Source: Methylomonas sp. EFPC3
GTDB lineage: Bacteria > Pseudomonadota > Gammaproteobacteria > Methylococcales > Methylomonadaceae
Direction: 5' to 3'
DNA length: 64,000 bases
NCBI RefSeq assembly: GCF_029643245.1
Contig: NZ_CP116398.1
Location: 1,922,001-1,986,000, forward strand
The position numbers and the translations under genes were made by a program. This document shows, piece after piece, positions 1-64,000 of the stretch; positions within the stretch are counted from its first letter, which is position 1; each line of letters starts with the position of its first letter. Under the pieces are notes generated by a model that worked only from the letters and a program-made list of their open reading frames with translations, searched no databases and was not told the DNA's origin.

Positions 1-1
1 C

Positions 2-301
2 CACATCGGTTACCTGCCGCAAGGCAAGGTACTGGGCCTTTCGAAACTCGCGCGTATCGTCGACATGTACGCCCGCCGGCTACAGATTCAGGAACAACTG
101 ACCCGGCAAATCGCCGACGCGGTGGAAACTGCTATCGACGCCCGTGGCGTCGCGGTCGTGATCGAAGCCAAGCATCTGTGCATGATGATGCGCGGCGTCG
201 AAAAACAAAACTCGGTGATGACCACCTCGGTGATGAGCGGCATTTTCCGCCAGGAAATCAGCACCCGCTCCGAGTTCCTCAATCTGATCAACCGAAAATA
301 A
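2..301 (+). CDS. folE: GTP cyclohydrolase I, C-terminal part (5' truncated by window edge)
   Basis: Frame 2 is open from the window edge to TAA at 299-301 and gives about 99 residues beginning [18 protein letters not shown]. This matches the C-terminal half of GTP cyclohydrolase I, which converts GTP to 7,8-dihydroneopterin triphosphate, the first step of folate synthesis in the cytosol. Typical landmarks are the HIGYLP segment, the [15 protein letters not shown] stretch with the zinc-ligand cysteine, and the TSVMSGIF tail. The N-terminal half lies outside the window. hemH starts 4 bases after the stop, so the two genes are probably cotranscribed. Confidence 0.95.
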
Positions 302-305
302 GCTG

Positions 306-1283
306 ATGAGCGAAACTCCTGCCGACAAAACCGGCGTCTTGCTGGTCAATCTCGGTTCGCCGGCTTCGCCGAAAACCGGAGACGTCAGGCGTTTCCTGCG
401 CGAGTTCCTGGGCGACCCGCGGGTCGTCAACCTGCCGCGGCCGCTGTGGTGGCTGATATTGAATCTGTTCGTGCTGCCGTTTCGGCCGCGCAAATCCGCC
501 CATGCCTACCAATCGATCTGGACCGAGCAAGGTTCGCCGCTGATCGTGTTCAGCCAGCAATTGACCGAAAAACTGAAAGCGCGTTACGGCGGACCGTCGC
601 TAGCCATCGACTGCGCAATGCGCTACGGCAAACCGGCCTTGCGGGACAAATTAAGGGATCTGAAAAAACAAGGCGTCACCGAAATCGTGGTATTACCGCT
701 CTACCCCCAGTATTCGTCAACCACCACGGCCTCGATTTTCGACATCGTCGCCGACGAATTCGTCGACTGGCGGCATATGCCAGGTTTGCGTTTTATCAGC
801 GATTTTCACCAGCACCCGGCTTACATCGCCGCCGTCGCCGCGTCGGTGCAGCAGCATTGGCAGGAAAATGGCCAAGCGCAATTGCTGGTCATGTCCTTTC
901 ACGGCTTGCCGGCTAAATTGACCGAATGGGGCGACCCTTACTATTACCAATGCCAGACCAGCGCCCGTTTGATTGCCGAGAAATTGGGCCTGACCGAAAC
1001 ACAATGGAAACTGGTGTTTCAGTCCCGATTCGGTCGTGCGGAATGGTTGAAACCCTATTGCGTGGAAGTGCTGGAGGAATTACCCAAACAAGGTATCCGC
1101 CAAATTGACATGATCTGTCCCGGATTTTCGGTAGACTGCCTGGAAACGCTGGAAGAAATCGCGATAGCCAATCGCGAACTGTTTCTGGAAGCCGGCGGCG
1201 AAAGCTACCGCTACATTCCGTGCCTGAACGACAGCGACGCCCACGTCGAGCTGATGCTAGAGTTAATAAGAACCGCACGCTGA
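306..1283 (+). CDS. hemH: Ferrochelatase
   Basis: The 325-residue product inserts Fe2+ into protoporphyrin IX to make protoheme, the last step of heme synthesis. The N-terminal GVLLVNLGSPASP and FLREFLGDPRVV segments are family signatures. The catalytic region holds the metal-site histidine in MSFHGLPAKLTEWGDPYY (around residue 197), then SRFGRAEWLKPY, and the acidic PGFSVDCLETLEEI motif. Length is close to the roughly 320 residues usual in gammaproteobacteria. The ATG follows folE by 4 bases. No C-terminal iron-sulfur cysteine cluster is visible. Confidence 0.97.
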   Translation: MSETPADKTGVLLVNLGSPASPKTGDVRRFLREFLGDPRVVNLPRPLWWLILNLFVLPFRPRKSAHAYQSIWTEQGSPLIVFSQQLTEKLKARYGGPSLAIDCAMRYGKPALRDKLRDLKKQGVTEIVVLPLYPQYSSTTTASIFDIVADEFVDWRHMPGLRFISDFHQHPAYIAAVAASVQQHWQENGQAQLLVMSFHGLPAKLTEWGDPYYYQCQTSARLIAEKLGLTETQWKLVFQSRFGRAEWLKPYCVEVLEELPKQGIRQIDMICPGFSVDCLETLEEIAIANRELFLEAGGESYRYIPCLNDSDAHVELMLELIRTAR

Positions 1284-1315
1284 CGTTGCGGCCGATAAAA
1301 AACGGGGGAGGCAGC

Positions 1316-2908
1316 ATGCAACAGAACATTCTACAAAGCTGGAACGGCGAATGGCCGAAGGCCCGCTCTACCGAACCGCTGGCAACCGGTGCCGGAGTGA
1401 TCGACCCGGGCGCCTTCAATACGATCGAGGTCGACGAACTGTTCGACAACGTCAATTACACCAGCACCCTGGCCGGCCAAGCCGTACTCTACCGTTCGCT
1501 GGCCCAGCCCATGAACGACTGCGAAGCCATTGCCGCCAAACAGGACGCCGTGCGCGAAATTCGCGACAACCCTGCCGTCCGGGAAAACATAGAGAATATC
1601 GTCGCCAATGCCGCCGCCGGCGAAAACCGCTTGTATCTGCTGCTGTTCGGCGAATTCCTGGGCGGTTTCGGCACCGCCCGCGAACACAATCAGATCGAGG
1701 GCTACGGCTACAAACAATACGTGCGCGGGATTCGCGTGGTGCTGAATCTGGTCGGCGCGATTTACAATTCCGGCCGGCCGCAAAGCCCTTATCTGCAAAG
1801 CGTGTTCGACAAAATCGGTAATTTCGCCCAAAGCAACGAATACTCGCTGATGGTCGGCCCGGTCTACAACAGCGAAAAAGGCCTGCAAAGCAAGGAACAA
1901 CGTAAAAACTCGTTTGCTCCGACCACGATTTTCCGGCCCACGCTATTCAAACCGTTACTGATCGCAGTGTTAATTGCCGCAATTTGGGGCTTGACCCGGA
2001 TTTTCCCCAGCGACATGTTCCAGGTCACCCGCGACGGCCTGTCTGTAGCCTCGGTATTCTTCCTGCCGTTGGCCTTGGCTTACATTCCGGTGGTCGGCGG
2101 CTACGACCGCGACAACTGCATCATTCCGCTACGCGAGATCTACAAAAACTCTGCCGCGCTCGGCGAATTAATGGACGGCCTGGGCCAGCTCGACGAATTG
2201 TTGGCCTTTATCAAGTATGCCGAGAACTACGGCAGCGAAACCGTATTGCCCGACTTGACCGCGGGAGACCGCCACTCGATTGAATTGCACGACGCGAAGA
2301 ATCCGGTGCTCGGCCACAAAAATCCAAACTACGTCGGCAACGATTTCAGCATGAGCGAGGAACGGCTGGTCTGCGTCACCGGGCCGAATAGCGGCGGTAA
2401 AACCGCATTCTGCAAAACCGTCACTCAAATTCAATTGCTGGCCCAAATCGGCTGCTACGTGCCGGCCCGGGCCGCCAAAATGACAGTAGCGGATCGGATT
2501 TTTTACCAGGCGCCGGAAATCAGCCATCTCGACGACGGCGAAGGCCGCTTCGGCACCGAGTTGAAACGCACCCGCGACATTTTCCTGGCAGCCAGCAGCA
2601 ACAGCCTGGTCGTGCTTGACGAAATGGCGGAAGGCACTACTTTTGAAGAGAAAATGCAGTCGTCGATCGACGTGCTGGACGGCTTTTACCGCAAAGGGAA
2701 CAGCACCATCCTGATTACGCATAACCACCAATTGGTCGACGTGTTCGTCAATCGCCGGGTGGCGACGCCGAAACAAGTGGAATTCGCCGACGACATGCCG
2801 ACCTTCAAGCTGATCGACGGCATTTCCCGCGTCAGCCATGCCGATCGGGTAGCAAAGAAAATCGGCTTTTCCAAACAAGATATCGATAACTATCTAGCTA
2901 ATTCATGA
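1316..2908 (+). CDS. MutS-family ATPase with predicted membrane segments
   Basis: The 530-residue product carries a C-terminal MutS-type ATPase domain: Walker [11 protein letters not shown] at about residue 356, Walker [12 protein letters not shown] at about 430 and an ILITHNH switch histidine near 465. The mismatch-binding domains of true MutS are absent. Two hydrophobic stretches near residues 210-262 ([17 protein letters not shown] and [15 protein letters not shown]) suggest membrane attachment. I chose the ATG at 1316, preceded by a GGGGGAG ribosome site, over an upstream in-frame ATG at 1220 that would overlap hemH. The stop overlaps the purT start (ATGA). This is not a mismatch repair MutS; its function is unknown. 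Confidence 0.85.
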
Positions 2909-4101
2909 ACATAGGTACACCCGACACTGCCACCGCCACCAAAGCCCTGCTGCTCGGTAGCGGCGAACTGGGCAAGGAAATCGCGATCTCGCTGCAGCGT
3001 TACGGGGTGGAAGTGATAGCGGTCGACCGCTACCCCGGCGCCCCGGCAATGCAGGTGGCCCACCGCCGCCATGTGATCGACATGACCGATGCCGCGGCGG
3101 TCAAGGCCTTGATCGCGCAGGAACAACCGCACTTCATCGTGCCGGAACTGGAAGCGATCGCCACCGACGCACTTGCAGACATCGAACGGGTCGGGCAAAC
3201 CACGGTGGTACCGAATGCCCGCGCCATCCAATTGACGATGAACCGGGAAGGCATCCGCCAACTGGCAGCCGCGGAATTGGGCTTGCCTACTTCGAAATAC
3301 GCCTTTGCCGAATCCTTCGCGCAACTGCAAGCCGCCGTGGATAGCGGCATCGGTTACCCTTGTTTCGTCAAACCGACCATGTCCTCATCGGGCAAGGGCC
3401 AGTCGATGGTGAAAAGCGCAGACCAATTGCAAGCGGCTTGGGATTACGCCAAAGCCGGCGGCCGCACCGATACCGGCAAAGTCATCGTCGAAGCCAAAAT
3501 CGACTTCGACTTCGAAATCACCTTATTGACGGTACGGGCGCTGGATGCGGAAGGCCGGGTGCAGACTTATTTTTGCGAACCGATCGGCCACCGTCAGGAA
3601 CACGGTGACTACCGGGAGAGCTGGCAACCGCAAGCCATGAGCGAAAATGCCATCGCGCTGGCGCAACAAATCGCCGGCAAAGTCACCGATGCCTTGGGCG
3701 GACTCGGCCTGTTCGGTGTGGAACTGTTCGTCGCCGGCGACCAGGTCTGGTTCAGTGAAGTCAGCCCGCGGCCGCACGATACCGGCATGGTTACGATGGC
3801 CAGCCAACGCCAGAGCGAATTCGATCTGCATGCCCGGGCGATTTTGGGTTTACCGGTCAATACAGCGCTGGACAGAACTGCTGCCAGCGCCGTGATTCTG
3901 GGCGGTATCGACGCCAAAGCGGTTAGCTACCAGGGATTAGAGCGAGCCTTGGCAATACCCGATACCGATGTCCGCCTGTTCGGCAAACCGGAAGCCTTCG
4001 CCGCCCGGCGCATGGGCGTCGCGCTGGCGACCGGCGAGACGGTCGAAGCGGCGCGGGCCAAGGCCGTACAGGCCGCCAGCTCGGTCGCGATTCAGCAATG
4101 A
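2905..4101 (+). CDS. purT: Formate-dependent phosphoribosylglycinamide formyltransferase (GAR transformylase T)
   Basis: The 398-residue ATP-grasp enzyme uses formate and ATP to formylate GAR in de novo purine synthesis, the folate-independent alternative to PurN. The N-terminal nucleotide-like fold starts with [20 protein letters not shown]. The ATP-grasp core includes [15 protein letters not shown] and [19 protein letters not shown], followed by [12 protein letters not shown] with metal-binding residues. Length fits the family (about 390). The start ATG overlaps the stop of the MutS-like gene by 4 bases, pointing to translational coupling. Formate use would suit a one-carbon metaboliser. 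Confidence 0.96.
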
Positions 4102-4126
4102 TCTGATATTTCGGGAGGGTAACGCG

Positions 4127-4702
4127 ATGAAACGCCTGCTGATCGCCATCTTATCCTTCGCGCCAATCGCCGACTCCGGGGCGGACATCTATAAATACGT
4201 GGACCCGGACGGCCGGGTTTATTACACCGACGAGCCGAAAAAAGGCTTCGATTACCGCTTGATCATCCGCACCCGGCCGCGCACGTATAGCCGCGACTTG
4301 AAGTACATGTCCGGCAACAAACTCAAATTCAACGATTTGATTGCCAAAGCCGCAGCCAAACACCAAATGGACCCGAAACTGCTGCACGCCGTAATTCAAG
4401 CGGAATCGGCCTACAACCCGCACGCAGTATCTTCTGCCGGCGCAGTGGGCTTGATGCAGTTGATGCCCGACACGGCCCGTCGCTACGGCGTCACCGACCG
4501 GCGCGACGCCGAACAGAACGTCGACGGCGGCACCCGTTATTTGAAAGACCTGCTGGCGATGTTCAACTCGAATTTGACCTTGGCCGTAGCCGGTTACAAC
4601 GCCGGCGAGGGTGCGGTGATGAAATACGGCAACGCCGTGCCGCCCTACCCGGAAACCCGCAACTACGTACAGCACGTACTGTCGCTATATCGGAAAAGCT
4701 GA
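4127..4702 (+). CDS. Secreted lytic transglycosylase (SLT domain) with N-terminal DUF4124-like domain
   Basis: The 191-residue product starts with a short signal peptide (MKRLLIAILSFAPIADSGA), so it should act in the periplasm. Residues about 20-60 (IYKYVDPDGRVYYTDEP) resemble DUF4124. Residues about 75-190 are a Slt/MltC-type lytic transglycosylase domain with the catalytic glutamate in HAVIQAESAYNP, GAVGLMQLMP and the VAGYNAGEGAV motif. Such enzymes cleave peptidoglycan strands with formation of anhydro-MurNAc. The ATG at 4127 follows a GGGAGGGT ribosome site; an in-frame start at 3968 would lie inside purT and is rejected. An HDOD gene follows with no gap. Confidence 0.9.
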   Translation: MKRLLIAILSFAPIADSGADIYKYVDPDGRVYYTDEPKKGFDYRLIIRTRPRTYSRDLKYMSGNKLKFNDLIAKAAAKHQMDPKLLHAVIQAESAYNPHAVSSAGAVGLMQLMPDTARRYGVTDRRDAEQNVDGGTRYLKDLLAMFNSNLTLAVAGYNAGEGAVMKYGNAVPPYPETRNYVQHVLSLYRKS

Positions 4703-5551
4703 GTGAAGGTCGCCGCAATCAGGCAACTGGTCGCCGACGCGACAAACCTGTTCTCGTTGCCCGACATCTATTTCCAGCTAAATGAAATGATCCGGGACTC
4801 GCGGTATTCGCCAGCCGACATCGGCGCGGTGATCGCAAAAGACCCCGTACTTGCGGCGCGGCTGCTACGCGTCGTCAACAGTCCTTTCTACGGCTTCCAG
4901 GCCCGGATAGACACATTGTCGCGAGCCATTACCGTAATCGGCGTCGACGACCTGTACAGCCTGGTCGTGGCAACCTGCATCGCCGACCGGTTCCGGCAAA
5001 TACCGGGCGAATTGGTGGACATGGCCAGTTTCTGGCGCCGCAGCATCCATTGTGCGATTTTGGTGCGGGCCTTGGCCAAGCGCTGCGCGGTTTTGCACGC
5101 CGAACGGCTGTTTATCGCCGGCCTGCTGCACGATATCGGCTCGCTGCTGCTCTATCACCGCTTGGCGGAACCCAGCCGCCAGGCGCTGCTGGCCGCCAAC
5201 GGCGACCGCCGTTTGGTTCCAGGCCTCGAACAAGCCCTGCTCGGCTTCACCCATGCCGAGGTTGGCCGCGAATTATTGAAGAACTGGGGCCTGCCCGAAT
5301 CCCTGTACGAGACAGTAGGCTGTTACCTGGAACCGGAGCAAGCTTTACTGCATAAGCTGGATGCGCACCTACTGCACATTGCTTGCCGACTGGCCGACTG
5401 CAAATCGGCCGCCGAGCGTCAAGCCACTGCGGCCGGTTTTGCGAAGCAAACGCTGATATTGGTCCGGATCAGCCGCGAACAGATTCTGGAAATCGCCGAC
5501 CAAGTCGACCAGGACTTAGCGCAAATGCTGGATTTATTCAGCCCGCCCTAA
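4703..5551 (+). CDS. HDOD domain protein
   Basis: The 282-residue product is nearly all one HDOD domain, a relative of the HD phosphohydrolase fold that usually lacks the full metal site and takes part in signalling. Landmarks are LFSLPDIYFQLNEMI at the start, AARLLRVVNSPFYGF, VIGVDDLYSLVVATC and GLLHDIGSLLLY. The start is GTG at 4703, directly after the stop of the transglycosylase gene. It converges on maf with a 4-base overlap of coding ends. Two further HDOD genes occur at 61.7-63.5 kb. The partner of this one is not evident from context. Confidence 0.9.
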   Translation: MKVAAIRQLVADATNLFSLPDIYFQLNEMIRDSRYSPADIGAVIAKDPVLAARLLRVVNSPFYGFQARIDTLSRAITVIGVDDLYSLVVATCIADRFRQIPGELVDMASFWRRSIHCAILVRALAKRCAVLHAERLFIAGLLHDIGSLLLYHRLAEPSRQALLAANGDRRLVPGLEQALLGFTHAEVGRELLKNWGLPESLYETVGCYLEPEQALLHKLDAHLLHIACRLADCKSAAERQATAAGFAKQTLILVRISREQILEIADQVDQDLAQMLDLFSPP

Positions 5552-6150
5552 CCCGCCGCCGGGTTCAGCACGTCGACGCCGAATTTCTTCAGCAAACCGG
5601 CCAATTTAATCAAGGGCAAGCCAACCAAGGCATTCGGATCTTCGCCGCAAATTTTATCGAACAAGGCAATACCCAGGGATTCGGATTTGAAGCTGCCGGC
5701 GCAATCGTAGGGACGGTCGATGTCCAAGTAATATTCAATCTGCTGCAGGCTTAAGGATTTGAAGTGCACCTCACACTCGACCAGATCGGTAAAATACTGT
5801 CCGCTGGCGCTATCCAATACGCAAAGCCCGGTGTAGAAAGACACCACTCTGCCCGATTGGCGCTGCAACTGGGCAACTGCCCGCTCCCGATTCCCCGGCT
5901 TTCCCAGGATTTCGCCGTCGAACGCCGCCACCTGGTCGGAGCCGATCACCAAATGTGCGGGATGGATACTGCCGACTGCCAGCGCTTTTTCGACGGATAA
6001 ACGCAGTGCCAAATCCGTTGGCGGCTCGTTCGGCCGGGGCGTTTCGTCGACGTTCGCCGGGCAACAATTGAAGTCGACAGCCAATTTTTTCAATAGCTCT
6101 CGACGGTACGGGGAGCTGGATGCCAGCACGATGGAACTAGTCTCGGTCAT
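5548..6150 (-). CDS. yceF: Maf family nucleotide pyrophosphatase (m7GTP pyrophosphatase, YceF type)
   Basis: The 200-residue cytosolic enzyme begins SIVLASSSPYRRELLKKL, the Maf signature, followed by CCPANVDETPRPNEPP and the metal/substrate segment LVIGSDQVAAFDG. Maf proteins hydrolyse non-canonical or modified nucleotides; the YceF branch prefers 7-methyl-GTP. Assignment to YceF rather than YhdE rests on synteny: in enterobacteria yceF also lies divergent from yceD-rpmF-plsX-fab. Only 57 bases separate its start from yceD, so both promoters lie in that gap. Confidence 0.92.
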   Translation of the reverse strand: MTETSSIVLASSSPYRRELLKKLAVDFNCCPANVDETPRPNEPPTDLALRLSVEKALAVGSIHPAHLVIGSDQVAAFDGEILGKPGNRERAVAQLQRQSGRVVSFYTGLCVLDSASGQYFTDLVECEVHFKSLSLQQIEYYLDIDRPYDCAGSFKSESLGIALFDKICGEDPNALVGLPLIKLAGLLKKFGVDVLNPAAG

Positions 6151-6169
6151 GGAATAGCAAGTTGTCAGT

Positions 6170-6198
6170 TTGACGCAACAGTCTGATATCTGTATGAT
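6170..6198 (+). promoter_or_regulatory. Sigma-70-type promoter for yceD-rpmF-plsX-fab
   Basis: TTGACG at 6170-6175 and TATGAT at 6193-6198 are separated by exactly 17 bases, a near-consensus sigma-70 promoter. Transcription would begin near 6205, while the yceD ATG is at 6208. No Shine-Dalgarno sequence lies between. The transcript would therefore be leaderless or nearly so. Confidence 0.65.
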
Positions 6199-6207
6199 TG
6201 TACAGTT

Positions 6208-6726
6208 ATGTCAGATAAGTTTCCCGACCATATTGATCCTCTGCTGTTCGCTGAAAGACGTAGCGTATTGGCCGGAGAATTGAATATCGCTACGCTCGAA
6301 CGCTTGGCCGATAGCGTAGTTGACCGTAGCGGTGTCTTGGCCGTCCGCATCGAGTTCGGCAAAGAGGGTAAACGGGTTACCGTGTCCGGCCATATAGGGG
6401 GCGACCTCCAATTGGAGTGTCAATCCTGCCTGCAGGCGCTGGCATGGCCTGTAGATATCAGCTTTAAATTGTCTGTTGTGTCTTCGCTACAGGAAGCCAA
6501 GCAACTGGACGATTCCGAGCCGTTAATGCTGGACGGCGATACGATTTCGTTAACCGCCTTGGTCGAGGACGAAATTCTACTGGCGTTGCCGGATTATCCT
6601 CGACACCCGTTCGACTGCATCGAACGCAACCGTTCCGAAGACGCCGAATACGGCGCGACCGATAGTCAGATCAAGGCGAACAACCCTTTTTCTGTTTTAG
6701 CAAAACTTAAAAAAACTGGAGATTGA
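6208..6726 (+). CDS. yceD: YceD family protein (DUF177), 23S rRNA accumulation protein
   Basis: The 172-residue product matches the DUF177/YceD family, which supports 23S rRNA accumulation and is almost always encoded just upstream of rpmF. Visible family features are the CQSCLQ cysteine pair near residue 72, the acidic [14 protein letters not shown] motif and the C-terminal [11 protein letters not shown] tail. It lies one base upstream of the rpmF start codon, so the two are a transcription unit. The start codon is unusual in sitting only about 10 bases after a near-consensus -10 element. Confidence 0.9.
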
Positions 6727-6727
6727 A

Positions 6728-6910
6728 ATGGCAGTACAAAAGAGCAAAGTATCGCGTTCCAGACGCGGTCAACGTCGTTCACACGATGCATTGGTCGGCA
6801 AAACCCTGGCCCAGGATCCATTGACCGGCGAAACCCATCTGCGCCACCACATGACACCCGACGGTTATTTCAAAGGCCGTCAAATCGTCGGCGCACACGA
6901 AGAAGATTAA
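6728..6910 (+). CDS. rpmF: 50S ribosomal protein L32
   Basis: The 60-residue basic protein begins [19 protein letters not shown], the L32 signature, and includes [20 protein letters not shown]32 belongs to the large ribosomal subunit. No zinc-binding cysteines are present, as in many proteobacterial L32 proteins. It sits in the conserved yceD-rpmF-plsX order that links ribosome assembly with fatty acid synthesis. Confidence 0.97.
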
Positions 6911-6960
6911 TCGTAGCGTTCCGCCGGGTATCTACCCGCGCCGGATTTATGCCGAATAAA

Positions 6961-6994
6961 CCGCTCCGGTCCGCGAACCGGGACCGGCGCTTTT
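6961..6994 (+). terminator. Possible terminator after rpmF
   Basis: CCGGTCC and GGACCGG form a 7-base-pair GC stem around a short loop, followed by CGCTTTTGG. The T-run is only four bases, so termination may be partial. It would reduce readthrough from rpmF into plsX. Confidence 0.45.
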
Positions 6995-7053
6995 GGTCTC
7001 GGCGGCCGGGAAGACAAACGGCGCATTTCGGCAGCACGATAGTCTCTGGGTAA

Positions 7054-7089
7054 AGCCAACTTGTTGTTCGGCAACAGTTGGCTTCTTTT
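7054..7089 (+). terminator. Attenuator-like hairpin directly before plsX
   Basis: AGCCAACTTGTTG pairs with CAACAGTTGGCT around the loop TTCGG, a 12-base-pair stem with one bulge, followed by TCTTTTA. It ends 5 bases before the ATG at 7095. It could act as an intrinsic terminator, or as a structure controlling plsX translation. Confidence 0.55.
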
Positions 7090-7094
7090 AACTT

Positions 7095-8141
7095 ATGGGG
7101 TTAGTCATAAGCGTGAGCTCAACTCTCTCAATCGACGCCATGGGCGGGGATTTCGGTCCGCAAGTAACGGTTCCCGCCTCTCTGGCCTGTTTAAGAAAAA
7201 ATCCGGATCTGAATCTCATCATGGTTGGCGACGAGGCGGTTCTGCGCAAACTGCTGGAACCGGCGCTTGCCGAATTTGACGGCCGGATCAGCATTCAACA
7301 CGCCTCACAAGTCGTGGAAATGGACGAAACGCCGCAAAAAGCGCTGAAGAACAAAAAAGATTCTTCGATGCGGGTAGCGATCAACCTGGTTCAGGAAGGC
7401 AAAGCCGACGCTTGCGTCAGCGCCGGCAACACCGGAGCCCTGATGGCAACCGCCCGTTTCGTGCTGAAAATGATCCCCGGTATCGATCGTCCCGCGATTA
7501 TTTCCACCCTGCCTTCGACCTTCGGCCATACCCACATGCTGGACTTGGGCGGCAACGTCGATTCCAGCGCCGAACATCTCTATCAATTCGCCGTGATGGG
7601 CGAGGAAGTCGTCAAAGCGGTGGAGAACATCGAGCGGCCGCGTATCGGCTTGCTGAATATTGGCGAGGAAGACATGAAAGGCAACGAGCAAGTCAAAGCT
7701 GCCGCCAAATTACTGGAAAATTCCTCGCTAAATTACATCGGCTACGTGGAAGGTAACTCGATCAACGCCGGCAACGTCAAAGTCGATTTGATCGTCACCG
7801 ACGGCTTCGTCGGCAATGTCGCCTTAAAATCGATCGAAGGCGCCGCAAAAATGATCGGTTCCAAATTGAAAGACAGTTTCTCGAAAAACTGGCTGACCAA
7901 ACTGGCCGGTCTGGCGGCCTACCCGGTTCTGAAACAATTCAAAGACAGCATCGATCCGCGCCTCTACAACGGCGCCAGCTTCATCGGCTTGCGCGGACTG
8001 GTGATCAAAAGCCACGGCGGCGCCGACGCCCTGGCCTTCGAGACTGCCATTCATCTGGCCGAACTGGAAGTGGCGCAAGGCGTTATCCGTAAAATCAGCG
8101 AAAAACTGGAAGTCGCGCTCGCGCAGAAGGTCGCCTCATGA
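7095..8141 (+). CDS. plsX: Phosphate acyltransferase PlsX
   Basis: The 348-residue product makes acyl-phosphate from acyl-ACP, feeding PlsY in phospholipid synthesis at the inner face of the membrane. The N-terminal [38 protein letters not shown] and [11 protein letters not shown] segments are typical. The first ATG is at 7095; a GTG at 7113 would give [15 protein letters not shown], closer to the E. coli N-terminus, and would not be crowded by the hairpin ending at 7089. The stop overlaps the fabH start (ATGA). Confidence 0.95.
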
Positions 8142-9106
8142 GCCGCTGGACCAAGGTAATCGGCACCGGCGGCTATCTGCCGCCGATCGTCCGCACCAAC
8201 GACGATATCTCCAACATGGTCGACACCTCCGACAGCTGGATTTACGAACGTACCGGCATCAAAAGCCGCCGCATCGCCGGCCCGGAGGAAACCGCCTCCA
8301 GTATGGCCGAAATCGCCGCCCGCCAGGCCATAGCCATGGCCGGTATCGCCGCGACCGACATCGATATGATCGTCGTCGCCACCGGCACGCCGGAGCGGGT
8401 CTATCCCAGCACCGCCTGCCTGCTGCAGGAACGGCTGGGCATCAAACACTGCGTTGGCTTCGATATTCAGGCCGCCTGCTCCGGTTCGGTTTACGGCCTC
8501 AGCATCGCCGACCAATACATCAAAACCGGCTTCGCCAAAAACGTCCTGGTGGTCGGCAGCGAAATCTGCTCGCGGATTGTCGACTGGAGCGACCGCAGCA
8601 CTTGCATTCTATTCGGCGACGGCGCCGGCGCGATCCTGCTGACGGCCAGCGCGGAGCCCGGCATATTGTCCACTCATATTCACTCCGACGGCGGTTACGA
8701 AGACCTGTTGTATTGCCCGAACCCGCAAGTGGCAGCCGAAGCCAAACAGCAAGAGCCGGCCTTCATCAGTATGCGCGGTAACGAAGTGTTCAAAGTTGCG
8801 GTCAACACGCTGGGCCGGATTGTCGATGAAACCCTGGCCGCAAACGGCTTGCAGCAAAGCGATATCGACTGGCTGGTGCCCCATCAGGCCAATACCCGCA
8901 TCATTGCCGCCACCGCGAAAAAACTCGGCATGTCGATGGATCAAGTGATTCTGACCTTGGAAAACCAGGGCAATACCTCCTCGGCATCGGTGCTGCTCGC
9001 CTTTAACGAAGGCGTGCGCGACGGCCGCATCCAACGCGGCCAGACCGTGCTGATGGAAGCATTCGGCGCCGGTTTCACTTGGGGCTCCGCATTACTGAGG
9101 TACTAA
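8138..9106 (+). CDS. fabH: 3-oxoacyl-ACP synthase III (KAS III)
   Basis: The 322-residue enzyme condenses acetyl-CoA with malonyl-ACP to start type II fatty acid synthesis. The Cys-His-Asn triad is intact: AACSG (Cys near residue 113), PHQAN (His near 249) and NQGNTSSAS (Asn near 279). It overlaps plsX by 4 bases and is followed by fabD after 2 bases. Confidence 0.97.
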
Positions 9107-9108
9107 CG

Positions 9109-10065
9109 ATGACAATCAACGAACAAAGTTACAATCTGGCCTTCGTCTTTCCCGGCCAGGGCTCGCAAGCGGTCGGCATGCTCGGCGCGTTGGCCGAAGC
9201 CACCCCGGTGGTGAAACGAACCTTCGAACAAGCGTCCGACGCGCTGGGTTTCGATTTGTGGAATCTGGTCGCCAACGGCCCGGAAGCCGATCTCAATCAA
9301 ACTCACAATACCCAACCGGCCATGCTGGCGGCCGGCGTGGCCGTCTGGCGGGCTTGGTGCGAGCTATCGGCGATCCGCCCTGCCTGGATGGCAGGCCACA
9401 GCTTGGGCGAATATACCGCCCTGGTCTGTTCCGGCGCACTGGGCTTCGACGACGCAATCAAATTAGTTGCCGCCCGCGGCCGCTTGATGCAGGAAGCGGT
9501 ACCGGCCGGCGAAGGTGCAATGGCCGCCATCCTGGGTCTGGAAGACCACCAAGTGGTCAACACTTGCACTGAAGTCGCCCACGGCGAGATCGTCGCCGCC
9601 GCCAACTTCAACGCGCCCGGCCAAGTCGTCATCGCCGGCCAAACCGCCGCCGTCGACCGCGCCATTGAAGCCCTGAAAGCCCTGGGCGCCAAGCGCGCCT
9701 TGAAACTGCCGGTCAGCGTACCGTCGCATTGTGCCTTGATGGAAGCGGCCTCCGACCAGCTCAACGAGATTCTGCAAGGCCTGAACGTCGACATGCCCAA
9801 TACCACGCTGATTCACAATGCCGACGTCAAATCGCACGGCTCGCCGGAAGTGATTCGCTACGCGCTGAAAGAACAATTATTCAAACCGGTGCGCTGGGTG
9901 GAAAGCATCAAATTCATGCACGAGCAAGGCGTTACCGCCTTCGTCGAGTGCGGCCCCGGTAAAGTGCTGATGGGCTTGAACAAGCGCATCGCCGCCGATG
10001 CCGCCCACTTCACCTTGTACGACATCGAAACCATCAACAACGTTGTGGAGCAACTCCGTGGATAA
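9109..10065 (+). CDS. fabD: Malonyl-CoA:ACP transacylase
   Basis: The 318-residue enzyme transfers malonyl groups from CoA to ACP. FVFPGQGSQAVGML opens the domain, the nucleophile is in GHSLGEY (Ser near residue 98), and the catalytic histidine is in PVSVPSHCALM near 205. I start it at ATG 9109, just after the fabH stop and a GAGG ribosome site, rather than at 9079 inside fabH. The end overlaps the GTG start of fabG. Confidence 0.96.
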   Translation: MTINEQSYNLAFVFPGQGSQAVGMLGALAEATPVVKRTFEQASDALGFDLWNLVANGPEADLNQTHNTQPAMLAAGVAVWRAWCELSAIRPAWMAGHSLGEYTALVCSGALGFDDAIKLVAARGRLMQEAVPAGEGAMAAILGLEDHQVVNTCTEVAHGEIVAAANFNAPGQVVIAGQTAAVDRAIEALKALGAKRALKLPVSVPSHCALMEAASDQLNEILQGLNVDMPNTTLIHNADVKSHGSPEVIRYALKEQLFKPVRWVESIKFMHEQGVTAFVECGPGKVLMGLNKRIAADAAHFTLYDIETINNVVEQLRG

Positions 10066-10786
10066 GAAAACCGCCATCGTTACCGGCGCCAGCCGCGGCA
10101 TCGGCCGGGCCATTGCCGAAAGACTGGTCGCAGACGGCTTTTACGTACTGGGCACCGCCACCTCCGACAGCGGTGCCGAGGCTATTTCCGCCTACCTGGG
10201 CGACAACGGCAAAGGCTATAAGCTGAACGTGGCCGACGCCGCCGACATCGAAGTCTTTATCAAGACCACCGGTGACGCCTACGGCACCCCAGCGGTTCTG
10301 GTCAACAACGCCGGCATCACTCGCGACAACCTGCTGATGCGCATGAAAGACGAGGAATGGGACGACATCATCAACACCAACCTGACCTCGATCTTCCGGA
10401 TGAGCAAAGCCGTGTTACGCGGCATGATGAAAGCCCGTTACGGCCGCATCATCAATATCTCGTCCGTCGTCGGTTCGACCGGTAACGCCGGCCAGACCAA
10501 CTATGCCGCGGCCAAGGCCGGCATGGTCGGCTTCGCCAAATCGATGGCCAAAGAAGTCGGTTCGCGCGGCATCACCGTCAACACCGTGGCGCCGGGTTTC
10601 ATCGACACCGACATGACCAAAGAATTGTCGGAAGAGATCAAAACCGCCCTGCTCGGCTCAATCGCGCTGGGCCGCCTCGGCCAACCGGACGAAATCGCCC
10701 ACGCGGTATCCTTCCTGGCCTCCGAGCAAGCCTCCTACATCACCGGCGAGACCTTGCACGTCAACGGCGGCATGTACATGCCTTAA
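10058..10786 (+). CDS. fabG: 3-oxoacyl-ACP reductase
   Basis: The 242-residue short-chain dehydrogenase reduces 3-oxoacyl-ACP with NADPH. The Rossmann motif is TGASRGIGRAIAE, followed by LVNNAGITRDNLLMRM, the catalytic serine in NISSVVGSTGN and the YxxxK motif in NYAAAKAG. The start is GTG at 10058, within the last codons of fabD, which gives a normal FabG N-terminus (DKKTAIVTG) and the usual length (E. coli 244). In enterobacteria acpP and fabF follow; here the operon ends with a terminator, so they must lie elsewhere. Confidence 0.96.
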   Translation: MDKKTAIVTGASRGIGRAIAERLVADGFYVLGTATSDSGAEAISAYLGDNGKGYKLNVADAADIEVFIKTTGDAYGTPAVLVNNAGITRDNLLMRMKDEEWDDIINTNLTSIFRMSKAVLRGMMKARYGRIINISSVVGSTGNAGQTNYAAAKAGMVGFAKSMAKEVGSRGITVNTVAPGFIDTDMTKELSEEIKTALLGSIALGRLGQPDEIAHAVSFLASEQASYITGETLHVNGGMYMP

Positions 10787-10807
10787 CAGCAGCCGATCAA
10801 GCCTGAC

Positions 10808-10844
10808 AAAAAGGCCTGTCGCCGAAAAGGCTTCAGGCCTTTTT
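10808..10844. terminator. Strong bidirectional terminator between fabG and the response regulator gene
   Basis: AAAAAGGCCTG at 10808-10818 is the exact reverse complement of CAGGCCTTTTT at 10834-10844, around a 15-base loop. With A and T runs on both sides it can end both fabG and the convergent response-regulator transcript. Confidence 0.9.
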
Positions 10845-10865
10845 ATTGCCCGCCGGCCGAACATC

Positions 10866-11795
10866 TCAACCTTGCTGCATCGCCATCGCCACCGCCGCCG
10901 CCCTGGTCGACACGCCCAGTTTTTCGAAGATATGTTCCAGGTGTTTGTTCACGGTGCGGGGACTGGTACTGAGGATAATGCCGATCTCCTTATTGGTCTT
11001 GCCGCGGGCAATCCACATCAGAATTTCGGCTTCGCGAAAAGTCAGCTTCAGTTTTTCACGTAGCGTCTGCGGACTCCACTGCGCATCGTCGCGCTGCAAC
11101 AGCAGCAGGTACTCGCCCGGCTGTTCGCAGGCATTGACTGTGACCGCAAATCCCGGCACCAGCCGATGCGGTTCCGAGTCGGCCTCGGTCCGGCCGGACT
11201 GGCGCAACCAGCGTTGAAACCAGCCCAGCATGTCCTCCGGCAACACACTGTCGCCGGCAAGCGCTAGGTCCAGCCCCCGGAATGCCTTGAAATCCGCCAG
11301 CCATTGCGCCCCGGCCGGCGTCCGCCAATGGATTTGGCCGCCGGCATCGACCGCCAGCGCGGCAAACTCGCCGTGGTTCAGCAATTGTTCGGCTCGGAGC
11401 AGGTTGCGGGTCTGGCTCAGATGCACTTCGATCCGCGCCAAGACTTCGGCCGGCCGGATCGGCTTGACGATGTAATCCAGCGCGCCTTCGCCGAAGCCGC
11501 GCAGCAAGTTTTCCAATTCGCTGAGGCCGGTCATGAACAGTACCGGAATCGCCGCCGTGGCCGGATCGGCTTTCAACCGGCTACAGGTTTCGAAACCGTC
11601 GATGCCCGGCATCATCACGTCCAGCAAAATGATGTCGGGTTTGACGTATTGGATTTGTTCCAGCGCCGAACTGCCGTCGGTAGCGACCAGCACCCGGTAA
11701 TTGGCTTCCGACAGCGTATCGGACAGCAAAGCCAAATTACCCGGCGTATCGTCGACGATCAATACCGTGCCGTTGCTGAGAGCCGCTTCCATCAT
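10866..11795 (-). CDS. LuxR-type response regulator (REC + central domain + HTH)
   Basis: The 309-residue product has an N-terminal receiver domain with acidic pocket DD15-16, phosphoacceptor Asp59 in ILLDVMMPGIDGF and a conserved lysine in VKPIRPAE. A central stretch of about 100 residues could be a degenerate sensor domain. The C-terminus is a LuxR/NarL helix-turn-helix (LTFREAEILMWIARGKTNKEIG, then VNKHLEHIFEKLGV). It should be a DNA-binding regulator of the transporter-fused kinase, whose stop overlaps this start by 4 bases. The urea genes downstream are its likely targets, by position only. Confidence 0.9.
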   Translation of the reverse strand: MMEAALSNGTVLIVDDTPGNLALLSDTLSEANYRVLVATDGSSALEQIQYVKPDIILLDVMMPGIDGFETCSRLKADPATAAIPVLFMTGLSELENLLRGFGEGALDYIVKPIRPAEVLARIEVHLSQTRNLLRAEQLLNHGEFAALAVDAGGQIHWRTPAGAQWLADFKAFRGLDLALAGDSVLPEDMLGWFQRWLRQSGRTEADSEPHRLVPGFAVTVNACEQPGEYLLLLQRDDAQWSPQTLREKLKLTFREAEILMWIARGKTNKEIGIILSTSPRTVNKHLEHIFEKLGVSTRAAAVAMAMQQG

Positions 11796-14700
11796 CGCCC
11801 TGCCTCCTGTTTGTTCATATTCAACAATTGCCGAATTTGGCCCAACTTGAATTCGTTGGCCAGATTCAGCAACTTGGCAAAAAACAACGCATATTGTGGT
11901 TGTTGCACCGACAGACGTTGCAAGACCTTTTTCAGGCCCATCAAATCGCCGATCCGCACGCAGTCGATGCAGTCGGCCAGCAATTCCGCCGGCGGCACCG
12001 CTAGCGCCCGCTCGGCATCGGCGGCCGGCACCGCTTCGTCACGATACAGCCAAGTCAAGGCCAGATAGAGTTTCAGCTTGTGCATCAGTTCCCGCACCTG
12101 GATCGGCTTGGCCAGAAAATCGTTGCAGCCGGCATTCAGCGCCGCCATCCGGTCGCTGGCGTAGGCATTCGCGCTCAGGATCACGATCGGCATACTGCAG
12201 CCGCCTTCCCGCAACAGCATCGCGGTTTCGATGCCGTTCATGCCGCGCATCGAAATATCCAGCAAGATCAAATCCGGCCGCTCTTCGGCCACTTTTTCCA
12301 GACATTGCTCGCCGGAATCGGCTTCGCTCAGATAAAAACCCAGCGGCTCCAGCATGTCCAGCAACAACTCGCGGTGCTCGCGCTGGTCGTCGACCACCAT
12401 GATTCTGCGTCTGGCACCCCGGTAGCCGGCGATCGCGGCGACTTGATCCGGCTCGGCATCGGCACCCTGACTGGGCAGCAGCAAGCGCACGGTAAAGGTC
12501 GAGCCCTGCCCTACCTGGCTTTTCACGGTCAATTCCCCGCCCATCACTTCGGTCAGGATTTTACTGATGGTCAAGCCCAGCCCGGCACCGGCCACGGCGT
12601 TGCCGGTCGGCTGGCTGACGCGGGTAAACGGCTGGAAGATATTCTGCAAATGTTCCTCATCAATCCCGGCACCGCTGTCGATGACCTGAAAACTGGCGAC
12701 GCCGCCGCTATAACCGATGCGAAACACGATCTCGCCTCGCTCGGTGAACTTGACCGCATTACCCAACAGATTGATCAGAATCTGCCCCACCCGCTTCTCG
12801 TCGCCGCGCACCCGTTGCGGCAACTGGTTGCCGATCTGGCAATTGAAACTCAAACCTTTATCCTCGGCCTGGACCCGGTAGGTATGCACCAAATGCTCGA
12901 TAAACTCCGGGAAATTGAAGGTTTGATATTTCAATTCGAACTTGCGCGCCTCGATCCGGGCGATGTCCAGGATGTCCTCGACCAGCGCGCACAAATGCTC
13001 GCCGCTGCGCTTCAAGGTTTCCACGGCCTGTTTGCGGTGCGGCGGAATCTCCGGGTCCTGATGCAGAATATGGGCGTAGCCGATGATGCTGTTCAGCGGC
13101 GAGCGGATCTCGTGGCTCATGCTGCTCAGAAAGCGGCTTTTGGCCTGATTCGCGCTGTCGGCCAGCTTCATCGCTTGTTGCAGTTTGCTGTCGGTCTTCT
13201 TGTGCTCGTCGATTTCCTGCAGCAATAACTGGGTTTGTTTCGCAGTCTCCTCGTGGGCGACGCGCCGGCTTTCGCCGTTCAAAATCAGCCACCAGGTGCA
13301 CAGGCCGATGAAGACCAGCAGCGAGGCGTAGATCTTCAGAAAATTATGCAGCAGCAATTGAAACGCACCGGCGTCGCGGCGGATGCTGAGCAAATCCTGG
13401 TAATAAATGATGCTGATGAAAATGCCGGTCAGCACCGCCAGAAAGCCGAATAACAAACCGAAACGCAACAAACGCATCCGCGCATGCAGACTCAGAAATT
13501 CGGGCAGGCCGTATTTGGCCATCCGTTCCAGGTAATCGTCGAAGCGGAATCCGACCTTGCAGCTATCCAGGCAGCGGGCGTCCAGCGTGCAGCACAGCGA
13601 ACAGATACTACCGCCGTAAGCCGGGCAATAGGCCACGTCGTCGTGTTCGAACTCGTTCTCGCAAATCGAACAGGTGTTACGGGCGTAGCGGTTGCGCTCG
13701 TCGCGGTCGCGCGCCAGATAATGCTTGCCCTGGCTGAACCAGGCCAGCGCCGGCGCCAGCGCAAAGGCCAAGCCCAGCGCGATCAAAGCCGAGAAGGCTT
13801 TGGGCCACTCGCCGAACAAACCGACATAAGCCAGAATCGACACCAGCGACGCGACGAAAGTCGATACCATGCCCACCGGATTCAAATCGGACAGATAAGC
13901 CCGTTTGAACTCGATTTCCTTCGGACTCAAGCCCAAGGGCTTGTTGATCATCAATTCGGCGGCGACGGTGCTGATCCAGGCGATCGACATATTCGAAAAC
14001 AAGCCCAGCACCTTCTCCAGCGCGCCGAACACGCCGAATTCCATCAACAGCAGCGCAATCAGCACGTTGAACAACAACCATACCACCCGCCCCGGATGGC
14101 TGTGAGTCAGGCGCGAGAAAAAATTGGACCAGGCCAGCGAGCCGGCATAGGCGTTGGTGACGTTGATCTTGAGCTGGCTCAGCACCACAAACAAGGTGGT
14201 GGCAGCCAACGCCCATTCCGGATTGTCGAATAGCTCGTTGTACGCCACCAGATACATCTGGGTCGGCTCGTGGGCATGCTCGGCGGGGATACCGTGGCGG
14301 ATCGCCAAGTGCGCCAACAACGCCCCCAACAACTGCCGCACCACGCCGAACACCACCCAACCCGGTCCGGCCGCCAACATCGCCGCCCACCAGCGCCATT
14401 TGTTTTGCTCGGTTTTATCCGGCAAGAAGCGCAGAAAATCGACCTGCTCACCGATCTGCGCCACCATCGAACAGGCCACCGTCGCCGCGCTGCCGAACAG
14501 CAACCAGTCGAAACCCTGGCCGCTGCCGGCGATCCAGAAATAGGTTTCCAGCGTCATCAACGCCTCCGGCTCGGCCCGCGCCACCGCGATATACGGCGCG
14601 ATCAACAACAACAGCCAGACCGGCTGGGTCCACAGTTGCATCCGACTGATGGTGGTGATGCCGAAGGTCACCAGCGGCACCACGATGACCGCGCTGACCA

Positions 14701-15163
14701 CATGGGCGTACGCCAACGGAATCTGAAAATACAATTCCAGCGCCAGTGACATGATCGAAGCTTCCAGCGCAAACAGCGTGAAGGTGAACGAAGCGTAAAT
14801 CAGCGAGGTAACGGTCGAGCCGATGTAGCCGAAGCCGGCGGCGCGGGTCAGCAGATCGATGTCGATATGAAAGCGGGCGGCGTAATAGCTGATCGGCAGC
14901 GAGGTGATGAAGATAACGATGCCGACGGCGATGATGGCCCAGAAAGCGTTGGTAAAGCCGTAGTTGATCGACAAAAACCCGCCGATGGCTTCAAGAACTA
15001 AAAACGAGGTCGAGCCAAACGCAGTATTGGCGACCTGGAACTCGCTCCATTTCCGAAAGCTGCGCGGCGCATAGCGTAGCGCGTAGTCTTCCAGGGTTTC
15101 GTTGGCGACCAGGGCGTTGTAGTCGCGGCGGATTTTGGTGATGTTTTGGTGGATGGTTTTCAT
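11792..15163 (-). CDS. Hybrid sensor histidine kinase with N-terminal NCS1 transporter-like domain
   Basis: The 1,123-residue product begins with about 450 residues resembling a purine/cytosine permease (NCS1) with about 12 membrane segments, for example NTAFGSTSFLVLEAIGGF and WLLLLIAPYIAVA. A Cys-rich segment follows (CSICENEFEHDDVAYCP, then CSLCCTLDARC), possibly metal-binding. Two more membrane segments lead to a HisKA domain (phosphoacceptor His in SHEIRSPLNSIIGY, near residue 684), an HATPase domain with NAVKFT, and a receiver domain with Asp in LILLDISMRG near 967. It probably couples substrate binding or transport to phosphorylation of its partner regulator. Its start lies only about 7 bases from hairpin block 1, with no clear ribosome site. 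Confidence 0.9.
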   Translation of the reverse strand: MKTIHQNITKIRRDYNALVANETLEDYALRYAPRSFRKWSEFQVANTAFGSTSFLVLEAIGGFLSINYGFTNAFWAIIAVGIVIFITSLPISYYAARFHIDIDLLTRAAGFGYIGSTVTSLIYASFTFTLFALEASIMSLALELYFQIPLAYAHVVSAVIVVPLVTFGITTISRMQLWTQPVWLLLLIAPYIAVARAEPEALMTLETYFWIAGSGQGFDWLLFGSAATVACSMVAQIGEQVDFLRFLPDKTEQNKWRWWAAMLAAGPGWVVFGVVRQLLGALLAHLAIRHGIPAEHAHEPTQMYLVAYNELFDNPEWALAATTLFVVLSQLKINVTNAYAGSLAWSNFFSRLTHSHPGRVVWLLFNVLIALLLMEFGVFGALEKVLGLFSNMSIAWISTVAAELMINKPLGLSPKEIEFKRAYLSDLNPVGMVSTFVASLVSILAYVGLFGEWPKAFSALIALGLAFALAPALAWFSQGKHYLARDRDERNRYARNTCSICENEFEHDDVAYCPAYGGSICSLCCTLDARCLDSCKVGFRFDDYLERMAKYGLPEFLSLHARMRLLRFGLLFGFLAVLTGIFISIIYYQDLLSIRRDAGAFQLLLHNFLKIYASLLVFIGLCTWWLILNGESRRVAHEETAKQTQLLLQEIDEHKKTDSKLQQAMKLADSANQAKSRFLSSMSHEIRSPLNSIIGYAHILHQDPEIPPHRKQAVETLKRSGEHLCALVEDILDIARIEARKFELKYQTFNFPEFIEHLVHTYRVQAEDKGLSFNCQIGNQLPQRVRGDEKRVGQILINLLGNAVKFTERGEIVFRIGYSGGVASFQVIDSGAGIDEEHLQNIFQPFTRVSQPTGNAVAGAGLGLTISKILTEVMGGELTVKSQVGQGSTFTVRLLLPSQGADAEPDQVAAIAGYRGARRRIMVVDDQREHRELLLDMLEPLGFYLSEADSGEQCLEKVAEERPDLILLDISMRGMNGIETAMLLREGGCSMPIVILSANAYASDRMAALNAGCNDFLAKPIQVRELMHKLKLYLALTWLYRDEAVPAADAERALAVPPAELLADCIDCVRIGDLMGLKKVLQRLSVQQPQYALFFAKLLNLANEFKLGQIRQLLNMNKQEAGR

Positions 15164-15169
15164 TTGGTT

Positions 15170-15600
15170 GTGTCGCTACCGCGACGGGGTTTGTTTGAAG
15201 TCGGGTCTCGGCCCGACAACCGAGTGACTTTTGCTACGAAAACCATCCCTGGTTTTCGCCCTTCGGGCCAGCCTTTCGGCTGTTCAAATTCGTTCCAGAC
15301 GAATTTGTGCGTGGCCAAAGAAAAGTCACCAAAAGAAAGGCCACCCGACATTCCGCCTTAATCCTGCGCTTTACGAAAACCATCCGTGGTTTTCGCCCTG
15401 CGGGTCAGCCTATCGGCTGTTCAAATTTGCTCCAGGCAAATTTGTCGCTTTTGGTGAGGGTTTTCGGAAGGGCCATCCTTGGCCCTCCGAAAACGAGCGG
15501 CATCCCTGCCGCTCCCCTATCGGGCTATTCTCACCAAATACCCACGGGGCACAAGAGCTGCGATGCTCGGGGCGGAATAACGGGACGAAAACCGTCGCGC
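15170..15600 (+). repeat. Multi-hairpin block 1 (left member of pair A)
   Basis: This 431-bp block opens with GTCGCTACCGCGAC and runs through a chain of hairpins to CCGTCGCG, which can pair back to the opening CGCGACGG to close the whole unit. It carries an internal duplication of the CGAAAACCATCC...GGTTTTCG and GGCTGTTCAAATT module (about 15238-15302 and 15374-15450). The enclosing stem TTTGGTGAG/CTCACCAAA differs from block 3 (TTTGGCGAG/CTCGCCAAA) by a compensated pair. Short ORFs on both strands here are not credible genes. Confidence 0.85.
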
Positions 15601-15631
15601 TATCAAAACGGCTTAGGTTAGACCAAGATTC

Positions 15632-15664
15632 GTAGGGTGGGCACGGCTTTTTGTGCCCACGCGG
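15632..15664 (+). repeat. REP element, family A (GTAGGGTGGGCAC)
   Basis: GTAGGGTGGGCAC and GTGCCCACGCG form a hairpin around GGCTTTTT. The GTAG head is the hallmark of REPs recognised by RAYT transposases. It is the left flank of the RAYT pseudogene; an inverted copy with the same loop lies at 16261-16293. Confidence 0.85.
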
Positions 15665-15673
15665 ACAAACCGT

Positions 15674-16213
15674 TCACTCCCCCACAACCAATTCATCAAC
15701 GCCATCACCCCAATCAACCGAATAAACGCCGTCCTTAACATAACGATGAAACGTCGAATACGGCCAATCTTTGACCTGCTGCGAATACCCGTGCTTTACC
15801 GGGTTGTAATGAATGTAATCCATATGCCGGGCAAAATCGGTTTCATCGCGTATTTGATGTTCCCAATACCGGCGTTGCCATAAGGTCGATTCCCGATGTT
15901 TTTGTTTCGAGGCATTGATCCATTCGGCCCGCCGATATGCGTCACCTCATGCCACGCTCACCTGCCGTTTTATCACGCCCCAACGGGTTGAATAATCCGC
16001 GTCGTCGCCCGGCAAGGTCCAGATAGTATGCAAATGATCCGGCAACAAAACCCAGGCATCAATGGTAAACGGCCGTTTGGTTCGGGTAATCGCAATCGCC
16101 TTTCGCAAAGCCTCTCGTACCGGTTCATCGCATAAAATCGCCTGCCGCCGATACGTCACCACCGTGAAAAAATACGTTGCACCGGGATTTTGCGAGCGGC
16201 GGTAACGGGACAT
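15674..16213 (-). pseudogene. REP-associated tyrosine transposase (RAYT, Y1_Tnp) with one in-frame stop
   Basis: The first 88 codons encode MSRYRRSQNPGATYFFTVVT through the catalytic-region LLPDHLHTIWTLP and stop at a TGA at 15947-15949. Reading on in the same frame gives the complete second half: WQRRYWEHQIRDETDF, HMDYIHYNPVKHGY and WPYSTFHRYV, ending at TGA 15674-15676. The full length would be 179 codons, close to the 176 of the intact RAYT at 29655. So this is a single nonsense change rather than a deletion or frameshift. RAYTs are IS200-like HUH nucleases that act on REP hairpins; inverted family A REPs flank this one. Confidence 0.88.
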
Positions 16214-16260
16214 TTTTATTTGTTAGTTTTCGGTGGTTAATCAGGGTTTGTGGTTTTCCC

Positions 16261-16293
16261 CGCGTTGGCACAAAAAGCCGTGCCCACCCTATG
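16261..16293 (-). repeat. REP element, family A, right flank of RAYT pseudogene
   Basis: On the minus strand it reads almost identically to the REP at 15632-15664, including the GGCTTTTT loop, but the head is ATAGGG instead of GTAGGG. The pair forms inverted ends around the RAYT pseudogene. Confidence 0.8.
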
Positions 16294-16296
16294 CAG

Positions 16297-16812
16297 CTAC
16301 GTTGAACATTTGTTGCGATAATTATTACTCAAGCGCACGACAAAATAAAAAAACACAGCGACGCAAAAAAACATAGGCCAAACATAAATATAAGCCTCCT
16401 TACTTTTGATATATTTACTTCGTTGATCTAAATAATCAATTACTAGCTTTCCATCAACCTCCAGCTGAAGGAGCCGATTTTCAGTAAAAAATCCATTGAT
16501 TCTTGCCTCATACCACCATGCTTTCGCTTTTTTGCCTTTAAGTTGATTTTTATCTTCGGAAGCGACGCAATCTTTCATCCCAACACTTGTTATCCAGCAG
16601 TTCAATTCGATAGATTTACCTTTATCGTTAAGCATTAGTGAACTACCTCTGCTTAGTGGCGTAAGGTTAAATGATATCGTCCCATCGCCAGTTTCTAATT
16701 GATTAAACTCTGGAATTTTTAATAAAAATGTATCGAGATCGAATAACGACAATATAAATGTTAATAAAACAAATAATAAAGCAGCGCTAGCTAAACTTGA
16801 TTTATTTTTCAT
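16297..16812 (-). CDS. Small membrane protein of unknown function
   Basis: The 171-residue product has an N-terminal hydrophobic segment (ASAALLFVLLTFILSLF) and a second near the C-terminus (AYIYVWPMFFCVAVFFYFVV), with about 110 polar residues between, probably periplasmic. I recognise no family. The gene is clearly richer in A and T than its neighbours, which suggests transfer. I prefer the ATG at 16812, which has a CAGG ribosome-like site; an in-frame ATG at 16863 adds 17 residues and abuts a family C REP. It is cargo of hairpin pair A together with the RAYT pseudogene. Confidence 0.6.
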   Translation of the reverse strand: MKNKSSLASAALLFVLLTFILSLFDLDTFLLKIPEFNQLETGDGTISFNLTPLSRGSSLMLNDKGKSIELNCWITSVGMKDCVASEDKNQLKGKKAKAWWYEARINGFFTENRLLQLEVDGKLVIDYLDQRSKYIKSKEAYIYVWPMFFCVAVFFYFVVRLSNNYRNKCST

Positions 16813-16865
16813 AAATGCCTGAAAATTTATTCCGATGGATGTGCCGAACGGAGTGAAGCTCATCG

Positions 16866-16905
16866 ATCGCGAACGATGCGCCTCCTTTCGTCGGCAGCAT
16901 CCTAC
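16866..16905 (-). repeat. REP-like element, family C (GTAGGATGCTGCCGACG)
   Basis: On the minus strand it reads GTAGGATGCTGCCGACGAAAGG then AGGCGCATCGTTCGCG. Nearly the same sequence lies at 28153-28200 upstream of the KAP NTPase gene. It has the GTAG head of RAYT-linked REPs and sits directly upstream of the membrane-protein gene. Confidence 0.7.
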
Positions 16906-16952
16906 AACACAATCAAAATCCTAGCTTTCAAAATCATCTAATAACCTTTCAT

Positions 16953-17310
16953 CTCGCGACGGGGTCGTTCCCGTTATTCCGCCCCGAGCATCGCAGCTCT
17001 TGTGCCCCGTGGGTATTTGGGGAGATTAGCCCGCAGGGGAGCGGCAGGGATGCCGCTCGTTTTCGGAGGGGCTGGGAAGCCCCTTTCGAAAACCCTCGCC
17101 AAAAGCGACAAATTTGCCTGGAACAAATTTGAACAGCCGATAGGCTGACCCGCAGGGCGAAAACCACGGATGGTTTTCGTAAAGCGCAGGATTGAGGCGG
17201 AATTCCGGGTGGCTTTTTCTTTGGATACTTTCTTTTGGCCAAGCAAAAGAAAGTATCTCGGCTGTCGGGCCGAGACCCGACTTCAACAGAACCTGTCGCG
17301 GTAGCGACAC
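16953..17310 (-). repeat. Multi-hairpin block 2 (right member of pair A)
   Basis: On the minus strand this block begins GTGTCGCTACCGCGAC and follows the same hairpin order as blocks 1 and 3, ending ACCCCGTCGCGAG. It is inverted relative to block 1, so the two bound a 2.1-kb segment holding the RAYT pseudogene and the membrane-protein gene. Its third hairpin is GATACTTTCTTTTG/CAAAAGAAAGTATC, different in sequence from block 3 but still paired. Nothing recognisable lies between 17311 and 17427. Confidence 0.85.
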
Positions 17311-17427
17311 ATTCATATCCCCCCTCATCCTAGCCTTCTCCCTCAGGGAGAAGGAACAAACCGTCCCGCAATCAAATGCATAAACCAAATATATGAGTGC
17401 CACACGCAAATCATGCCAAGCCAAATA

Positions 17428-18147
17428 TCACTTCCTCTCATGCCCAAACTGAAAAATCACCGGATTGCCCTGGTTATGAATAATCACCTCCTTCTTCGGC
17501 TCGTCGCCTATCGCCGCCGGTTGAGCTGCAGTACTCGCCCCCGCCGCAGCCGGAATCTCCCGAACCTCCACCCGCACGTCCGGCATCCATTTCGGTTTGA
17601 ACAACTCGGTTCTGACTCGGCCGGGTTGCTTCGGCAGCGGTGCTTGCTCCAGCACGTCCAGGCAGGCGGTGCCGATTTGGTCGACCAGTTTGTCGGCGAT
17701 CCGCGCCGGGGCAACGTCTTTGTCTAAAGCATGAGCGCTGAAAGTCGATTCGCGTTCGACCAAAACCGCTTGATTGCCGGCATCGCGCAAACTGCAGGTC
17801 ACCGGCAATACGTCGGCTTTTTGGAAATCGACGGCGCGCGGGTCGGAGTTGCCGGAGGAAAAGGAAAAGCCGACCGGGGTTTCCCGCCGCGCCACTTTAC
17901 CCAGCCTGGCCTGCAACCGGTGGCTGAACGGCCCGCTGGCGCTGAGCGGAAACTGCCATTCCGCCAGATTGTTCCGTACCCGCTCAGCCAGATTCGCCGG
18001 GTCCAATCCAATGCCGAACTGGCTCAGATTATCGTCGACCAGTTCGAATGCAACCGCTTGTAGCGGCTTAACCGGTTCCGGCTCGGCCGCGCCTGCCGCA
18101 CCGGCAAAACCCAGTGCGGCGACAGCCAAAACAAAAAAGTTTTTCAT
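17428..18147 (-). CDS. Secreted protein of unknown function
   Basis: The 239-residue product begins with a clear signal peptide (MKNFFVLAVAALGFAGAAGA) and is probably periplasmic. The mature part has two cysteines (VTCSLRD and GTACLDVL) that could form a disulfide. The C-terminal third has a low-complexity AAAGASTAAQPAA stretch before KKEVIIHNQGNPVIFQFG. I recognise no family. It is divergent from the porin gene; the 179-base gap between them contains an inverted repeat that may be a shared operator. Confidence 0.75.
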   Translation of the reverse strand: MKNFFVLAVAALGFAGAAGAAEPEPVKPLQAVAFELVDDNLSQFGIGLDPANLAERVRNNLAEWQFPLSASGPFSHRLQARLGKVARRETPVGFSFSSGNSDPRAVDFQKADVLPVTCSLRDAGNQAVLVERESTFSAHALDKDVAPARIADKLVDQIGTACLDVLEQAPLPKQPGRVRTELFKPKWMPDVRVEVREIPAAAGASTAAQPAAIGDEPKKEVIIHNQGNPVIFQFGHERK

Positions 18148-18210
18148 AGTCTTCTCTCTCCCAAGTTGCTTGCCACTCTACGGACGCCGCGAGTTGCCGG
18201 CCATACGTCA

Positions 18211-18228
18211 AATGACTGATGAGTCATT
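18211..18228. promoter_or_regulatory. Inverted repeat AATGACT-N4-AGTCATT, possible operator
   Basis: A perfect 7-base inverted repeat with a 4-base spacer lies about midway between the divergent starts of the secreted-protein and porin genes. Its size and position suit a dimeric regulator site, possibly for the response regulator at 10866. That link is speculative. Confidence 0.35.
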
Positions 18229-18326
18229 CGCCCGATTGTGGCAGGACCGCGCAAAATTTAAAAATTTCCCCGAAGTTTACGAGCGCCACGGCCGCCGGCT
18301 CTGGCAAGTTTTAACTAGATAGGGGA

Positions 18327-19619
18327 ATGCAAATGACGGGTTTTAATCGACAAAAAACCGGCAGCCGGGCCATCGGCTTGCTGAGCGGTATGGCCTTGGG
18401 TGCCATCGGCCTGAGCCAGGCGCCGGAAGCGACAGCCGGCGCCACCTTCAAGATCGACGACACCAAATGGGTCAGCGTCGGCGCCGGTTTGCGCACCAGT
18501 TTCCGCGCCCAGGAAAGCGCCGCCGGTGCCGGCGCGGAAAAATGGAGCAACGATTTCAACCTGGACAACATCCGTTTGTATATCAACGGCCAGATCCATA
18601 AATACCTGAAAGTGGAATTCAACACCGACTGCCAAACCTGCGGCAACGGCGGCGAGGTGCGGGTGCTGGATGCGATCGGCAAATTCGAGGTCAACCCTTA
18701 CGCCAACTTGTGGGTGGGCCGGATGCTGGTGCCGGCCGAACGCCGCGAAATGAACGGTCCGTTCTACAGCGCCGTTTATAACATCTTCTCCGCCGGTACC
18801 CCGTTCGAACCGTCCGATTACAACTTGGTCATCAAATCCGACGGCACCTCGGCCGGTTCCTTCGGCCGCGACGACGGTGTCACCTTCTGGGGTGCGGCAT
18901 TCGACGGTCGCTTGCAATACGCCGCCGGTTTTTTCCGCGGCTTACGCGGCGGCGCTAACGTCGACCACAACATTCTCTATGGGCAACGCGTCGCTTATAA
19001 CTTTTGGGAAGTCGAGAAGAACCCAGGCTATTACACCTCCGGCACCTATTACGGCAAAGGCGGCGACATCCTGACCGTCGGCATCTCCAACCAATATCAG
19101 GAAGACGGCGCCGGCCGTGGATTTACCGCGGCCAGTGGAGCCGATCCGGCGATTCCTGCGGCAGCAGGTAGTTTTCGGGGCACCACGGTCGATCTGTTGA
19201 TGGAAAAAGTATTGCCCGGCGGCGGCGTCGTGACCTTCAATGGCGAGTACAAAAACTACGGGATTTCCGGCAACGCATACAACCAATCAGTCCGCGATAG
19301 CGAGGGAACCGACCGGTCAACCCAATTCTCGATGTTCGAAGGCAATGCTTACGACGTCAGCGGCATGTACCTGTTTCCGCAAAAGATCGGTATCGGCCAG
19401 TTCCAGCCGTTCCTGCGCTACGTCAACGTCTCCCCCAGCACCAGTTCCACCCGCGAGGTGTATGAAGCCGGCGTCAACTACATCATCGACGGCCACAACG
19501 CCAAAATTTTCGCCAGCTACCAATACGGCGACCTGTTAACCAAGGGCATCAACTACAAATCCACCGCCACCGGCGACGACGTCAGCCAGATGATGGTCGG
19601 CTTCCAGTGGCAAATTTAA
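18327..19619 (+). CDS. Outer-membrane porin, probably for urea or short amides
   Basis: The 430-residue product starts with a signal-like region (LLSGMALGAIGLSQAPEATAGA) and is otherwise rich in alternating polar/aromatic beta strands. It ends MMVGFQWQI, with the bulky C-terminal residue of outer-membrane barrels. It resembles FmdC/phosphate-selective-porin-like proteins found next to amide and urea ABC transporters. A cysteine pair in CQTCGNGG could form a loop disulfide. A second ATG at 18333 is an alternative start. Position directly upstream of urtA supports a role in outer-membrane uptake. Confidence 0.8.
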   Translation: MQMTGFNRQKTGSRAIGLLSGMALGAIGLSQAPEATAGATFKIDDTKWVSVGAGLRTSFRAQESAAGAGAEKWSNDFNLDNIRLYINGQIHKYLKVEFNTDCQTCGNGGEVRVLDAIGKFEVNPYANLWVGRMLVPAERREMNGPFYSAVYNIFSAGTPFEPSDYNLVIKSDGTSAGSFGRDDGVTFWGAAFDGRLQYAAGFFRGLRGGANVDHNILYGQRVAYNFWEVEKNPGYYTSGTYYGKGGDILTVGISNQYQEDGAGRGFTAASGADPAIPAAAGSFRGTTVDLLMEKVLPGGGVVTFNGEYKNYGISGNAYNQSVRDSEGTDRSTQFSMFEGNAYDVSGMYLFPQKIGIGQFQPFLRYVNVSPSTSSTREVYEAGVNYIIDGHNAKIFASYQYGDLLTKGINYKSTATGDDVSQMMVGFQWQI

Positions 19620-19659
19620 TGACGGTGGCATAGCCACATTTACGCCAACCTGACAAACC

Positions 19660-19690
19660 GTAGGGTGGGCACCGAATAGGTGCCCACGCG
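19660..19690 (+). repeat. REP element, family A
   Basis: GTAGGGTGGGCAC...GTGCCCACGCG hairpin between the porin gene and urtA. It forms an inverted pair with the copy at 19705-19732, an arrangement like a bacterial interspersed mosaic element. It may act as an mRNA boundary. Confidence 0.85.
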
Positions 19691-19704
19691 AAGCAGGAGC
19701 CTTC

Positions 19705-19732
19705 ACGCGTGGGCGCTGCCTGCCCACCCTAC
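19705..19732 (-). repeat. REP element, family A, inverted partner
   Basis: On the minus strand it reads GTAGGGTGGGCAGGC then GCCCACGCGT. It pairs in inverted orientation with 19660-19690, 14 bases away. Confidence 0.8.
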
Positions 19733-19790
19733 CTAGCGAGCAAACGGGCCACCATCGCCCACGATTTCTTCCTGACATAGGACTACTACA

Positions 19791-21092
19791 ATGAAAAGAC
19801 TGAGCATTTCCTTCCGCAAACTGGCGACCGCCGCAGCGCTCTCCACCGCGCTGTTCGGCGCTGCCGGCTCGGCCCAGGCCGAAGACACCATCAAGGTCGG
19901 CGTACTGCATTCGCTGTCCGGCACCATGGCGATCTCGGAAACCACTTTAAAAGACACCATGCTGATGCTGATCGACGAGCAGAACAAAAAAGGTGGTCTG
20001 CTCGGCAAGAAACTGGAAGCGGTGGTGGTCGACCCGGCCTCCAACTGGCCGTTATTTGCAGAAAAAGCCCGCGAGCTGATCACCAAGGACAAAGTCTCGG
20101 CCATCTTCGGCTGCTGGACCTCGGTATCCCGGAAATCGGTCTTGCCGGTGATCGAAGAACTGAACAGCATCCTGTTCTACCCGGTGCAATACGAGGGCGA
20201 AGAGTCTTCCAAAAACGTGTTCTACACCGGCGCCGCGCCTAACCAACAAGCGATCCCGGCGGTCGACTACCTGATGAACGATCTGAAAGTACAACGCTGG
20301 GTGTTGGCCGGTACCGACTACGTCTATCCACGCACCACCAACAAAATCCTGGAAGCGTACTTGAAAGCCAAAGGCGTCAAACCGGCGGACATCATGATCA
20401 ACTACACCCCGTTCGGCCATTCCGACTGGCAAAGCATCGTCGCCGACATCAAGAAATTCGGCTCGGCCGGCAAGAAAACCGCGGTGGTTTCGACCATCAA
20501 CGGCGACGCCAACGTGCCGTTCTATAAAGAATTGGGCAACCAAGGCATCAAAGCCGAGGACATTCCGGTCGTCGCTTTCTCGGTCGGCGAAGAGGAACTT
20601 TCCGGCATGGATACCAAACCGCTGGTCGGCCATTTGGCAGCCTGGAACTACTTCATGAGCGTAGACACCACCAAAAACGCGGCCTTCATCCAGCAATGGA
20701 AGGACTACATCAAGAATCCGAAGCGCGTGACCAACGACCCGATGGAAGCGCACTACATCGGCTTCAACATGTGGGTGAAAGCGGTCGAGAAAGCCGGCAC
20801 CACCGATCCCGACGCGGTGCAAAAAGCCATCATCGGCGTCGAATTCCCCAACCTGACCGGCGGCACCGCGAAAATGCTGCCCAACCACCACATCAGCAAA
20901 CCGGTGCTGATCGGCGAAATCCAGGAAGACGGCCAATTCGCCACCGTCTGGCAAACCAACAAAGTCGTCGACGGCGACGCTTGGTCCGACTTCCTGCCGG
21001 ACAGCAAACCGATCATCGCCGACTGGACCGCACCGATCAATTGCGGCAACTACAACACCAAAACCAAGAAGTGTTCAGGACAGAACTACTAA
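19791..21092 (+). CDS. urtA: Urea ABC transporter substrate-binding protein
   Basis: The 433-residue periplasmic protein has a signal peptide (to about residue 30, AAGSAQA) and the branched-chain-amino-acid-binding-protein fold typical of UrtA: IKVGVLHSLSGTMAISET, FGCWTSVSRKSVLPVIE, LFYPVQYEGEESSKNVFYTG and YFMSVDT. UrtA is the binding protein of the high-affinity urea importer; close relatives (FmdD) bind short-chain amides. Neighbouring urtBCDE and the urease genes favour urea. It opens the transporter operon. Confidence 0.95.
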   Translation: MKRLSISFRKLATAAALSTALFGAAGSAQAEDTIKVGVLHSLSGTMAISETTLKDTMLMLIDEQNKKGGLLGKKLEAVVVDPASNWPLFAEKARELITKDKVSAIFGCWTSVSRKSVLPVIEELNSILFYPVQYEGEESSKNVFYTGAAPNQQAIPAVDYLMNDLKVQRWVLAGTDYVYPRTTNKILEAYLKAKGVKPADIMINYTPFGHSDWQSIVADIKKFGSAGKKTAVVSTINGDANVPFYKELGNQGIKAEDIPVVAFSVGEEELSGMDTKPLVGHLAAWNYFMSVDTTKNAAFIQQWKDYIKNPKRVTNDPMEAHYIGFNMWVKAVEKAGTTDPDAVQKAIIGVEFPNLTGGTAKMLPNHHISKPVLIGEIQEDGQFATVWQTNKVVDGDAWSDFLPDSKPIIADWTAPINCGNYNTKTKKCSGQNY

Positions 21093-21160
21093 CAGCGGAT
21101 GTTATCCCCGCGAGGCGCGCGACACGGAAGTCGCGGGCTTCGCCCCCGACAGGAATTACG

Positions 21161-23020
21161 ATGCAAAGCCACCGTTTTAGAACCCGTTTAAAAACGCCGC
21201 CCGGTTTACGCCCGGCCGACCGTTCCCCCAAAAACAGCCTCTTGAGCATGATGACTACTACTTCTACTCAGACCGGAATCGAAACCCGCGGCGTTTTTAA
21301 ACGGCTTTTCGAACTCGCTTTTTTGAATACCGTCCGTCATGAGCCTGTCGCCGGCCTTTCCGCGCTGCCCGGCTCGAACGGAACCAGTGCAGTAGATCGA
21401 TCCGGCTGGCTAATCAGAACCGGACTCGTCCTGCTGATTGCCGCAGCAGCTATGGCCGCCCGGCCGGCACTGGCCGACGAAACCGGCAACCCGCTGGACT
21501 TGCTGCGCCAAGGCAGCATGTCCGAGCGGGAGCAAGCGGTGGAACAACTGGCCGCCGACAGCGCCAATCTGAAACTGCTGCAGGCCTTGCAGGACGGCAA
21601 GCTGTTCGAACTGAAAGCCGAAGCCAAGCTGGCCATCGGCCAGGAAACCCAAACCGGCTACAGCCTGACCGACCCGATCAGCGGCGCCAGCCTGGGCGAG
21701 CTCGAGCGCGGCGCGGTCGGCAAGATCAATCTGAACAATAAACTGCGTACACTGCTACGCAAAGCCATCGGCCAGTTGCAACTGAACCACGCCGACCCGG
21801 CCGTGCGCCTCGGCGCCGTGCAAGCCATGGCCAAAAACGTCGACGACAAGGCCTTGGCGCTGTTGAAGGACCACCTGGACCACGAGGCCGACGCCGAAAT
21901 CGTCGCCGCGATCCGCGCCGTACTATTGCTGCAGGACATCAACAGCCCGGACAAAAGCCAGCGCATCAATGCAATCACGACCTTGAAGGAATTGGATAGC
22001 CAGGACGCCGTCAACAAGCTGCAAGCCTTGACCGAAAAAGACGCCGACGGCAATTTCGTCGAAGCCGACAGCGATATCCGCAATCTGGCCGAAGCGGCGC
22101 TAATAAAAATCCGCGGCCGGATGCAAGCTTACGCCGCCATCGAAACCGTGTTCTTCGGCCTGAGCCTGGGCGCGGTGCTGGTGCTGGCCGCCATCGGTTT
22201 GGCGATTACCTTTGGCGTGATGGGCATCATCAACATGGCCCACGGCGAACTGATGATGTTGGGCGCTTACACCACTTACGTGATGCAACAACTGCTGCCC
22301 AATAACCTGGGCACCGCCTTGATTCTGTCGATTCCGATGGCGTTTTTGGTCGCGGCCTTGGTGGGTATCGCCATCGAACGCGGCATCATCCGCTTCCTGT
22401 ACGGCCGGCCGCTGGAAACCCTGCTGGCGACTTTCGGCGTCAGCCTGTTCCTGCAACAAGCGGTGCGCTCGATCTTCTCGCCGCTGAACCGCAGCGTATC
22501 CACCCCGGACTGGATGAGCGGCTCCTGGCAGATCAATGACTTTCTGTCGCTGACCTGGAACCGCTTTTACATCCTGATCTTTTGTCTGCTGGTGTTTACC
22601 GCCTTACTGCAAATTTTGAAGCGTACGAAGCTGGGTCTGGAAGTCCGCGCCGTGGCGCAAAATCGTGGCATGGCTAGAGCGATGGGCATCCCCACCGCGC
22701 GAGTCGATGCGATGACCTTTGGCTTGGGTTCCGGTATTGCCGGCGTCGCAGGCGTGGCCCTGAGCCAGATCACCAACGTCGGACCGAATCTGGGACAGGC
22801 TTACATCGTCGATTCGTTCATGGTGGTGGTATTTGGCGGGGTCGGTAATTTGTTCGGCACCTTGGTGGCTGGATTCTCGTTGGGGATTGCCAATAAGGTG
22901 TTGGAGCCTTATGCAGGGGCGGTGTTGGCGAAGATTTTAGTGCTGGTGTTTATTATTTTATTTATTCAGAAGAAGCCTAGGGGGTTGTTTCCTCAGAAAG
23001 GCAGAGCTGCCGAGTCTTAA
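21161..23020 (+). CDS. urtB: Urea ABC transporter permease UrtB, with long N-terminal region
   Basis: From the ATG at 21161 (AGGA ribosome site 6 bases upstream) the product has 619 residues. A signal-like segment (LIRTGLVLLIAAAAMAA) lies near residues 85-102. Residues about 110-320 form a helical periplasmic region with HEAT-like character (AVRLGAVQAMAKNVDDKALALL). The LivH-type permease follows (FGLSLGAVLVLAAIGLAITF onward, then IINMAHGELMMLGAY). UrtB normally has such a periplasmic helical region, but starting 85 residues before the signal segment is long; in-frame ATGs at 21248 and 21251 are alternatives. It forms the channel with UrtC. Confidence 0.9.
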   Translation: MQSHRFRTRLKTPPGLRPADRSPKNSLLSMMTTTSTQTGIETRGVFKRLFELAFLNTVRHEPVAGLSALPGSNGTSAVDRSGWLIRTGLVLLIAAAAMAARPALADETGNPLDLLRQGSMSEREQAVEQLAADSANLKLLQALQDGKLFELKAEAKLAIGQETQTGYSLTDPISGASLGELERGAVGKINLNNKLRTLLRKAIGQLQLNHADPAVRLGAVQAMAKNVDDKALALLKDHLDHEADAEIVAAIRAVLLLQDINSPDKSQRINAITTLKELDSQDAVNKLQALTEKDADGNFVEADSDIRNLAEAALIKIRGRMQAYAAIETVFFGLSLGAVLVLAAIGLAITFGVMGIINMAHGELMMLGAYTTYVMQQLLPNNLGTALILSIPMAFLVAALVGIAIERGIIRFLYGRPLETLLATFGVSLFLQQAVRSIFSPLNRSVSTPDWMSGSWQINDFLSLTWNRFYILIFCLLVFTALLQILKRTKLGLEVRAVAQNRGMARAMGIPTARVDAMTFGLGSGIAGVAGVALSQITNVGPNLGQAYIVDSFMVVVFGGVGNLFGTLVAGFSLGIANKVLEPYAGAVLAKILVLVFIILFIQKKPRGLFPQKGRAAES

Positions 23021-23030
23021 TGTGACTCGC

Positions 23031-23060
23031 GTAGGTTGGGTTAGCGAAGCGTAACCCAAC
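23031..23060 (+). repeat. REP element, family B variant (GTAGGTTGGGTTAGCG)
   Basis: GTTGGGTTAGCG and CGTAACCCAAC pair around GAAG just after urtB. It shares the GTAGG head and the TTAGCGAAGCGTAA centre with the REPs that flank the intact RAYT at 29655, with a compensated change in the outer stem (TTGGG/CCCAA instead of TCCGA/TCGGA). Confidence 0.8.
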
Positions 23061-23102
23061 ACGAGGGCTTTGATGTGGTTGATAGCTTTGGGGTTTGGTT
23101 TT

Positions 23103-23457
23103 GTGTCGCTACCGCGACGGGTTGTTTAGAAGTCGGGTCTCGGCCCGACAGCCGAGTGACTTTTCTTTGTTTGGCCAAAGAAAAGTCACCAAAAGAAAGG
23201 CCACCCGGAATTCCGCCTCAATCCTGGCTTTTACGAAAACCATCCATGGTTTTCGCCCTGCGGGCCAGCCTATCGGCTGTTCAAATTTGCTCCAGGCAAA
23301 TTTGTCTCTTTTGGCGAGGGTTTTCGGAAGGGGCTTCCTGCCCCTCCGAAAACGAGCGGCATCCCTGCCGCTCCCCTGCGGGCTGATCTCGCCAAATACC
23401 CACGGGGCACAAGAGCTGCGATGCTCGGGGCGGAATAACGGGACTAACCCCGCCACG
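23103..23457 (+). repeat. Multi-hairpin block 3 (left member of pair B), cleanest copy
   Basis: Successive perfect or near-perfect hairpins are: GTCGC/GCGAC 23105-23118; GTCGGG/CCCGAC 23132-23149, competing with CTCGGC/GCCGAG; a 14-base-pair stem 23156-23189; CGAAAACCAT/ATGGTTTTCG 23234-23255; CAGCC/GGCTG 23266-23279; CAAATTTGC/GCAAATTTG 23282-23304; TTTTCGG...CCGAAAA 23321-23352; GAGCGGC/GCCGCTC 23354-23373; GAGC/GCTC 23413-23426. A 9-base-pair stem, 23310-23318 with 23388-23396, encloses three of them. It lies inside the urt operon. Confidence 0.88.
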
Positions 23458-23506
23458 AAAATTAAGGTGGTCGGCCCATCCTTTCCGGCTAGCTTGAGAC
23501 TCAATC

Positions 23507-23537
23507 GTAGGGTGGGCACGATTAAGTGCCCACGCGG
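23507..23537 (+). repeat. REP element, family A, inside pair B
   Basis: GTAGGGTGGGCAC...GTGCCCACGCGG hairpin. With the inverted copy at 23548-23574 it is the only content between hairpin blocks 3 and 4. Confidence 0.85.
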
Positions 23538-23547
23538 AATAGCAACC

Positions 23548-23574
23548 AACGGTGGGCAAAGTTGCCCACCCTAC
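23548..23574 (-). repeat. REP element, family A, inverted partner inside pair B
   Basis: On the minus strand it reads GTAGGGTGGGCAAC then TTGCCCACCG. It is inverted relative to 23507-23537. Confidence 0.8.
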
Positions 23575-23590
23575 GCAAATTCGGGCGGCT

Positions 23591-23852
23591 GATGGTTTTA
23601 ACCCCGTATGCCGCGCCGAGCACCGAAGTTTTTATCGAGAATAGCCCGAAGGGGTGCGGCAGGGATGCCGCACGGCGGCGGAGGGGCTGGGAAGCCCCTT
23701 CTGCCGACCCTCGATAAAAACTTCGGCGCGCAGGATATAAGCGGCATCCGGGCCGCCTTTTCTTTGGGTACTTTCTTTTGGCGGAGCAAAAGAAAGTACC
23801 TCGGCTGTCGGGCCGAGACCCGACTTACAAAAAACCGTCGCGGTAGCGACAC
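23591..23852 (-). repeat. Multi-hairpin block 4 (right member of pair B)
   Basis: On the minus strand it begins GTGTCGCTACCGCGAC and follows the shared order but lacks the CGAAAACCATCC and CAAATTTGC hairpins. The enclosing stem is a perfect 17-base-pair CCGAAGTTTTTATCGAG/CTCGATAAAAACTTCGG, unrelated in sequence to block 3. It ends 16 bases before the urtC start codon, so the urtC leader is almost entirely this block. Confidence 0.85.
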
Positions 23853-23868
23853 CAAACCAGGCAGTCAA

Positions 23869-24987
23869 ATGAACCTACAAAATCTGACTCAAGACAAAAC
23901 CTACAGCACCGTCCTAACCGCGTTAGCATCGGTCACACTACTAATCCCCCTATGCAATCTAATCTTCCCCGAAGACTCGGCCCTGCATTTCTCCGCCTAC
24001 TCAGTCTCCCTAATCGGCAAATACCTCACCTTCGCCCTACTCGGCTTATCACTCGACATGGTCTGGGGCTATGCCGGGATTCTGGTCCTCGGCCAAGGCG
24101 CATTCTTTGCCTTGGGCGGCTACGCGATGGGCATGTATTTGATGCGGCAGATCGGCACCCGTGGCGTGTACGGCAATGCCGAACTGCCTGACTTCATGGT
24201 GTTCCTGAACTGGACCGAACTGCCCTGGTACTGGTACGGCTTCGAGAATTTCGGTTTCGCGATGCTGATGGTGTTCCTCGCCCCTGGCCTGCTGGCTTTC
24301 GTGTTCGGTTGGTTGGCGTTTCGCTCGCGAGTGACCGGCGTGTATTTGTCCATCATTACCCAAGCCTTGACTTACGCGCTGCTGCTGGCTTTCTTCCGCA
24401 ACGAAATGGGTTTCGGCGGCAATAATGGACTGACCGATTTTAAAGACATCCTCGGCTTCAACATCCAATCCGAAGCCGTCCGTTCAGTATTGTTACTAAT
24501 GACCGGCCTCAGCCTGATCGGTGCCCTGCTGTTGTGCCGCTGGATCGTCAACAGCAAACTGGGCCGGGTGGTCACGGCCATCCGTGACCAAGAATCCCGG
24601 GTGCGATTTCTGGGTTACCGGGTGGAATTGTTCAAACTGTGGGTGTTCGTGTTCGCCGCCATGTTGGCCGGGCTGGCCGGCGCGCTGTATGTGCCGCAGG
24701 TCGGCATCATCAACCCCAGCGAATTTTCGCCGCTCAACTCGCTGGAAATCGTCATCTGGGTCGCGGTCGGCGGTCGCGGCACTTTGTACGGCGCCATCAT
24801 CGGCGCGGTGCTGGTCAACTACGCCAAAACCGTATTGACCGGATTGATGCCGGATGCCTGGCTGTTTTGCCTGGGCGGCGCCTTCATTTTGGTCACGCTG
24901 TTGATGCCCGACGGCATCGTCGGCCTGTTGAGCCGGCGGATTAAACCCAAACCCACTCTTAACGCTACCGGAGGACAACCGGCATGA
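23869..24987 (+). CDS. urtC: Urea ABC transporter permease UrtC
   Basis: The 372-residue LivM-type permease has about ten membrane segments, for example YLTFALLGLSLDMVWGYAGI and LLLMTGLSLIGALLLC, and the family motif GQGAFFALGGYAMGMYL. It pairs with UrtB in the inner membrane. I start it at ATG 23869 (AGG ribosome-like site upstream), because upstream in-frame codons run through hairpin block 4. It is 848 bases from urtB, an unusual gap for this operon. The stop overlaps the urtD start. Confidence 0.94.
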   Translation: MNLQNLTQDKTYSTVLTALASVTLLIPLCNLIFPEDSALHFSAYSVSLIGKYLTFALLGLSLDMVWGYAGILVLGQGAFFALGGYAMGMYLMRQIGTRGVYGNAELPDFMVFLNWTELPWYWYGFENFGFAMLMVFLAPGLLAFVFGWLAFRSRVTGVYLSIITQALTYALLLAFFRNEMGFGGNNGLTDFKDILGFNIQSEAVRSVLLLMTGLSLIGALLLCRWIVNSKLGRVVTAIRDQESRVRFLGYRVELFKLWVFVFAAMLAGLAGALYVPQVGIINPSEFSPLNSLEIVIWVAVGGRGTLYGAIIGAVLVNYAKTVLTGLMPDAWLFCLGGAFILVTLLMPDGIVGLLSRRIKPKPTLNATGGQPA

Positions 24988-25793
24988 TGATCTCGGCTGC
25001 AACCACCACCGAAGGCGGCGCCAGCCTGCCGCTGGTCGGGGAAATCGACGCCCGCCACGGCCCGATTCTGTACATGGAAGACGTCAGCGTCAGCTTCGAC
25101 GGCTTCCGCGCGCTGAACCATCTTTCCTTGTACATCGACGACGGCGAACTTCGCTGCCTGATCGGCCCCAACGGTGCCGGCAAGACCACGCTAATGGATG
25201 TGATTACCGGTAAAACCAAACCGGACAGCGGCTCGGTGTTCTTCGGTCAAACCATTGACTTGCTGGAACTGGACGAACCGGCCATCGCTCAAGCCGGCAT
25301 CTGCCGCAAGTTTCAAAAGCCCAGCGTGTTCGATGCCTTGACCGTGTTCGAAAATCTGGAACTGGCCTTAAGAACCGACAAGCGCACCTGGTCGACCCTG
25401 TTTCACAAACTCAACGGCGAGCAACGCGACCGCATCCATGACGTCTTGCAAACCATCGCCCTGCCCGCCCAACAACGGCAACTGGCCGGTGCACTGTCGC
25501 ACGGCCAAAAGCAATGGCTGGAGATCGGCATGCTGCTGATGCAAGATCCGAAAGTGATGCTGGTCGACGAACCCATCGCCGGCATGACCCATCAGGAAGT
25601 CGAACGCACCGCCGAGTTATTGCTGTCCTTGCAAGGCAAACATTCCATCGTCGTGGTCGAGCACGACATGGAATTCGTGCGCAGTATCGCCCGTAAAGTC
25701 ACGGTATTGCACGAAGGCTCTGTGCTCACGGAAGGCACCATGGACGAAGTCCAAAACGATCCGCGCGTGATCCAAGTTTACCTGGGGGGATGA
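24984..25793 (+). CDS. urtD: Urea ABC transporter ATP-binding protein UrtD
   Basis: The 269-residue LivG-type ATPase has Walker A GPNGAGKTTLMDVITG, signature LSHGQKQWLEIGMLL, Walker B VMLVDEPIAGM and the switch histidine in VVVEHDMEFV. It drives urea import together with UrtE on the cytoplasmic face. The ATGA overlaps on both sides (urtC and urtE) indicate coupled translation. Confidence 0.95.
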   Translation: MMISAATTTEGGASLPLVGEIDARHGPILYMEDVSVSFDGFRALNHLSLYIDDGELRCLIGPNGAGKTTLMDVITGKTKPDSGSVFFGQTIDLLELDEPAIAQAGICRKFQKPSVFDALTVFENLELALRTDKRTWSTLFHKLNGEQRDRIHDVLQTIALPAQQRQLAGALSHGQKQWLEIGMLLMQDPKVMLVDEPIAGMTHQEVERTAELLLSLQGKHSIVVVEHDMEFVRSIARKVTVLHEGSVLTEGTMDEVQNDPRVIQVYLGG

Positions 25794-26566
25794 TGTTAAA
25801 CATTAGCGCATTGCAACAATACTACGGCGCCAGCCACACCCTATGGGACCTGGATTTGAGCGTCCCCGCCGGGTCCTGCGTCTGCCTGATGGGCCGCAAC
25901 GGCGTCGGCAAAACCACGCTGCTCAAAGCCATCATGGGCCTGCTGCCGGTGGCCGACGGCAGCATTCAATTCGACGGCGTGGAACTGGCCAAAGCCAAGG
26001 CCGAATCCCGCGCCGAGCTGGGCATCGGTTACGTGCCGCAAGGCCGGGAAATCTTTCCACTGTTGACCGTGGAAGAAAACCTGAAAACCGGCCTGCGCGC
26101 CGCCAACAAGCACGGCATCAAAAAAATCCCGGACAGTATCTTCGAGATTTTTCCGGTGCTAAAACAAATGCTAAAACGCCGCGGCGGCGACCTATCCGGC
26201 GGCCAGCAACAGCAATTGGCGATTGGCCGAGCCTTGGTATTGAATCCGCGCCTGCTGATTCTGGACGAACCCACCGAAGGCATCCAGCCCAACATCGTCA
26301 GCGAAATCGGCGATGTGATTATTCGCCTAAACAAGTCGCGCGGCCAACCTGTCGCCGTGCCCAAACCGGAAACCGGCGAAATCCATCAAGCCATCGACCG
26401 CATCCACAAAGAACTGGGCGTCACGGTGTTGCTGGTGGAACAAAAACTGCCGTTTGCGCGCAAGGTGGCGAACCAGTTTTGCATCATGGACCGCGGCCGG
26501 CATGTGGCGGTGGGGGCGATGGACGAATTGGCGGACGATATGGTGAAGCGATATTTGACGGTGTGA
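25790..26566 (+). CDS. urtE: Urea ABC transporter ATP-binding protein UrtE, with an extra internal segment
   Basis: The 258-residue LivF-type ATPase has Walker A GRNGVGKTTLLKAIMG, the YVPQGREIFPLLTVEENL Q-loop region, signature DLSGGQQQQLAIGRAL and Walker B LLILDEPTEGIQP. Between the D-loop region and VTVLLVEQKLPFAR there is an extra segment of about 25 residues (near 180-205, SRGQPVAVPKPETGEIHQ), making it longer than the usual 230 or so. The overlap with urtD is 4 bases. Two adjacent ATG codons offer alternative starts. Confidence 0.93.
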   Translation: MMLNISALQQYYGASHTLWDLDLSVPAGSCVCLMGRNGVGKTTLLKAIMGLLPVADGSIQFDGVELAKAKAESRAELGIGYVPQGREIFPLLTVEENLKTGLRAANKHGIKKIPDSIFEIFPVLKQMLKRRGGDLSGGQQQQLAIGRALVLNPRLLILDEPTEGIQPNIVSEIGDVIIRLNKSRGQPVAVPKPETGEIHQAIDRIHKELGVTVLLVEQKLPFARKVANQFCIMDRGRHVAVGAMDELADDMVKRYLTV

Positions 26567-26657
26567 CCCAACCAAGCCCCTTTTCAAAAAAGGGGCTTGG
26601 GCAAAAACGGGCATCGGCCATCATTCAAACTCACAGCGGGATCACGGAGAAATAGAC

Positions 26658-26960
26658 ATGAAATCCGAACAATATTGGCTGGCGGTCGGGGCATTGTTAT
26701 TGGTTTGGTCGATGCGGAGCGAGGCGCATGGCAGTTACGAAGCCGTGATGGAAGGCGGCAACCTATTGCAATTGACCCAAGCCGCCCTGCATCCGTTTTT
26801 CGAAATCCCCGATCTGCCGGCATTACTGATCAGTGTATTAATTTTGGGATTCGTGTTCGGCCCGGTTATATTGCACCTCGCCCGGCAACGGCACGCTCAA
26901 AAATCTGAGCCACCACTGTTGTCGGAAAAATCGGCGATCACGCCAAAATCCAAAAACTGA
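26658..26960 (+). CDS. Small membrane protein between urtE and ureD
   Basis: The 100-residue product has an N-terminal hydrophobic signal or anchor (YWLAVGALLLVWSM), then AHGSYEAVMEGG, a second hydrophobic segment (LPALLISVLILGFVFGPVILHLA) and a basic, polar tail. I recognise no family. It is preceded by a GGAG ribosome site and lies in the same direction between the transporter and urease genes, so it is probably cotranscribed and may have a role in urea handling. This is inferred from position alone. Confidence 0.6.
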   Translation: MKSEQYWLAVGALLLVWSMRSEAHGSYEAVMEGGNLLQLTQAALHPFFEIPDLPALLISVLILGFVFGPVILHLARQRHAQKSEPPLLSEKSAITPKSKN

Positions 26961-26978
26961 TAACGCCGCCGCTCATCC

Positions 26979-27830
26979 ATGCCCGCAAACCTCGCCGCTT
27001 CATCCGTTCCCGTTGCCACCTCAGAACCAGCAGCATGGGAGGCCGAGTTAAGGCTGGGCTTTAGCCAACGCGGCGACAAAACCGTCTTGGCTAACAGCGA
27101 GCACCGCGGGCCTTTGACCGTACAGCGCCCCTTCTACCCGGAAGGCGGCGTTTGCCACGTCTATCTGCTGCATCCGCCCGGCGGCGTGGTAGCCGGCGAT
27201 CAGTTGAGCATTACTGCCGCTGTCGACACCACAGCCCAAGTACTCATCACCACGCCCGCCGCCGGCAAGTTTTATCGCAGCGGCGGCGGCGAAGCGCAGC
27301 AAACCATCAATTTAACAATCGGCGAAAATGCCAGTCTGGAATGGTTGCCGCAGGAAACCATCGTTTACGAAGGTGCGCGGTTAAATTCCAACATGAATAT
27401 CGATCTGGCCGAACAAGCACGCTTTATCGGCTGGGAAATATTAGCCTTAGGCCGCCCCGCTGCCGGTGAAGGCTTCGACAACGGCGCCGCCAGCCTGAAC
27501 TGGCACATCAGCCGCGCCGGGCGTTTACTGTATATGGAGCGCTTGCGCCTGGATGCAGCAGCTTTTCAAGCCCGTTGGGGTTTGTTTGGGCATTCGGCAT
27601 GCGGGACGATGTTTGTTTATCCGGCTACTCCTTTGCAATTGGCGGCAGTGCAGGAATTGATTGGGGATGAGGCTAATCGCGGGGTGACCTTGATTGAGGG
27701 GTTGTTGATTTGTCGGGGATTGGATAGGCGGGCGGATTTGTTGAAGTCGTTTTTTGAAGCTGTTTGGGGATTGGTGCGGGGGGATGTTGTCGGGCGGGAG
27801 GTTTGTGCGCCGAGGATTTGGGCGACATGA
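26979..27830 (+). CDS. ureD: Urease accessory protein UreD (UreH)
   Basis: The 283-residue product matches UreD: AELRLGFSQRGDKTVLANSEHRGPLTVQRPFYPEG near the N-terminus (in shorter form LTVQRPFYPEGGVCHVYLLH), PGGVVAGDQLSI, LITTPAAGKFYRS and LEWLPQETIVYEGARL. UreD forms the scaffold with UreF and UreG for delivering nickel to apo-urease. The gene ends 5 bases before hairpin block 5, which separates it from ureABC by 3.4 kb. The last codons become visibly less GC-rich towards the insertion. Confidence 0.94.
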   Translation: MPANLAASSVPVATSEPAAWEAELRLGFSQRGDKTVLANSEHRGPLTVQRPFYPEGGVCHVYLLHPPGGVVAGDQLSITAAVDTTAQVLITTPAAGKFYRSGGGEAQQTINLTIGENASLEWLPQETIVYEGARLNSNMNIDLAEQARFIGWEILALGRPAAGEGFDNGAASLNWHISRAGRLLYMERLRLDAAAFQARWGLFGHSACGTMFVYPATPLQLAAVQELIGDEANRGVTLIEGLLICRGLDRRADLLKSFFEAVWGLVRGDVVGREVCAPRIWAT

Positions 27831-27834
27831 TTTT

Positions 27835-28106
27835 TGTGTCGCTAACGCGACGTATTTGTTTTGAAGTCGGGTCTCGGCCCGACAGCCGAGATACTTTTCT
27901 TTGCTTGTCCAAAGAAAAGTATCCAAAAGAAAAGACACCCCGATGCCGCTTTGATCCTGCGCGCCGAAGGGTTTGAACGGGGTTTTCGGAAGGGCTATCC
28001 CTAGCCCTCCGAAAACGCGATGCGTCCCTGCATCGCCCCTGCGGGCTGATCCGTCCAAACCCTCCGGTGCTCGGCGCGGCAAAAGGGGATTAACCCCGTC
28101 GCGCGT
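27835..28106 (+). repeat. Multi-hairpin block 5 (left member of pair C)
   Basis: It begins GTGTCGCTAACGCGACG and ends CCCCGTCGCGCG, allowing a CGCGACG/CGTCGCG closing stem. The third hairpin is ATACTTTTCTTTG/CAAAGAAAAGTAT and the eighth is GCGATGC/GCATCGC, both changed in sequence relative to block 3 but still paired. The enclosing stem CCGAAGGGTTTG/CAAACCCTCCGG has a few mismatches. It starts 5 bases after the ureD stop. Confidence 0.85.
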
Positions 28107-28152
28107 TGAATAGTTATTGGGTAAATTTGTATTTTGGGTTTCAAATTCTATT

Positions 28153-28200
28153 GTAGGATGCTGCCGACGAGAGGAGGCGCATCTGTCGCGAGCGATGCAC
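28153..28200 (+). repeat. REP-like element, family C, upstream of the KAP gene
   Basis: GTAGGATGCTGCCGACGAGAGG then AGGCGCATCTGTCGCGAGCG. It matches 16866-16905 and likewise sits just upstream of an A/T-rich cargo gene inside a hairpin pair. Nothing else is recognisable between block 5 and the KAP start. Confidence 0.7.
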
Positions 28201-28249
28201 TTCACTTTATTCAGCACCCATAAGCTTAAACAGTGATAGATAAACAGCT

Positions 28250-29554
28250 ATGAATTTAAAGTTTCAGAATCTTCAAATTGATCCCACCGATCCTTTCAGT
28301 AAAGATCTGTTAAACCGTAAACCAGAAATTGAAAACCTTTCTACTCTTATTTCTAATCTTAACTCACCTGCCGTATTGGCGATAGATTCACCATGGGGCA
28401 CGGGAAAAACCACATTCATAAAAATGTGGGAAGCTTTCTTACAGAACAATGGAATTGAATCGTTATATTTTAACGCTTGGGCAACCGATTTTTCGGAGGA
28501 CCCTTTAATTTCATTTCTAGGAGAAATGAACGATGGGCTTTCTAAATTGATCAGCTCTTCCGCTGAATCCAACGAAACTTGGGAACGTGCAAAAAATATT
28601 GGTACAACATTGGCAAAAAAAGGCATTCCAGCATTGATCAAAATCGCAACGGCTGGGGTTATCGACGCAGAAAAAATTATTGAAGACGAAGCCTCAAAAG
28701 TAATGGAAGCTTTAACAGGCGACATGTTAAATAACTATTTCAGGCAAAAGAGTGCCATCGCGGAATTTCATGAGGCATTAACCAAATTAATTGCCGAATC
28801 GAAGATAAAACCCATTGTTATCTTTGTCGATGAACTTGACCGTTGTCGACCTACATACTCAATATCTTTATTAGAAAGAATTAAGCATCTTTTCAACATT
28901 GAAGGCTTAGTTTTCGTACTTTCACTTGATAAATATCAACTCTGCCATTCGATTAGCGCTGTTTACGGCTACAACTTTGACTCGGAGTCGTATTTACGTC
29001 GTTTTTTTGACTTTGAATACCAGCTTAAAAGACCTGAAATTAAGGGATATGTGAAAGCGTTAGTTACAGTATTGGAATTAGATAAATTTCTTGAACCAAG
29101 AAAGAAATACGTAGGATTTCGTTATGATTTGGAACACCTCGAAATGGTGTTTTTGATGTTAGTTGAACGTCTAAATCTCCCTCCACGTGAAGTTGAGCAG
29201 CTTATTGCAAGCATTAATCTTGCCATACGCACTACCAAGGAGAATGAATATGTCTATCCAGCGTTATTGGTTTTTTTAGTAATAGCTAAAAACAAACGAC
29301 CCAAAGTATATCAACATTATATTTTGCCATCTGAAAATGAGAGAGCAATTATCGACTACTTGTATGAATTGATACCAGAACAATTACGGTACAAGAATTT
29401 CAGTTTCGAGTGTGCGCTTATTGAAGGATTTTTAATTGCGGCGAAGATAGATCGATACGAAAGGAGTGAGTGTGAAACATATAATACACACAGAAAAAAT
29501 CTGGCTGATGAAACTTGCACGTCCGACGCTCGAGGAGAGTCGTGGAGATCGTAA
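28250..29554 (+). CDS. KAP-family P-loop NTPase
   Basis: The 434-residue product has Walker A DSPWGTGKTTFIKMW near residue 50, the FNAWATDFSEDPL segment and Walker B KPIVIFVDELDRCRP near 200, a classic KAP NTPase pattern. No transmembrane insertion is obvious between the Walker motifs, although ALIKIATAGVIDAEKI is weakly hydrophobic. KAP NTPases are often carried on mobile elements and some act in phage exclusion (PifA) or occur in defence islands. The gene is much richer in A and T than the urease genes around it, which indicates transfer. It is cargo of hairpin pair C. Confidence 0.85.
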   Translation: MNLKFQNLQIDPTDPFSKDLLNRKPEIENLSTLISNLNSPAVLAIDSPWGTGKTTFIKMWEAFLQNNGIESLYFNAWATDFSEDPLISFLGEMNDGLSKLISSSAESNETWERAKNIGTTLAKKGIPALIKIATAGVIDAEKIIEDEASKVMEALTGDMLNNYFRQKSAIAEFHEALTKLIAESKIKPIVIFVDELDRCRPTYSISLLERIKHLFNIEGLVFVLSLDKYQLCHSISAVYGYNFDSESYLRRFFDFEYQLKRPEIKGYVKALVTVLELDKFLEPRKKYVGFRYDLEHLEMVFLMLVERLNLPPREVEQLIASINLAIRTTKENEYVYPALLVFLVIAKNKRPKVYQHYILPSENERAIIDYLYELIPEQLRYKNFSFECALIEGFLIAAKIDRYERSECETYNTHRKNLADETCTSDARGESWRS

Positions 29555-29575
29555 GTAAACCGAATTATAGCCCGC

Positions 29576-29605
29576 GTAGGTCCGATTAGCGAAGCGTAAT
29601 CGGAC
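29576..29605 (+). repeat. REP element, family B, left flank of the intact RAYT
   Basis: GTAGGTCCGATTAGCG then CGTAATCGGAC, pairing around GAAG. The exact inverted copy is at 30190-30220, so the two bracket the RAYT gene. Confidence 0.88.
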
Positions 29606-29654
29606 GAATGTTTAAACCTAACAAACACTCAAACTCTTAAAACACTAAAAAACC

Positions 29655-30185
29655 ATGCCCAATTACCGACGCGCTTTTATTCCGGGTGGCACCTGGTTTT
29701 TTACGGTGAATTTGTTGGTGAGAAAGAATAACGATTTGTTGCTCCGGGAAATCGATTTATTGCGAGACACGGTGCGGGCGGTGCGGAAGCGTTACTCCTT
29801 TCAAATTGATGCCTGGGTGGTATTACCGGAACATATGCACGCGGTTTGGACGTTGCCGCCGGGTGACGCGGATTTCAGCAAACGCTGGCGATTGATCAAA
29901 AGCGGATTTTCTCGGGCATTGCCAAAAACCGAGTACCGGTCGAATGTTCGAAAGATGGCTGGCGAACGTGGAATCTGGCAGCGACATTTTTGGGAACATT
30001 CGATACGCGACGAAACAGATTTTGAACGCCATGTTGATTATGTGCATATCAATCCGGTTAAACATGGGCATGTCGCCAAAGCCGTCGAGTGGCCGTATTC
30101 GAGTTTCCATCGATATGTGGAAAAGGGAATTTATCCGCCAAGTTGGGGTGGAAATTTGGATTTGGCGGTGGAAGGGGATGATTAA
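29655..30185 (+). CDS. REP-associated tyrosine transposase (RAYT), intact
   Basis: The 176-residue Y1_Tnp/HUH nuclease begins MPNYRRAFIPGGTWFFTVNL, has the metal-binding HUH-like motif in VLPEHMHAVWTLPPG, the IWQRHFWEHSIRDETDFERH segment and HVDYVHINPVKHGHV, with a tyrosine in WPYSSFHRYVEKG. RAYTs are single-copy IS200/IS605 relatives that cut and join single-stranded REP hairpins. Family B REPs flank it in inverted orientation. It shares most motifs with the disrupted RAYT at 15674. Confidence 0.93.
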   Translation: MPNYRRAFIPGGTWFFTVNLLVRKNNDLLLREIDLLRDTVRAVRKRYSFQIDAWVVLPEHMHAVWTLPPGDADFSKRWRLIKSGFSRALPKTEYRSNVRKMAGERGIWQRHFWEHSIRDETDFERHVDYVHINPVKHGHVAKAVEWPYSSFHRYVEKGIYPPSWGGNLDLAVEGDD

Positions 30186-30189
30186 CATG

Positions 30190-30220
30190 CGTCCGATTAC
30201 GCTTCGCTAATCGGACCTAC
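30190..30220 (-). repeat. REP element, family B, right flank of the intact RAYT
   Basis: GTCCGATTACG then CGCTAATCGGACCTAC, the reverse complement of 29576-29605. It starts 5 bases after the RAYT stop. Confidence 0.88.
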
Positions 30221-30249
30221 CGAGATTGATTTTGAACCTTTAATTTCGG

Positions 30250-30580
30250 GATGGTTTTGATCCCCTGATGCCGCGCCGAGCACCGAAGGGTTTGGACGGA
30301 CAAATCGGCAGGATAGCCGATTTGCATGCGCAGCACCCGAAGGGCGAGGTAAATGGATGTACCGAGTGAGCAGCCCGCAGGGGCGATGCAGGGATGCATC
30401 GCGTTTTCGGAGGGCCAAGGATGGCCCTTCCGAAAACCCCGTTCAAACCCTTCGGCGCGCAGGATCAAAGCGGCATGGGGCGGCCTTTCTTTTGGGTACT
30501 TTTCTTTGGCCGTCCAAAGAAAAGTACCTCGGCTGTCGGGCCGAGACCCGACATTTAAATAACCTTCGCGGCAGCGACAC
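30250..30580 (-). repeat. Multi-hairpin block 6 (right member of pair C)
   Basis: On the minus strand it begins GTGTCGCTGCCGCGAAGG and shares the architecture of block 5, with enclosing stem CCGAAGGGTTTG/CAAACCCTTCGG. About 75 extra bases, including an AAATCGGC/GCCGATTT hairpin, are inserted in the 3' half. It ends 10 bases from the end of yoeB. With block 5 it bounds a 2.75-kb segment holding the KAP and RAYT genes. Confidence 0.83.
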
Positions 30581-30589
30581 AAAACAACG

Positions 30590-30850
30590 TCAATACTCAT
30601 AATGAAACCGCAACTGCGCAATCAACAAGGTATCCCCGGCAACTTTATAAACGATTCGATGCTCGTCGTTAATTCGCCGCGACCAATAGCCGGACAAACC
30701 GTGTTGCAAAGGTTCCGGCTTACCGATGCCCTCGAAGGGCTGGCGCTGGATTTCTTTGATCAATTGGTTGATACGTTTGAGAATGGCCTTGTCGGTGGCT
30801 TGCCAGTAGAGATAGCTATCCCAGGCGTCGGAGGAAAAAGTGATTTTCAC
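30590..30850 (-). CDS. yoeB: YoeB-type toxin (ribosome-dependent mRNA interferase)
   Basis: The 86-residue product matches the Txe/YoeB family: [17 protein letters not shown] at the start, [20 protein letters not shown], and the catalytic C-terminus with [13 protein letters not shown] and RFHYEY. YoeB cleaves mRNA in the ribosomal A site. Its start overlaps the antitoxin stop by 4 bases. Both genes lie antisense to the urease operon, between ureD and ureA. Confidence 0.93.
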
Positions 30851-31098
30851 TCGATTAATTCGCGCTCCGTGCCTTGGCCGGATTCCAGCTCGGCGATCGA
30901 TTCCAGCAAGCGGCGGGCGTTAGCTGGGGAACGTAGCAGGTAGGCGGTTTCCTCCATGGCTTGGTAGTCTTCCAGAGACAGCATTACCACCGGGGATTCG
31001 CTTTTGCGGGTGATGATGATGGGGGCATGGTCGGCGCAAACCTTGTCCATGGTTTTAGCCAAATTGGCGCGAGCGGCGCTGTAACTGATGGCGTCCAT
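30847..31098 (-). CDS. yefM: YefM-type antitoxin
   Basis: The 83-residue product begins [20 protein letters not shown] and includes [30 protein letters not shown] (in parts), the Phd/YefM pattern. It neutralises YoeB and represses its own operon by DNA binding through the N-terminal domain. I start it at ATG 31098 after an AGGAG ribosome site; this gives the length of E. coli YefM. An upstream in-frame start at 31170 lies beyond the operator and is rejected. Confidence 0.93.
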
Positions 31099-31107
31099 TG
31101 ATGCTCC

Positions 31108-31130
31108 TGTTGTACAAAAAAGTGTACGAT
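31108..31130 (-). promoter_or_regulatory. YefM-YoeB operator with TGTACA half-sites
   Basis: TGTACA at 31111-31116 and TGTACG at 31123-31128 form an inverted repeat about 10 bases upstream of the yefM start. Known YefM-YoeB operators are built on TGTACA palindromes, so this is the likely autoregulation site. Confidence 0.7.
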
Positions 31131-31168
31131 AGCTTAACGTCGACGGTTGGCTACTGCAAATTGGAAAC

Positions 31169-31202
31169 ACGCGTGGGCACGATTAAACGTGCCCACCCTA
31201 CG
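31169..31202 (-). repeat. REP element, family A, upstream of ureA
   Basis: CGCGTGGGCAC and GTGCCCACCCTACG pair around GATTAAAC. It lies between the toxin-antitoxin operator and ureA. Confidence 0.85.
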
Positions 31203-31227
31203 AAAACGTCACATTAACGAAACGACT

Positions 31228-31530
31228 ATGCAATTAACCCCAAGAGAAAAAGACAAACTCCTCCTCTTCACTGCCGCCCTCCTCGCCGAGCGCCGCAAAG
31301 CCAGAGGTTTGAAACTCAACTACCCGGAAGCCGTGGCCTATATATCCGCCGCGATCATGGAAGGTGCTCGTGACGGTCAGACCGTGGCCGAGTTGATGGC
31401 TTATGGCCGGACGCTATTGAGCATCGACGACGTGATGGATGGCGTGGCGGAAATGATTCCCGACGTGCAGGTGGAGGCAACGTTTCCGGATGGCACCAAA
31501 TTGGTAACAGTGCATGACCCAATTGTATAG
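31228..31530 (+). CDS. ureA: Urease gamma subunit
   Basis: The 100-residue product begins [20 protein letters not shown] and ends VTVHDPI, the standard Ure[13 protein letters not shown] and [12 protein letters not shown] are family segments. I start it at ATG 31228 rather than 31147, which would read through a REP and add 27 unrelated residues. Urease is a nickel enzyme of gamma, beta and alpha subunits that hydrolyses urea to ammonia and carbon dioxide. ureB lies 129 bases downstream, with two REPs in between. Confidence 0.97.
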
Positions 31531-31534
31531 TCAT

Positions 31535-31568
31535 CGCGTGGGCACAAAAAGCACGTGCCCACCCTACG
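31535..31568 (-). repeat. REP element, family A, between ureA and ureB
   Basis: CGCGTGGGCAC and GTGCCCACCCTACG pair around AAAAAGCAC. It is inverted relative to the copy at 31602-31634. Confidence 0.85.
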
Positions 31569-31601
31569 AAAATCTGTCAGAAAGCAAAGAAAATCCAACA
31601 T

Positions 31602-31634
31602 GTAGGGTGGACACGATTTATCGTGCCCACGCGG
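31602..31634 (+). repeat. REP element, family A, between ureA and ureB
   Basis: GTAGGGTGGACAC...GTGCCCACGCGG with one mismatch in the stem. With 31535-31568 it forms an inverted REP pair within the ureAB mRNA. Confidence 0.82.
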
Positions 31635-31659
31635 AAAACCAAATTTAACAGGAGCCCCC

Positions 31660-31973
31660 ATGATCCCCGGAGAAATCTTCCCCGCCGCTGGCGACATCGA
31701 ACTCAACGCCGGCCGCGCCACGGTCAAAGTCCTGGTCGCCAATAGCGGCGACCGGCCGATTCAGGTCGGCTCTCATTATCATTTTTACGAAACCAACCCG
31801 GCTTTGCATTTCGACCGTAGCGTGGCCTTGGGATTTCGGCTGGACATTCCGGCCGGCACCGCCGTGCGTTTCGAGCCAGGCCAACAGCGCGAGGTGCAGT
31901 TGGTGGCGTTTGCCGGCGAACGTAAAGTCTATGGCTTTCGCGGCGAAGTGATGGGCCCGTTGGAGAAAAGCGC

Positions 31974-31977
<4 letters not shown>
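31660..31977 (+). CDS. ureB: Urease beta subunit
   Basis: The 105-residue product begins [19 protein letters not shown] and includes [14 protein letters not shown] and [14 protein letters not shown], typical UreB. It follows a GGAG ribosome site and overlaps ureC by 4 bases. Confidence 0.97.
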
Positions 31978-33677
<1,700 letters not shown>

Positions 33678-33743
33678 TGCGGACTGGTTCCTAAGCTCCG
33701 GCTTGGGAATCGAAGTGCTCGAAAGCTCTAGCTTTCATTAATG

Positions 33744-33769
33744 TTGTGTCGCTGCCGCGACACAACAAA
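33744..33769. repeat. Perfect palindrome TGTTGTGTCGC-TGCC-GCGACACAACA
   Basis: An 11-base-pair perfect stem with a TGCC loop, 66 bases after ureC. Its halves match the outer ends of the multi-hairpin blocks (TTTTGTGTCGCTACC on the left, GCGACACAAAAC on the right). It therefore looks like two block termini joined with no block between them. Confidence 0.75.
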
Positions 33770-33800
33770 ACCAAAAGAAATCAAATAATCCAAAAGCCAT

Positions 33801-33853
33801 CGTGTTGGGTTACGGCTATCGCCTTTTATGCCCTTCGGGTAAACCCAACCTAC
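33801..33853 (-). repeat. REP element, family B variant, between ureC and ureE
   Basis: GTTGGGTTACGG and ACCCAACCTAC form the outer stem on the minus strand, with extra central sequence containing CCCTTCGGG. It resembles the copy at 23031-23060. Confidence 0.7.
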
Positions 33854-33866
33854 ATAAAATAAAACA

Positions 33867-34298
33867 ATGCTAAAACTCACCGAAACCACCAACACCGAAG
33901 ACCAGCCCGACGACACCCTGACCCTGCCTTACGACGCCCGCCAAAAATCTCGCCAACCGGCGACTACCAAAGGCGGCATCCAAGTCGGCGTATTTTTACC
34001 CAGGGGCCAAACCCTGAAACACGGCGCAATCCTGACCAACGGCCAAGGCTTCAAAGTACGCGTCGATGCCGCTCCGGAACAACTGTCGGTCGTCAAATGC
34101 AGCGACCCACTGTTGTTTGCCCGCGCCTGCTACCATCTCGGCAACCGCCACATCGCCCTGCAAATTCTGCCGGACGAACTGCGCTTTCTGACCGACCACG
34201 TGTTGGATCAAATGTTGGTCGGTTTGGGCTTGACCGTCGAGCATCACACCCTGCCGTTCGAACCGGAAGCCGGCGCGTACCACAGCCATGGTCACTAA
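33867..34298 (+). CDS. ureE: Urease accessory protein UreE (nickel metallochaperone)
   Basis: The 143-residue product includes [18 protein letters not shown] (in part), [30 protein letters not shown] and [15 protein letters not shown]. UreE binds nickel and delivers it to the UreDFG-urease complex; the conserved dimer-interface histidine is probably that of [16 protein letters not shown]. The C-terminal histidine tail is short (HSHGH) compared with Klebsiella. It overlaps ureF by 11 bases. Confidence 0.94.
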
Positions 34299-34962
34299 TC
34301 TGTCGTTGCTGCGGCTGTTACAACTGGTCAGCCCCAGTTTGCCGATTGGCATGTACAGCTATTCGCAGGGGCTGGAAACGGCGGTGCAGGACGGTTGGGT
34401 GACCAACGCCGAGCAAACCGGCGACTGGCTGCGCGGTTTGCTGCACAACGCTTTGGGCAAGGTCGATGCGCCGCTGCTGGCGCGGTTGTACGATGCCTGG
34501 CAAGCTGGCGATATGCAAGCCGTCGAGCATTGGAGCCAGACTCTCAATGCCTATCGGGAAACCGCCGAATTGCGCGCCGAGGACAAGCAGACCGGCCAAG
34601 CCTTGGCGCGTTTGTTGGTCAATCTGGAGATGCCGGAAGCGCAGGCTTGGCAGAAACGGCCGGACGCGACGCTGGCGACTTTGTTCGGCTTGGCGGCGGT
34701 GCGCTGGCAAATCGACAAGGCCGACGCGGTGAGCGGTTACCTGTGGGGCTGGTTGGAAAACCAGGTGCTGGGCGCGATCAAATTGGTGCCATTGGGGCAA
34801 GTCGCCGGGCAGCAATTATTACAGCGTCTGGCCGGCGAATTGCCGGCTTTGGTTGGGCAAACCCTGGCCATGACCGACGACCAGATCGGCGGCAGTTGTT
34901 TCGGGCTGGCCCTGGCCAGCAGCCGGCATGAGATGCAGTATTCGCGGCTGTTCCGATCGTGA
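34288..34962 (+). CDS. ureF: Urease accessory protein UreF
   Basis: The 224-residue product begins with [27 protein letters not shown], the UreF signature ([16 protein letters not shown]). It links UreD and UreG in the nickel-insertion complex. The ATG at 34288 lies inside the ureE end. An 88-base gap with a CCTCGAT/ATCGAGG hairpin and a CCGGATG/CATCCGG hairpin separates it from ureG. Confidence 0.94.
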
Positions 34963-35050
34963 AATAACAATAATGCCTCGATGCAGCGCAAGCGCAATCG
35001 AGGTTTGAGCAACCTTAACCCCGGATGGCATCCGGACTACTGGAGAAAAC

Positions 35051-35668
35051 ATGAACGACAAACACGTATTGAGAATCGGCGTCGGCGGCCCGGTAGGCTC
35101 CGGCAAAACCGCGCTGGTGGATGCCTTGTGTAAACGCATGCGCGACGATTACCAAATCGGCGTCGTCACCAACGACATTTACACCCGCGAAGACCAGCAG
35201 TTTTTGATCCGTAGCCAGGCCTTGCCGGAAGAGCGAATTCTGGGCGTGGAAACCGGCGGCTGCCCGCATACCGCGATCCGGGAGGACGCATCGATGAATC
35301 TGGCGGCGGTGGACGAGTTGTGCGAGCGTTTCCCGGAACTGGACTTTGTGTTGGTGGAAAGCGGCGGCGACAATCTCAGCGCCACCTTCAGCCCGGAACT
35401 GGCCGATCTGACGCTTTACGTGATCGACGTTTCGGCCGGCGACAAGATTCCGCGCAAGGGCGGCCCCGGCATCACCAAATCGGATTTGCTGGTGATTAAC
35501 AAGATCGACTTGGCACCTTACGTCGGCGCGTCGCTGGACGTGATGGACCGGGATGCGAAAAAGATGCGCGGCGAGCGGCCGTTCGTGTTCAGCAACATCA
35601 AAACCGGCCACGGCCTGGAGCGGATTATCGACTTCATCGTCCGCCAAGGCATGCTGGCCGCAGCCTGA
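35051..35668 (+). CDS. ureG: Urease accessory protein UreG (SIMIBI GTPase)
   Basis: The 205-residue GTPase has P-loop [17 protein letters not shown] near residues 10-26, the [15 protein letters not shown] metal-binding motif with Cys and His, LVESGGDNL and the guanine-specificity motif INKID. GTP hydrolysis by UreG drives nickel transfer into urease. A TGGAG ribosome site precedes the start. It closes the urease cluster. Confidence 0.97.
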
Positions 35669-35695
35669 GCCGGCGCAAACCCAGGTTAAACCGCC

Positions 35696-37162
35696 TCAGG
35701 CATTCGGGATTTGCAAGGCCGGCCAATCGAAGGCCGGCCCGATATCCCACTTATCCTGCCGAAAATTGATGTGGCTGGCGATACCGCTGTAGTTCTGGAA
35801 GAAATCCGGATCGCGTTCGAATTGTTTCGCCGTCGGCGGCAAGGTGCGCGGGATATTGAAGCGGGCGCATAAGTCCTGCACCAACAGCCGGATCGACTCG
35901 GTTTGCCCGGCCGGAAAGGCGGCGAAATAATGCTCGCCGCGGAAGCTTAGTTTCCGATATTTTTCGGTCTGGCTCAGTTCGCAGTAGCGGGTGCCGAACG
36001 GCGCGTTGTCGCCCCGCTTCGGCGGCCACCAATTCAAACTATCCGGATTGTCCGCCGCCGGCCGCAACGGGCCGACGTTGGCGATTTCGATCGCGATCGA
36101 GCGCTTGTCGTGGCGACCGCCGCTGCCCTGGACTCCAAGATGGTAGGCCCATTGCGCCGGGTCGAATACTTCGTACACCGTACCGTCCACATCCACCAGA
36201 TAGGCCGCGCCGATACGGCCGGCGTCGCCGTTCCAGGTATCGAAGGCCGATTTGGCGCTGGAGCCGGCGGTAAAATGCAGCACGATCAAATCCTTGTGCG
36301 GCCGGTCGCTGTAATATTGCCCGGCCGGCAACCGGAAGCGGCTGCGGTTGATCGCCAACGCCGGTGCGGCACTCACTGCTGGCGCTGGCGGCATCGTATC
36401 GGTGCTGAGTCCGGCCGGATCGTTAGCCAACAGCGCCCGCGGATTGGGCCGTTCGCTGGCGCCGGCCCAGAAAAAATGCCCGTCCAAATCGCGATACCAG
36501 AAACTATTGCCGGATACCGTTTCGCCAACCGCAAAGCCACTGATCTCCACCCGGCTGCCGGCCGGCAATACTTTGACCAGCGCGCCGCTCAAGGCCGGGC
36601 TTTCCCGCAATTTGACGTTCACCAGCAGGCCGATTTGCTTGCCGCTCAGGCCGGCAAACTCAGGTTCCGGTACCGCTGCCGCCAGCAGTTCGGTCAGATT
36701 CAACGCCGTCGCCGGACAAGCCGCCGAGGCCCGGATGGCACTGTGCAGCAGTACGTGTTCGGCATCCAGCTCGATGCGCCAGCGGTCGGCAATCTCGCGC
36801 AACAGCCGGGCGCAAACCGCCTGCTGCCCGGCCGGGAAGCCTTGGCCGGCGACCATCTCCAACACGATGCCGATCGAATAATAGTTCGGGTTGCTGTTCG
36901 GCCGCTGTTGGACCAAGGCCGCGCTGGGGTTGACCACCAAGCCGGCGTGAAAGGCGGTGTCTTTCTCGTCGACGTACTGCCGGACCCGGCCGTCTCCGGC
37001 AATCGCGTAGTGGGTCGAGACCAAGCTGCCGCCGCTGCGATAACCGGTTTCGGCCTGGGCCAGATCGGCGACGCTGTGCAACACGATCACATCCGGCTTG
37101 AATCCGCCGGGCCGACCAGGGCGAAAATTGTCCGCGGCGCAGCCTATCCAGTCGATTTGCAT
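35696..37162 (-). CDS. Two-domain N-acetylmuramoyl-L-alanine amidase with a central SH3-like segment
   Basis: The 488-residue product has two amidase_2/PGRP-like domains. The first (about 1-160) has IVLHSV, THYAIAGDG, AFHAGLV and HVLLHSAIRASAACPA. A central segment (about 180-235, VNVKLRESPALSGALVKVLPAG in part) looks like an SH3 domain. The second (about 285-480) has IVLHFTAGSSA, AAYLVDVDGTVYEVFD, WAYHLG, SIAIEIAN and ASHINFRQDKWDIGPAFDW, consistent with a zinc site. No signal peptide is visible, so the route to peptidoglycan is unclear; a cytoplasmic or phage-like role is possible. It lies 10 bases downstream of the 454-residue membrane-protein gene on the same strand. Confidence 0.82.
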   Translation of the reverse strand: MQIDWIGCAADNFRPGRPGGFKPDVIVLHSVADLAQAETGYRSGGSLVSTHYAIAGDGRVRQYVDEKDTAFHAGLVVNPSAALVQQRPNSNPNYYSIGIVLEMVAGQGFPAGQQAVCARLLREIADRWRIELDAEHVLLHSAIRASAACPATALNLTELLAAAVPEPEFAGLSGKQIGLLVNVKLRESPALSGALVKVLPAGSRVEISGFAVGETVSGNSFWYRDLDGHFFWAGASERPNPRALLANDPAGLSTDTMPPAPAVSAAPALAINRSRFRLPAGQYYSDRPHKDLIVLHFTAGSSAKSAFDTWNGDAGRIGAAYLVDVDGTVYEVFDPAQWAYHLGVQGSGGRHDKRSIAIEIANVGPLRPAADNPDSLNWWPPKRGDNAPFGTRYCELSQTEKYRKLSFRGEHYFAAFPAGQTESIRLLVQDLCARFNIPRTLPPTAKQFERDPDFFQNYSGIASHINFRQDKWDIGPAFDWPALQIPNA

Positions 37163-37172
37163 ACCGCCCTCC

Positions 37173-38537
37173 TCAGCCCAACGCCTTCAAATCGCCGCGC
37201 TCGCCCTGCAACGGGTTGGCGGCAGTCGGCGACAACGCATCCGCAGTCGCCGCAAGCTGGGAGCTTTGACGGATGGCTTTTTGCTCGTCGTCCTTGCGCG
37301 CCAGACCGGAACGCAACTGCAACAGTTTGCTCAATACGTTGTACCAAAACGGCCCGCCCATGCTTAACAGAAACATCGACAACACCACGCCGGGGACACT
37401 GGCATTCTGCTGCCAATTGTCCCGCCAGGCTTGCCAATCCTTGGGCCAGGTGATCAGGCCGCGGTCGGCCAGCACGTTCAAGTAATATTTTTCGGTTTCG
37501 ATACCGGCGGCGGATTTGACCGGTTCGGCCGACGCATCACTGCTTGCTCCGGTTTTGGACTGGCTTTTGGCGTCCGCCATCACCTTGGCTTTGATGGTCT
37601 CGTCCTGGGCAAAGGTCGGCGCCAATTGCACGAAGGCGCTGCGCATTTGTTCGTCCATGGCCAAGCGATTGATGATGACGAGCGCATCCAGTTGTAATCC
37701 GACCGCCAGCAAAGCCGCACTGAATACGCTGACCGTGCGCGCCGTCGACGAGAAACGCACCGCGACCCGATCCAGCAAATTGTCGAAATTCATGTGGATC
37801 ACCGCCAAAAACTCGCTGGCGGCCTCTTGCAGCAAGGCGTTGGCTTCCCGCACGTCCTGCGCCAGTTCCGGATTGGATTTTTCGAATTGCAGTGCCAGCA
37901 TTCGCACGTTTTTCAGGGTCGCGGTCGGGTTCTCGACCCCATTGCTGCCCAATGCCTGCCCCAGCTTTTCCGCCAAATCGATGTGCTTGGCGATGATGCC
38001 TTTCAATTTTTGATAAAGCCGCTTTTGTTTGTTGACGCCGGTTTCGGTCTTGACCTGCTGGATCAGCCGGCCGGCTTCCAGGCTCTTCAAAAACGCCGGA
38101 TACTCGCGCAACTTGTTCTCCAGTGCCGCCAAGCCGACGTTGACGGTAATCGCCCCGTTCGCCAATTCGGCGTTGACCCGGTCGAATTCGGCTTTGATGC
38201 CGGCATCGTAGGCTGCGGCCAACTCCAGCAGGCTTTTGACGAATTCTTCGCGGTGGATCACCTCGCCATAAGACAAGAAACGCAGCCGCGGCGGCAGCCA
38301 ACTGCGAAACCGGCCGCCGATGGTCTGTTGGCTCAACACTTTACCGGCGATCGCTGCCGCGTCGGTGCGTGCCAGACGCGGGTCCAGCACTTCCAGCAGA
38401 TCGGTCAAACCGTGGTGCAGGTTGCGGCCGCGGCTGGCGAGCAGCTTGAGTATGGCCTGGCTGATCAGCGTAACGGCCATGCTGGCGATCAGCATCACCA
38501 CCGACAAGCCCAGCAATATATCCAAGGACTTCAACAT
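37173..38537 (-). CDS. Membrane protein of unknown function
   Basis: The 454-residue product has an N-terminal hydrophobic segment (ILLGLSVVMLIASMAVTLI), a long helical soluble part rich in charged residues, a segment near residue 270 (FSAALLAVGLQLDALVI), and a C-terminal one (VPGVVLSMFLLSMGGPFWYNV). RFRSWLPPRLRFLSYGEVI is a distinctive motif. I recognise no family. It is the upstream partner of the amidase gene and the two are probably cotranscribed. Confidence 0.7.
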   Translation of the reverse strand: MLKSLDILLGLSVVMLIASMAVTLISQAILKLLASRGRNLHHGLTDLLEVLDPRLARTDAAAIAGKVLSQQTIGGRFRSWLPPRLRFLSYGEVIHREEFVKSLLELAAAYDAGIKAEFDRVNAELANGAITVNVGLAALENKLREYPAFLKSLEAGRLIQQVKTETGVNKQKRLYQKLKGIIAKHIDLAEKLGQALGSNGVENPTATLKNVRMLALQFEKSNPELAQDVREANALLQEAASEFLAVIHMNFDNLLDRVAVRFSSTARTVSVFSAALLAVGLQLDALVIINRLAMDEQMRSAFVQLAPTFAQDETIKAKVMADAKSQSKTGASSDASAEPVKSAAGIETEKYYLNVLADRGLITWPKDWQAWRDNWQQNASVPGVVLSMFLLSMGGPFWYNVLSKLLQLRSGLARKDDEQKAIRQSSQLAATADALSPTAANPLQGERGDLKALG

Positions 38538-38652
38538 CAGTTTTCTCCCCTACCCCGTTAGACGGTCCGCTGCAACCGCAACCGAAGCTTTGGTCGGCAG
38601 CAGCCCGCAGCATAAACCGTAAAGCTTAGACCATTCGGCCCAATCGCCAAAA

Positions 38653-39705
38653 TCAGCCGCCCTCCAGCGGCAGCCGCTCCATCAGGTAGCACAGGCAATC
38701 CTGGCGGATCACCCGTTCATCCAAGGTCAGCATCGACGGCATCGTCGGCCGCTTCAACACCAACTGCCCGTGCCGAATCTCGAAAAACCGCTCGGTGACC
38801 GGTATCCCGGCGTTATCCCTGGCGACCACCGGCACGCGCGCCGTCGAGCTAGTGCCGAACGCGCTGCCGGCGGCAATTTCGGTGAAGTTCAATCGCTCCA
38901 ACCCGCTGTCCAGCAGCAAATCGGCGCTGCGCTCGGTAAAGCTGAAACTGGCATCCTCGGCGATACAGACCTGGGCTACGGTGTGGTAGATGTCCACATC
39001 CTGACGGGCGACCGGATGCGCCGGAAATTCGTGTAAGTGCAGACAGCTATCCAAAAACTCGAGCGCATGTTCGGTGCCGTGCGGCTGGCCGGGACGGCCG
39101 CATTCCAGCGTCACGGCCGGGCAAAACTGGGCGAATGCGCCGGATTGGATGCCTTTGGGGTGGGTAAAGTAGACCAGCAAGCGGCCGAACAAAGCCCCCA
39201 GATGCAAAAACTCCCGGTCCAGTTTGTTGATGCAGGCGTAATGCGGGTTGCGGCCGGTATTGTTATGCACGTCGACGCTGGCAAACACGCCGCGCCGGCG
39301 CATGATTTCGCAAATCTGCGCCGCCCAAGCCGTTTCCGGCGACGGTGCCAGGCCGGTACCCGGCCAGATCCGGTTGAAGTCGGGCTGGCCGTCCAGTCGG
39401 CGCAGATTGTGGCGGGCGGCCTGGGTATTCCCAAAAAACAGGGTCAGCCCGCGCGGCAAACTTTGGCCCTGGTATTTGCGCAATAACTGTTGCACGGCCA
39501 GAAAGCCGGTCGATTCGTTGCCGTGCAGCAGCACCGACACGAACAGCGTCTCCGGCCGCTTGCCGGGCAGATGGAACAAGGCCGGTTCCGGCACCAGGGT
39601 ATGCAGGGCTTCGACCGGAATGTCCAGCAGCCCCGGCGGCAGGACGTCGAATTGTTTCAGAGCGGAATGTGCGGAGAGGTTCGATTGCATGGCCGAGGTG
39701 TCCAA
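38653..39705 (-). CDS. M14-family succinylglutamate desuccinylase/aspartoacylase-like protein
   Basis: The 350-residue product has zinc ligands His61 and Glu64 in LLHGNESTGF, a third histidine in SVDVHNNTGRNPHY near residue 148, and a candidate catalytic glutamate in VTLECGRPG near 197. The NTQAARHNLRRLDG and DFNRIWPG segments are typical of this zinc-dependent deacylase group. The substrate is unknown. It follows the GCS2-family ligase gene by 74 bases, which suggests that one enzyme builds and the other cleaves an amide-linked amino-acid derivative. Confidence 0.85.
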   Translation of the reverse strand: MDTSAMQSNLSAHSALKQFDVLPPGLLDIPVEALHTLVPEPALFHLPGKRPETLFVSVLLHGNESTGFLAVQQLLRKYQGQSLPRGLTLFFGNTQAARHNLRRLDGQPDFNRIWPGTGLAPSPETAWAAQICEIMRRRGVFASVDVHNNTGRNPHYACINKLDREFLHLGALFGRLLVYFTHPKGIQSGAFAQFCPAVTLECGRPGQPHGTEHALEFLDSCLHLHEFPAHPVARQDVDIYHTVAQVCIAEDASFSFTERSADLLLDSGLERLNFTEIAAGSAFGTSSTARVPVVARDNAGIPVTERFFEIRHGQLVLKRPTMPSMLTLDERVIRQDCLCYLMERLPLEGG

Positions 39706-39779
39706 AGTCCGTTCAGCGACTCAACATGCCCGAATATTCGACCGAGAGCAACCGCAATGCGCCGTTCGGCGGGGTGCGC

Positions 39780-41213
39780 TCAGAGCCCCCAGCCCGAGAC
39801 CGGCTCGCCGCCGAGCTGGCGCAGCAAATACTCCCGCGTCATTGCGCTAAATTCGCCGGGATGGGCTTCGATAAAGCGCCGCTGCCACTGGCTGCCGGTC
39901 TGCCGGCTGGCGACACGGCGGCGGACGATGCCAAGGTAGTCCAACGCGTCGCGGTTGCGGATGCCGAGCGCGTCCAGCCCCAGGCCGGCGCGCGGCAGCA
40001 GTTCCTGTTCGATCAGCTTGGCCAGCCGCTGCTTGCGGTTGCCGAACCAGACCACATGGCAATCCAGCCCGTGGCGGGCGGCCTGATAGAAATTGTCCTT
40101 GGCCTGAGCGAAAGGCAGTACCGCCCCACCCTCCGCCCGTTCGTCGGCCAGATTTTTCACCAGCCCATAGAAAAACGCGGCATTGGCGACCATATCGATT
40201 ACGGTCGGCCCCGCCGCCGGCGTGCGGTGTTCGATACGGATATGCGGCGTGCCGTCGGCGTCGAACCCCACCAGCGGCCGGTTCCAGCGCCAGATGGTAC
40301 CGTTGTGCAGGCGCAGATAGCGAAACGCCTCCGGCGCATCGTCGAATTGTTCCGGCAACAGCACCGGAAAATGCTGCAAATTCTCGATAAAACATTCCTG
40401 GATCGAGTGCCGGGCGTAATCCGAACCGAAACCGACCCGGTGCAACGGCCCGTCCGCCGCACCGCTATAACCGCCGGCAGCGATGGCCTGCTCGAACATC
40501 GGAATCCGGGTCTCGGCCCATAAATCCTTGCCGAACAGATACGGCGCATTCGCCGCCAGCGCCACCATCGCCGCCGAGGCGATGATGGAGGCGTTGTAAA
40601 TGTGGTGGGCCTGACTAAGCGGACACTGGATATGCAACTGTAGCGAGGTAGTGGCCGCTTCCAGCATCACGTCGTGGTGTTCCAGTTTCAGATGCTCGTG
40701 ACCGCATATATCCAGACAAATCGGCCGGCCGCGGTTTTGCAAAATCTGCTGGTTCAAAGCCCGGTAACGGTTCATGTCCGACATATTGCCCAGATGCAAA
40801 TCGCGCTGTTCCAAGGTCGGCAGCGTACCGATCGCCAACAGGTGCAAATCCATTTGCCGGGCATGCCCGGCCGCGTCTTGCCACGTCTGTTGCAATTGTT
40901 TGTGCATCGCGCCGAACGCAGCGCCGGTCAAGGCTTGCGGCGGCGTGTTCAGTTCGATATTGAACTTGGCCAGCTCCGGACCGGCCAGCAGCGGCTGACC
41001 GAAGGATTGCAAATACGTCTGGTTAGCCGGTGCCGGCCGCATATCGCCGTCCAACAACCAAGCTTCTATCTCGAAACCGGCCACCGGCGCAGCTTCCGCA
41101 CAGGCTTTGTCGCGGATCAAACGACCGAGCAATTCGGTCTCGGTCTGCAAACGCCGGCAAAACCGGTCGAAATCGGCTTCCTGATACGCAGCGGCGCGGG
41201 TTTCTTGGCCCAT
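39780..41213 (-). CDS. GCS2-family glutamate-cysteine ligase-like protein
   Basis: The 477-residue product contains VAGFEIEAWLLD, FNIELNTPPQAL, GNMSDMNRYRALNQQIL, TSLQLHIQCPL and RIEHRTPAAGPT, a pattern of the GCS2/carboxylate-amine ligase superfamily. Such enzymes use ATP to join glutamate (or another acid) to an amine; whether this makes gamma-glutamylcysteine cannot be told from sequence. The ATG at 41213 is the first in the frame. It is the first gene of a likely two-gene unit with the M14 protein. Confidence 0.82.
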   Translation of the reverse strand: MGQETRAAAYQEADFDRFCRRLQTETELLGRLIRDKACAEAAPVAGFEIEAWLLDGDMRPAPANQTYLQSFGQPLLAGPELAKFNIELNTPPQALTGAAFGAMHKQLQQTWQDAAGHARQMDLHLLAIGTLPTLEQRDLHLGNMSDMNRYRALNQQILQNRGRPICLDICGHEHLKLEHHDVMLEAATTSLQLHIQCPLSQAHHIYNASIIASAAMVALAANAPYLFGKDLWAETRIPMFEQAIAAGGYSGAADGPLHRVGFGSDYARHSIQECFIENLQHFPVLLPEQFDDAPEAFRYLRLHNGTIWRWNRPLVGFDADGTPHIRIEHRTPAAGPTVIDMVANAAFFYGLVKNLADERAEGGAVLPFAQAKDNFYQAARHGLDCHVVWFGNRKQRLAKLIEQELLPRAGLGLDALGIRNRDALDYLGIVRRRVASRQTGSQWQRRFIEAHPGEFSAMTREYLLRQLGGEPVSGWGL

Positions 41214-41440
41214 AGTTAAGTCCGGCGGTGTGGCGGAAGATACAGATAGTAAAGGCCCCGGCTCGCGCCGGTCAATCTTCTCGCGCCGGTCAGGGGTGGC
41301 GGGCGACTGGTCTAATACGGTGCGAATAACACATCCTTGTAAATCGCGTCACCAAAGCTGTACTCAGCGCCACAGTTCGCTGAGCTTAAGCTTGCGGCCG
41401 CGGGTTTGACCGGCGGCGCGCAAGGCTCGGGGGGCAGCCG

Positions 41441-42859
41441 TTACGCGGCGACTTTGCGCTTGGCGGTCAGACGCAACATGCTCAGCGCGCCGCTGCCGAA
41501 CAACCACACCGCGGCCGGGACCGGCACCGGCGCTGCGTAATTGCCCAAGTCGGCCGCGGATACTTTATAGGCATGCAGGACGCCGGGCAGCAGTTGGTAC
41601 TCGGCGCTCAGCGTCGCCGCGCTGCCGTTTGCGGTCCAGACGCAGGCCTCGGTCTGGCCCAACGGGCATTGAATCGAGCCGGCGTAAGGGTCGGCATCGC
41701 TGAAGCGGAAATAGACGTCGAACTGGGTGCCGCCGGCATTTTGGGTGACGCTGTAATCGTTGTCGGTGCCGGCCAGCAACAGATAGCTGCCGTCGGCCAG
41801 TTTCGGCCCGATCGCCAGGCCTTCCCATTTTTCCGGAGACTTATTGCCCAGTTCGGCCAGGGTATTGGCGTCCAGGTCCAGGAATTGGCTGGATTTGGCG
41901 ACCTTGGTGTAAACCGCGCCGGCCGCATCCAGATCGATGCCCGAGACGTCACTAGCGCCGGTCAAATCGATTTTATAAACTTCCTTATCGGCGGTCGCCA
42001 AATCGGCGCCGACGCCGACGCCGCGGTTGTTACGTTCCAACACCAAAAACTCGTGGTCGTTCAGGGCCACCAGCGCCGACACGCCCTGGCCTTGGCCGGA
42101 GCGTTTCATTTGGTAGGCGTATTGCGCTACGGCCTCGCCGGTCGCGGTATCGAATTTGACGATACGGTTAACGGAACCGCTGCTGGCGCCTTCGTCCAAC
42201 ATCGCACTTTGCAACATTGCAAACGCATATTTGCCGTCCGGGCTGACGGCCAAGCCTTCGAAGCCGCGATTGTTGCGTTTGCCGGAGTTGTTGCCGGTAT
42301 CGGCGGCGTAATTGGCGACGCCGCTGGCGGCATTGCGCGGCATCAGATTGGCCGGTGTGGCGTAGGTTTTGACGACGGCGCCGCTATTGCGGTCGATTTC
42401 GTACAGCGACGGGCCGTACTCGTCGGACACCAGTAAATTGCCGTTTTTGGGATTGACCACAATGCCTTCCGGATCGAAAGCGTTACCCAGTGCGTTGGTC
42501 GGATTGGGCGCCAAGCCGTTCAGGGCCGCACCGTTTTTGTTGAATTTCAAAGTCTGCGCAATCTGGAAGTTCGAAATCGCACCGGATACCGGATTGATGT
42601 CCAGCGTGAAGCGCTGCACCCGAGTTTCGTAGTTCAAGCTGCCGCCGCCCGGACCGCGATCGGACAGGCCCCACCACTCGTTACGGTGGGTGTCGTAATA
42701 AATGTCGGAAAAGAAGCCGACCCGGCCGTCGTTGACGCTGCTGCCGAACTGGTCGGCGGTAGCGCCGGAAATTGCCAAACCGTTGACGAAGGTCGGCGCG
42801 GCGGAAACGGTATCGGCCAGCAGTAAACCGGCCATCAGCAAACTGGGTGTAACACGCAT
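41441..42859 (-). CDS. Secreted esterase-like phytase-family protein with VPxPAAVWLFGSG sorting tail
   Basis: The 472-residue product starts with a signal peptide (LLMAGLLLADTVSA). The body matches the esterase-like domain of phytases (PF13449 type): WWGLSDRGPGGGSLNYETR, DPEGIVVNPKNGNLLVSDEYG and GFEGLAVSPDGKYAFAML in sequence. The C-terminus, VPVPAAVWLFGSGALSMLRL then TAKRKVAA, is a PEP-CTERM-like sorting signal with its membrane segment and basic end. It should be exported and processed at the envelope. The substrate is unknown. Confidence 0.85.
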   Translation of the reverse strand: MRVTPSLLMAGLLLADTVSAAPTFVNGLAISGATADQFGSSVNDGRVGFFSDIYYDTHRNEWWGLSDRGPGGGSLNYETRVQRFTLDINPVSGAISNFQIAQTLKFNKNGAALNGLAPNPTNALGNAFDPEGIVVNPKNGNLLVSDEYGPSLYEIDRNSGAVVKTYATPANLMPRNAASGVANYAADTGNNSGKRNNRGFEGLAVSPDGKYAFAMLQSAMLDEGASSGSVNRIVKFDTATGEAVAQYAYQMKRSGQGQGVSALVALNDHEFLVLERNNRGVGVGADLATADKEVYKIDLTGASDVSGIDLDAAGAVYTKVAKSSQFLDLDANTLAELGNKSPEKWEGLAIGPKLADGSYLLLAGTDNDYSVTQNAGGTQFDVYFRFSDADPYAGSIQCPLGQTEACVWTANGSAATLSAEYQLLPGVLHAYKVSAADLGNYAAPVPVPAAVWLFGSGALSMLRLTAKRKVAA

Positions 42860-43013
42860 AACGGATTCCTGAATGGTTGAAAATCTTGTGATCGGATTCT
42901 CAACTTTATCCGGCGTTTGTTACATCGGCGTGACGGTTTCCGTCCCCCGACTGCGCTTGGCTCACTATTCACCCGGCCCGGAATACTGATTGCCTTTGCG
43001 CTTTTGCGGAGGC

Positions 43014-43170
43014 TAAACCTGTCGAAAGACGCCCCCTCAGGGCCAATGTCGTTAAGTTTAGGTTTAACCGTTGGGCCTGAGCCCGTCGAAGGGCGAATGG
43101 TTAAGCCATTCATGGTTCGACAAGTTCACCACGAGCGGCTTAACTTAACGACATTGCCCTCAGGGCTTGG
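43014..43170. repeat. Inverted-repeat intergenic element with GTCGAAGGGCGAA-type core
   Basis: CAATGTCGTTAAGTT at about 43045-43059 is the exact reverse complement of AACTTAACGACATTG at about 43142-43156; CCTCAGGGC lies outside each arm. The centre contains GCCTGAGCCCGTCGAAGGGC and GGTTCGACAAGTTCACCACG, the type of REP widely scattered in gammaproteobacteria. It looks like a small non-autonomous element. The rest of 42860-43327 holds nothing I recognise. Confidence 0.6.
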
Positions 43171-43327
43171 CCCTATCAGCCCAACGGAATCAAGTGTTGA
43201 AACAGGGGCGGGTAAGGAACTCATGGGCACCGAGATAAGCGCTCGTTCAATCCGGGTCAATCGCCGATTTTGAACGCCGTCTGTTGTCCAGAGCGGCCGA
43301 GCGATGTTAGCCGGCGAAATCAGATAC

Positions 43328-46312
43328 CTAATTGGGCCGTCCTTTAGCCAACATGTGTATCACTTCCCCGGCAGGTACTGGTTGGCTGAGCAAATATCCC
43401 TGAATTTCGTCGCAACCGTAGTCGGCCAGAATATCGAACTGGCCCTGTGTTTCCACGCCTTCGGCAATCACGATCATACTCATTGAGTGGGCAATGTTGA
43501 TCAACATCTTGACGATTTTTTGATCATTCTCGTCGTGGCATAGATCTTTGATAAAAGAGCGATCGATTTTGAGGTTATCGACCGGCAAATTTTTCAGATA
43601 GCTGAGAGAGGAATAACCCGTGCCAAAATCATCAATCGATATTGCAATTCCTCTGCTGCTGAGCCGCTTTAGCGAGGTCAATGCCGCCTGAAAGTTACTC
43701 ATCAGGGTGGTTTCGGTTACTTCTAATTCCAGTTGCCGCGGCGAAATCTGATACTCCGCAATGATGGCAAAAACCCTGTCAACAAAATCGTCTTGCTTTA
43801 GTTGCACCGGGGATAAATTCACCGCAATACAAAGGTCCGAATATCCCAGTTCGCTCCAATACTTCAACTTTTCGCACGCGGCTCGGATCACCCATTCTCC
43901 AATCGCGACAATCAAACCCCGCTGCTCGGCAAAATCGATAAACTCGAACGGCGCCAATAGCCCACGGCTAGGGTGCCGCCAACGAATCAAAGCTTCCACC
44001 CCGACAATGGTTTTGTTGGCGATGTCCATTTTCGGTTGATAAAACAACTCCCATTCCTGGTTTTGAATCGCGTTGCGTATCTCCTTATCCAGACGCAAAT
44101 GCCGGATCGACAGATCCTGCATGTGGTTGTCGAAAAACTGGAAACCGGTTTCGGATGTTGTCTTTTTGCAAAAGGTTTTCGCGACAATCGCGTTGTTGAT
44201 TAAGCTGTCTACCGTACTGGCATCGGCGGGATATACGCTGATGCCGACGTGACTGGTAAGGTAAATACTGGTTTGCTCGACTTCGATCGCCGTCGCCAAG
44301 GCCGCCATCAAGCGCTCGACCATCCAAGTGATGACCTCTTTATTAGGCAACTCGGGGATCAAGACCGCAAACACGTCCCCACCGATCCGAGAGAGCGTTA
44401 GCCGCGAGATGTCATCGCTTTTTCTGAAGGTAGAATTCAGCCGATTGGCAACTTCTTGCAAAATATGGTCGCCGGCGACACTCCCCAAGGACGCATTAAT
44501 CATGCCGAACATACCGATATCGACCACGAATATCGCCGCCAAATGACTATAGCGTTGCCCCCGCTCGATGACTTGGCGCACCCGGTCGTAGAACAAAACC
44601 TGATTGGGCAAACCGGTCAGTTGGTCATAATGCTTGGAATAATCGAGTTCGCTGGAAATCTGCGACGCGATCAGTTCCAGTTCGTCGACACGGGATTGCA
44701 ACGCGGAAACGGTGCCGCTTGTGAAAGCGGTATCGTTGCCGGTAGCCGGCTGACTCTCTGGCAGAGGCGTTTCCGGTTTCGCGTTTTCGGAAAACTGATT
44801 TTTTAACTGCCAGCGCACCACTCTGTTTCTACCGGATTCCTTGGCAACATAGAGCGCCTCGTCGGCAAACTTGTTCAATTCCGCTGGATCGGTCGGTTTG
44901 TCGACAATGCCGGCCACCCCCAGGCTGGCGGTAACCCAGGGTCCATTTTCGAAGCGAGCGGCCGATTCAGCCTTAATCCGCAGACGAATCCGCTCTGCAA
45001 CCGTAACGGCCTCCTGCACGCTCAAACCGGGCAACACCAGGCAAAATTCCTCGCCGCCATAGCGCCCCACCAAGTCGACCTTGCGGGTATTGGTGGTCAG
45101 CACCTCGGCCAGCAGCTTGATGACCACATCTCCGGTCGCATGGCCGTAGTTGTCGTTTACCGCCTTGAAGTGATCAATGTCCACCATGACGCAAGACAGC
45201 TCAAGGTCGTTTTGTAAGGCTTCGTTAAAGGATTTATCGAAAAGTTCGAAAAAAGCGCGACGGTTCAAGCAGCCAGTCAGCGAATCGCGGGTCGCGAGAA
45301 AATGCAATTCCTTATTCTGCTGTTGGACTTGCGCCTGACTCTCTTCAAGCCTGTTGACCATGGTCTGTAGCCGACTGTTACGCTCCTCCAGCTCCGTAAT
45401 ATCGTCGAGTGTTATCAACACGCCTTGCGCGGTATCGTTCCCACCCCAAATCGGCGAGGCGTTGATCGCAAATTTAAAGCTTTCGCCGTTGGGATTCACC
45501 AACTTCAGATGAGCGCCTTTGGAACTTTTCCCTGATTTCAGCACGGTTTGCCAAGGTAAATAAACCTCGGAGTCGGTTTCATCCGCACTTTTCCAATTCA
45601 GTTTGGAAGCATTTTTGCCGAGTAAGGCACCGATAGGACTGCCGATTTTCTGCAGCAGCGAGCGATTCGCCAGAACAATTTGCTGCCGCTCGTCGATGAT
45701 AATGACCCCCTCTGCCAGCGTATCGAAAGCCGCGTTGACCCGATCCGGAATCACGGCACTCGGATCAAGCATTTTTAAAGTTCTGAGCATGAACGCCAGA
45801 TAAATAAAGAAGCCGACGACCAGAAAAAATATCGCTATTTTAAAGCTGGGGTGTTCAAGAAAATCCGATAACGACTCACCGGATATCGGTACAAATTTAA
45901 ATTCGATTTCGCCCCATTTTTCAGAATTTCGATAAATTGGAACCACCAAATAAGTCGAGGTCGATTTTTGACTATCGTAATCGCGCCACTCCTGGCTATG
46001 GTCCCCAGTTTGAAAAATCAATTCTCCATTCTGGAGCCGAATACCGGAAGATAAAATATCGGAATTACGCTTAATCAATAAATTGAGCATCCTCTCTATT
46101 TTTTGAGGATCTTGATCAGCAGCCAAAGTGGAAAACTGAATTGCCAGAGACTCGCTAACATGCTTGCGCGATTCTAATAGAAATTTAGACTTATCAGGCA
46201 TAAACCCCAGCATTTCCGCTGCAAATAACAAGCAGATTGCCAGCATTACCAATGCAAAACTTATTCGCATTGCCGGCAACAAAACGCCAATGGTATTTTT
46301 TACTGAATCCAT
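43328..46312 (-). CDS. Membrane-bound PAS-GGDEF-GGDEF-EAL protein (c-di-GMP turnover)
   Basis: The 994-residue product has a membrane segment (MRISFALVMLAICLLFAA), a periplasmic sensor region of about 130 residues, and a second segment (IAIFFLVVGFFIYLAFML). A PAS domain (FDTLAEGVIIIDERQQIV) follows, then a GGDEF domain with an intact GGEEF site, a second, degenerate GGDEF (RIGGDVFAVL), and an EAL domain retaining VEALIRWRHP, LEVTETTL, DDFGTGYSSL and AEGVET. Synthesis and hydrolysis of c-di-GMP are both possible. A TTG at 46348 is an alternative start. It lies immediately downstream of the giant protein gene on the same strand. Confidence 0.9.
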   Translation of the reverse strand: MDSVKNTIGVLLPAMRISFALVMLAICLLFAAEMLGFMPDKSKFLLESRKHVSESLAIQFSTLAADQDPQKIERMLNLLIKRNSDILSSGIRLQNGELIFQTGDHSQEWRDYDSQKSTSTYLVVPIYRNSEKWGEIEFKFVPISGESLSDFLEHPSFKIAIFFLVVGFFIYLAFMLRTLKMLDPSAVIPDRVNAAFDTLAEGVIIIDERQQIVLANRSLLQKIGSPIGALLGKNASKLNWKSADETDSEVYLPWQTVLKSGKSSKGAHLKLVNPNGESFKFAINASPIWGGNDTAQGVLITLDDITELEERNSRLQTMVNRLEESQAQVQQQNKELHFLATRDSLTGCLNRRAFFELFDKSFNEALQNDLELSCVMVDIDHFKAVNDNYGHATGDVVIKLLAEVLTTNTRKVDLVGRYGGEEFCLVLPGLSVQEAVTVAERIRLRIKAESAARFENGPWVTASLGVAGIVDKPTDPAELNKFADEALYVAKESGRNRVVRWQLKNQFSENAKPETPLPESQPATGNDTAFTSGTVSALQSRVDELELIASQISSELDYSKHYDQLTGLPNQVLFYDRVRQVIERGQRYSHLAAIFVVDIGMFGMINASLGSVAGDHILQEVANRLNSTFRKSDDISRLTLSRIGGDVFAVLIPELPNKEVITWMVERLMAALATAIEVEQTSIYLTSHVGISVYPADASTVDSLINNAIVAKTFCKKTTSETGFQFFDNHMQDLSIRHLRLDKEIRNAIQNQEWELFYQPKMDIANKTIVGVEALIRWRHPSRGLLAPFEFIDFAEQRGLIVAIGEWVIRAACEKLKYWSELGYSDLCIAVNLSPVQLKQDDFVDRVFAIIAEYQISPRQLELEVTETTLMSNFQAALTSLKRLSSRGIAISIDDFGTGYSSLSYLKNLPVDNLKIDRSFIKDLCHDENDQKIVKMLINIAHSMSMIVIAEGVETQGQFDILADYGCDEIQGYLLSQPVPAGEVIHMLAKGRPN

Positions 46313-46360
46313 GATATTAAAAAAACTACGGCAAAATACTAAACCCAAATAAATCGATAC

Positions 46361-49300
46361 TTATTTATCGCTATCTTCCGAGTCGGCCGGGTTTGATGAT
46401 TGATCTTTTTTGCTTCCGTCTACAGAATCCGCATCTTTCCTGGCGGATCTTAGAACCGGCAAAGGATCAAACCGTTTCAACAACGGCACGGTAGACATAA
46501 AGCTCGCCATCAGCGATCCTGCGCGTAGTATCCAGCTCACAAAACCGGCAGTCAGGCTCGCGCTAGTACCCAGTATGATTTTAACGTTTACCGGGTTAGC
46601 ATCCGCAACGGCGTCAGGATCGCTCATCTGCTGGCGAATGTGATCCAATCTATTCCAAAACTCTATTTCCTCTTGTTCGGAAAGGACAGATTCGGTATCG
46701 GTGCTGTATTGCTCCAAAGCGGAGTTTTTTAATTGAAAGTTCTGTTTTCTGACGATATCGCGACGTTGTTCCTGCAATAGATTATCCTGCACATAAGCTG
46801 ATAACTTGACATTATTTTTGTCAACTTCCGATGAGCCTTGATCCACCGAAACTAAAATATCAACATTATTTATCCCTTCAATCTCATTATTGACTATTTG
46901 AGTAACAGCAACACTTTCGCCAAAAACATTATTAACTTGATCGAAAATAGCGGCGGAACTTAGTACTTTATCGCCTACAGACTGCTCGGTTTGATCTTTA
47001 CGATCCGAACCATTTGTCTGATTGTATCTAATTATTTCACGAAAACCGTTTGTCTTATCATCACTACTTGAGTAGGTAATTTCGGCATTCACCAGGTTAG
47101 AACTCGCGCCGCCATCGTTGACGGTGACGCTGAAATTCGGAACCACCTCATTGCCGTCGTCGACAAATTGCACTTGGCCGGCAGCCAACTGGGCGCTACT
47201 GAAGCTGGTGACGCTGGCACCGGGGTTACCGGTCAATTGGAAGTAACCGCCACTGACGCTGGAGACTGTGTAAGTGAAGCTGGCGCTATCAGGGTCGCTG
47301 ACGCCGAAATTGGCGGCACTCAGCGTAACGGTCTGGCCTTGGCTCAAGGTCAGTGTCGCGCTACCGATGACTGGCGCATCGTTGACGCCGGTATAGTTGA
47401 TCGTCGCGGCCACGGTATTGGATTCCAACGCGCCATCATTGACCGTAACACTGAAGCTCGGCGTCACTTCATCGCCGTCGTCGACAAACTGAATTTGATC
47501 GGCGACTAGCTGGGCGGTTGTGAAGCTGGTGATGGCGACCCCTGGATTACTGGCTATTTGGAAATAACCGCCGCTAACATTGCTCACAATATAGCTAAAA
47601 CTGGTGTTATCCGGATCATTGACGCCAAAGTTGGATGCGGCAAGAGTCACTGTCTGACCTTCGCTTAACGTCATATTGGCACTGCTTAGAACCGGGGCGT
47701 TGTCGTTGACATTGGTCACGGCAATGCTAAAGGTCTGACTGTTGGTCGAGCCATCCGAACTGGTCGCCAACACCGTAATGCTGTGGCTGGTGGCGGTCTC
47801 GTAATCCAGCAAGCTGCCGTCGGCAACGGTGACGATGCCGGTGCTGCTGTCGATGGCAAAGCGGCCGCCGGCATCGTCGCTGAGGCTGTAACTGATCGTG
47901 GCACCGGCATCGGCATCGCTCGCCAGGGCGGTAATGCCGACGACCGTGCCATTGGCGGCGTTCTCACTGATTGTATTGAGAGCAGTATCGCTGTCGGTGA
48001 TGATGCTGACCGGATTGTCGTTGACATTGGTCACGGCGATGCTGAAGGTCTGACTGTTGGTGGAACCGTCCGAACTGGTTGCCAGTACCGTAATGCTGTG
48101 GCTGGTCGCCGTTTCGTAATCCAACAAACTGCCGTCGGCGACGGTGACGACACCCGTACTGCTGTCGATGGCGAAGCGGCCGCCGGCATCGTCGGTCAGG
48201 CTGTAGCTGATGGTGGTGCCACTATCGGCATCGGTCGCCAGGGCGGTGATGCCGACCACGGTGCCGTTGGCGGCGTTCTCCGCCACGCTGTTGATCGTGG
48301 CGTTGCTGTCCGTGAGGGTGCCGACCGGGTTGTCGTTGAGGTTGCTGAGATTAATCGTAAAGCTTTCAGTATTGGTCGAGCCGTCGGAACTGGTCGCCAA
48401 CACGGTGATGCTATGGCTGGTGGCGCTCTCATAGTCCAGCAAACTGCCGTCGGCGACGGTGACGACACCGGTGCTGCTGTCGATGGCAAAGCGGCCGCCG
48501 GCATCGTCGCTTAGGCTGTAACTGATCGTGGCACCGCTGTCGGCGTCGGTGGCTAGAGCCGTGATGCCTACCACAGTGCCGTTGGCGGCGTTCTCGGCCA
48601 CACTGTTTGCGGTGGCGTTGCTGTCGCTGACTGTAGAGACCGGGTTGTCGTTCAGGTTGGTGACAGCGATCGTAAAGCTTTGGCTGTTCGATGAACCATC
48701 ACTGCTGGTTGCCAATACGGTAATGCTATGACTGGTGGCAGTTTCGTAATCCAGTAAACTGCCGTCGGCGACGGTGACGACACCCGTACTGGTGTCGATG
48801 GCGAAGCGGCCGCCGGCATCGTCGCTGAGGCTGTAACTGATGGTCGCGCCACTGTCGGCGTCGGTGGCTAGAGCCGTGATGCCGACCACTGCGCCGTTGG
48901 CGGCGTTTTCAGTCACGCTGTTGACCGTGGCGTTGCTGTCGGTGACTACGCTGACCGGATTGTCGTTGACATTGGTCACGGCAATGCTGAAGGTCTGACT
49001 GTTCGTTGAGCCATCCGAACTGGTCGCCAGCACCGTGACGCTATGGCTGGTGGCGCTCTCATAGTCCAGCAAACTGCCGTCGGCAACGGTGACGACACCG
49101 GTACTACTGTCGATGGCGAAGCGGCCGCCGGCATTGTCGCTGAGGCTGTAGCTGATAGACGCGCCGCTGTCGGCGTCGGTGGCCAAGGCGGTGATGCCGA
49201 CTAACGCGCCATTGGCGGCGTTCTCGGCCACACTGTTGGCGGTGGAGTTGCTGTCGCTGACTGACGAGACCGGGTTGTCGTTGAGGTTGACGACATTGAT

Positions 49301-52300
49301 CGTAAAGCTTTGACTGTTTGTTGAACCGTCGCTGCTGGTCGCCAGCACCGTGATGCTATGACTGGTGGCGGTCTCGTAGTCCAGCAAGCTGCCGTCGGCA
49401 ACGGTGACGACACCGGTATTGCTGTCGATGGCGAAGCGGCCGCCGGCATTGTCGGTCAGGCTGTAACTGAGCGTGGCGCCGCTGTCGGCGTCGGTCGCCA
49501 GGGCGGTGACACCCACGACCGTGCCGCTGGCCGCGTTCTCGGCCACACTGTTTGCGGTGGCGTTGCTGTCGGTGAGGGTGTTGACCGGATTGTCGTTGAG
49601 GTTGCTGACAGCGATCGTAAAACTTTGGCTGTTCGTTGAACCGTCGCTGCTGGTCGCCAGCACTGTAATGCTATGGCTGGTGGCGGTCTCGTAATCCAAC
49701 AAACTGCCGTCGGCGACGGTGATGACACCGGTGCTGCTGTCGATGGCGAAGCGGCCGCCGGCGTTGTCGCTCAGACTGTAGCTGAGCGTCGTGCCACTAT
49801 CGGCATCGGTCGCCAGGGCGGTGATGCCGACCACGGTGCCGTTGGCGGCGTTCTCCGCCACGCTGTTGATCGTGGCGTTGCTGTCCGTGAGGGTGCCGAC
49901 CGGGTTGTCGTTGAGGTTGCTGAGATTAATCGTAAAGCTTTCAGTATTGGTCGAGCCGTCGGAACTGGTCGCCAACACGGTGATGCTATGGCTGGTGGCG
50001 GTCTCGTAGTCCAGCAAACTGCCATCGGCGACGGTAACCACCCCGGTCGTGCTGTCGATGGCGAAGCGGCCGCCGGCATTATCGGTCAGGCTGTAACTGA
50101 TCGTGGCACCGGCATCGGCATCGCTGGCCAGAGCCGTGACACCCACCACGGTGCCGGTGGCGGCGTTCTCCGCCACACTGTTGGCCGTGGCGTTGCTGTC
50201 GCTGACTGTAGAGACCGGATTGTCATTCAGGTTGCTGACAGCGATCGTAAAGCTTTGGCTGTTCGTAGAACCATCCGAACTGGTCGCTAGCACCGTGATG
50301 CTGTGGCTGGTGGCGGTCTCGTAATCCAGCAAACTGCCGTTGGCGACGGTGACGACACCGGTCGTGCTGTCGATGGCGAAGCGGCCACCGGCATTGTCGG
50401 TCAGGCTGTAACTGAGCGTGGCACCGGTATCGGCATCGGAGGCCAGGGCGGTAATCCCGACGACCGTGCCATTGGCGGCGTTCTCGCTGATGGTGTTAAG
50501 ACTGGTATCGCTGTCACTGACAGCGGAGACCGGATTGTCGTTGACATTGGTCACAGCAATGCTGAAGGTCTGACTGTTGGTCGAACCATCCGAACTGGTC
50601 GCCAGCACCGTGATGCTGTGGCTGGTGGCGGTCTCGTAATCCAGCAAACTGCCGTTGGCGACGGTGACGACACCGGTCGTGCTGTCGATGGCGAAGCGGC
50701 CGCCGGCATTGTCGGTCAGGCTGTAACTGATCGTGGCACCGGTATCGGCATCGGAGGCCAGCGCGGTAATGCCGACGACCGTGCCATTGGCGGCGTTCTC
50801 CGCCACACTGTTGGCCGTGGCGTTACTGTCAGTGATGGCGCTGACCGGATTGTCGTTGACATTGGTCACAGCAATGCTGAAGGTCTGACTATTGGTCGAG
50901 CCATCGGAACTGGTCGCCAGCACCGTGATGCTGTGGCTGGTGGCGGTCTCGTAATCCAGCAAACTGCCGTCAGCGACGGTGACGACACCGGTCGTGCTGT
51001 CGATGGCGAAGCGGCCACCGGCATTGTCGGTCAGGCTGTAACTGATCGTGGCACCCGTGTCGGCATCGGAGGCCAGGGCGGTAATGCCGACGACCGTGCC
51101 ATTGGCGGCGTTCTCGCTGATGGTGTTAAGACTGGTATCGCTGTCACTGACCGCCGAGACCGGATTGTCGTTGACATTGGTCACGGCAATGCTGAAGGTC
51201 TGACTATTGGTCGAGCCATCGGAACTGGTCGCCAGCACCGTGATGCTGTGGCTGGTGGCGGTCTCGTAATCCAGCAAACTGCCGTTGGCGACGGTGACGA
51301 CACCGGTCGTGCTGTCGATGGCGAAGCGGCCACCGGCATTGTCGGTCAGGCTGTAACTGAGCGTGGCACCGGTATCGGCATCGGAGGCCAGGGCGGTAAT
51401 CCCGACGACCGTGCCATTGGCGGCGTTCTCGCTGATGGTGTTAAGACTGGTATCGCTGTCACTGACAGCGGAGACCGGATTGTCGTTGACATTGGTCACA
51501 GCAATGCTGAAGGTCTGACTGTTGGTCGAACCATCCGAACTGGTCGCCAGCACCGTGATGCTGTGGCTGGTGGCGGTCTCGTAATCCAGCAAACTGCCGT
51601 CAGCGACGGTGACGACACCGGTCGTGCTGTCGATGGCGAAGCGGCCGCCGGCATTGTCGGTCAGGCTGTAACTGATCGTGGCACCGGTATCGGCATCGGA
51701 GGCCAGCGCGGTAATACCGACGACCGTGCCATTGGCGGCGTTCTCGGCCACCGTATTTACACTGTTGTTAGCGTCGGTCGGCCCCACGACCGCGTTGTCA
51801 TTGAGGTTGTGGACCGCCAAGGTCACGGCCTGATTGCTGCTAAAGGTGCCGTCACTGGCTACTACATTGAAACTGTAGCTGGTCTTAGTTTCGTAGTCGG
51901 CCGGGGCGTTGAGGGTGACGGCCCCGGTGGTGGCGTCGATGCTCAACAAGGCCGCATCGGTACCACTCAAACTCCAGGTCAGCGCGTTGCCGTCGGCATC
52001 GCTGCCGCTGGCGGTGTAGACCACCGTGCTGACGGTACTGTTCTCATTCACGCTTGCTGTGCTGCCCGAGCTGATCACCGGGGCGTTGTCGTTGACGGCC
52101 GTGTAATTGATCGTAGCCGCCAAAGTGTTGGAATCTAGCGCGCCGTCATTGACCGTGACACTGAAATTTGGGGCGACCTCGTTGCCGTCATCGACGAACT
52201 GGACTTGACCAGCGCTGAGCTGGGCGCTGGTGAAGCTGGTGACACTGACAGCGGGGTTGGTCGTGAGTTGGAAGTAGCCGCCGCTGACGCTACTGACCGT

Positions 52301-55300
52301 GTAGGTAAAGCTACTGTTATCCGGATCGGTCACGCCGAAATTGGCGGCGGACAAGGTGACGGTATCGCCTTCGTTCAAGCTTAGCGACGCGCTATTGATA
52401 ACGGGTGCCTCGTTAACATTGGTTAGCGAGAGGGTAAATGTTTTGTCGACGCTCAGCCCGCCGGTGTCGGTTGCGCGAACCGTAATGTTGTGACTGGCGG
52501 CAGCCTCATAGTTAAGCAGACTGCCGTCGGCTACCGTGATTTGGCCGGTAGCAGTGTTGATCGCAAAACGGCCGCCCGCGTTATCAGTGAGTGCATAACT
52601 CCAGTTTTCATGCGGGTCATTATCCAAACCCACCACTGTACCTACCACCGCGCCATTAGCGGCATTCTCGGCAATGCTGCTTAGTGCTACGCTACCGCCT
52701 TCCAGGCGGGCGTTCGCCCAAACACCGTGATCGAACGCATTGCCGTTATTGGCGTTGTCGACCGCCAGCCTTATCGTGCTGGCGCCGGCAACGCTAATGT
52801 TCAGGTCAATAGGTGTGCTGGCGGAATCCAGAACTCCACTGCTATAGGTCTGTACGCCATCGACATAAACATAGAAACGCACACTACCATACAAGCCGGT
52901 TTGGTAATCGTTGATGCCGATTGTGGCCTTGAACGACGTGGCGCCGTTAACTGCGTAATCGACATAACCGTAACCATTGCCGGCGGGACCTGGATGGGTG
53001 CCCAAGCCCCGTGCGTAATTGACCCCGTCCAGGACAATGCCATAACCGCTATGCCCGGTATTTATGGTCAAGTCATACATCGATTGACTCTGATAACTCT
53101 GATCTGACAGATAGCGCGTCGCGACAATGTCTGTCGGCGCGTCGTTGACAGCGGTATAGTTGACGGTTGCCGCCAGCGTATTGGAATTCGCCGAGCCATC
53201 ACTCACCGTCACGCTGAAGCTCGGCGCCACTTCGTTGCCGTCATCGACGAACTGCACCTGACCAGCGCCGAGTTGGGCGGTGGTGAAACTGGTGACGGCG
53301 ACGCCGGGATTGGTCGTCAGCTGGAAATAACCACCCGAGATGCTGCTAAGCGTGTAGGTAAAACTGCTGTTATCAGGATCGGTCACACCGAAGTTAGCCG
53401 CCGTCAGGGTGACGGTTTGACCCTCGTTCAAGGTGAGGCTGGCGCTGGTCAGCACCGGGGCGTCGTTGACCGGATTGATCGTCAGCGCAACGGTTGCGGT
53501 CTCGGTGGTAACTCCTGATGTCACGGTATAGCTGAAGCTAGTCGCGCCGTTGCTGTTGGCGGTGGGCGTGAAGGTCAAGCTGCCGTTGGCATTTAAAGTG
53601 ACGTTGCCGCCGGTGATGGCGACCGTTTGGCCGCTACTGACGCTGGTGCCGTCGATAGCAGAAATATAACGGCCGGCATTTTCGAAGGTATCGTTAGCCA
53701 GCGGGTTGAAGGTCACCGGGGTATCTTCATTGGTGGTAACGCTGTCGTTAATGATGTCGGCAACGGCCGAGATTGAACCGCTGATGGTATCGCTGTCCGA
53801 CAAGGCGCCGCCGCTGCCGGAATTGCCGTTGTCCGTGGTCACCACGGTAAAAGAAACCGCGCCGTTATAGTCGGCCGTCGCGGTAAACACTGGTGCGGTG
53901 GCCGCCGAGGCAAAAAAGGCATTGATCGAAGCGACGTCGCCGGACAGTGTCAAAGTATTGGTGCCGCTACCGCTGATCGTCACACCGGCGGCGGATATTG
54001 CGGACAGCACCCCGGCGCCTGCACTGACTGACAGTGTGGTGGTCAGCGTACCCGAACCGCTGTCGGCATCGGCGATCACCACCGAGCCCAGCAATTGAAT
54101 CACCGAGTCTTCCGGCACAATGGTGCCATCGCCGTAAACGGTATTGACCGGTGCATCGTTGACCGCCGTGATATCGATCGTAGCCACATCAAAACCGGTC
54201 AGCGCGCCGCCCGAGCCGGTATTGCCCTGGTCGTTGACGCTCAGGGTCAAAGTATCACTGGCCGGCGGGGTATCGGAATTGATGATATAGCTCAGCGAGC
54301 CGCTGGCATTCCCGGCCAGCAGGTTGTTGATTTGGCTGAGGCTGCCGGTCAAAGTGATTGAACTGGTGCCGGAGCCGGATACGGTCACCCCCGTCGTGCC
54401 GGCGCTGGCCGTCAAGGTGCCGGATACCACCGATAGGGTTGCCTGCACGCTAGCGCTGCCGGCATCGACATCGGCGATACTCAGCCCGGTACCGTGTAAG
54501 GTCAGGCTGGTTTGTTCGGTGGCACTATAGCTGGCCGGGGTAATCGTTGCCGTTGGCGCGTCGTTGACCGCCGCCACCGAGAGGCTACGCGTTACGGTAT
54601 TGCTTGATGTCGTGCTGTCGGTGACGCTGAAACTTACGGTGCGGCTGGCGGTGGACGGTGCATCGCTGGTGTTTTGATAGGTCACCGAACGCAGTGCGCT
54701 TTGATACTGGGCCACGCTGGCGCTGCCTGACAAGGTCAGCGTGCCGGTGTTGCTGTCCCAACTGCCGGTAATGCCGTTTTGATCGCTTAACGCCAGCACG
54801 TCTTGTCCGGACGCGTAATTGCCGGTGATTTGTACCGTGGCGCCGGTCAAGTTGGCGTTGTCGGCATCGCTCAATGCCAGCGTCGCGGTTATCGCCGTAG
54901 CGTTGCCGTTCTCGGTATAGGCCAATGTCGTGGCTTCTATAGCCGATAGCACCGGCGCATCATTGACGGCGGTAATGCTTACCGTGGTACTGCCGGTGGC
55001 TGTCAGCGTGCCGCCGCTGCCTTGGCTGCCGGCGTTGGCATCGCTGAAGGTCCAGTCGATCTGCACGCTGGCCGGCGGCGCATCGCTCCAGCTCCAATAG
55101 ACGATGTTGCGCATCAAGGTGTTGACCCGCGCACTGGTTGCATTGGCGCCGAAGGTGATGTCCATCTGGCCGCCGCTAAAGGTGTAGGTACCAACCTGCA
55201 CGCCGCTGACAAACACGTCGGTCCCGCTGACGGTCACGGTGATGCCGTCAAAAGCCAAGGCATCATCGGCGTTGGCGCCGCCATGACGGGCCAAAGTGAG

Positions 55301-58300
55301 GGTTGCACCGCTGAAATTATCGGCAGCCGACAACTCGGTATCGAACAGGCTGACGTCGGCATCGAGTACCACCGCGGCACCGTTTTCGATAAAGGTAGGC
55401 GTGCCATTCAGGTTACTGAATGTCGGCGCATCGTTGACTGCTGTGACCGCTATGCTCCGCGTCGCCACGTTGCTGGCGGTTGTGCCATCGGTGACGCTGA
55501 AACTCACGGTGCGGCTGGCGGTGGATGGAGTATCGCTGGTGTTCTGGTAGGTAACAGAACGCAGCGCGGTCTGGTACTGGGCGACGGTGGCCGAACCGGA
55601 TAAAGTCAGCGTACCGGTGGTGGCATTCCAACTGCCGGTGATGCCGTTTTGATCGCTGAATGCCAGCACGTCCTGGCCGGTGGCGAAGTTTCCGGTGATT
55701 TGTACCGTGGCGCCGGTCAGGTTGGCGTTGTCAAGATCCGCCAGAGTCAGCGTTGCAGTAACCACCGTAGCGCTAGCGTTCTCGGTATATGCCAACGAGG
55801 CGGCTTCGACGGCGGAAATCACTGGCGCGTCGTTGACCGCCGTGATGTTGACCGTGGTAATCCCGCTGCCCGTTAACGCCCCGCCGCTACCTTGGGTGCC
55901 CGCGTTAGCGTCGTTCAAGGTCCAGTTTAATTGCACGCTGGCAGGTGGCGCATCGCTGGTGTTGCGGTAGGTAATTTGCCTGATCGCCGAATTGGCCAGC
56001 GTGTTGGTGGCATTGCTGTTGAACGTCAGCAGCAATGTGCCGTTGCTGTTGGTGGTTACTGTACCAATAATAACGCCACCGACCGTTAGATTGCCGCCTT
56101 CCGTCAACGTGGCAAGGCTGCCGCTCGCGCCGAAAACATCCTGGCTGTTGGCGCCGCCATTGCGAACGATGCTCAGCGTCATGCCATTAAAATTGCTTGA
56201 TGACAATTCGCTGTCGAAAATCTGTACATCGCTATCAATAACCACAGCCGCCGCATTTTCGGTATAGCTGATCGTACTGCCCAGGGTATTGGTGGTAGCA
56301 TTGAAGGAGGTATCCAGCGAACCGTCGCTGTTATAACGCGCAATAGCCAGATCGTAACTGCCGCTTTGGTCCGTCGAGCCGGCAACCACGATTTTGCCGT
56401 CGCCCTGCAAGTACAGCCGAGTTCCCCGGTCATCGGTCGTGGCATTGAAATTGGTCGTTACTTTTCCGGTACCGCCAAAAGTCGTGTCCAATGTGCCGTC
56501 ACTGTTATAGCGCACCACGCTGAAATCATTGCCCGAGCCGCTGGAATAGCCGCTGGTCAGGATTTTGCCGTCAGACTGGATTTTTACATCCAAAGCAAAG
56601 TCACTGCCACTGCCGATCGCAACGATTACTTTGCCGGTGCCGCCGAAACTGGTATCCAGGGAGCCATTAGCGTTCAGCCGGACCAACGCATTGTCGGTGG
56701 TACCCGCCGCGTTGGTAAAACCACTCAGTACTATTTTTCCGTCAGATTGCAACGCAACGCCGTAGCCCTGATCCGTGCTGTTGGTGCCGACATCAATAGT
56801 GACCTTGCCCGTGCCGTTGAAGCTGGTATCCAACGAACCATTGCTGTTGTAGCGGGCTACGGCAAAGTCAGCGTAGGTAGTGCTGTTATAGGCTTGGCCG
56901 GCAAGGACGATTTTGCCATCGGCTTGTACGACCATGCTGCGGGCAGTGTCCGAGCCACCACTAAAATCGGTAGTAACCACACCCGATGTACCAAAGCTGG
57001 TATCAACAGAACCATTGCTGTTAAACCGCATCAGCATGAAATCGTTGCCATAGCTGCCGGCAACCAAAATTTTGCCGTCGCTTTGCACCGCAAAGCTATA
57101 GCCATCATCCGATCCAGATAAACCGGATACCGCCTTGCCGGTGCCACCGCCGAAACTGGTGTCTAATGTGCCGTCGGCGTTGTATTGCACCAGGGCCACA
57201 TCGTATCCAACACCATTCACGGAATAACCCAGCACCAAAATCTTGCCATTCGCCAGCACTTGCACGTCTTGCGCTTCGTCCGCGCCACTGCCAATGGCGG
57301 TAATCACGTAACCGTTGCCGCTACCAAAACTGGTATCGAGCGTACCGTCCGTGTTGTAACGAGCCACGGCAAAATCTCGTGTTCCGGCGCCGTCGCTCCA
57401 ACCCACCAAAATGTATTTGCCGTCGGCTTGCTGGGTGACCGCATTGCCGAATTGCATGCCGCTCATAACGGTGAAATTGCGACCGTTGCCAACCGAAAAA
57501 CTGGGGGCGTCGTTTACGGACGCCACAGAGATAGCCCGCGTTAAACTGTTACTGTTGGCGGCACCGTCATTGACAGTGAAAGATACAGTGCGGGTCGTGG
57601 TAGTGGGATTGTCGAAGGTATTGACGTAAGTGACACTGCGCAGTGCGGTTTGATAATTGGCGACGCTGGCGCTGCCAGTCAACGTCAACACACCGGTGGT
57701 TGCATTCCAACTGCCGGTGATGCCGTTTTGGCTGGTAAAAGCCAGCACGTCCTGCCCGGCAACGAAATTGCCGCTGATGCTTATCGTGGCGCTGCTCAGA
57801 TTGGCGTTATCCACGTCGGTAAGTGCCAGCGTAGAGGTAATCGCCGTCGCGGCGCCGTTCTCGGTATACGCCAGCGTCGTGGCTTCGACGGCGGAGATCA
57901 CCGGAGCGTCATTGGCTGGAATTATGGTTAGGGTGCCCGAAACAATATTGCTGGTACCGCCGTCTCCGTCGGTCACATAGCCGGCCATGGTTCTGACCGC
58001 CGTCGATGGATTGTCGGACACATTCTGGTAGGTAATGCTGCGTGCCAAGGCTTGTACCGCCTCGACTGTCGCATTGGCATTAAAGGTCACCACCAGCGGC
58101 GTACTGCCATCGGTTCCACCGGTGTAGGTGCCAATCACAACGCCGCCATAGCTGACATTGGTACCCGACACACCAATCTGGCCGGCTCCGGAGCCTTGGT
58201 TTTGAATACCGATACGATCTTCTGCTTGGCCGTTGGCGGAAAAATAGACCCTCATCTGCCCGGTATCGAAATTCGCCGAATCCACATCAGTGACAGTCGC

Positions 58301-61300
58301 GCTGCTTGACACGATGACAGCCCCGTAATTCTCGGGATAATTAAAATTGCCGCTGATGAAGGTGAGAACGGGGGCGTCATTGACCGCCGTGCCGGTCATG
58401 GCTTTGGTGCCGGTCACTGCCGCTAGCACACCGTCGCTGACGCTGGTGGCGATGGTGAAATTGCTGTTGAAGTTGCTTGCCGGGGTAAAGGTCAGGCCGG
58501 CCAACAAGGTGTTGACGTCGGCGACGGCGCCGCTGGCGGTCCAGACGCCAGTAGCGGCGTTGTAGGTTGAAGTCACCGCGCCCGAGGTGCTGGTGTTCAA
58601 GCTGCCGGCGGCGGCATTGGACAAAGTCAAGGTGGCGGTAACGGTCGCGCTGTCGCCGCGGGTGATGACGATATCGGTCAGATTAAGCGCGGTGTCCTCG
58701 GTATAGGTTTCCGATGCGCTGAGGTTGGTTGCCGATGGGGCTTCGACTACGTTCGACAAGTTGACCGAATAGGTTTCCGAATAGCTTGCGCCCAGGGAAT
58801 CGGTGACCTGCACGGTAACGGAGTGGCTGGTGGCGGCCTCGTAATTCAGCAAGGAGCCATCCGCTACCGTCAGCGTGCCATTGCTGGAACTGATGGCAAA
58901 GCGTCCGCCGGCGCTGTCTGTCAGGCTGTAGCTGGGATTGGCGCTGGCATCGACATCGAAGCCCACCACCGTGCCAATCACAGTGCCGTTGGCGGCGTTC
59001 TCGGCGACGGTAAAGCCGCTGGTTTGTTGATACAGCGCCGCCACTTGACTGGCAGTCATCACGCTATTGGCGACGACGAAATTGTCGATGGCGCCATCAA
59101 ACGCCGCGTCGCCGCCCCAATGCGATTTGCCGATGAAGTTGTTGCTGCGAACGCCTGTCTCCAGCGCCACGCCAGCTGTGGAGGCCGCCAGGTTGCCATT
59201 GACATAAAGCTTCATATTGCCGGACGTATCCACCGTGGCAGCGAAATGCAGCCATGAGCCATTGGTGATGACACTATTGGCGGTGGCGCGATAGGTGTAT
59301 ACGCCATTTTTTTCGATGGTGAAGGTCAGGTTGTTGGTGTTCCATTCCCGACCGACATAGACGTTGCCGATTCCACCGCTAGTGGTTTGGCCGAAATCGA
59401 ACACCCGCTGCCAATCGCCGGTACTATCGAATTTCACCGAAGCGGCAAAGGTCATGGCGCCGCCGGTGGTAATCCCGACAATGTCGCCATACTGACCGGA
59501 TGTGCCGCCGGCCAGATCGAGTGCGCCGGAACCACTGGGGCCTGTGGTCTGGCCCGGATTGCCGTATAAGGTCATCGGCGCGTTGTTGCCGGCGGCGTCG
59601 CGGCCCAGATTGCTTGGGTTGGTGAATCCATAAACCCCGATCAGACTGGATTCGGCTACACCGCTAATGGCGTAGAGATCGCTGGGCGCGTCGTTGACGG
59701 CGGTAATCGAGATAGTCCTTGTCGCAGCGGCACTGGCATTGGAGCCGTCATTCACGACAAACGAGACCGTCCGGGTCGCGGTATTGGGCGCGTCGGATGA
59801 GTTTGTGTAGGTAATACTGCGCAGCGCGGTTTGGTAATTGGCGACGGTCGCGTTGCCGGTCAGCGTCAGAATCCCGGTGCTGGCGTTCCAACTACCGGTA
59901 ATGCCGTTTTGATTGGTAAACGCCAAGGTGTCCTGACCGCTGACAAAGCCGGAGGAAATCGAAATCGTAGCGCCGACCAGATTGGTACTGTCCGAATCGG
60001 TAACGGTAATGGCATTATCGACCGCCGTTGAAGTATTTTCGGTGTAACTCAACGCAGTTCCCGTCGTCGTCACCACCGGAGCTGCGGTTGCAGCTTTGAT
60101 CGATACCGCGCCAATCGTCCAGTCAGTAAAGGCAATTAAAGACGAACCGCTCATCGTCACCGAGCTTGCCCCCGCCTCCACAGAAGACCCGCCCTTTGCC
60201 AAACTCAAGAGTGACGAACTGGTCCATTGCGACGTTTGTCCTGTGCCTGCCGTGCTGGCCAAAGCATCTTTCCAATACTGTACGTCAATAACCAGATCAC
60301 CTGTGGCACTGGCCACATTGACCGATCCAGTCCCCCCCAGCAAACCGGTTGTGCCACTGTTGCCCGCATAAGTGCCGTAAGGTGTTGTTTGATCCACGCC
60401 ATTGAATGTCGACGCGCCCGCTGCCGCGTCGGTATTTCCGCCAAATGTAATGACCACGTTATTGGTGCCCACGGTGGGATTTACCAATGCCCAGATTTCA
60501 ACGGCATGATTGCCGGCCGTGCGTCCGACACGGACAAGATCGGCGGTACCGTATTTGACACTGTTAACGCTGGCGCCTACGCCATCAACGGCAATTTCGA
60601 CAAATAGCGCTCTGTCGGTACCGTTGGACACCGTGTGGGACCAGGTGAGGCTTGTCGTATTCGTGGCTTGCGTAGAGGTGACGGTGCCGTTGGCTGTCAC
60701 GGCCAACACATCCGTCCATTCTTGTTGCAGGCTGGCGCTGACAGCAACCTGGCTTTCAATGGCGCCGGTTTGATATTCCAGCTGCCAATCGCCACCCAAA
60801 TCCGCGCTGCCAGTAGCATCCTCCGATGCGGCGATTTCGGTATTGGTAATCCCGGCCAAATAGTCGACAAAGCTCTGGCCGAACTGTGTTTCGGCGACAT
60901 TACAGCCGTAGAGCAGGATGTCGCCGTTTTGATTGAACGAATCGCCCCAGGCGCTGATGTCGGTCTGATTGCGAATTAAGGTGTCGAAATTCAGTTGGCT
61001 GTTACCCAAATCCAGGCTGCCGTCGCTACCGTGAGAGATGATGTGTACCGCATCCAGGTTGTCCCGCTCGGCCAGAACTTGGCTGATTTGTTGGATCCCG
61101 TCACTGTTGCTGTCCAGCGCAATGATTTCCAGATTGCGGTCGGAGACGTCGCTGCTTTTGATATCGTTGAGCAGCGTCTGGTAGCCGTCCACGCGGGTGT
61201 CGACAAATACGATTTCATTGCGGGGAGCTTGATTGCCGGAATTCTGTGCCGACGGCTGTTGGGTTTCCGCGACCGGTGCCGGATTGGCATTGGCATTGGC

Positions 61301-61432
61301 ATAGACCGCGTTCGGGTCCAGCATCGGCTCGGTGAGCAGACCTTCGACGCCGGCAGAAAACAATTGCCGGGATTCCAACTCCTCCAAAATCGGTTTGGAG
61401 TGATAATGTGTTTGACGCAATTTCGAATGCAT
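46361..61432 (-). CDS. Giant (5,023-residue) DUF4347/LamG/delta-60/cadherin-repeat surface protein
   Basis: The N-terminus has a LEPR-like signature (LEELESRQLFSA), then a DUF4347 domain (about residues 70-230: EIVFVDTRVDGYQTLL, HIISHGSDGSLDLG, GDILLYGCNVAETQFG). Next come cadherin/Calx-like repeats, a LamG-type domain, seven delta-60 repeats, more cadherin-like units (NGITGSWN...LTLSGSATVAQYQTALRS), an NPCBM-type domain, and 13 near-identical 105-residue cadherin repeats. It ends with a hydrophobic segment (GFVSWILRAGSLMASFM), DPLPVL and an acidic tail. It is probably an exported adhesin. No complete exporter is present in the window. The frame is open for over 15 kb with no break. Confidence 0.92.
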   Translation of the reverse strand: MHSKLRQTHYHSKPILEELESRQLFSAGVEGLLTEPMLDPNAVYANANANPAPVAETQQPSAQNSGNQAPRNEIVFVDTRVDGYQTLLNDIKSSDVSDRNLEIIALDSNSDGIQQISQVLAERDNLDAVHIISHGSDGSLDLGNSQLNFDTLIRNQTDISAWGDSFNQNGDILLYGCNVAETQFGQSFVDYLAGITNTEIAASEDATGSADLGGDWQLEYQTGAIESQVAVSASLQQEWTDVLAVTANGTVTSTQATNTTSLTWSHTVSNGTDRALFVEIAVDGVGASVNSVKYGTADLVRVGRTAGNHAVEIWALVNPTVGTNNVVITFGGNTDAAAGASTFNGVDQTTPYGTYAGNSGTTGLLGGTGSVNVASATGDLVIDVQYWKDALASTAGTGQTSQWTSSSLLSLAKGGSSVEAGASSVTMSGSSLIAFTDWTIGAVSIKAATAAPVVTTTGTALSYTENTSTAVDNAITVTDSDSTNLVGATISISSGFVSGQDTLAFTNQNGITGSWNASTGILTLTGNATVANYQTALRSITYTNSSDAPNTATRTVSFVVNDGSNASAAATRTISITAVNDAPSDLYAISGVAESSLIGVYGFTNPSNLGRDAAGNNAPMTLYGNPGQTTGPSGSGALDLAGGTSGQYGDIVGITTGGAMTFAASVKFDSTGDWQRVFDFGQTTSGGIGNVYVGREWNTNNLTFTIEKNGVYTYRATANSVITNGSWLHFAATVDTSGNMKLYVNGNLAASTAGVALETGVRSNNFIGKSHWGGDAAFDGAIDNFVVANSVMTASQVAALYQQTSGFTVAENAANGTVIGTVVGFDVDASANPSYSLTDSAGGRFAISSSNGTLTVADGSLLNYEAATSHSVTVQVTDSLGASYSETYSVNLSNVVEAPSATNLSASETYTEDTALNLTDIVITRGDSATVTATLTLSNAAAGSLNTSTSGAVTSTYNAATGVWTASGAVADVNTLLAGLTFTPASNFNSNFTIATSVSDGVLAAVTGTKAMTGTAVNDAPVLTFISGNFNYPENYGAVIVSSSATVTDVDSANFDTGQMRVYFSANGQAEDRIGIQNQGSGAGQIGVSGTNVSYGGVVIGTYTGGTDGSTPLVVTFNANATVEAVQALARSITYQNVSDNPSTAVRTMAGYVTDGDGGTSNIVSGTLTIIPANDAPVISAVEATTLAYTENGAATAITSTLALTDVDNANLSSATISISGNFVAGQDVLAFTSQNGITGSWNATTGVLTLTGSASVANYQTALRSVTYVNTFDNPTTTTRTVSFTVNDGAANSNSLTRAISVASVNDAPSFSVGNGRNFTVMSGMQFGNAVTQQADGKYILVGWSDGAGTRDFAVARYNTDGTLDTSFGSGNGYVITAIGSGADEAQDVQVLANGKILVLGYSVNGVGYDVALVQYNADGTLDTSFGGGTGKAVSGLSGSDDGYSFAVQSDGKILVAGSYGNDFMLMRFNSNGSVDTSFGTSGVVTTDFSGGSDTARSMVVQADGKIVLAGQAYNSTTYADFAVARYNSNGSLDTSFNGTGKVTIDVGTNSTDQGYGVALQSDGKIVLSGFTNAAGTTDNALVRLNANGSLDTSFGGTGKVIVAIGSGSDFALDVKIQSDGKILTSGYSSGSGNDFSVVRYNSDGTLDTTFGGTGKVTTNFNATTDDRGTRLYLQGDGKIVVAGSTDQSGSYDLAIARYNSDGSLDTSFNATTNTLGSTISYTENAAAVVIDSDVQIFDSELSSSNFNGMTLSIVRNGGANSQDVFGASGSLATLTEGGNLTVGGVIIGTVTTNSNGTLLLTFNSNATNTLANSAIRQITYRNTSDAPPASVQLNWTLNDANAGTQGSGGALTGSGITTVNITAVNDAPVISAVEAASLAYTENASATVVTATLTLADLDNANLTGATVQITGNFATGQDVLAFSDQNGITGSWNATTGTLTLSGSATVAQYQTALRSVTYQNTSDTPSTASRTVSFSVTDGTTASNVATRSIAVTAVNDAPTFSNLNGTPTFIENGAAVVLDADVSLFDTELSAADNFSGATLTLARHGGANADDALAFDGITVTVSGTDVFVSGVQVGTYTFSGGQMDITFGANATSARVNTLMRNIVYWSWSDAPPASVQIDWTFSDANAGSQGSGGTLTATGSTTVSITAVNDAPVLSAIEATTLAYTENGNATAITATLALSDADNANLTGATVQITGNYASGQDVLALSDQNGITGSWDSNTGTLTLSGSASVAQYQSALRSVTYQNTSDAPSTASRTVSFSVTDSTTSSNTVTRSLSVAAVNDAPTATITPASYSATEQTSLTLHGTGLSIADVDAGSASVQATLSVVSGTLTASAGTTGVTVSGSGTSSITLTGSLSQINNLLAGNASGSLSYIINSDTPPASDTLTLSVNDQGNTGSGGALTGFDVATIDITAVNDAPVNTVYGDGTIVPEDSVIQLLGSVVIADADSGSGTLTTTLSVSAGAGVLSAISAAGVTISGSGTNTLTLSGDVASINAFFASAATAPVFTATADYNGAVSFTVVTTDNGNSGSGGALSDSDTISGSISAVADIINDSVTTNEDTPVTFNPLANDTFENAGRYISAIDGTSVSSGQTVAITGGNVTLNANGSLTFTPTANSNGATSFSYTVTSGVTTETATVALTINPVNDAPVLTSASLTLNEGQTVTLTAANFGVTDPDNSSFTYTLSSISGGYFQLTTNPGVAVTSFTTAQLGAGQVQFVDDGNEVAPSFSVTVSDGSANSNTLAATVNYTAVNDAPTDIVATRYLSDQSYQSQSMYDLTINTGHSGYGIVLDGVNYARGLGTHPGPAGNGYGYVDYAVNGATSFKATIGINDYQTGLYGSVRFYVYVDGVQTYSSGVLDSASTPIDLNISVAGASTIRLAVDNANNGNAFDHGVWANARLEGGSVALSSIAENAANGAVVGTVVGLDNDPHENWSYALTDNAGGRFAINTATGQITVADGSLLNYEAAASHNITVRATDTGGLSVDKTFTLSLTNVNEAPVINSASLSLNEGDTVTLSAANFGVTDPDNSSFTYTVSSVSGGYFQLTTNPAVSVTSFTSAQLSAGQVQFVDDGNEVAPNFSVTVNDGALDSNTLAATINYTAVNDNAPVISSGSTASVNENSTVSTVVYTASGSDADGNALTWSLSGTDAALLSIDATTGAVTLNAPADYETKTSYSFNVVASDGTFSSNQAVTLAVHNLNDNAVVGPTDANNSVNTVAENAANGTVVGITALASDADTGATISYSLTDNAGGRFAIDSTTGVVTVADGSLLDYETATSHSITVLATSSDGSTNSQTFSIAVTNVNDNPVSAVSDSDTSLNTISENAANGTVVGITALASDADTGATLSYSLTDNAGGRFAIDSTTGVVTVANGSLLDYETATSHSITVLATSSDGSTNSQTFSIAVTNVNDNPVSAVSDSDTSLNTISENAANGTVVGITALASDADTGATISYSLTDNAGGRFAIDSTTGVVTVADGSLLDYETATSHSITVLATSSDGSTNSQTFSIAVTNVNDNPVSAITDSNATANSVAENAANGTVVGITALASDADTGATISYSLTDNAGGRFAIDSTTGVVTVANGSLLDYETATSHSITVLATSSDGSTNSQTFSIAVTNVNDNPVSAVSDSDTSLNTISENAANGTVVGITALASDADTGATLSYSLTDNAGGRFAIDSTTGVVTVANGSLLDYETATSHSITVLATSSDGSTNSQSFTIAVSNLNDNPVSTVSDSNATANSVAENAATGTVVGVTALASDADAGATISYSLTDNAGGRFAIDSTTGVVTVADGSLLDYETATSHSITVLATSSDGSTNTESFTINLSNLNDNPVGTLTDSNATINSVAENAANGTVVGITALATDADSGTTLSYSLSDNAGGRFAIDSSTGVITVADGSLLDYETATSHSITVLATSSDGSTNSQSFTIAVSNLNDNPVNTLTDSNATANSVAENAASGTVVGVTALATDADSGATLSYSLTDNAGGRFAIDSNTGVVTVADGSLLDYETATSHSITVLATSSDGSTNSQSFTINVVNLNDNPVSSVSDSNSTANSVAENAANGALVGITALATDADSGASISYSLSDNAGGRFAIDSSTGVVTVADGSLLDYESATSHSVTVLATSSDGSTNSQTFSIAVTNVNDNPVSVVTDSNATVNSVTENAANGAVVGITALATDADSGATISYSLSDDAGGRFAIDTSTGVVTVADGSLLDYETATSHSITVLATSSDGSSNSQSFTIAVTNLNDNPVSTVSDSNATANSVAENAANGTVVGITALATDADSGATISYSLSDDAGGRFAIDSSTGVVTVADGSLLDYESATSHSITVLATSSDGSTNTESFTINLSNLNDNPVGTLTDSNATINSVAENAANGTVVGITALATDADSGTTISYSLTDDAGGRFAIDSSTGVVTVADGSLLDYETATSHSITVLATSSDGSTNSQTFSIAVTNVNDNPVSIITDSDTALNTISENAANGTVVGITALASDADAGATISYSLSDDAGGRFAIDSSTGIVTVADGSLLDYETATSHSITVLATSSDGSTNSQTFSIAVTNVNDNAPVLSSANMTLSEGQTVTLAASNFGVNDPDNTSFSYIVSNVSGGYFQIASNPGVAITSFTTAQLVADQIQFVDDGDEVTPSFSVTVNDGALESNTVAATINYTGVNDAPVIGSATLTLSQGQTVTLSAANFGVSDPDSASFTYTVSSVSGGYFQLTGNPGASVTSFSSAQLAAGQVQFVDDGNEVVPNFSVTVNDGGASSNLVNAEITYSSSDDKTNGFREIIRYNQTNGSDRKDQTEQSVGDKVLSSAAIFDQVNNVFGESVAVTQIVNNEIEGINNVDILVSVDQGSSEVDKNNVKLSAYVQDNLLQEQRRDIVRKQNFQLKNSALEQYSTDTESVLSEQEEIEFWNRLDHIRQQMSDPDAVADANPVNVKIILGTSASLTAGFVSWILRAGSLMASFMSTVPLLKRFDPLPVLRSARKDADSVDGSKKDQSSNPADSEDSDK
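46380..46570 (-). other. C-terminal anchor-like region of the giant protein
   Basis: It encodes a hydrophobic stretch (SLTAGFVSWILRAGSLMA, MSTVPLL), then FDPLPVLRSARKD and a Ser/Asp-rich tail. This region may hold the protein in the membrane or act as a retention or export signal. It is not an RTX repeat. Confidence 0.6.
47700..51790 (-). repeat. Thirteen tandem 315-bp repeats encoding 105-residue cadherin domains
   Basis: The unit starts around SVAENAANGTVVGITALA and includes DADTGATISYSL, GGRFAIDSTTGVVTVADGS and ITVLATSSDGSTN. The CTGCCGT-containing segment recurs about every 315 bases from about 47811 to 51590. Copies at 50.3-51.7 kb are nearly identical, while those at 47.8-49.8 kb have drifted. 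Rare variants shared at a 945-base offset show that a three-unit block was duplicated. Confidence 0.92.
52690..53100 (-). other. NPCBM-like carbohydrate-binding domain in the giant protein
   Basis: The segment reads LNINTGHSGYG-like DLTINTGHSGYGIVLDGV, YARGLGTHPGPAGNGYGYVD, FKATIGINDY, RFYVYVDGVQTYSSGVLD and IRLAVDNANNGNAFDHGVWA. This is the NPCBM/CBM51 pattern, which binds galactosides or other glycans. It supports a surface role in polysaccharide contact. Confidence 0.75.
56290..57490 (-). repeat. Seven delta-60 repeats in the giant protein
   Basis: Units of about 55 residues follow the pattern QADGKILVAG...DFAVARYNSDGTLDTSFG. Seven LDTSFG-type endings can be counted. Delta-60 repeats are propeller-like units of large secreted proteins. 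Confidence 0.85.
59010..59650 (-). other. LamG/concanavalin-like domain in the giant protein
   Basis: The region reads LIGVYGFTNPSNLGRDAAGN, GALDLAGGTSGQYGDIVGI, FAASVKFDSTGDWQRVFDFG, MKLYVNGNLAAST and GAIDNFVVANSVMTASQVAA in order. This is the LamG-3 pattern of a beta-sandwich that often binds sugars. Confidence 0.75.
60730..61215 (-). other. DUF4347 domain in the giant protein
   Basis: This N-terminal domain includes LEIIALDSNSDGIQQISQVL, DAVHIISHGSDGSLDLGN and GDILLYGCNVAE. The His-Gly-Ser and Gly-Cys-Asn motifs give it a caspase-like, clan CD look. Proteolytic activity has not been shown here and is only a possibility. Confidence 0.75.
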
Positions 61433-61701
61433 AGTCCCAAACTCACGCCGGTAGACTGAAAATAGCCGGCACCATCAATGTCCGGCTGTCGAGATATAGG
61501 CAGAGTTTAGCCGTTCCGGCAGATTCAGTCTGTGATTGAGACGAGTAATCGGTAACGTAACCGCATCGCCCGCCACTTTGCCGACCCCGCCTTGGCTCTT
61601 GCCCGGCGACGGCCCTCCCCGTCGCGGCAACCGCATCGGCGCAGTTTCCCGTTTACCCTCTATACTCTGCATCGACTGTTTAATGCCCGTGTTGGAGAAT
61701 T

Positions 61702-62574
61702 ATGTTGCTTAAACCCGTCGCCCCCGCCTCTGAAGCCAGCGCGATTGAGAAAATATTAGAGGAAATCAAAGGCTTGATTTCCCTGCCGGAGATTTACCAA
61801 AGACTCAGAACCTTGATCGACGATCCGAGGTCGGATATCGACCAGTTTGTCGAGGTGGTAAGTTCCGACCCCAATTTGACGGTCGCCGTACTTAAAGTCG
61901 CCAACAGCGCTTTTTTTGGCTTTCCCGGAAAAATCGGCAGCCTCAATCAAGCCGTCAGTATGCTGGGTATCGGCCAATTGCACGATTTGGTCTTGGCAAC
62001 CTCCGCGATCGGCTCCTTGCAACTGCCTAACGAAATCGTGCCATTGAAAGCATTCTGGCGCTTCAGCTTGTTCTCGGCGGTATTGACCCGATTATTGGCA
62101 CGTCATTTAAAAATCCCCCAAGGCGAGCGTTTGTTTGTGATCGGTTTGCTTCACGAAATCGGTCATTTGGTGATCTATGCCAAGTTACCGGAACTGGCCA
62201 AACGCGCATTGGAAAGCGCCCGGTCCGGCCAACGGCAACTGCATTTGGTCGAGGAACAGTTGTTAGGAATGCATTATGGCGAAATTGGCGCCAAGCTAAT
62301 GGCTCAATGGCAATTGCCGGGACATTTTCAGGATATCGTTCATTACCAACCCACTCCGGATCACGCGGAAACCTACCGTAAGGAAACCGCGTTGCTGCAT
62401 CTGGTACACCGCTGTGCCGAAAGAGCTGTTTTCGCTCGCGCCGGGCTAACGCAAACGGGCGATGAAACCGCCAACGCCCTGCAGGATTTAGGGCTCACTG
62501 CGGAACAACTGGAAGAAGCCATCGAACGGACGCGGGAAGTCTGCAGGGAGATGGAAAAGGTTATGTTGAACTAA
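61702..62574 (+). CDS. HDOD domain protein
   Basis: The 290-residue product is one HDOD domain: GLISLPEIYQRLRTLIDDPR, LTVAVLKVANSAFFGFPG, MLGIGQLHDLVLATS, GERLFVIGLLHEIGHLVIY and EEQLLGMHYGEIGAKLM. The HD motif is reduced to HE. A TTGGAG ribosome site lies upstream. It is divergent from the giant protein gene with a 269-base gap in which I see no clear promoter on either strand. The next HDOD gene begins 7 bases after its stop. Confidence 0.9.
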   Translation: MLLKPVAPASEASAIEKILEEIKGLISLPEIYQRLRTLIDDPRSDIDQFVEVVSSDPNLTVAVLKVANSAFFGFPGKIGSLNQAVSMLGIGQLHDLVLATSAIGSLQLPNEIVPLKAFWRFSLFSAVLTRLLARHLKIPQGERLFVIGLLHEIGHLVIYAKLPELAKRALESARSGQRQLHLVEEQLLGMHYGEIGAKLMAQWQLPGHFQDIVHYQPTPDHAETYRKETALLHLVHRCAERAVFARAGLTQTGDETANALQDLGLTAEQLEEAIERTREVCREMEKVMLN

Positions 62575-62581
62575 ATCCGAC

Positions 62582-63454
62582 ATGAGAGCCGAACAGCGTT
62601 TTCTATGCGATCTGGCCGAAAGGATTTCCATGCCTGAGGTCTATCTGAAAATCCGGGTTTTACTGGAAAAACCCGGCGCAAGAATCGACGATTACGTTAA
62701 AGCCTTGCAAACCGACCCGATGTTAGCCATCCGGATGATCCGCATCGCCAACAGCGAGTTCTTCGGTTTCAAGCGCCAGGCCGCAGATCTTGACGAGGCG
62801 ATCAGCCTGATCGGTACCATTCAACTCCATGATTTGTTGTTGAGCAGCTTATGCATGCGCACCTTTTGCAATATGCCCAGCCCGGTACTGGATTTACGCC
62901 AGTTCTGGCGACAAGCCATCGAATCGGGGATTGCCTGCCAAACTATCGCCAGACTCAGTCACGTCCCGGCTGGAAACCGTTTTTTTACGCTGGGCCTGTT
63001 ACTTGAAATCGGTCATGCCGCCATGTTCGTCAAAGCACCGGAGCAAGCTCTCGAAGCATTGCTAACCAGCCGCGACCAGGGGCTGCCGATTGACGCCCAA
63101 GAGCGCAAAATATTCGGTTTTGATTATTGTCAGCTCGGAGCGGAGCTGACGCGGCTTTGGCATTTGCCGGAAGTCTATTCGCACATTATCGGCCACTACC
63201 TGCACCCTGAACTCAGCGCACCGCCCTACCGGAACGAGACTTATCTGATCTACTTTGCCCAACAACTTTTCAACGCACCCGAGCATTTTTCGAAAACCCT
63301 TGCAGCCGAGCCATTCAAAGATGACCAATTTGGCCCGATTCCGGCAAACGCCAAAGACGTGGTGGCGCAAGAAATAGCCCAGCACCTCGATGAGGTTTAT
63401 CAAATGCTCTGCCCACTGAATTTCGTTGCGAATCAGGGAGCTTCAGCGCCATGA
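62582..63454 (+). CDS. Second HDOD domain protein
   Basis: The 290-residue product resembles its neighbour in length and motif order: RISMPEVYLKIRVLLEKPGA, MLAIRMIRIANSEFFGFK, LIGTIQLHDLLLSSL, RFFTLGLLLEIGHAAMF and FGFDYCQLGAELTRLW. The HD position reads LE. The pair probably arose by duplication. The stop overlaps the start of the GAF-like gene (ATGA), so all three are likely translated together. Confidence 0.9.
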   Translation: MRAEQRFLCDLAERISMPEVYLKIRVLLEKPGARIDDYVKALQTDPMLAIRMIRIANSEFFGFKRQAADLDEAISLIGTIQLHDLLLSSLCMRTFCNMPSPVLDLRQFWRQAIESGIACQTIARLSHVPAGNRFFTLGLLLEIGHAAMFVKAPEQALEALLTSRDQGLPIDAQERKIFGFDYCQLGAELTRLWHLPEVYSHIIGHYLHPELSAPPYRNETYLIYFAQQLFNAPEHFSKTLAAEPFKDDQFGPIPANAKDVVAQEIAQHLDEVYQMLCPLNFVANQGASAP

Positions 63455-64000
63455 GTAACCGCTTCGCTCAGCAATGGTTGAACATCCTGTGCCAACAGGT
63501 AGCGGACACGCAGGCCGCCGCCCTGATGGCGCTGGAGCCCGGCACCAAAAAATTGCGACCCGTGGCGAAATGGCTTGCGGATGGCGCGACGCCGGGCGAT
63601 CTGTCGCCGATTTGCCAGCGCGCACTCGCGACGAATCAACCCGCTAGCATCATTGATGCGCTGCAGCCGGACGAAACGCGTTGCGACTTTTTCGCCATGC
63701 CGGTCGTGGTAGGTTCTGCATTATTGGGCGTAATCGCCCTCAAGTTGCAACACTCAGCCTTGGAGCGTCAGCAAGCTGTTTTCGACACGTTGCAGCAAAG
63801 CCTGCAATGGTGGCAATTGGCTCAGGGCCAATCACAGTTGAGCGACGATTTTTACGCCGCTGTCGTAAACCTGCTGGCCGGCTGCATGGAGCAGAACAGC
63901 TACCCTGAAGTTCTGATTCGGCTGGCGACGGAACTGGCGCAGACCTTGGATTGCGAGCGGGTGGCCATTGGCGAATTTCACGACAATTACACTAAGGTCG
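63451..64000 (+). CDS. Start of a GAF-like protein (truncated by window edge)
   Basis: The frame from ATG 63451 is open to the window end (about 183 residues). It starts MSNRFAQQWLNILCQQVADT and includes FFAMPVVVGSALLGVIALKL, an alpha/beta pattern like a degenerate GAF domain. LIRLATELAQTLDCERVAIG near the edge begins a second GAF domain. Similar proteins near giant surface proteins often continue into a membrane-fusion (HlyD-like) part, but that lies outside the window, so the function stays open. It overlaps the second HDOD gene by 4 bases. Confidence 0.7.
   Translation, partial: MSNRFAQQWLNILCQQVADTQAAALMALEPGTKKLRPVAKWLADGATPGDLSPICQRALATNQPASIIDALQPDETRCDFFAMPVVVGSALLGVIALKLQHSALERQQAVFDTLQQSLQWWQLAQGQSQLSDDFYAAVVNLLAGCMEQNSYPEVLIRLATELAQTLDCERVAIGEFHDNYTKV

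What the first reader, a model, noticed from the sequence alone, without database searches (positions are those of the whole stretch)
15170..30580. Six multi-hairpin blocks with compensatory covariation between copies
Aligning the six blocks by eye shows the same order of stems with different stem sequences and constant loops. Hairpin 3 is GTGACTTTTC/GAAAAGTCAC in block 3, GATACTTTTC/GAAAAGTATC in block 5 and GTACTTTC/GAAAGTAC in block 4. Hairpin 8 is GAGCGGC/GCCGCTC, GCGATGC/GCATCGC or GTGCGGC/GCCGCAC around a constant TCCCT. The enclosing stem is TTTGGCGAG/CTCGCCAAA, TTTGGTGAG/CTCACCAAA or a 17-base-pair CCGAAGTTTTTATCGAG stem. Paired changes of this kind imply selection on a folded RNA or single-stranded DNA. 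I do not recognise it as a named family.
Basis: seen in the sequence. Interest (0 to 1): 0.88.

Follow-up and report, generated by a model that had tools for sequence, protein, structure and literature searches.

The report
Inverted pairs of CsrA-sponge-like RNA repeats
Six repeated blocks in this methane-eating bacterium are three inverted pairs of a repeat whose outward-reading strand looks like a folded RNA, with hairpins resembling those that soak up the regulator CsrA and a pseudoknot shared with many other bacteria; each pair brackets a small pocket, and where relatives were compared the DNA inside such pockets differs from strain to strain.

Summary
The six blocks and their compensatory changes are real. 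They are three inverted pairs (B1/B2, B3/B4, B5/B6) of a dispersed element; the genome has 24 matches to its core pattern, which recurs in Proteobacteria, Desulfobacterota and Selenomonadales. On 44 Methylococcales-type copies, 31 of 51 stem pairs change on both sides. The core adds an H-type pseudoknot that covaries across lineages (43 copies, score 0.652 against 0.196 shuffled); its linker fits a triple helix. Rfam lists TwoAYGGAY, Bp1_684 or AaHKsRNA22 on that strand at related copies, not at the window's own blocks. Against a one-strand reading, the outer hairpin looks like a terminator on the inward strand (41 of 51). Best reading: a TwoAYGGAY/CsrB-like RNA with a pseudoknot end, in inverted pairs around changeable genes. 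Transcription and CsrA binding are not shown. New variant of a known kind.

The parts
15170..15612 (-). Block B1; strand given is the outward (putative RNA) strand. Six GGA-loop hairpins at 15237-15258, 15285-15307, 15374-15395, 15422-15444, 15469-15486, 15495-15514. Core hairpin split by an inserted module.
16957..17310 (+). Block B2, inverted partner of B1; GGA hairpins 17039-17058, 17067-17084, 17109-17131, 17158-17179; core 17207-17257
23103..23470 (-). Block B3, between urtB and urtC; GGA hairpins 23234-23255, 23282-23304, 23329-23345, 23354-23373; core 23156-23206
   Evidence: gene names from the ORFs by my reading
23600..23852 (+). Block B4, inverted partner of B3; GGA hairpins 23654-23673 and 23682-23699 (a third GGA, at 23767-23800, is the core loop itself); core 23750-23800
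27836..28100 (-). Block B5, downstream of ureD; GGA hairpins 27991-28008 and 28017-28036
   Evidence: gene name by my reading
27890..27940 (-). Pseudoknot core of B5: 13-bp helix, crossing 5-bp helix, pyrimidine linker in triple-helix register
27866..27890 (-). Second pair of crossing helices in B5 (GTCGGG/CCCGAC and CTCGG/CCGAG)
27836..27852 (-). Outer-end hairpin of B5, the boundary of the element; on the other (inward, +) strand it is followed by a T-rich stretch and looks like a terminator
30250..30580 (+). Block B6, inverted partner of B5; GGA hairpins 30301-30324, 30383-30402, 30411-30428; core 30478-30528
28250..29554 (+). Cargo of the B5/B6 pair: KAP-family P-loop ATPase (PF07693)
29655..30185 (+). 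Cargo of the B5/B6 pair: REP-associated-type tyrosine transposase (Y1_Tnp, 23.6 bits against 23), flanked by its own inverted GTAG-type repeats
15947..16213 (-). Cargo of the B1/B2 pair: remnant of a Y1_Tnp-type transposase (20.5 bits, below the cut-off of 23)
16297..16863 (-). Cargo of the B1/B2 pair: 188-aa ORF with no Pfam match

Best explanation
Each block is the complement of a structured RNA. The favoured strand is the other one, read outward from the middle of each pair. From 5' to 3' it has a multi-branched domain with two or more hairpins presenting GGA in the loop, then an H-type pseudoknot whose pyrimidine linker probably forms a major-groove triple helix, then a second pair of crossing helices and a terminal hairpin. 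It most likely works as a CsrA/RsmA-binding RNA (a sponge, or a regulatory 3' part of transcripts leaving the pocket), the pseudoknot protecting its 3' side. Copies lie as inverted pairs, so a transcript leaving the pocket in either direction would end in such an RNA, while the outer hairpin may stop transcripts coming in. The DNA inside the pocket turns over while the pair stays. Shown by sequence here: pairing with compensatory change, strand-biased GGA loops, pair geometry, different pocket contents at two loci. Inferred: transcription, CsrA binding, triple helix, 3' protection, termination.
For: Covariation. Triple-helix register in 43 of 43 aligned cores, of which the 9 with the swapped stem are the telling ones, since the scan pattern fixed stem and linker of the other type; in 142 unique cores the linker's first A-run matches the stem's first T-run in 141 (my reading). 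Strand: GGA loops 361/758 outward against 27/757; outside Methylococcales 122/372 against 20/371; background 66/1282. GGA contexts outside Methylococcales lean to C-A/C-A/T-GGA-T-G (70 contexts), close to RUACARGGAUGU as quoted in PMC7937890 (passage seen). csrA: 47 genomes with it 1.27 GGA loops per block, 20 without 0.26; other strand 0.22 and 0.19; p=2.7e-5. The own genome has csrA. Rfam: all 12 hits in or against a core-bearing block are on the outward strand. TwoAYGGAY was already predicted to bind CsrA (PMC4333381, passages seen). Bp1_Cand684 was detected by RT-PCR (PMC3521395, passages seen). Pairs: inward-facing in 35 of 45 neighbouring cores in loci not picked for pairs.
Against: No transcript or CsrA binding was seen for these copies; nothing in the passages of PMC3521395 says that its RT-PCR was strand-specific. 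No promoter signal in B5-B6: 4 sites against 4.6 expected. On the inward strand the outer hairpin is followed by 5 or more T in 8 bases in 41 of 51 copies, against 19 of 104 on the outward strand, and 3 of the 6 terminator-like sites are hairpins of B5 and B6 on that strand, so the inward strand may be used too. A per-column wobble test is not significant (23 against 15 columns, p=0.26), and in the outer module A.C cells slightly outnumber G.U (9 against 7). Twelve of 47 genomes with csrA have no GGA loop in their sampled blocks (three are Stenotrophomonas) and 3 of 20 without csrA average one or more. The csrA split largely follows lineage. In the second crossing pair one linker is a single base, tight for a pseudoknot.
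Confidence: 0.57

Rival explanations
1. The blocks are single-stranded-DNA ends of a mobile element, a long terminal inverted repeat mobilised in trans by a REP-associated tyrosine transposase (REPIN or TIRtron type); the hairpins are kept because the transposase reads folded DNA.
For: Inverted pairs with clean outer boundaries, many copies, sites without the element in relatives; 7 of 47 cargo proteins match the RAYT model at E 0.001 or better; RAYTs flanked by long inverted repeats are in print (PMC3733652: first part and sections 6 and 16 read; passages).
Against: Strong strand asymmetry of loops and of wobble cells. The RAYT in B5/B6 has its own GTAG repeats. RAYT over its curated cut-off in only 30 of 49 block-bearing genomes; 8 of 49 have no match. 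With B5 as query, 2 partial hits in 72,556 plasmid records and 0 of 50,697 phage records. No target duplication seen, though relatives were too diverged to judge.
Confidence: 0.2
2. A folded element acting at transcript ends (intrinsic terminator for transcripts running in, or RNA stabiliser), with CsrA not involved.
For: On the inward strand the outer hairpin is followed by a T-rich stretch in 41 of 51 copies against 19 of 104 outward. Genes outside the blocks point toward them 95 times and away 55 times. Lineages without csrA keep the pseudoknot but show few GGA loops. Triple-helix pseudoknots stabilise RNA (recall).
Against: GGA loops concentrated on one strand and mainly in csrA-bearing genomes; TwoAYGGAY hits. 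A terminator does not need a 250-bp domain with a pseudoknot. Terminator and outward RNA do not exclude each other.
Confidence: 0.17
3. Passive palindromic repeats whose paired changes come from gene conversion between copies and pairs, without selection for a fold.
For: Inner parts of the two blocks of a pair are often alike (B1/B2, B5/B6, L034, L041, L065).
Against: The crossing helix keeps pairing across lineages, with three or more standard pair types at four of its five positions; stems vary while loops stay fixed; strand asymmetry.
Confidence: 0.03

Closest known systems
TwoAYGGAY RNA (Rfam RF01731; table row seen in PMC2864571; predicted CsrA-binding in PMC4333381, passages seen)
   Same: Two neighbouring hairpins with GGA in the loop inside an enclosing stem; six Rfam hits of this family lie in core-bearing blocks of related loci (L150, L106, L086 twice, L108, L147), all on the outward strand.
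   Different: The Methylomonas blocks do not reach its threshold. Neither a pseudoknot nor an inverted-pair layout is mentioned in the passages I saw.
CsrB/CsrC/RsmX/Y/Z/RsmW sponge RNAs (RsmW and TwoAYGGAY are in Rfam clan CL00106)
   Same: Multiple GGA hairpins; RsmW gives five sub-threshold hits on the outward strand of the blocks (best 36.5 bits against 52).
   Different: Those are, from recall, few-copy sRNA genes with their own promoter and terminator; these are dispersed in inverted pairs.
Bp1_684 (RF02421) and AaHKsRNA22 (RF02902)
   Same: Five and one hits in or against the same element in Burkholderia and Aggregatibacter on the outward strand; Bp1_Cand684 was seen by RT-PCR (passages).
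   Different: Cover parts of the element only; no link to each other or to pairs in the passages I saw.
REPINs, GTAG/CGTC-REP dimers and TIRtrons (PMC3733652, parts read)
   Same: Inverted dimers of palindromic repeats; RAYT genes nearby.
   Different: Blocks of about 250-440 bp, no unpaired GTAG or CGTC tag, strand-biased loops.

Membership tests
TwoAYGGAY RNA (RF01731) | Scores above the Rfam gathering threshold | tested here: not met
   No hit on the window blocks. Met by six blocks in L150, L106, L086 (two), L108, L147 of 52 related loci scanned.
TwoAYGGAY RNA (RF01731) | Two adjacent hairpins with a GGA loop in one enclosing stem | tested here: met
   B1-B6 carry 2-6 GGA-loop hairpins each; hairpins and enclosing stem covary. 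B5 has loops AGGGAC and GGGA.
CsrA/RsmA sponge RNA | Several GGA hairpins fitting the CsrA site | tested here: met
CsrA/RsmA sponge RNA | Host encodes CsrA | tested here: met
   G000 has csrA. Not so for every carrier: 47 genomes with and 20 without it entered the comparison
CsrA/RsmA sponge RNA | Binds and titrates CsrA | not testable with these tools
   needs binding and expression data
CsrA/RsmA sponge RNA | Transcribed as an RNA | not testable with these tools
   only indirect: Rfam sRNA families on the same strand; RT-PCR of Bp1_Cand684 in print
REPIN / GTAG- or CGTC-REP | GTAG (or CGTC) tetranucleotide unpaired beside a short stem | tested here: not met
   Outer end is GTGTCGCTNNCGCGA with no such tag, compared with the description in PMC3733652
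REPIN / TIRtron | A cognate RAYT/TIRYT gene in the genome | tested here: inconclusive
   Over cut-off in 30 of 49 block-bearing genomes, weaker match in 11, none in 8
Insertion sequence or MITE | Target-site duplication at the ends | tested here: inconclusive
   Sites without the element found at two loci, but the flanks of relatives are too diverged

The most novel reading that the evidence does not exclude
A palindromic genetic pocket: two inverted copies of a CsrA-sponge RNA, each ending in a triple-helix pseudoknot, bracket a slot into which unrelated genes (candidate defence ATPases, transposases, others) are exchanged. Both copies read outward, so a cargo transcript in either direction gets the same CsrA-binding, exonuclease-resistant 3' end, while the outer hairpins stop transcripts running in from the neighbours.
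Probability: 0.3. Interest if true: 0.8.

Novelty: new variant of a known kind. Interest (0 to 1): 0.62.

Why it matters
It ties together entries that Rfam holds apart (TwoAYGGAY, Bp1_684, AaHKsRNA22) as parts of one widely scattered element, gives them a strand, a pseudoknot and a genomic layout, and suggests that CsrA-sponge-like RNAs can be carried as dispersed repeats around changeable genes. The covariation makes the pseudoknot and the proposed triple helix directly testable by compensatory mutation.

Tried and rejected
Loose motif scan with too many errors allowed, replaced by stricter scans. A core scan that misread the linker found 2 (corrected). An alignment with a wrong length filter kept 4 rows (corrected, 76 rows). 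Mobile-cassette test: at E 1e-30 the KAP cargo was found in 3 of 61 genomes, the own one, G011 inside a pair, and a weaker match in G021 without block ends; the DUF4357 cargo has relatives in 5 other genomes, none between paired block ends within the fetched flanks. So cargo was not seen to move with the blocks. L034 as an empty-site test failed: its flanks lie apart in many relatives. No promoter signal in B5-B6. Searches for a description in print: (open-access full texts, listings capped); none of the titles, abstracts or passages that I saw describes inverted pairs with this pseudoknot, which is not proof of absence.

Choices and dropped rows. Blocks with under 250 bases inside or with N were left out. 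A2 holds 43 of 62 non-redundant cores (only those 51 bases long); A3 44 of 48 (four divergent non-Methylococcales rows left out, so it speaks for one lineage); A4 51 of 83. Cargo: 47 proteins were scanned, 46 of the 63 ORFs plus one from B1/B2; the two KAP hits are the same cargo in two genomes. csrA survey: 79 loci asked for; L107 not held; L080, L094, L096, L103, L104, L128 and L178 had no countable block; 71 loci of 67 genomes were compared (by locus, 1.28 against 0.29, p=1.7e-5; by genome). Flanking-gene counts rest on a simple ORF rule.
Full report
What is there. The window is part of a 4.44-Mb genome whose genus is Methylomonas by inference: contigs of same-genus genomes (for example G012:C4, G006:C19, G016:C11, G023:C1) have the same lengths as named Methylomonas contigs. 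The six blocks are B1 15170-15612, B2 16957-17310, B3 23103-23470, B4 23600-23852, B5 27836-28100 and B6 30250-30580. They alternate in orientation: B1/B2, B3/B4 and B5/B6 are inverted pairs with outer ends GTGTCGCTNNCGCGA facing outward. B3/B4 lies between urtB and urtC, B5/B6 downstream of ureD (gene names by my reading of the ORFs).

Extent. The own genome has 54 match pieces to B3 and 24 matches to the core pattern. In an even sample of the class 18 of 274 genomes have the pattern (16 of 222 genera), and the backward control pattern found nothing in the rows shown. With B5 as query there are 2 partial matches in 72,556 plasmid records, both on replicons over 1 Mb, and none in 50,697 phage records.

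Pairs. In loci found by the scan alone, neighbouring cores face inward in 35 of 45 cases (6 face outward, 4 are tandem); 24 of the 35 are 358-668 bp apart and 11 are 1-5.6 kb apart. Over all loci, including some chosen because they held pairs, it is 66 of 81.

Structure. On the outward strand the inner domain (44 Methylococcales-type copies) has 51 pairs, 97.5% of cells paired, 31 pairs changed on both sides, score 0.386 against 0.121 +/- 0.006. The core (43 copies of several phyla) has a 13-bp helix and a 5-bp crossing helix between its loop and upstream sequence; the crossing helix alone scores 0.652 against 0.196 +/- 0.027, and 0.071-0.140 when slid. The linker between them is pyrimidine-rich and in register for T.A-T and C.G-C triples with the long helix in 43 of 43: 34 carry TTTCTTTT with AAAGAAAA, 9 TTTTCTTT with AAAAGAAA. 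The scan fixed the commoner type, so the 9 others carry the weight. In 142 unique cores the first run of the linker follows the first run of the stem in 141 (my reading). This mirror relation is what a parallel third strand needs; ordinary alternative pairing does not ask for it. The outer module (51 copies) has two more crossing helices, both with changes on both sides.

Strand. Perfect hairpins of five or more pairs with loops of 4-8 hold GGA in 361 of 758 cases on the outward strand and 27 of 757 on the other, in 228 blocks: 239/386 against 7/386 in Methylococcales and the unnamed relatives, 122/372 against 20/371 elsewhere. Random stretches of the same loci give 66 of 1282. Wobble cells in pairs predicted for both strands: 105 outward, 30 on the other (76 copies; 21 of the 105 come from two doubtful pairs). 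On the three alignments above it is 78 against 29 cells but only 23 against 15 columns (p=0.26), and the inner structure was predicted on the outward strand, so this line alone is weak. For the outer pairs of the core helix it is 46 against 1 cells, counting related sequences.

The other strand. The outer hairpin is followed by five or more T in eight bases in 41 of 51 copies on the inward strand, against 19 of 104 in the flank on the outward strand. A consensus scan of B5-B6 found 6 terminator-like sites (4.1 +/- 1.8 expected); three of them are block hairpins on the inward strand. Genes outside the blocks point toward them in 95 of 150 cases (p=0.0014). The element may therefore also stop transcripts that run in; this fits an insulated pocket but also the terminator rival.

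CsrA. The loop contexts outside Methylococcales lean to C-A/C-A/T-GGA-T-G (70 unique contexts), close to the consensus RUACARGGAUGU quoted in PMC7937890 (passage). csrA (PF02599) was surveyed in 28 and 49 genomes, some in both. By genome, 47 with csrA have 1.27 GGA loops per block (0.22 on the other strand) and 20 without 0.26 (0.19); Mann-Whitney p=2.7e-5. Against: 12 of the 47 have none, 3 of the 20 average one or more, and the split largely follows lineage. The own genome has csrA.

Known families. Rfam finds nothing at threshold on the window blocks (the only hit is a ureB small RNA elsewhere) and RsmW below threshold on the outward strand of five blocks. In 52 related loci scanned at threshold (17, 17 and 18) the three families give 14 hits; 12 lie in or against a core-bearing block: TwoAYGGAY in L150, L106, L086 (both blocks), L108 and L147; Bp1_684 in L137, L143 (both) and L167 (both); AaHKsRNA22 in L135. 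All 12 are on the outward strand (my comparison with the core positions). Of the other two, L150 45-208 (-) sits where an inverted partner would be, and L077 7902-7971 lies away from the core seen there. TwoAYGGAY was proposed as a CsrA-binding RNA in PMC4333381 (passages) and is listed in PMC2864571 (table row). Bp1_Cand684 was detected by RT-PCR in PMC3521395 (passages).

Pockets. Of 47 cargo proteins scanned, 7 match the RAYT model, 2 IS110, 2 GapS1, 2 QatA/KAP (one cargo in two genomes) and 2 PDC-S20, with single hits to PDC-S14, an RND pump, a phosphofructokinase and others, at E 0.001 or better; these are model names, not tested functions. At urtB-urtC, of 18 relatives fetched, six have a gap of 15-59 bases (G003, G004, G010, G021, G001, G045), five have other short sequence or a remnant, and seven have one or both block ends with inserts of 0.5-2.2 kb. 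At the L041 locus, of 18 relatives fetched 11 are without the element and 7 have it, beginning at or near GTGTCGC (in G012 the right end is lost or altered); G013 and G017 share 611 bp of inner DNA, and other pairs of genomes share at most about 210 bp. So pairs persist while contents differ; how exchange happens is inference (recombination between block copies is one way).

Mechanism. I favour an outward RNA that binds CsrA through its GGA hairpins and is protected on its 3' side by the pseudoknot, with the outer hairpin perhaps doubling as an inward terminator. Lineages without csrA keep the pseudoknot and mostly lack GGA loops, which fits a modular RNA whose core has a role of its own. The RAYT reading is second: RAYTs are frequent in the pockets, but 8 of 49 block-bearing genomes have no match to the model and 19 none over its cut-off. 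Transcription, CsrA binding and the triple helix remain to be tested.

Noticed in passing
window 32124-32409 (-): Match to 5' ureB small RNA (RF02514, 129.5 bits) antisense to the large ORF at 31974-33677.
   Followed up: no
window 29574-29605 and 30188-30217: The RAYT gene at 29655-30185 is flanked by inverted copies of a GTAGGTCCGATTAGCGAAGCGTAATCGG-type repeat, a different repeat family from the blocks.
   Followed up: no
window 15632-15660, 16268-16292, 19660-19732, 23506-23575: GTAGGGTGGGCA palindromic repeats, some inside block pairs; probably GTAG-type REPs.
   Followed up: no
G000:C1:3434300-3434380 (L040 2801-2880): A minimal form: two outer-end hairpins around one shared central hairpin, about 80 bp, with no core or inner domain.
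   Followed up: no
L034 2237-3984 (G000:C1:868736-870483): The two flanks of this pair lie far apart or on different contigs in many relatives, so the pair may sit at a rearrangement joint.
   Followed up: partly
L033 3144, L043 2196, L039 3628, window B1: A similar hairpin module follows directly after the first strand of the core hairpin and splits the pseudoknot, so modules may move within blocks.
   Followed up: no
L046, L050, L051, L055 (urtB-urtC of relatives): A second repeat type with the hairpin GGTTCCCA...TGGGAA, in some cases beginning with the same outer end as the blocks.
   Followed up: no
window 30590-31170 (-): Two small ORFs that look like a RelE/YoeB-type toxin and its Phd-type antitoxin beside B6 (named from the sequence, no search made).
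   Followed up: no
L039 around 3600-4285: A RAYT-type reading frame appears to run into a block.
   Followed up: no
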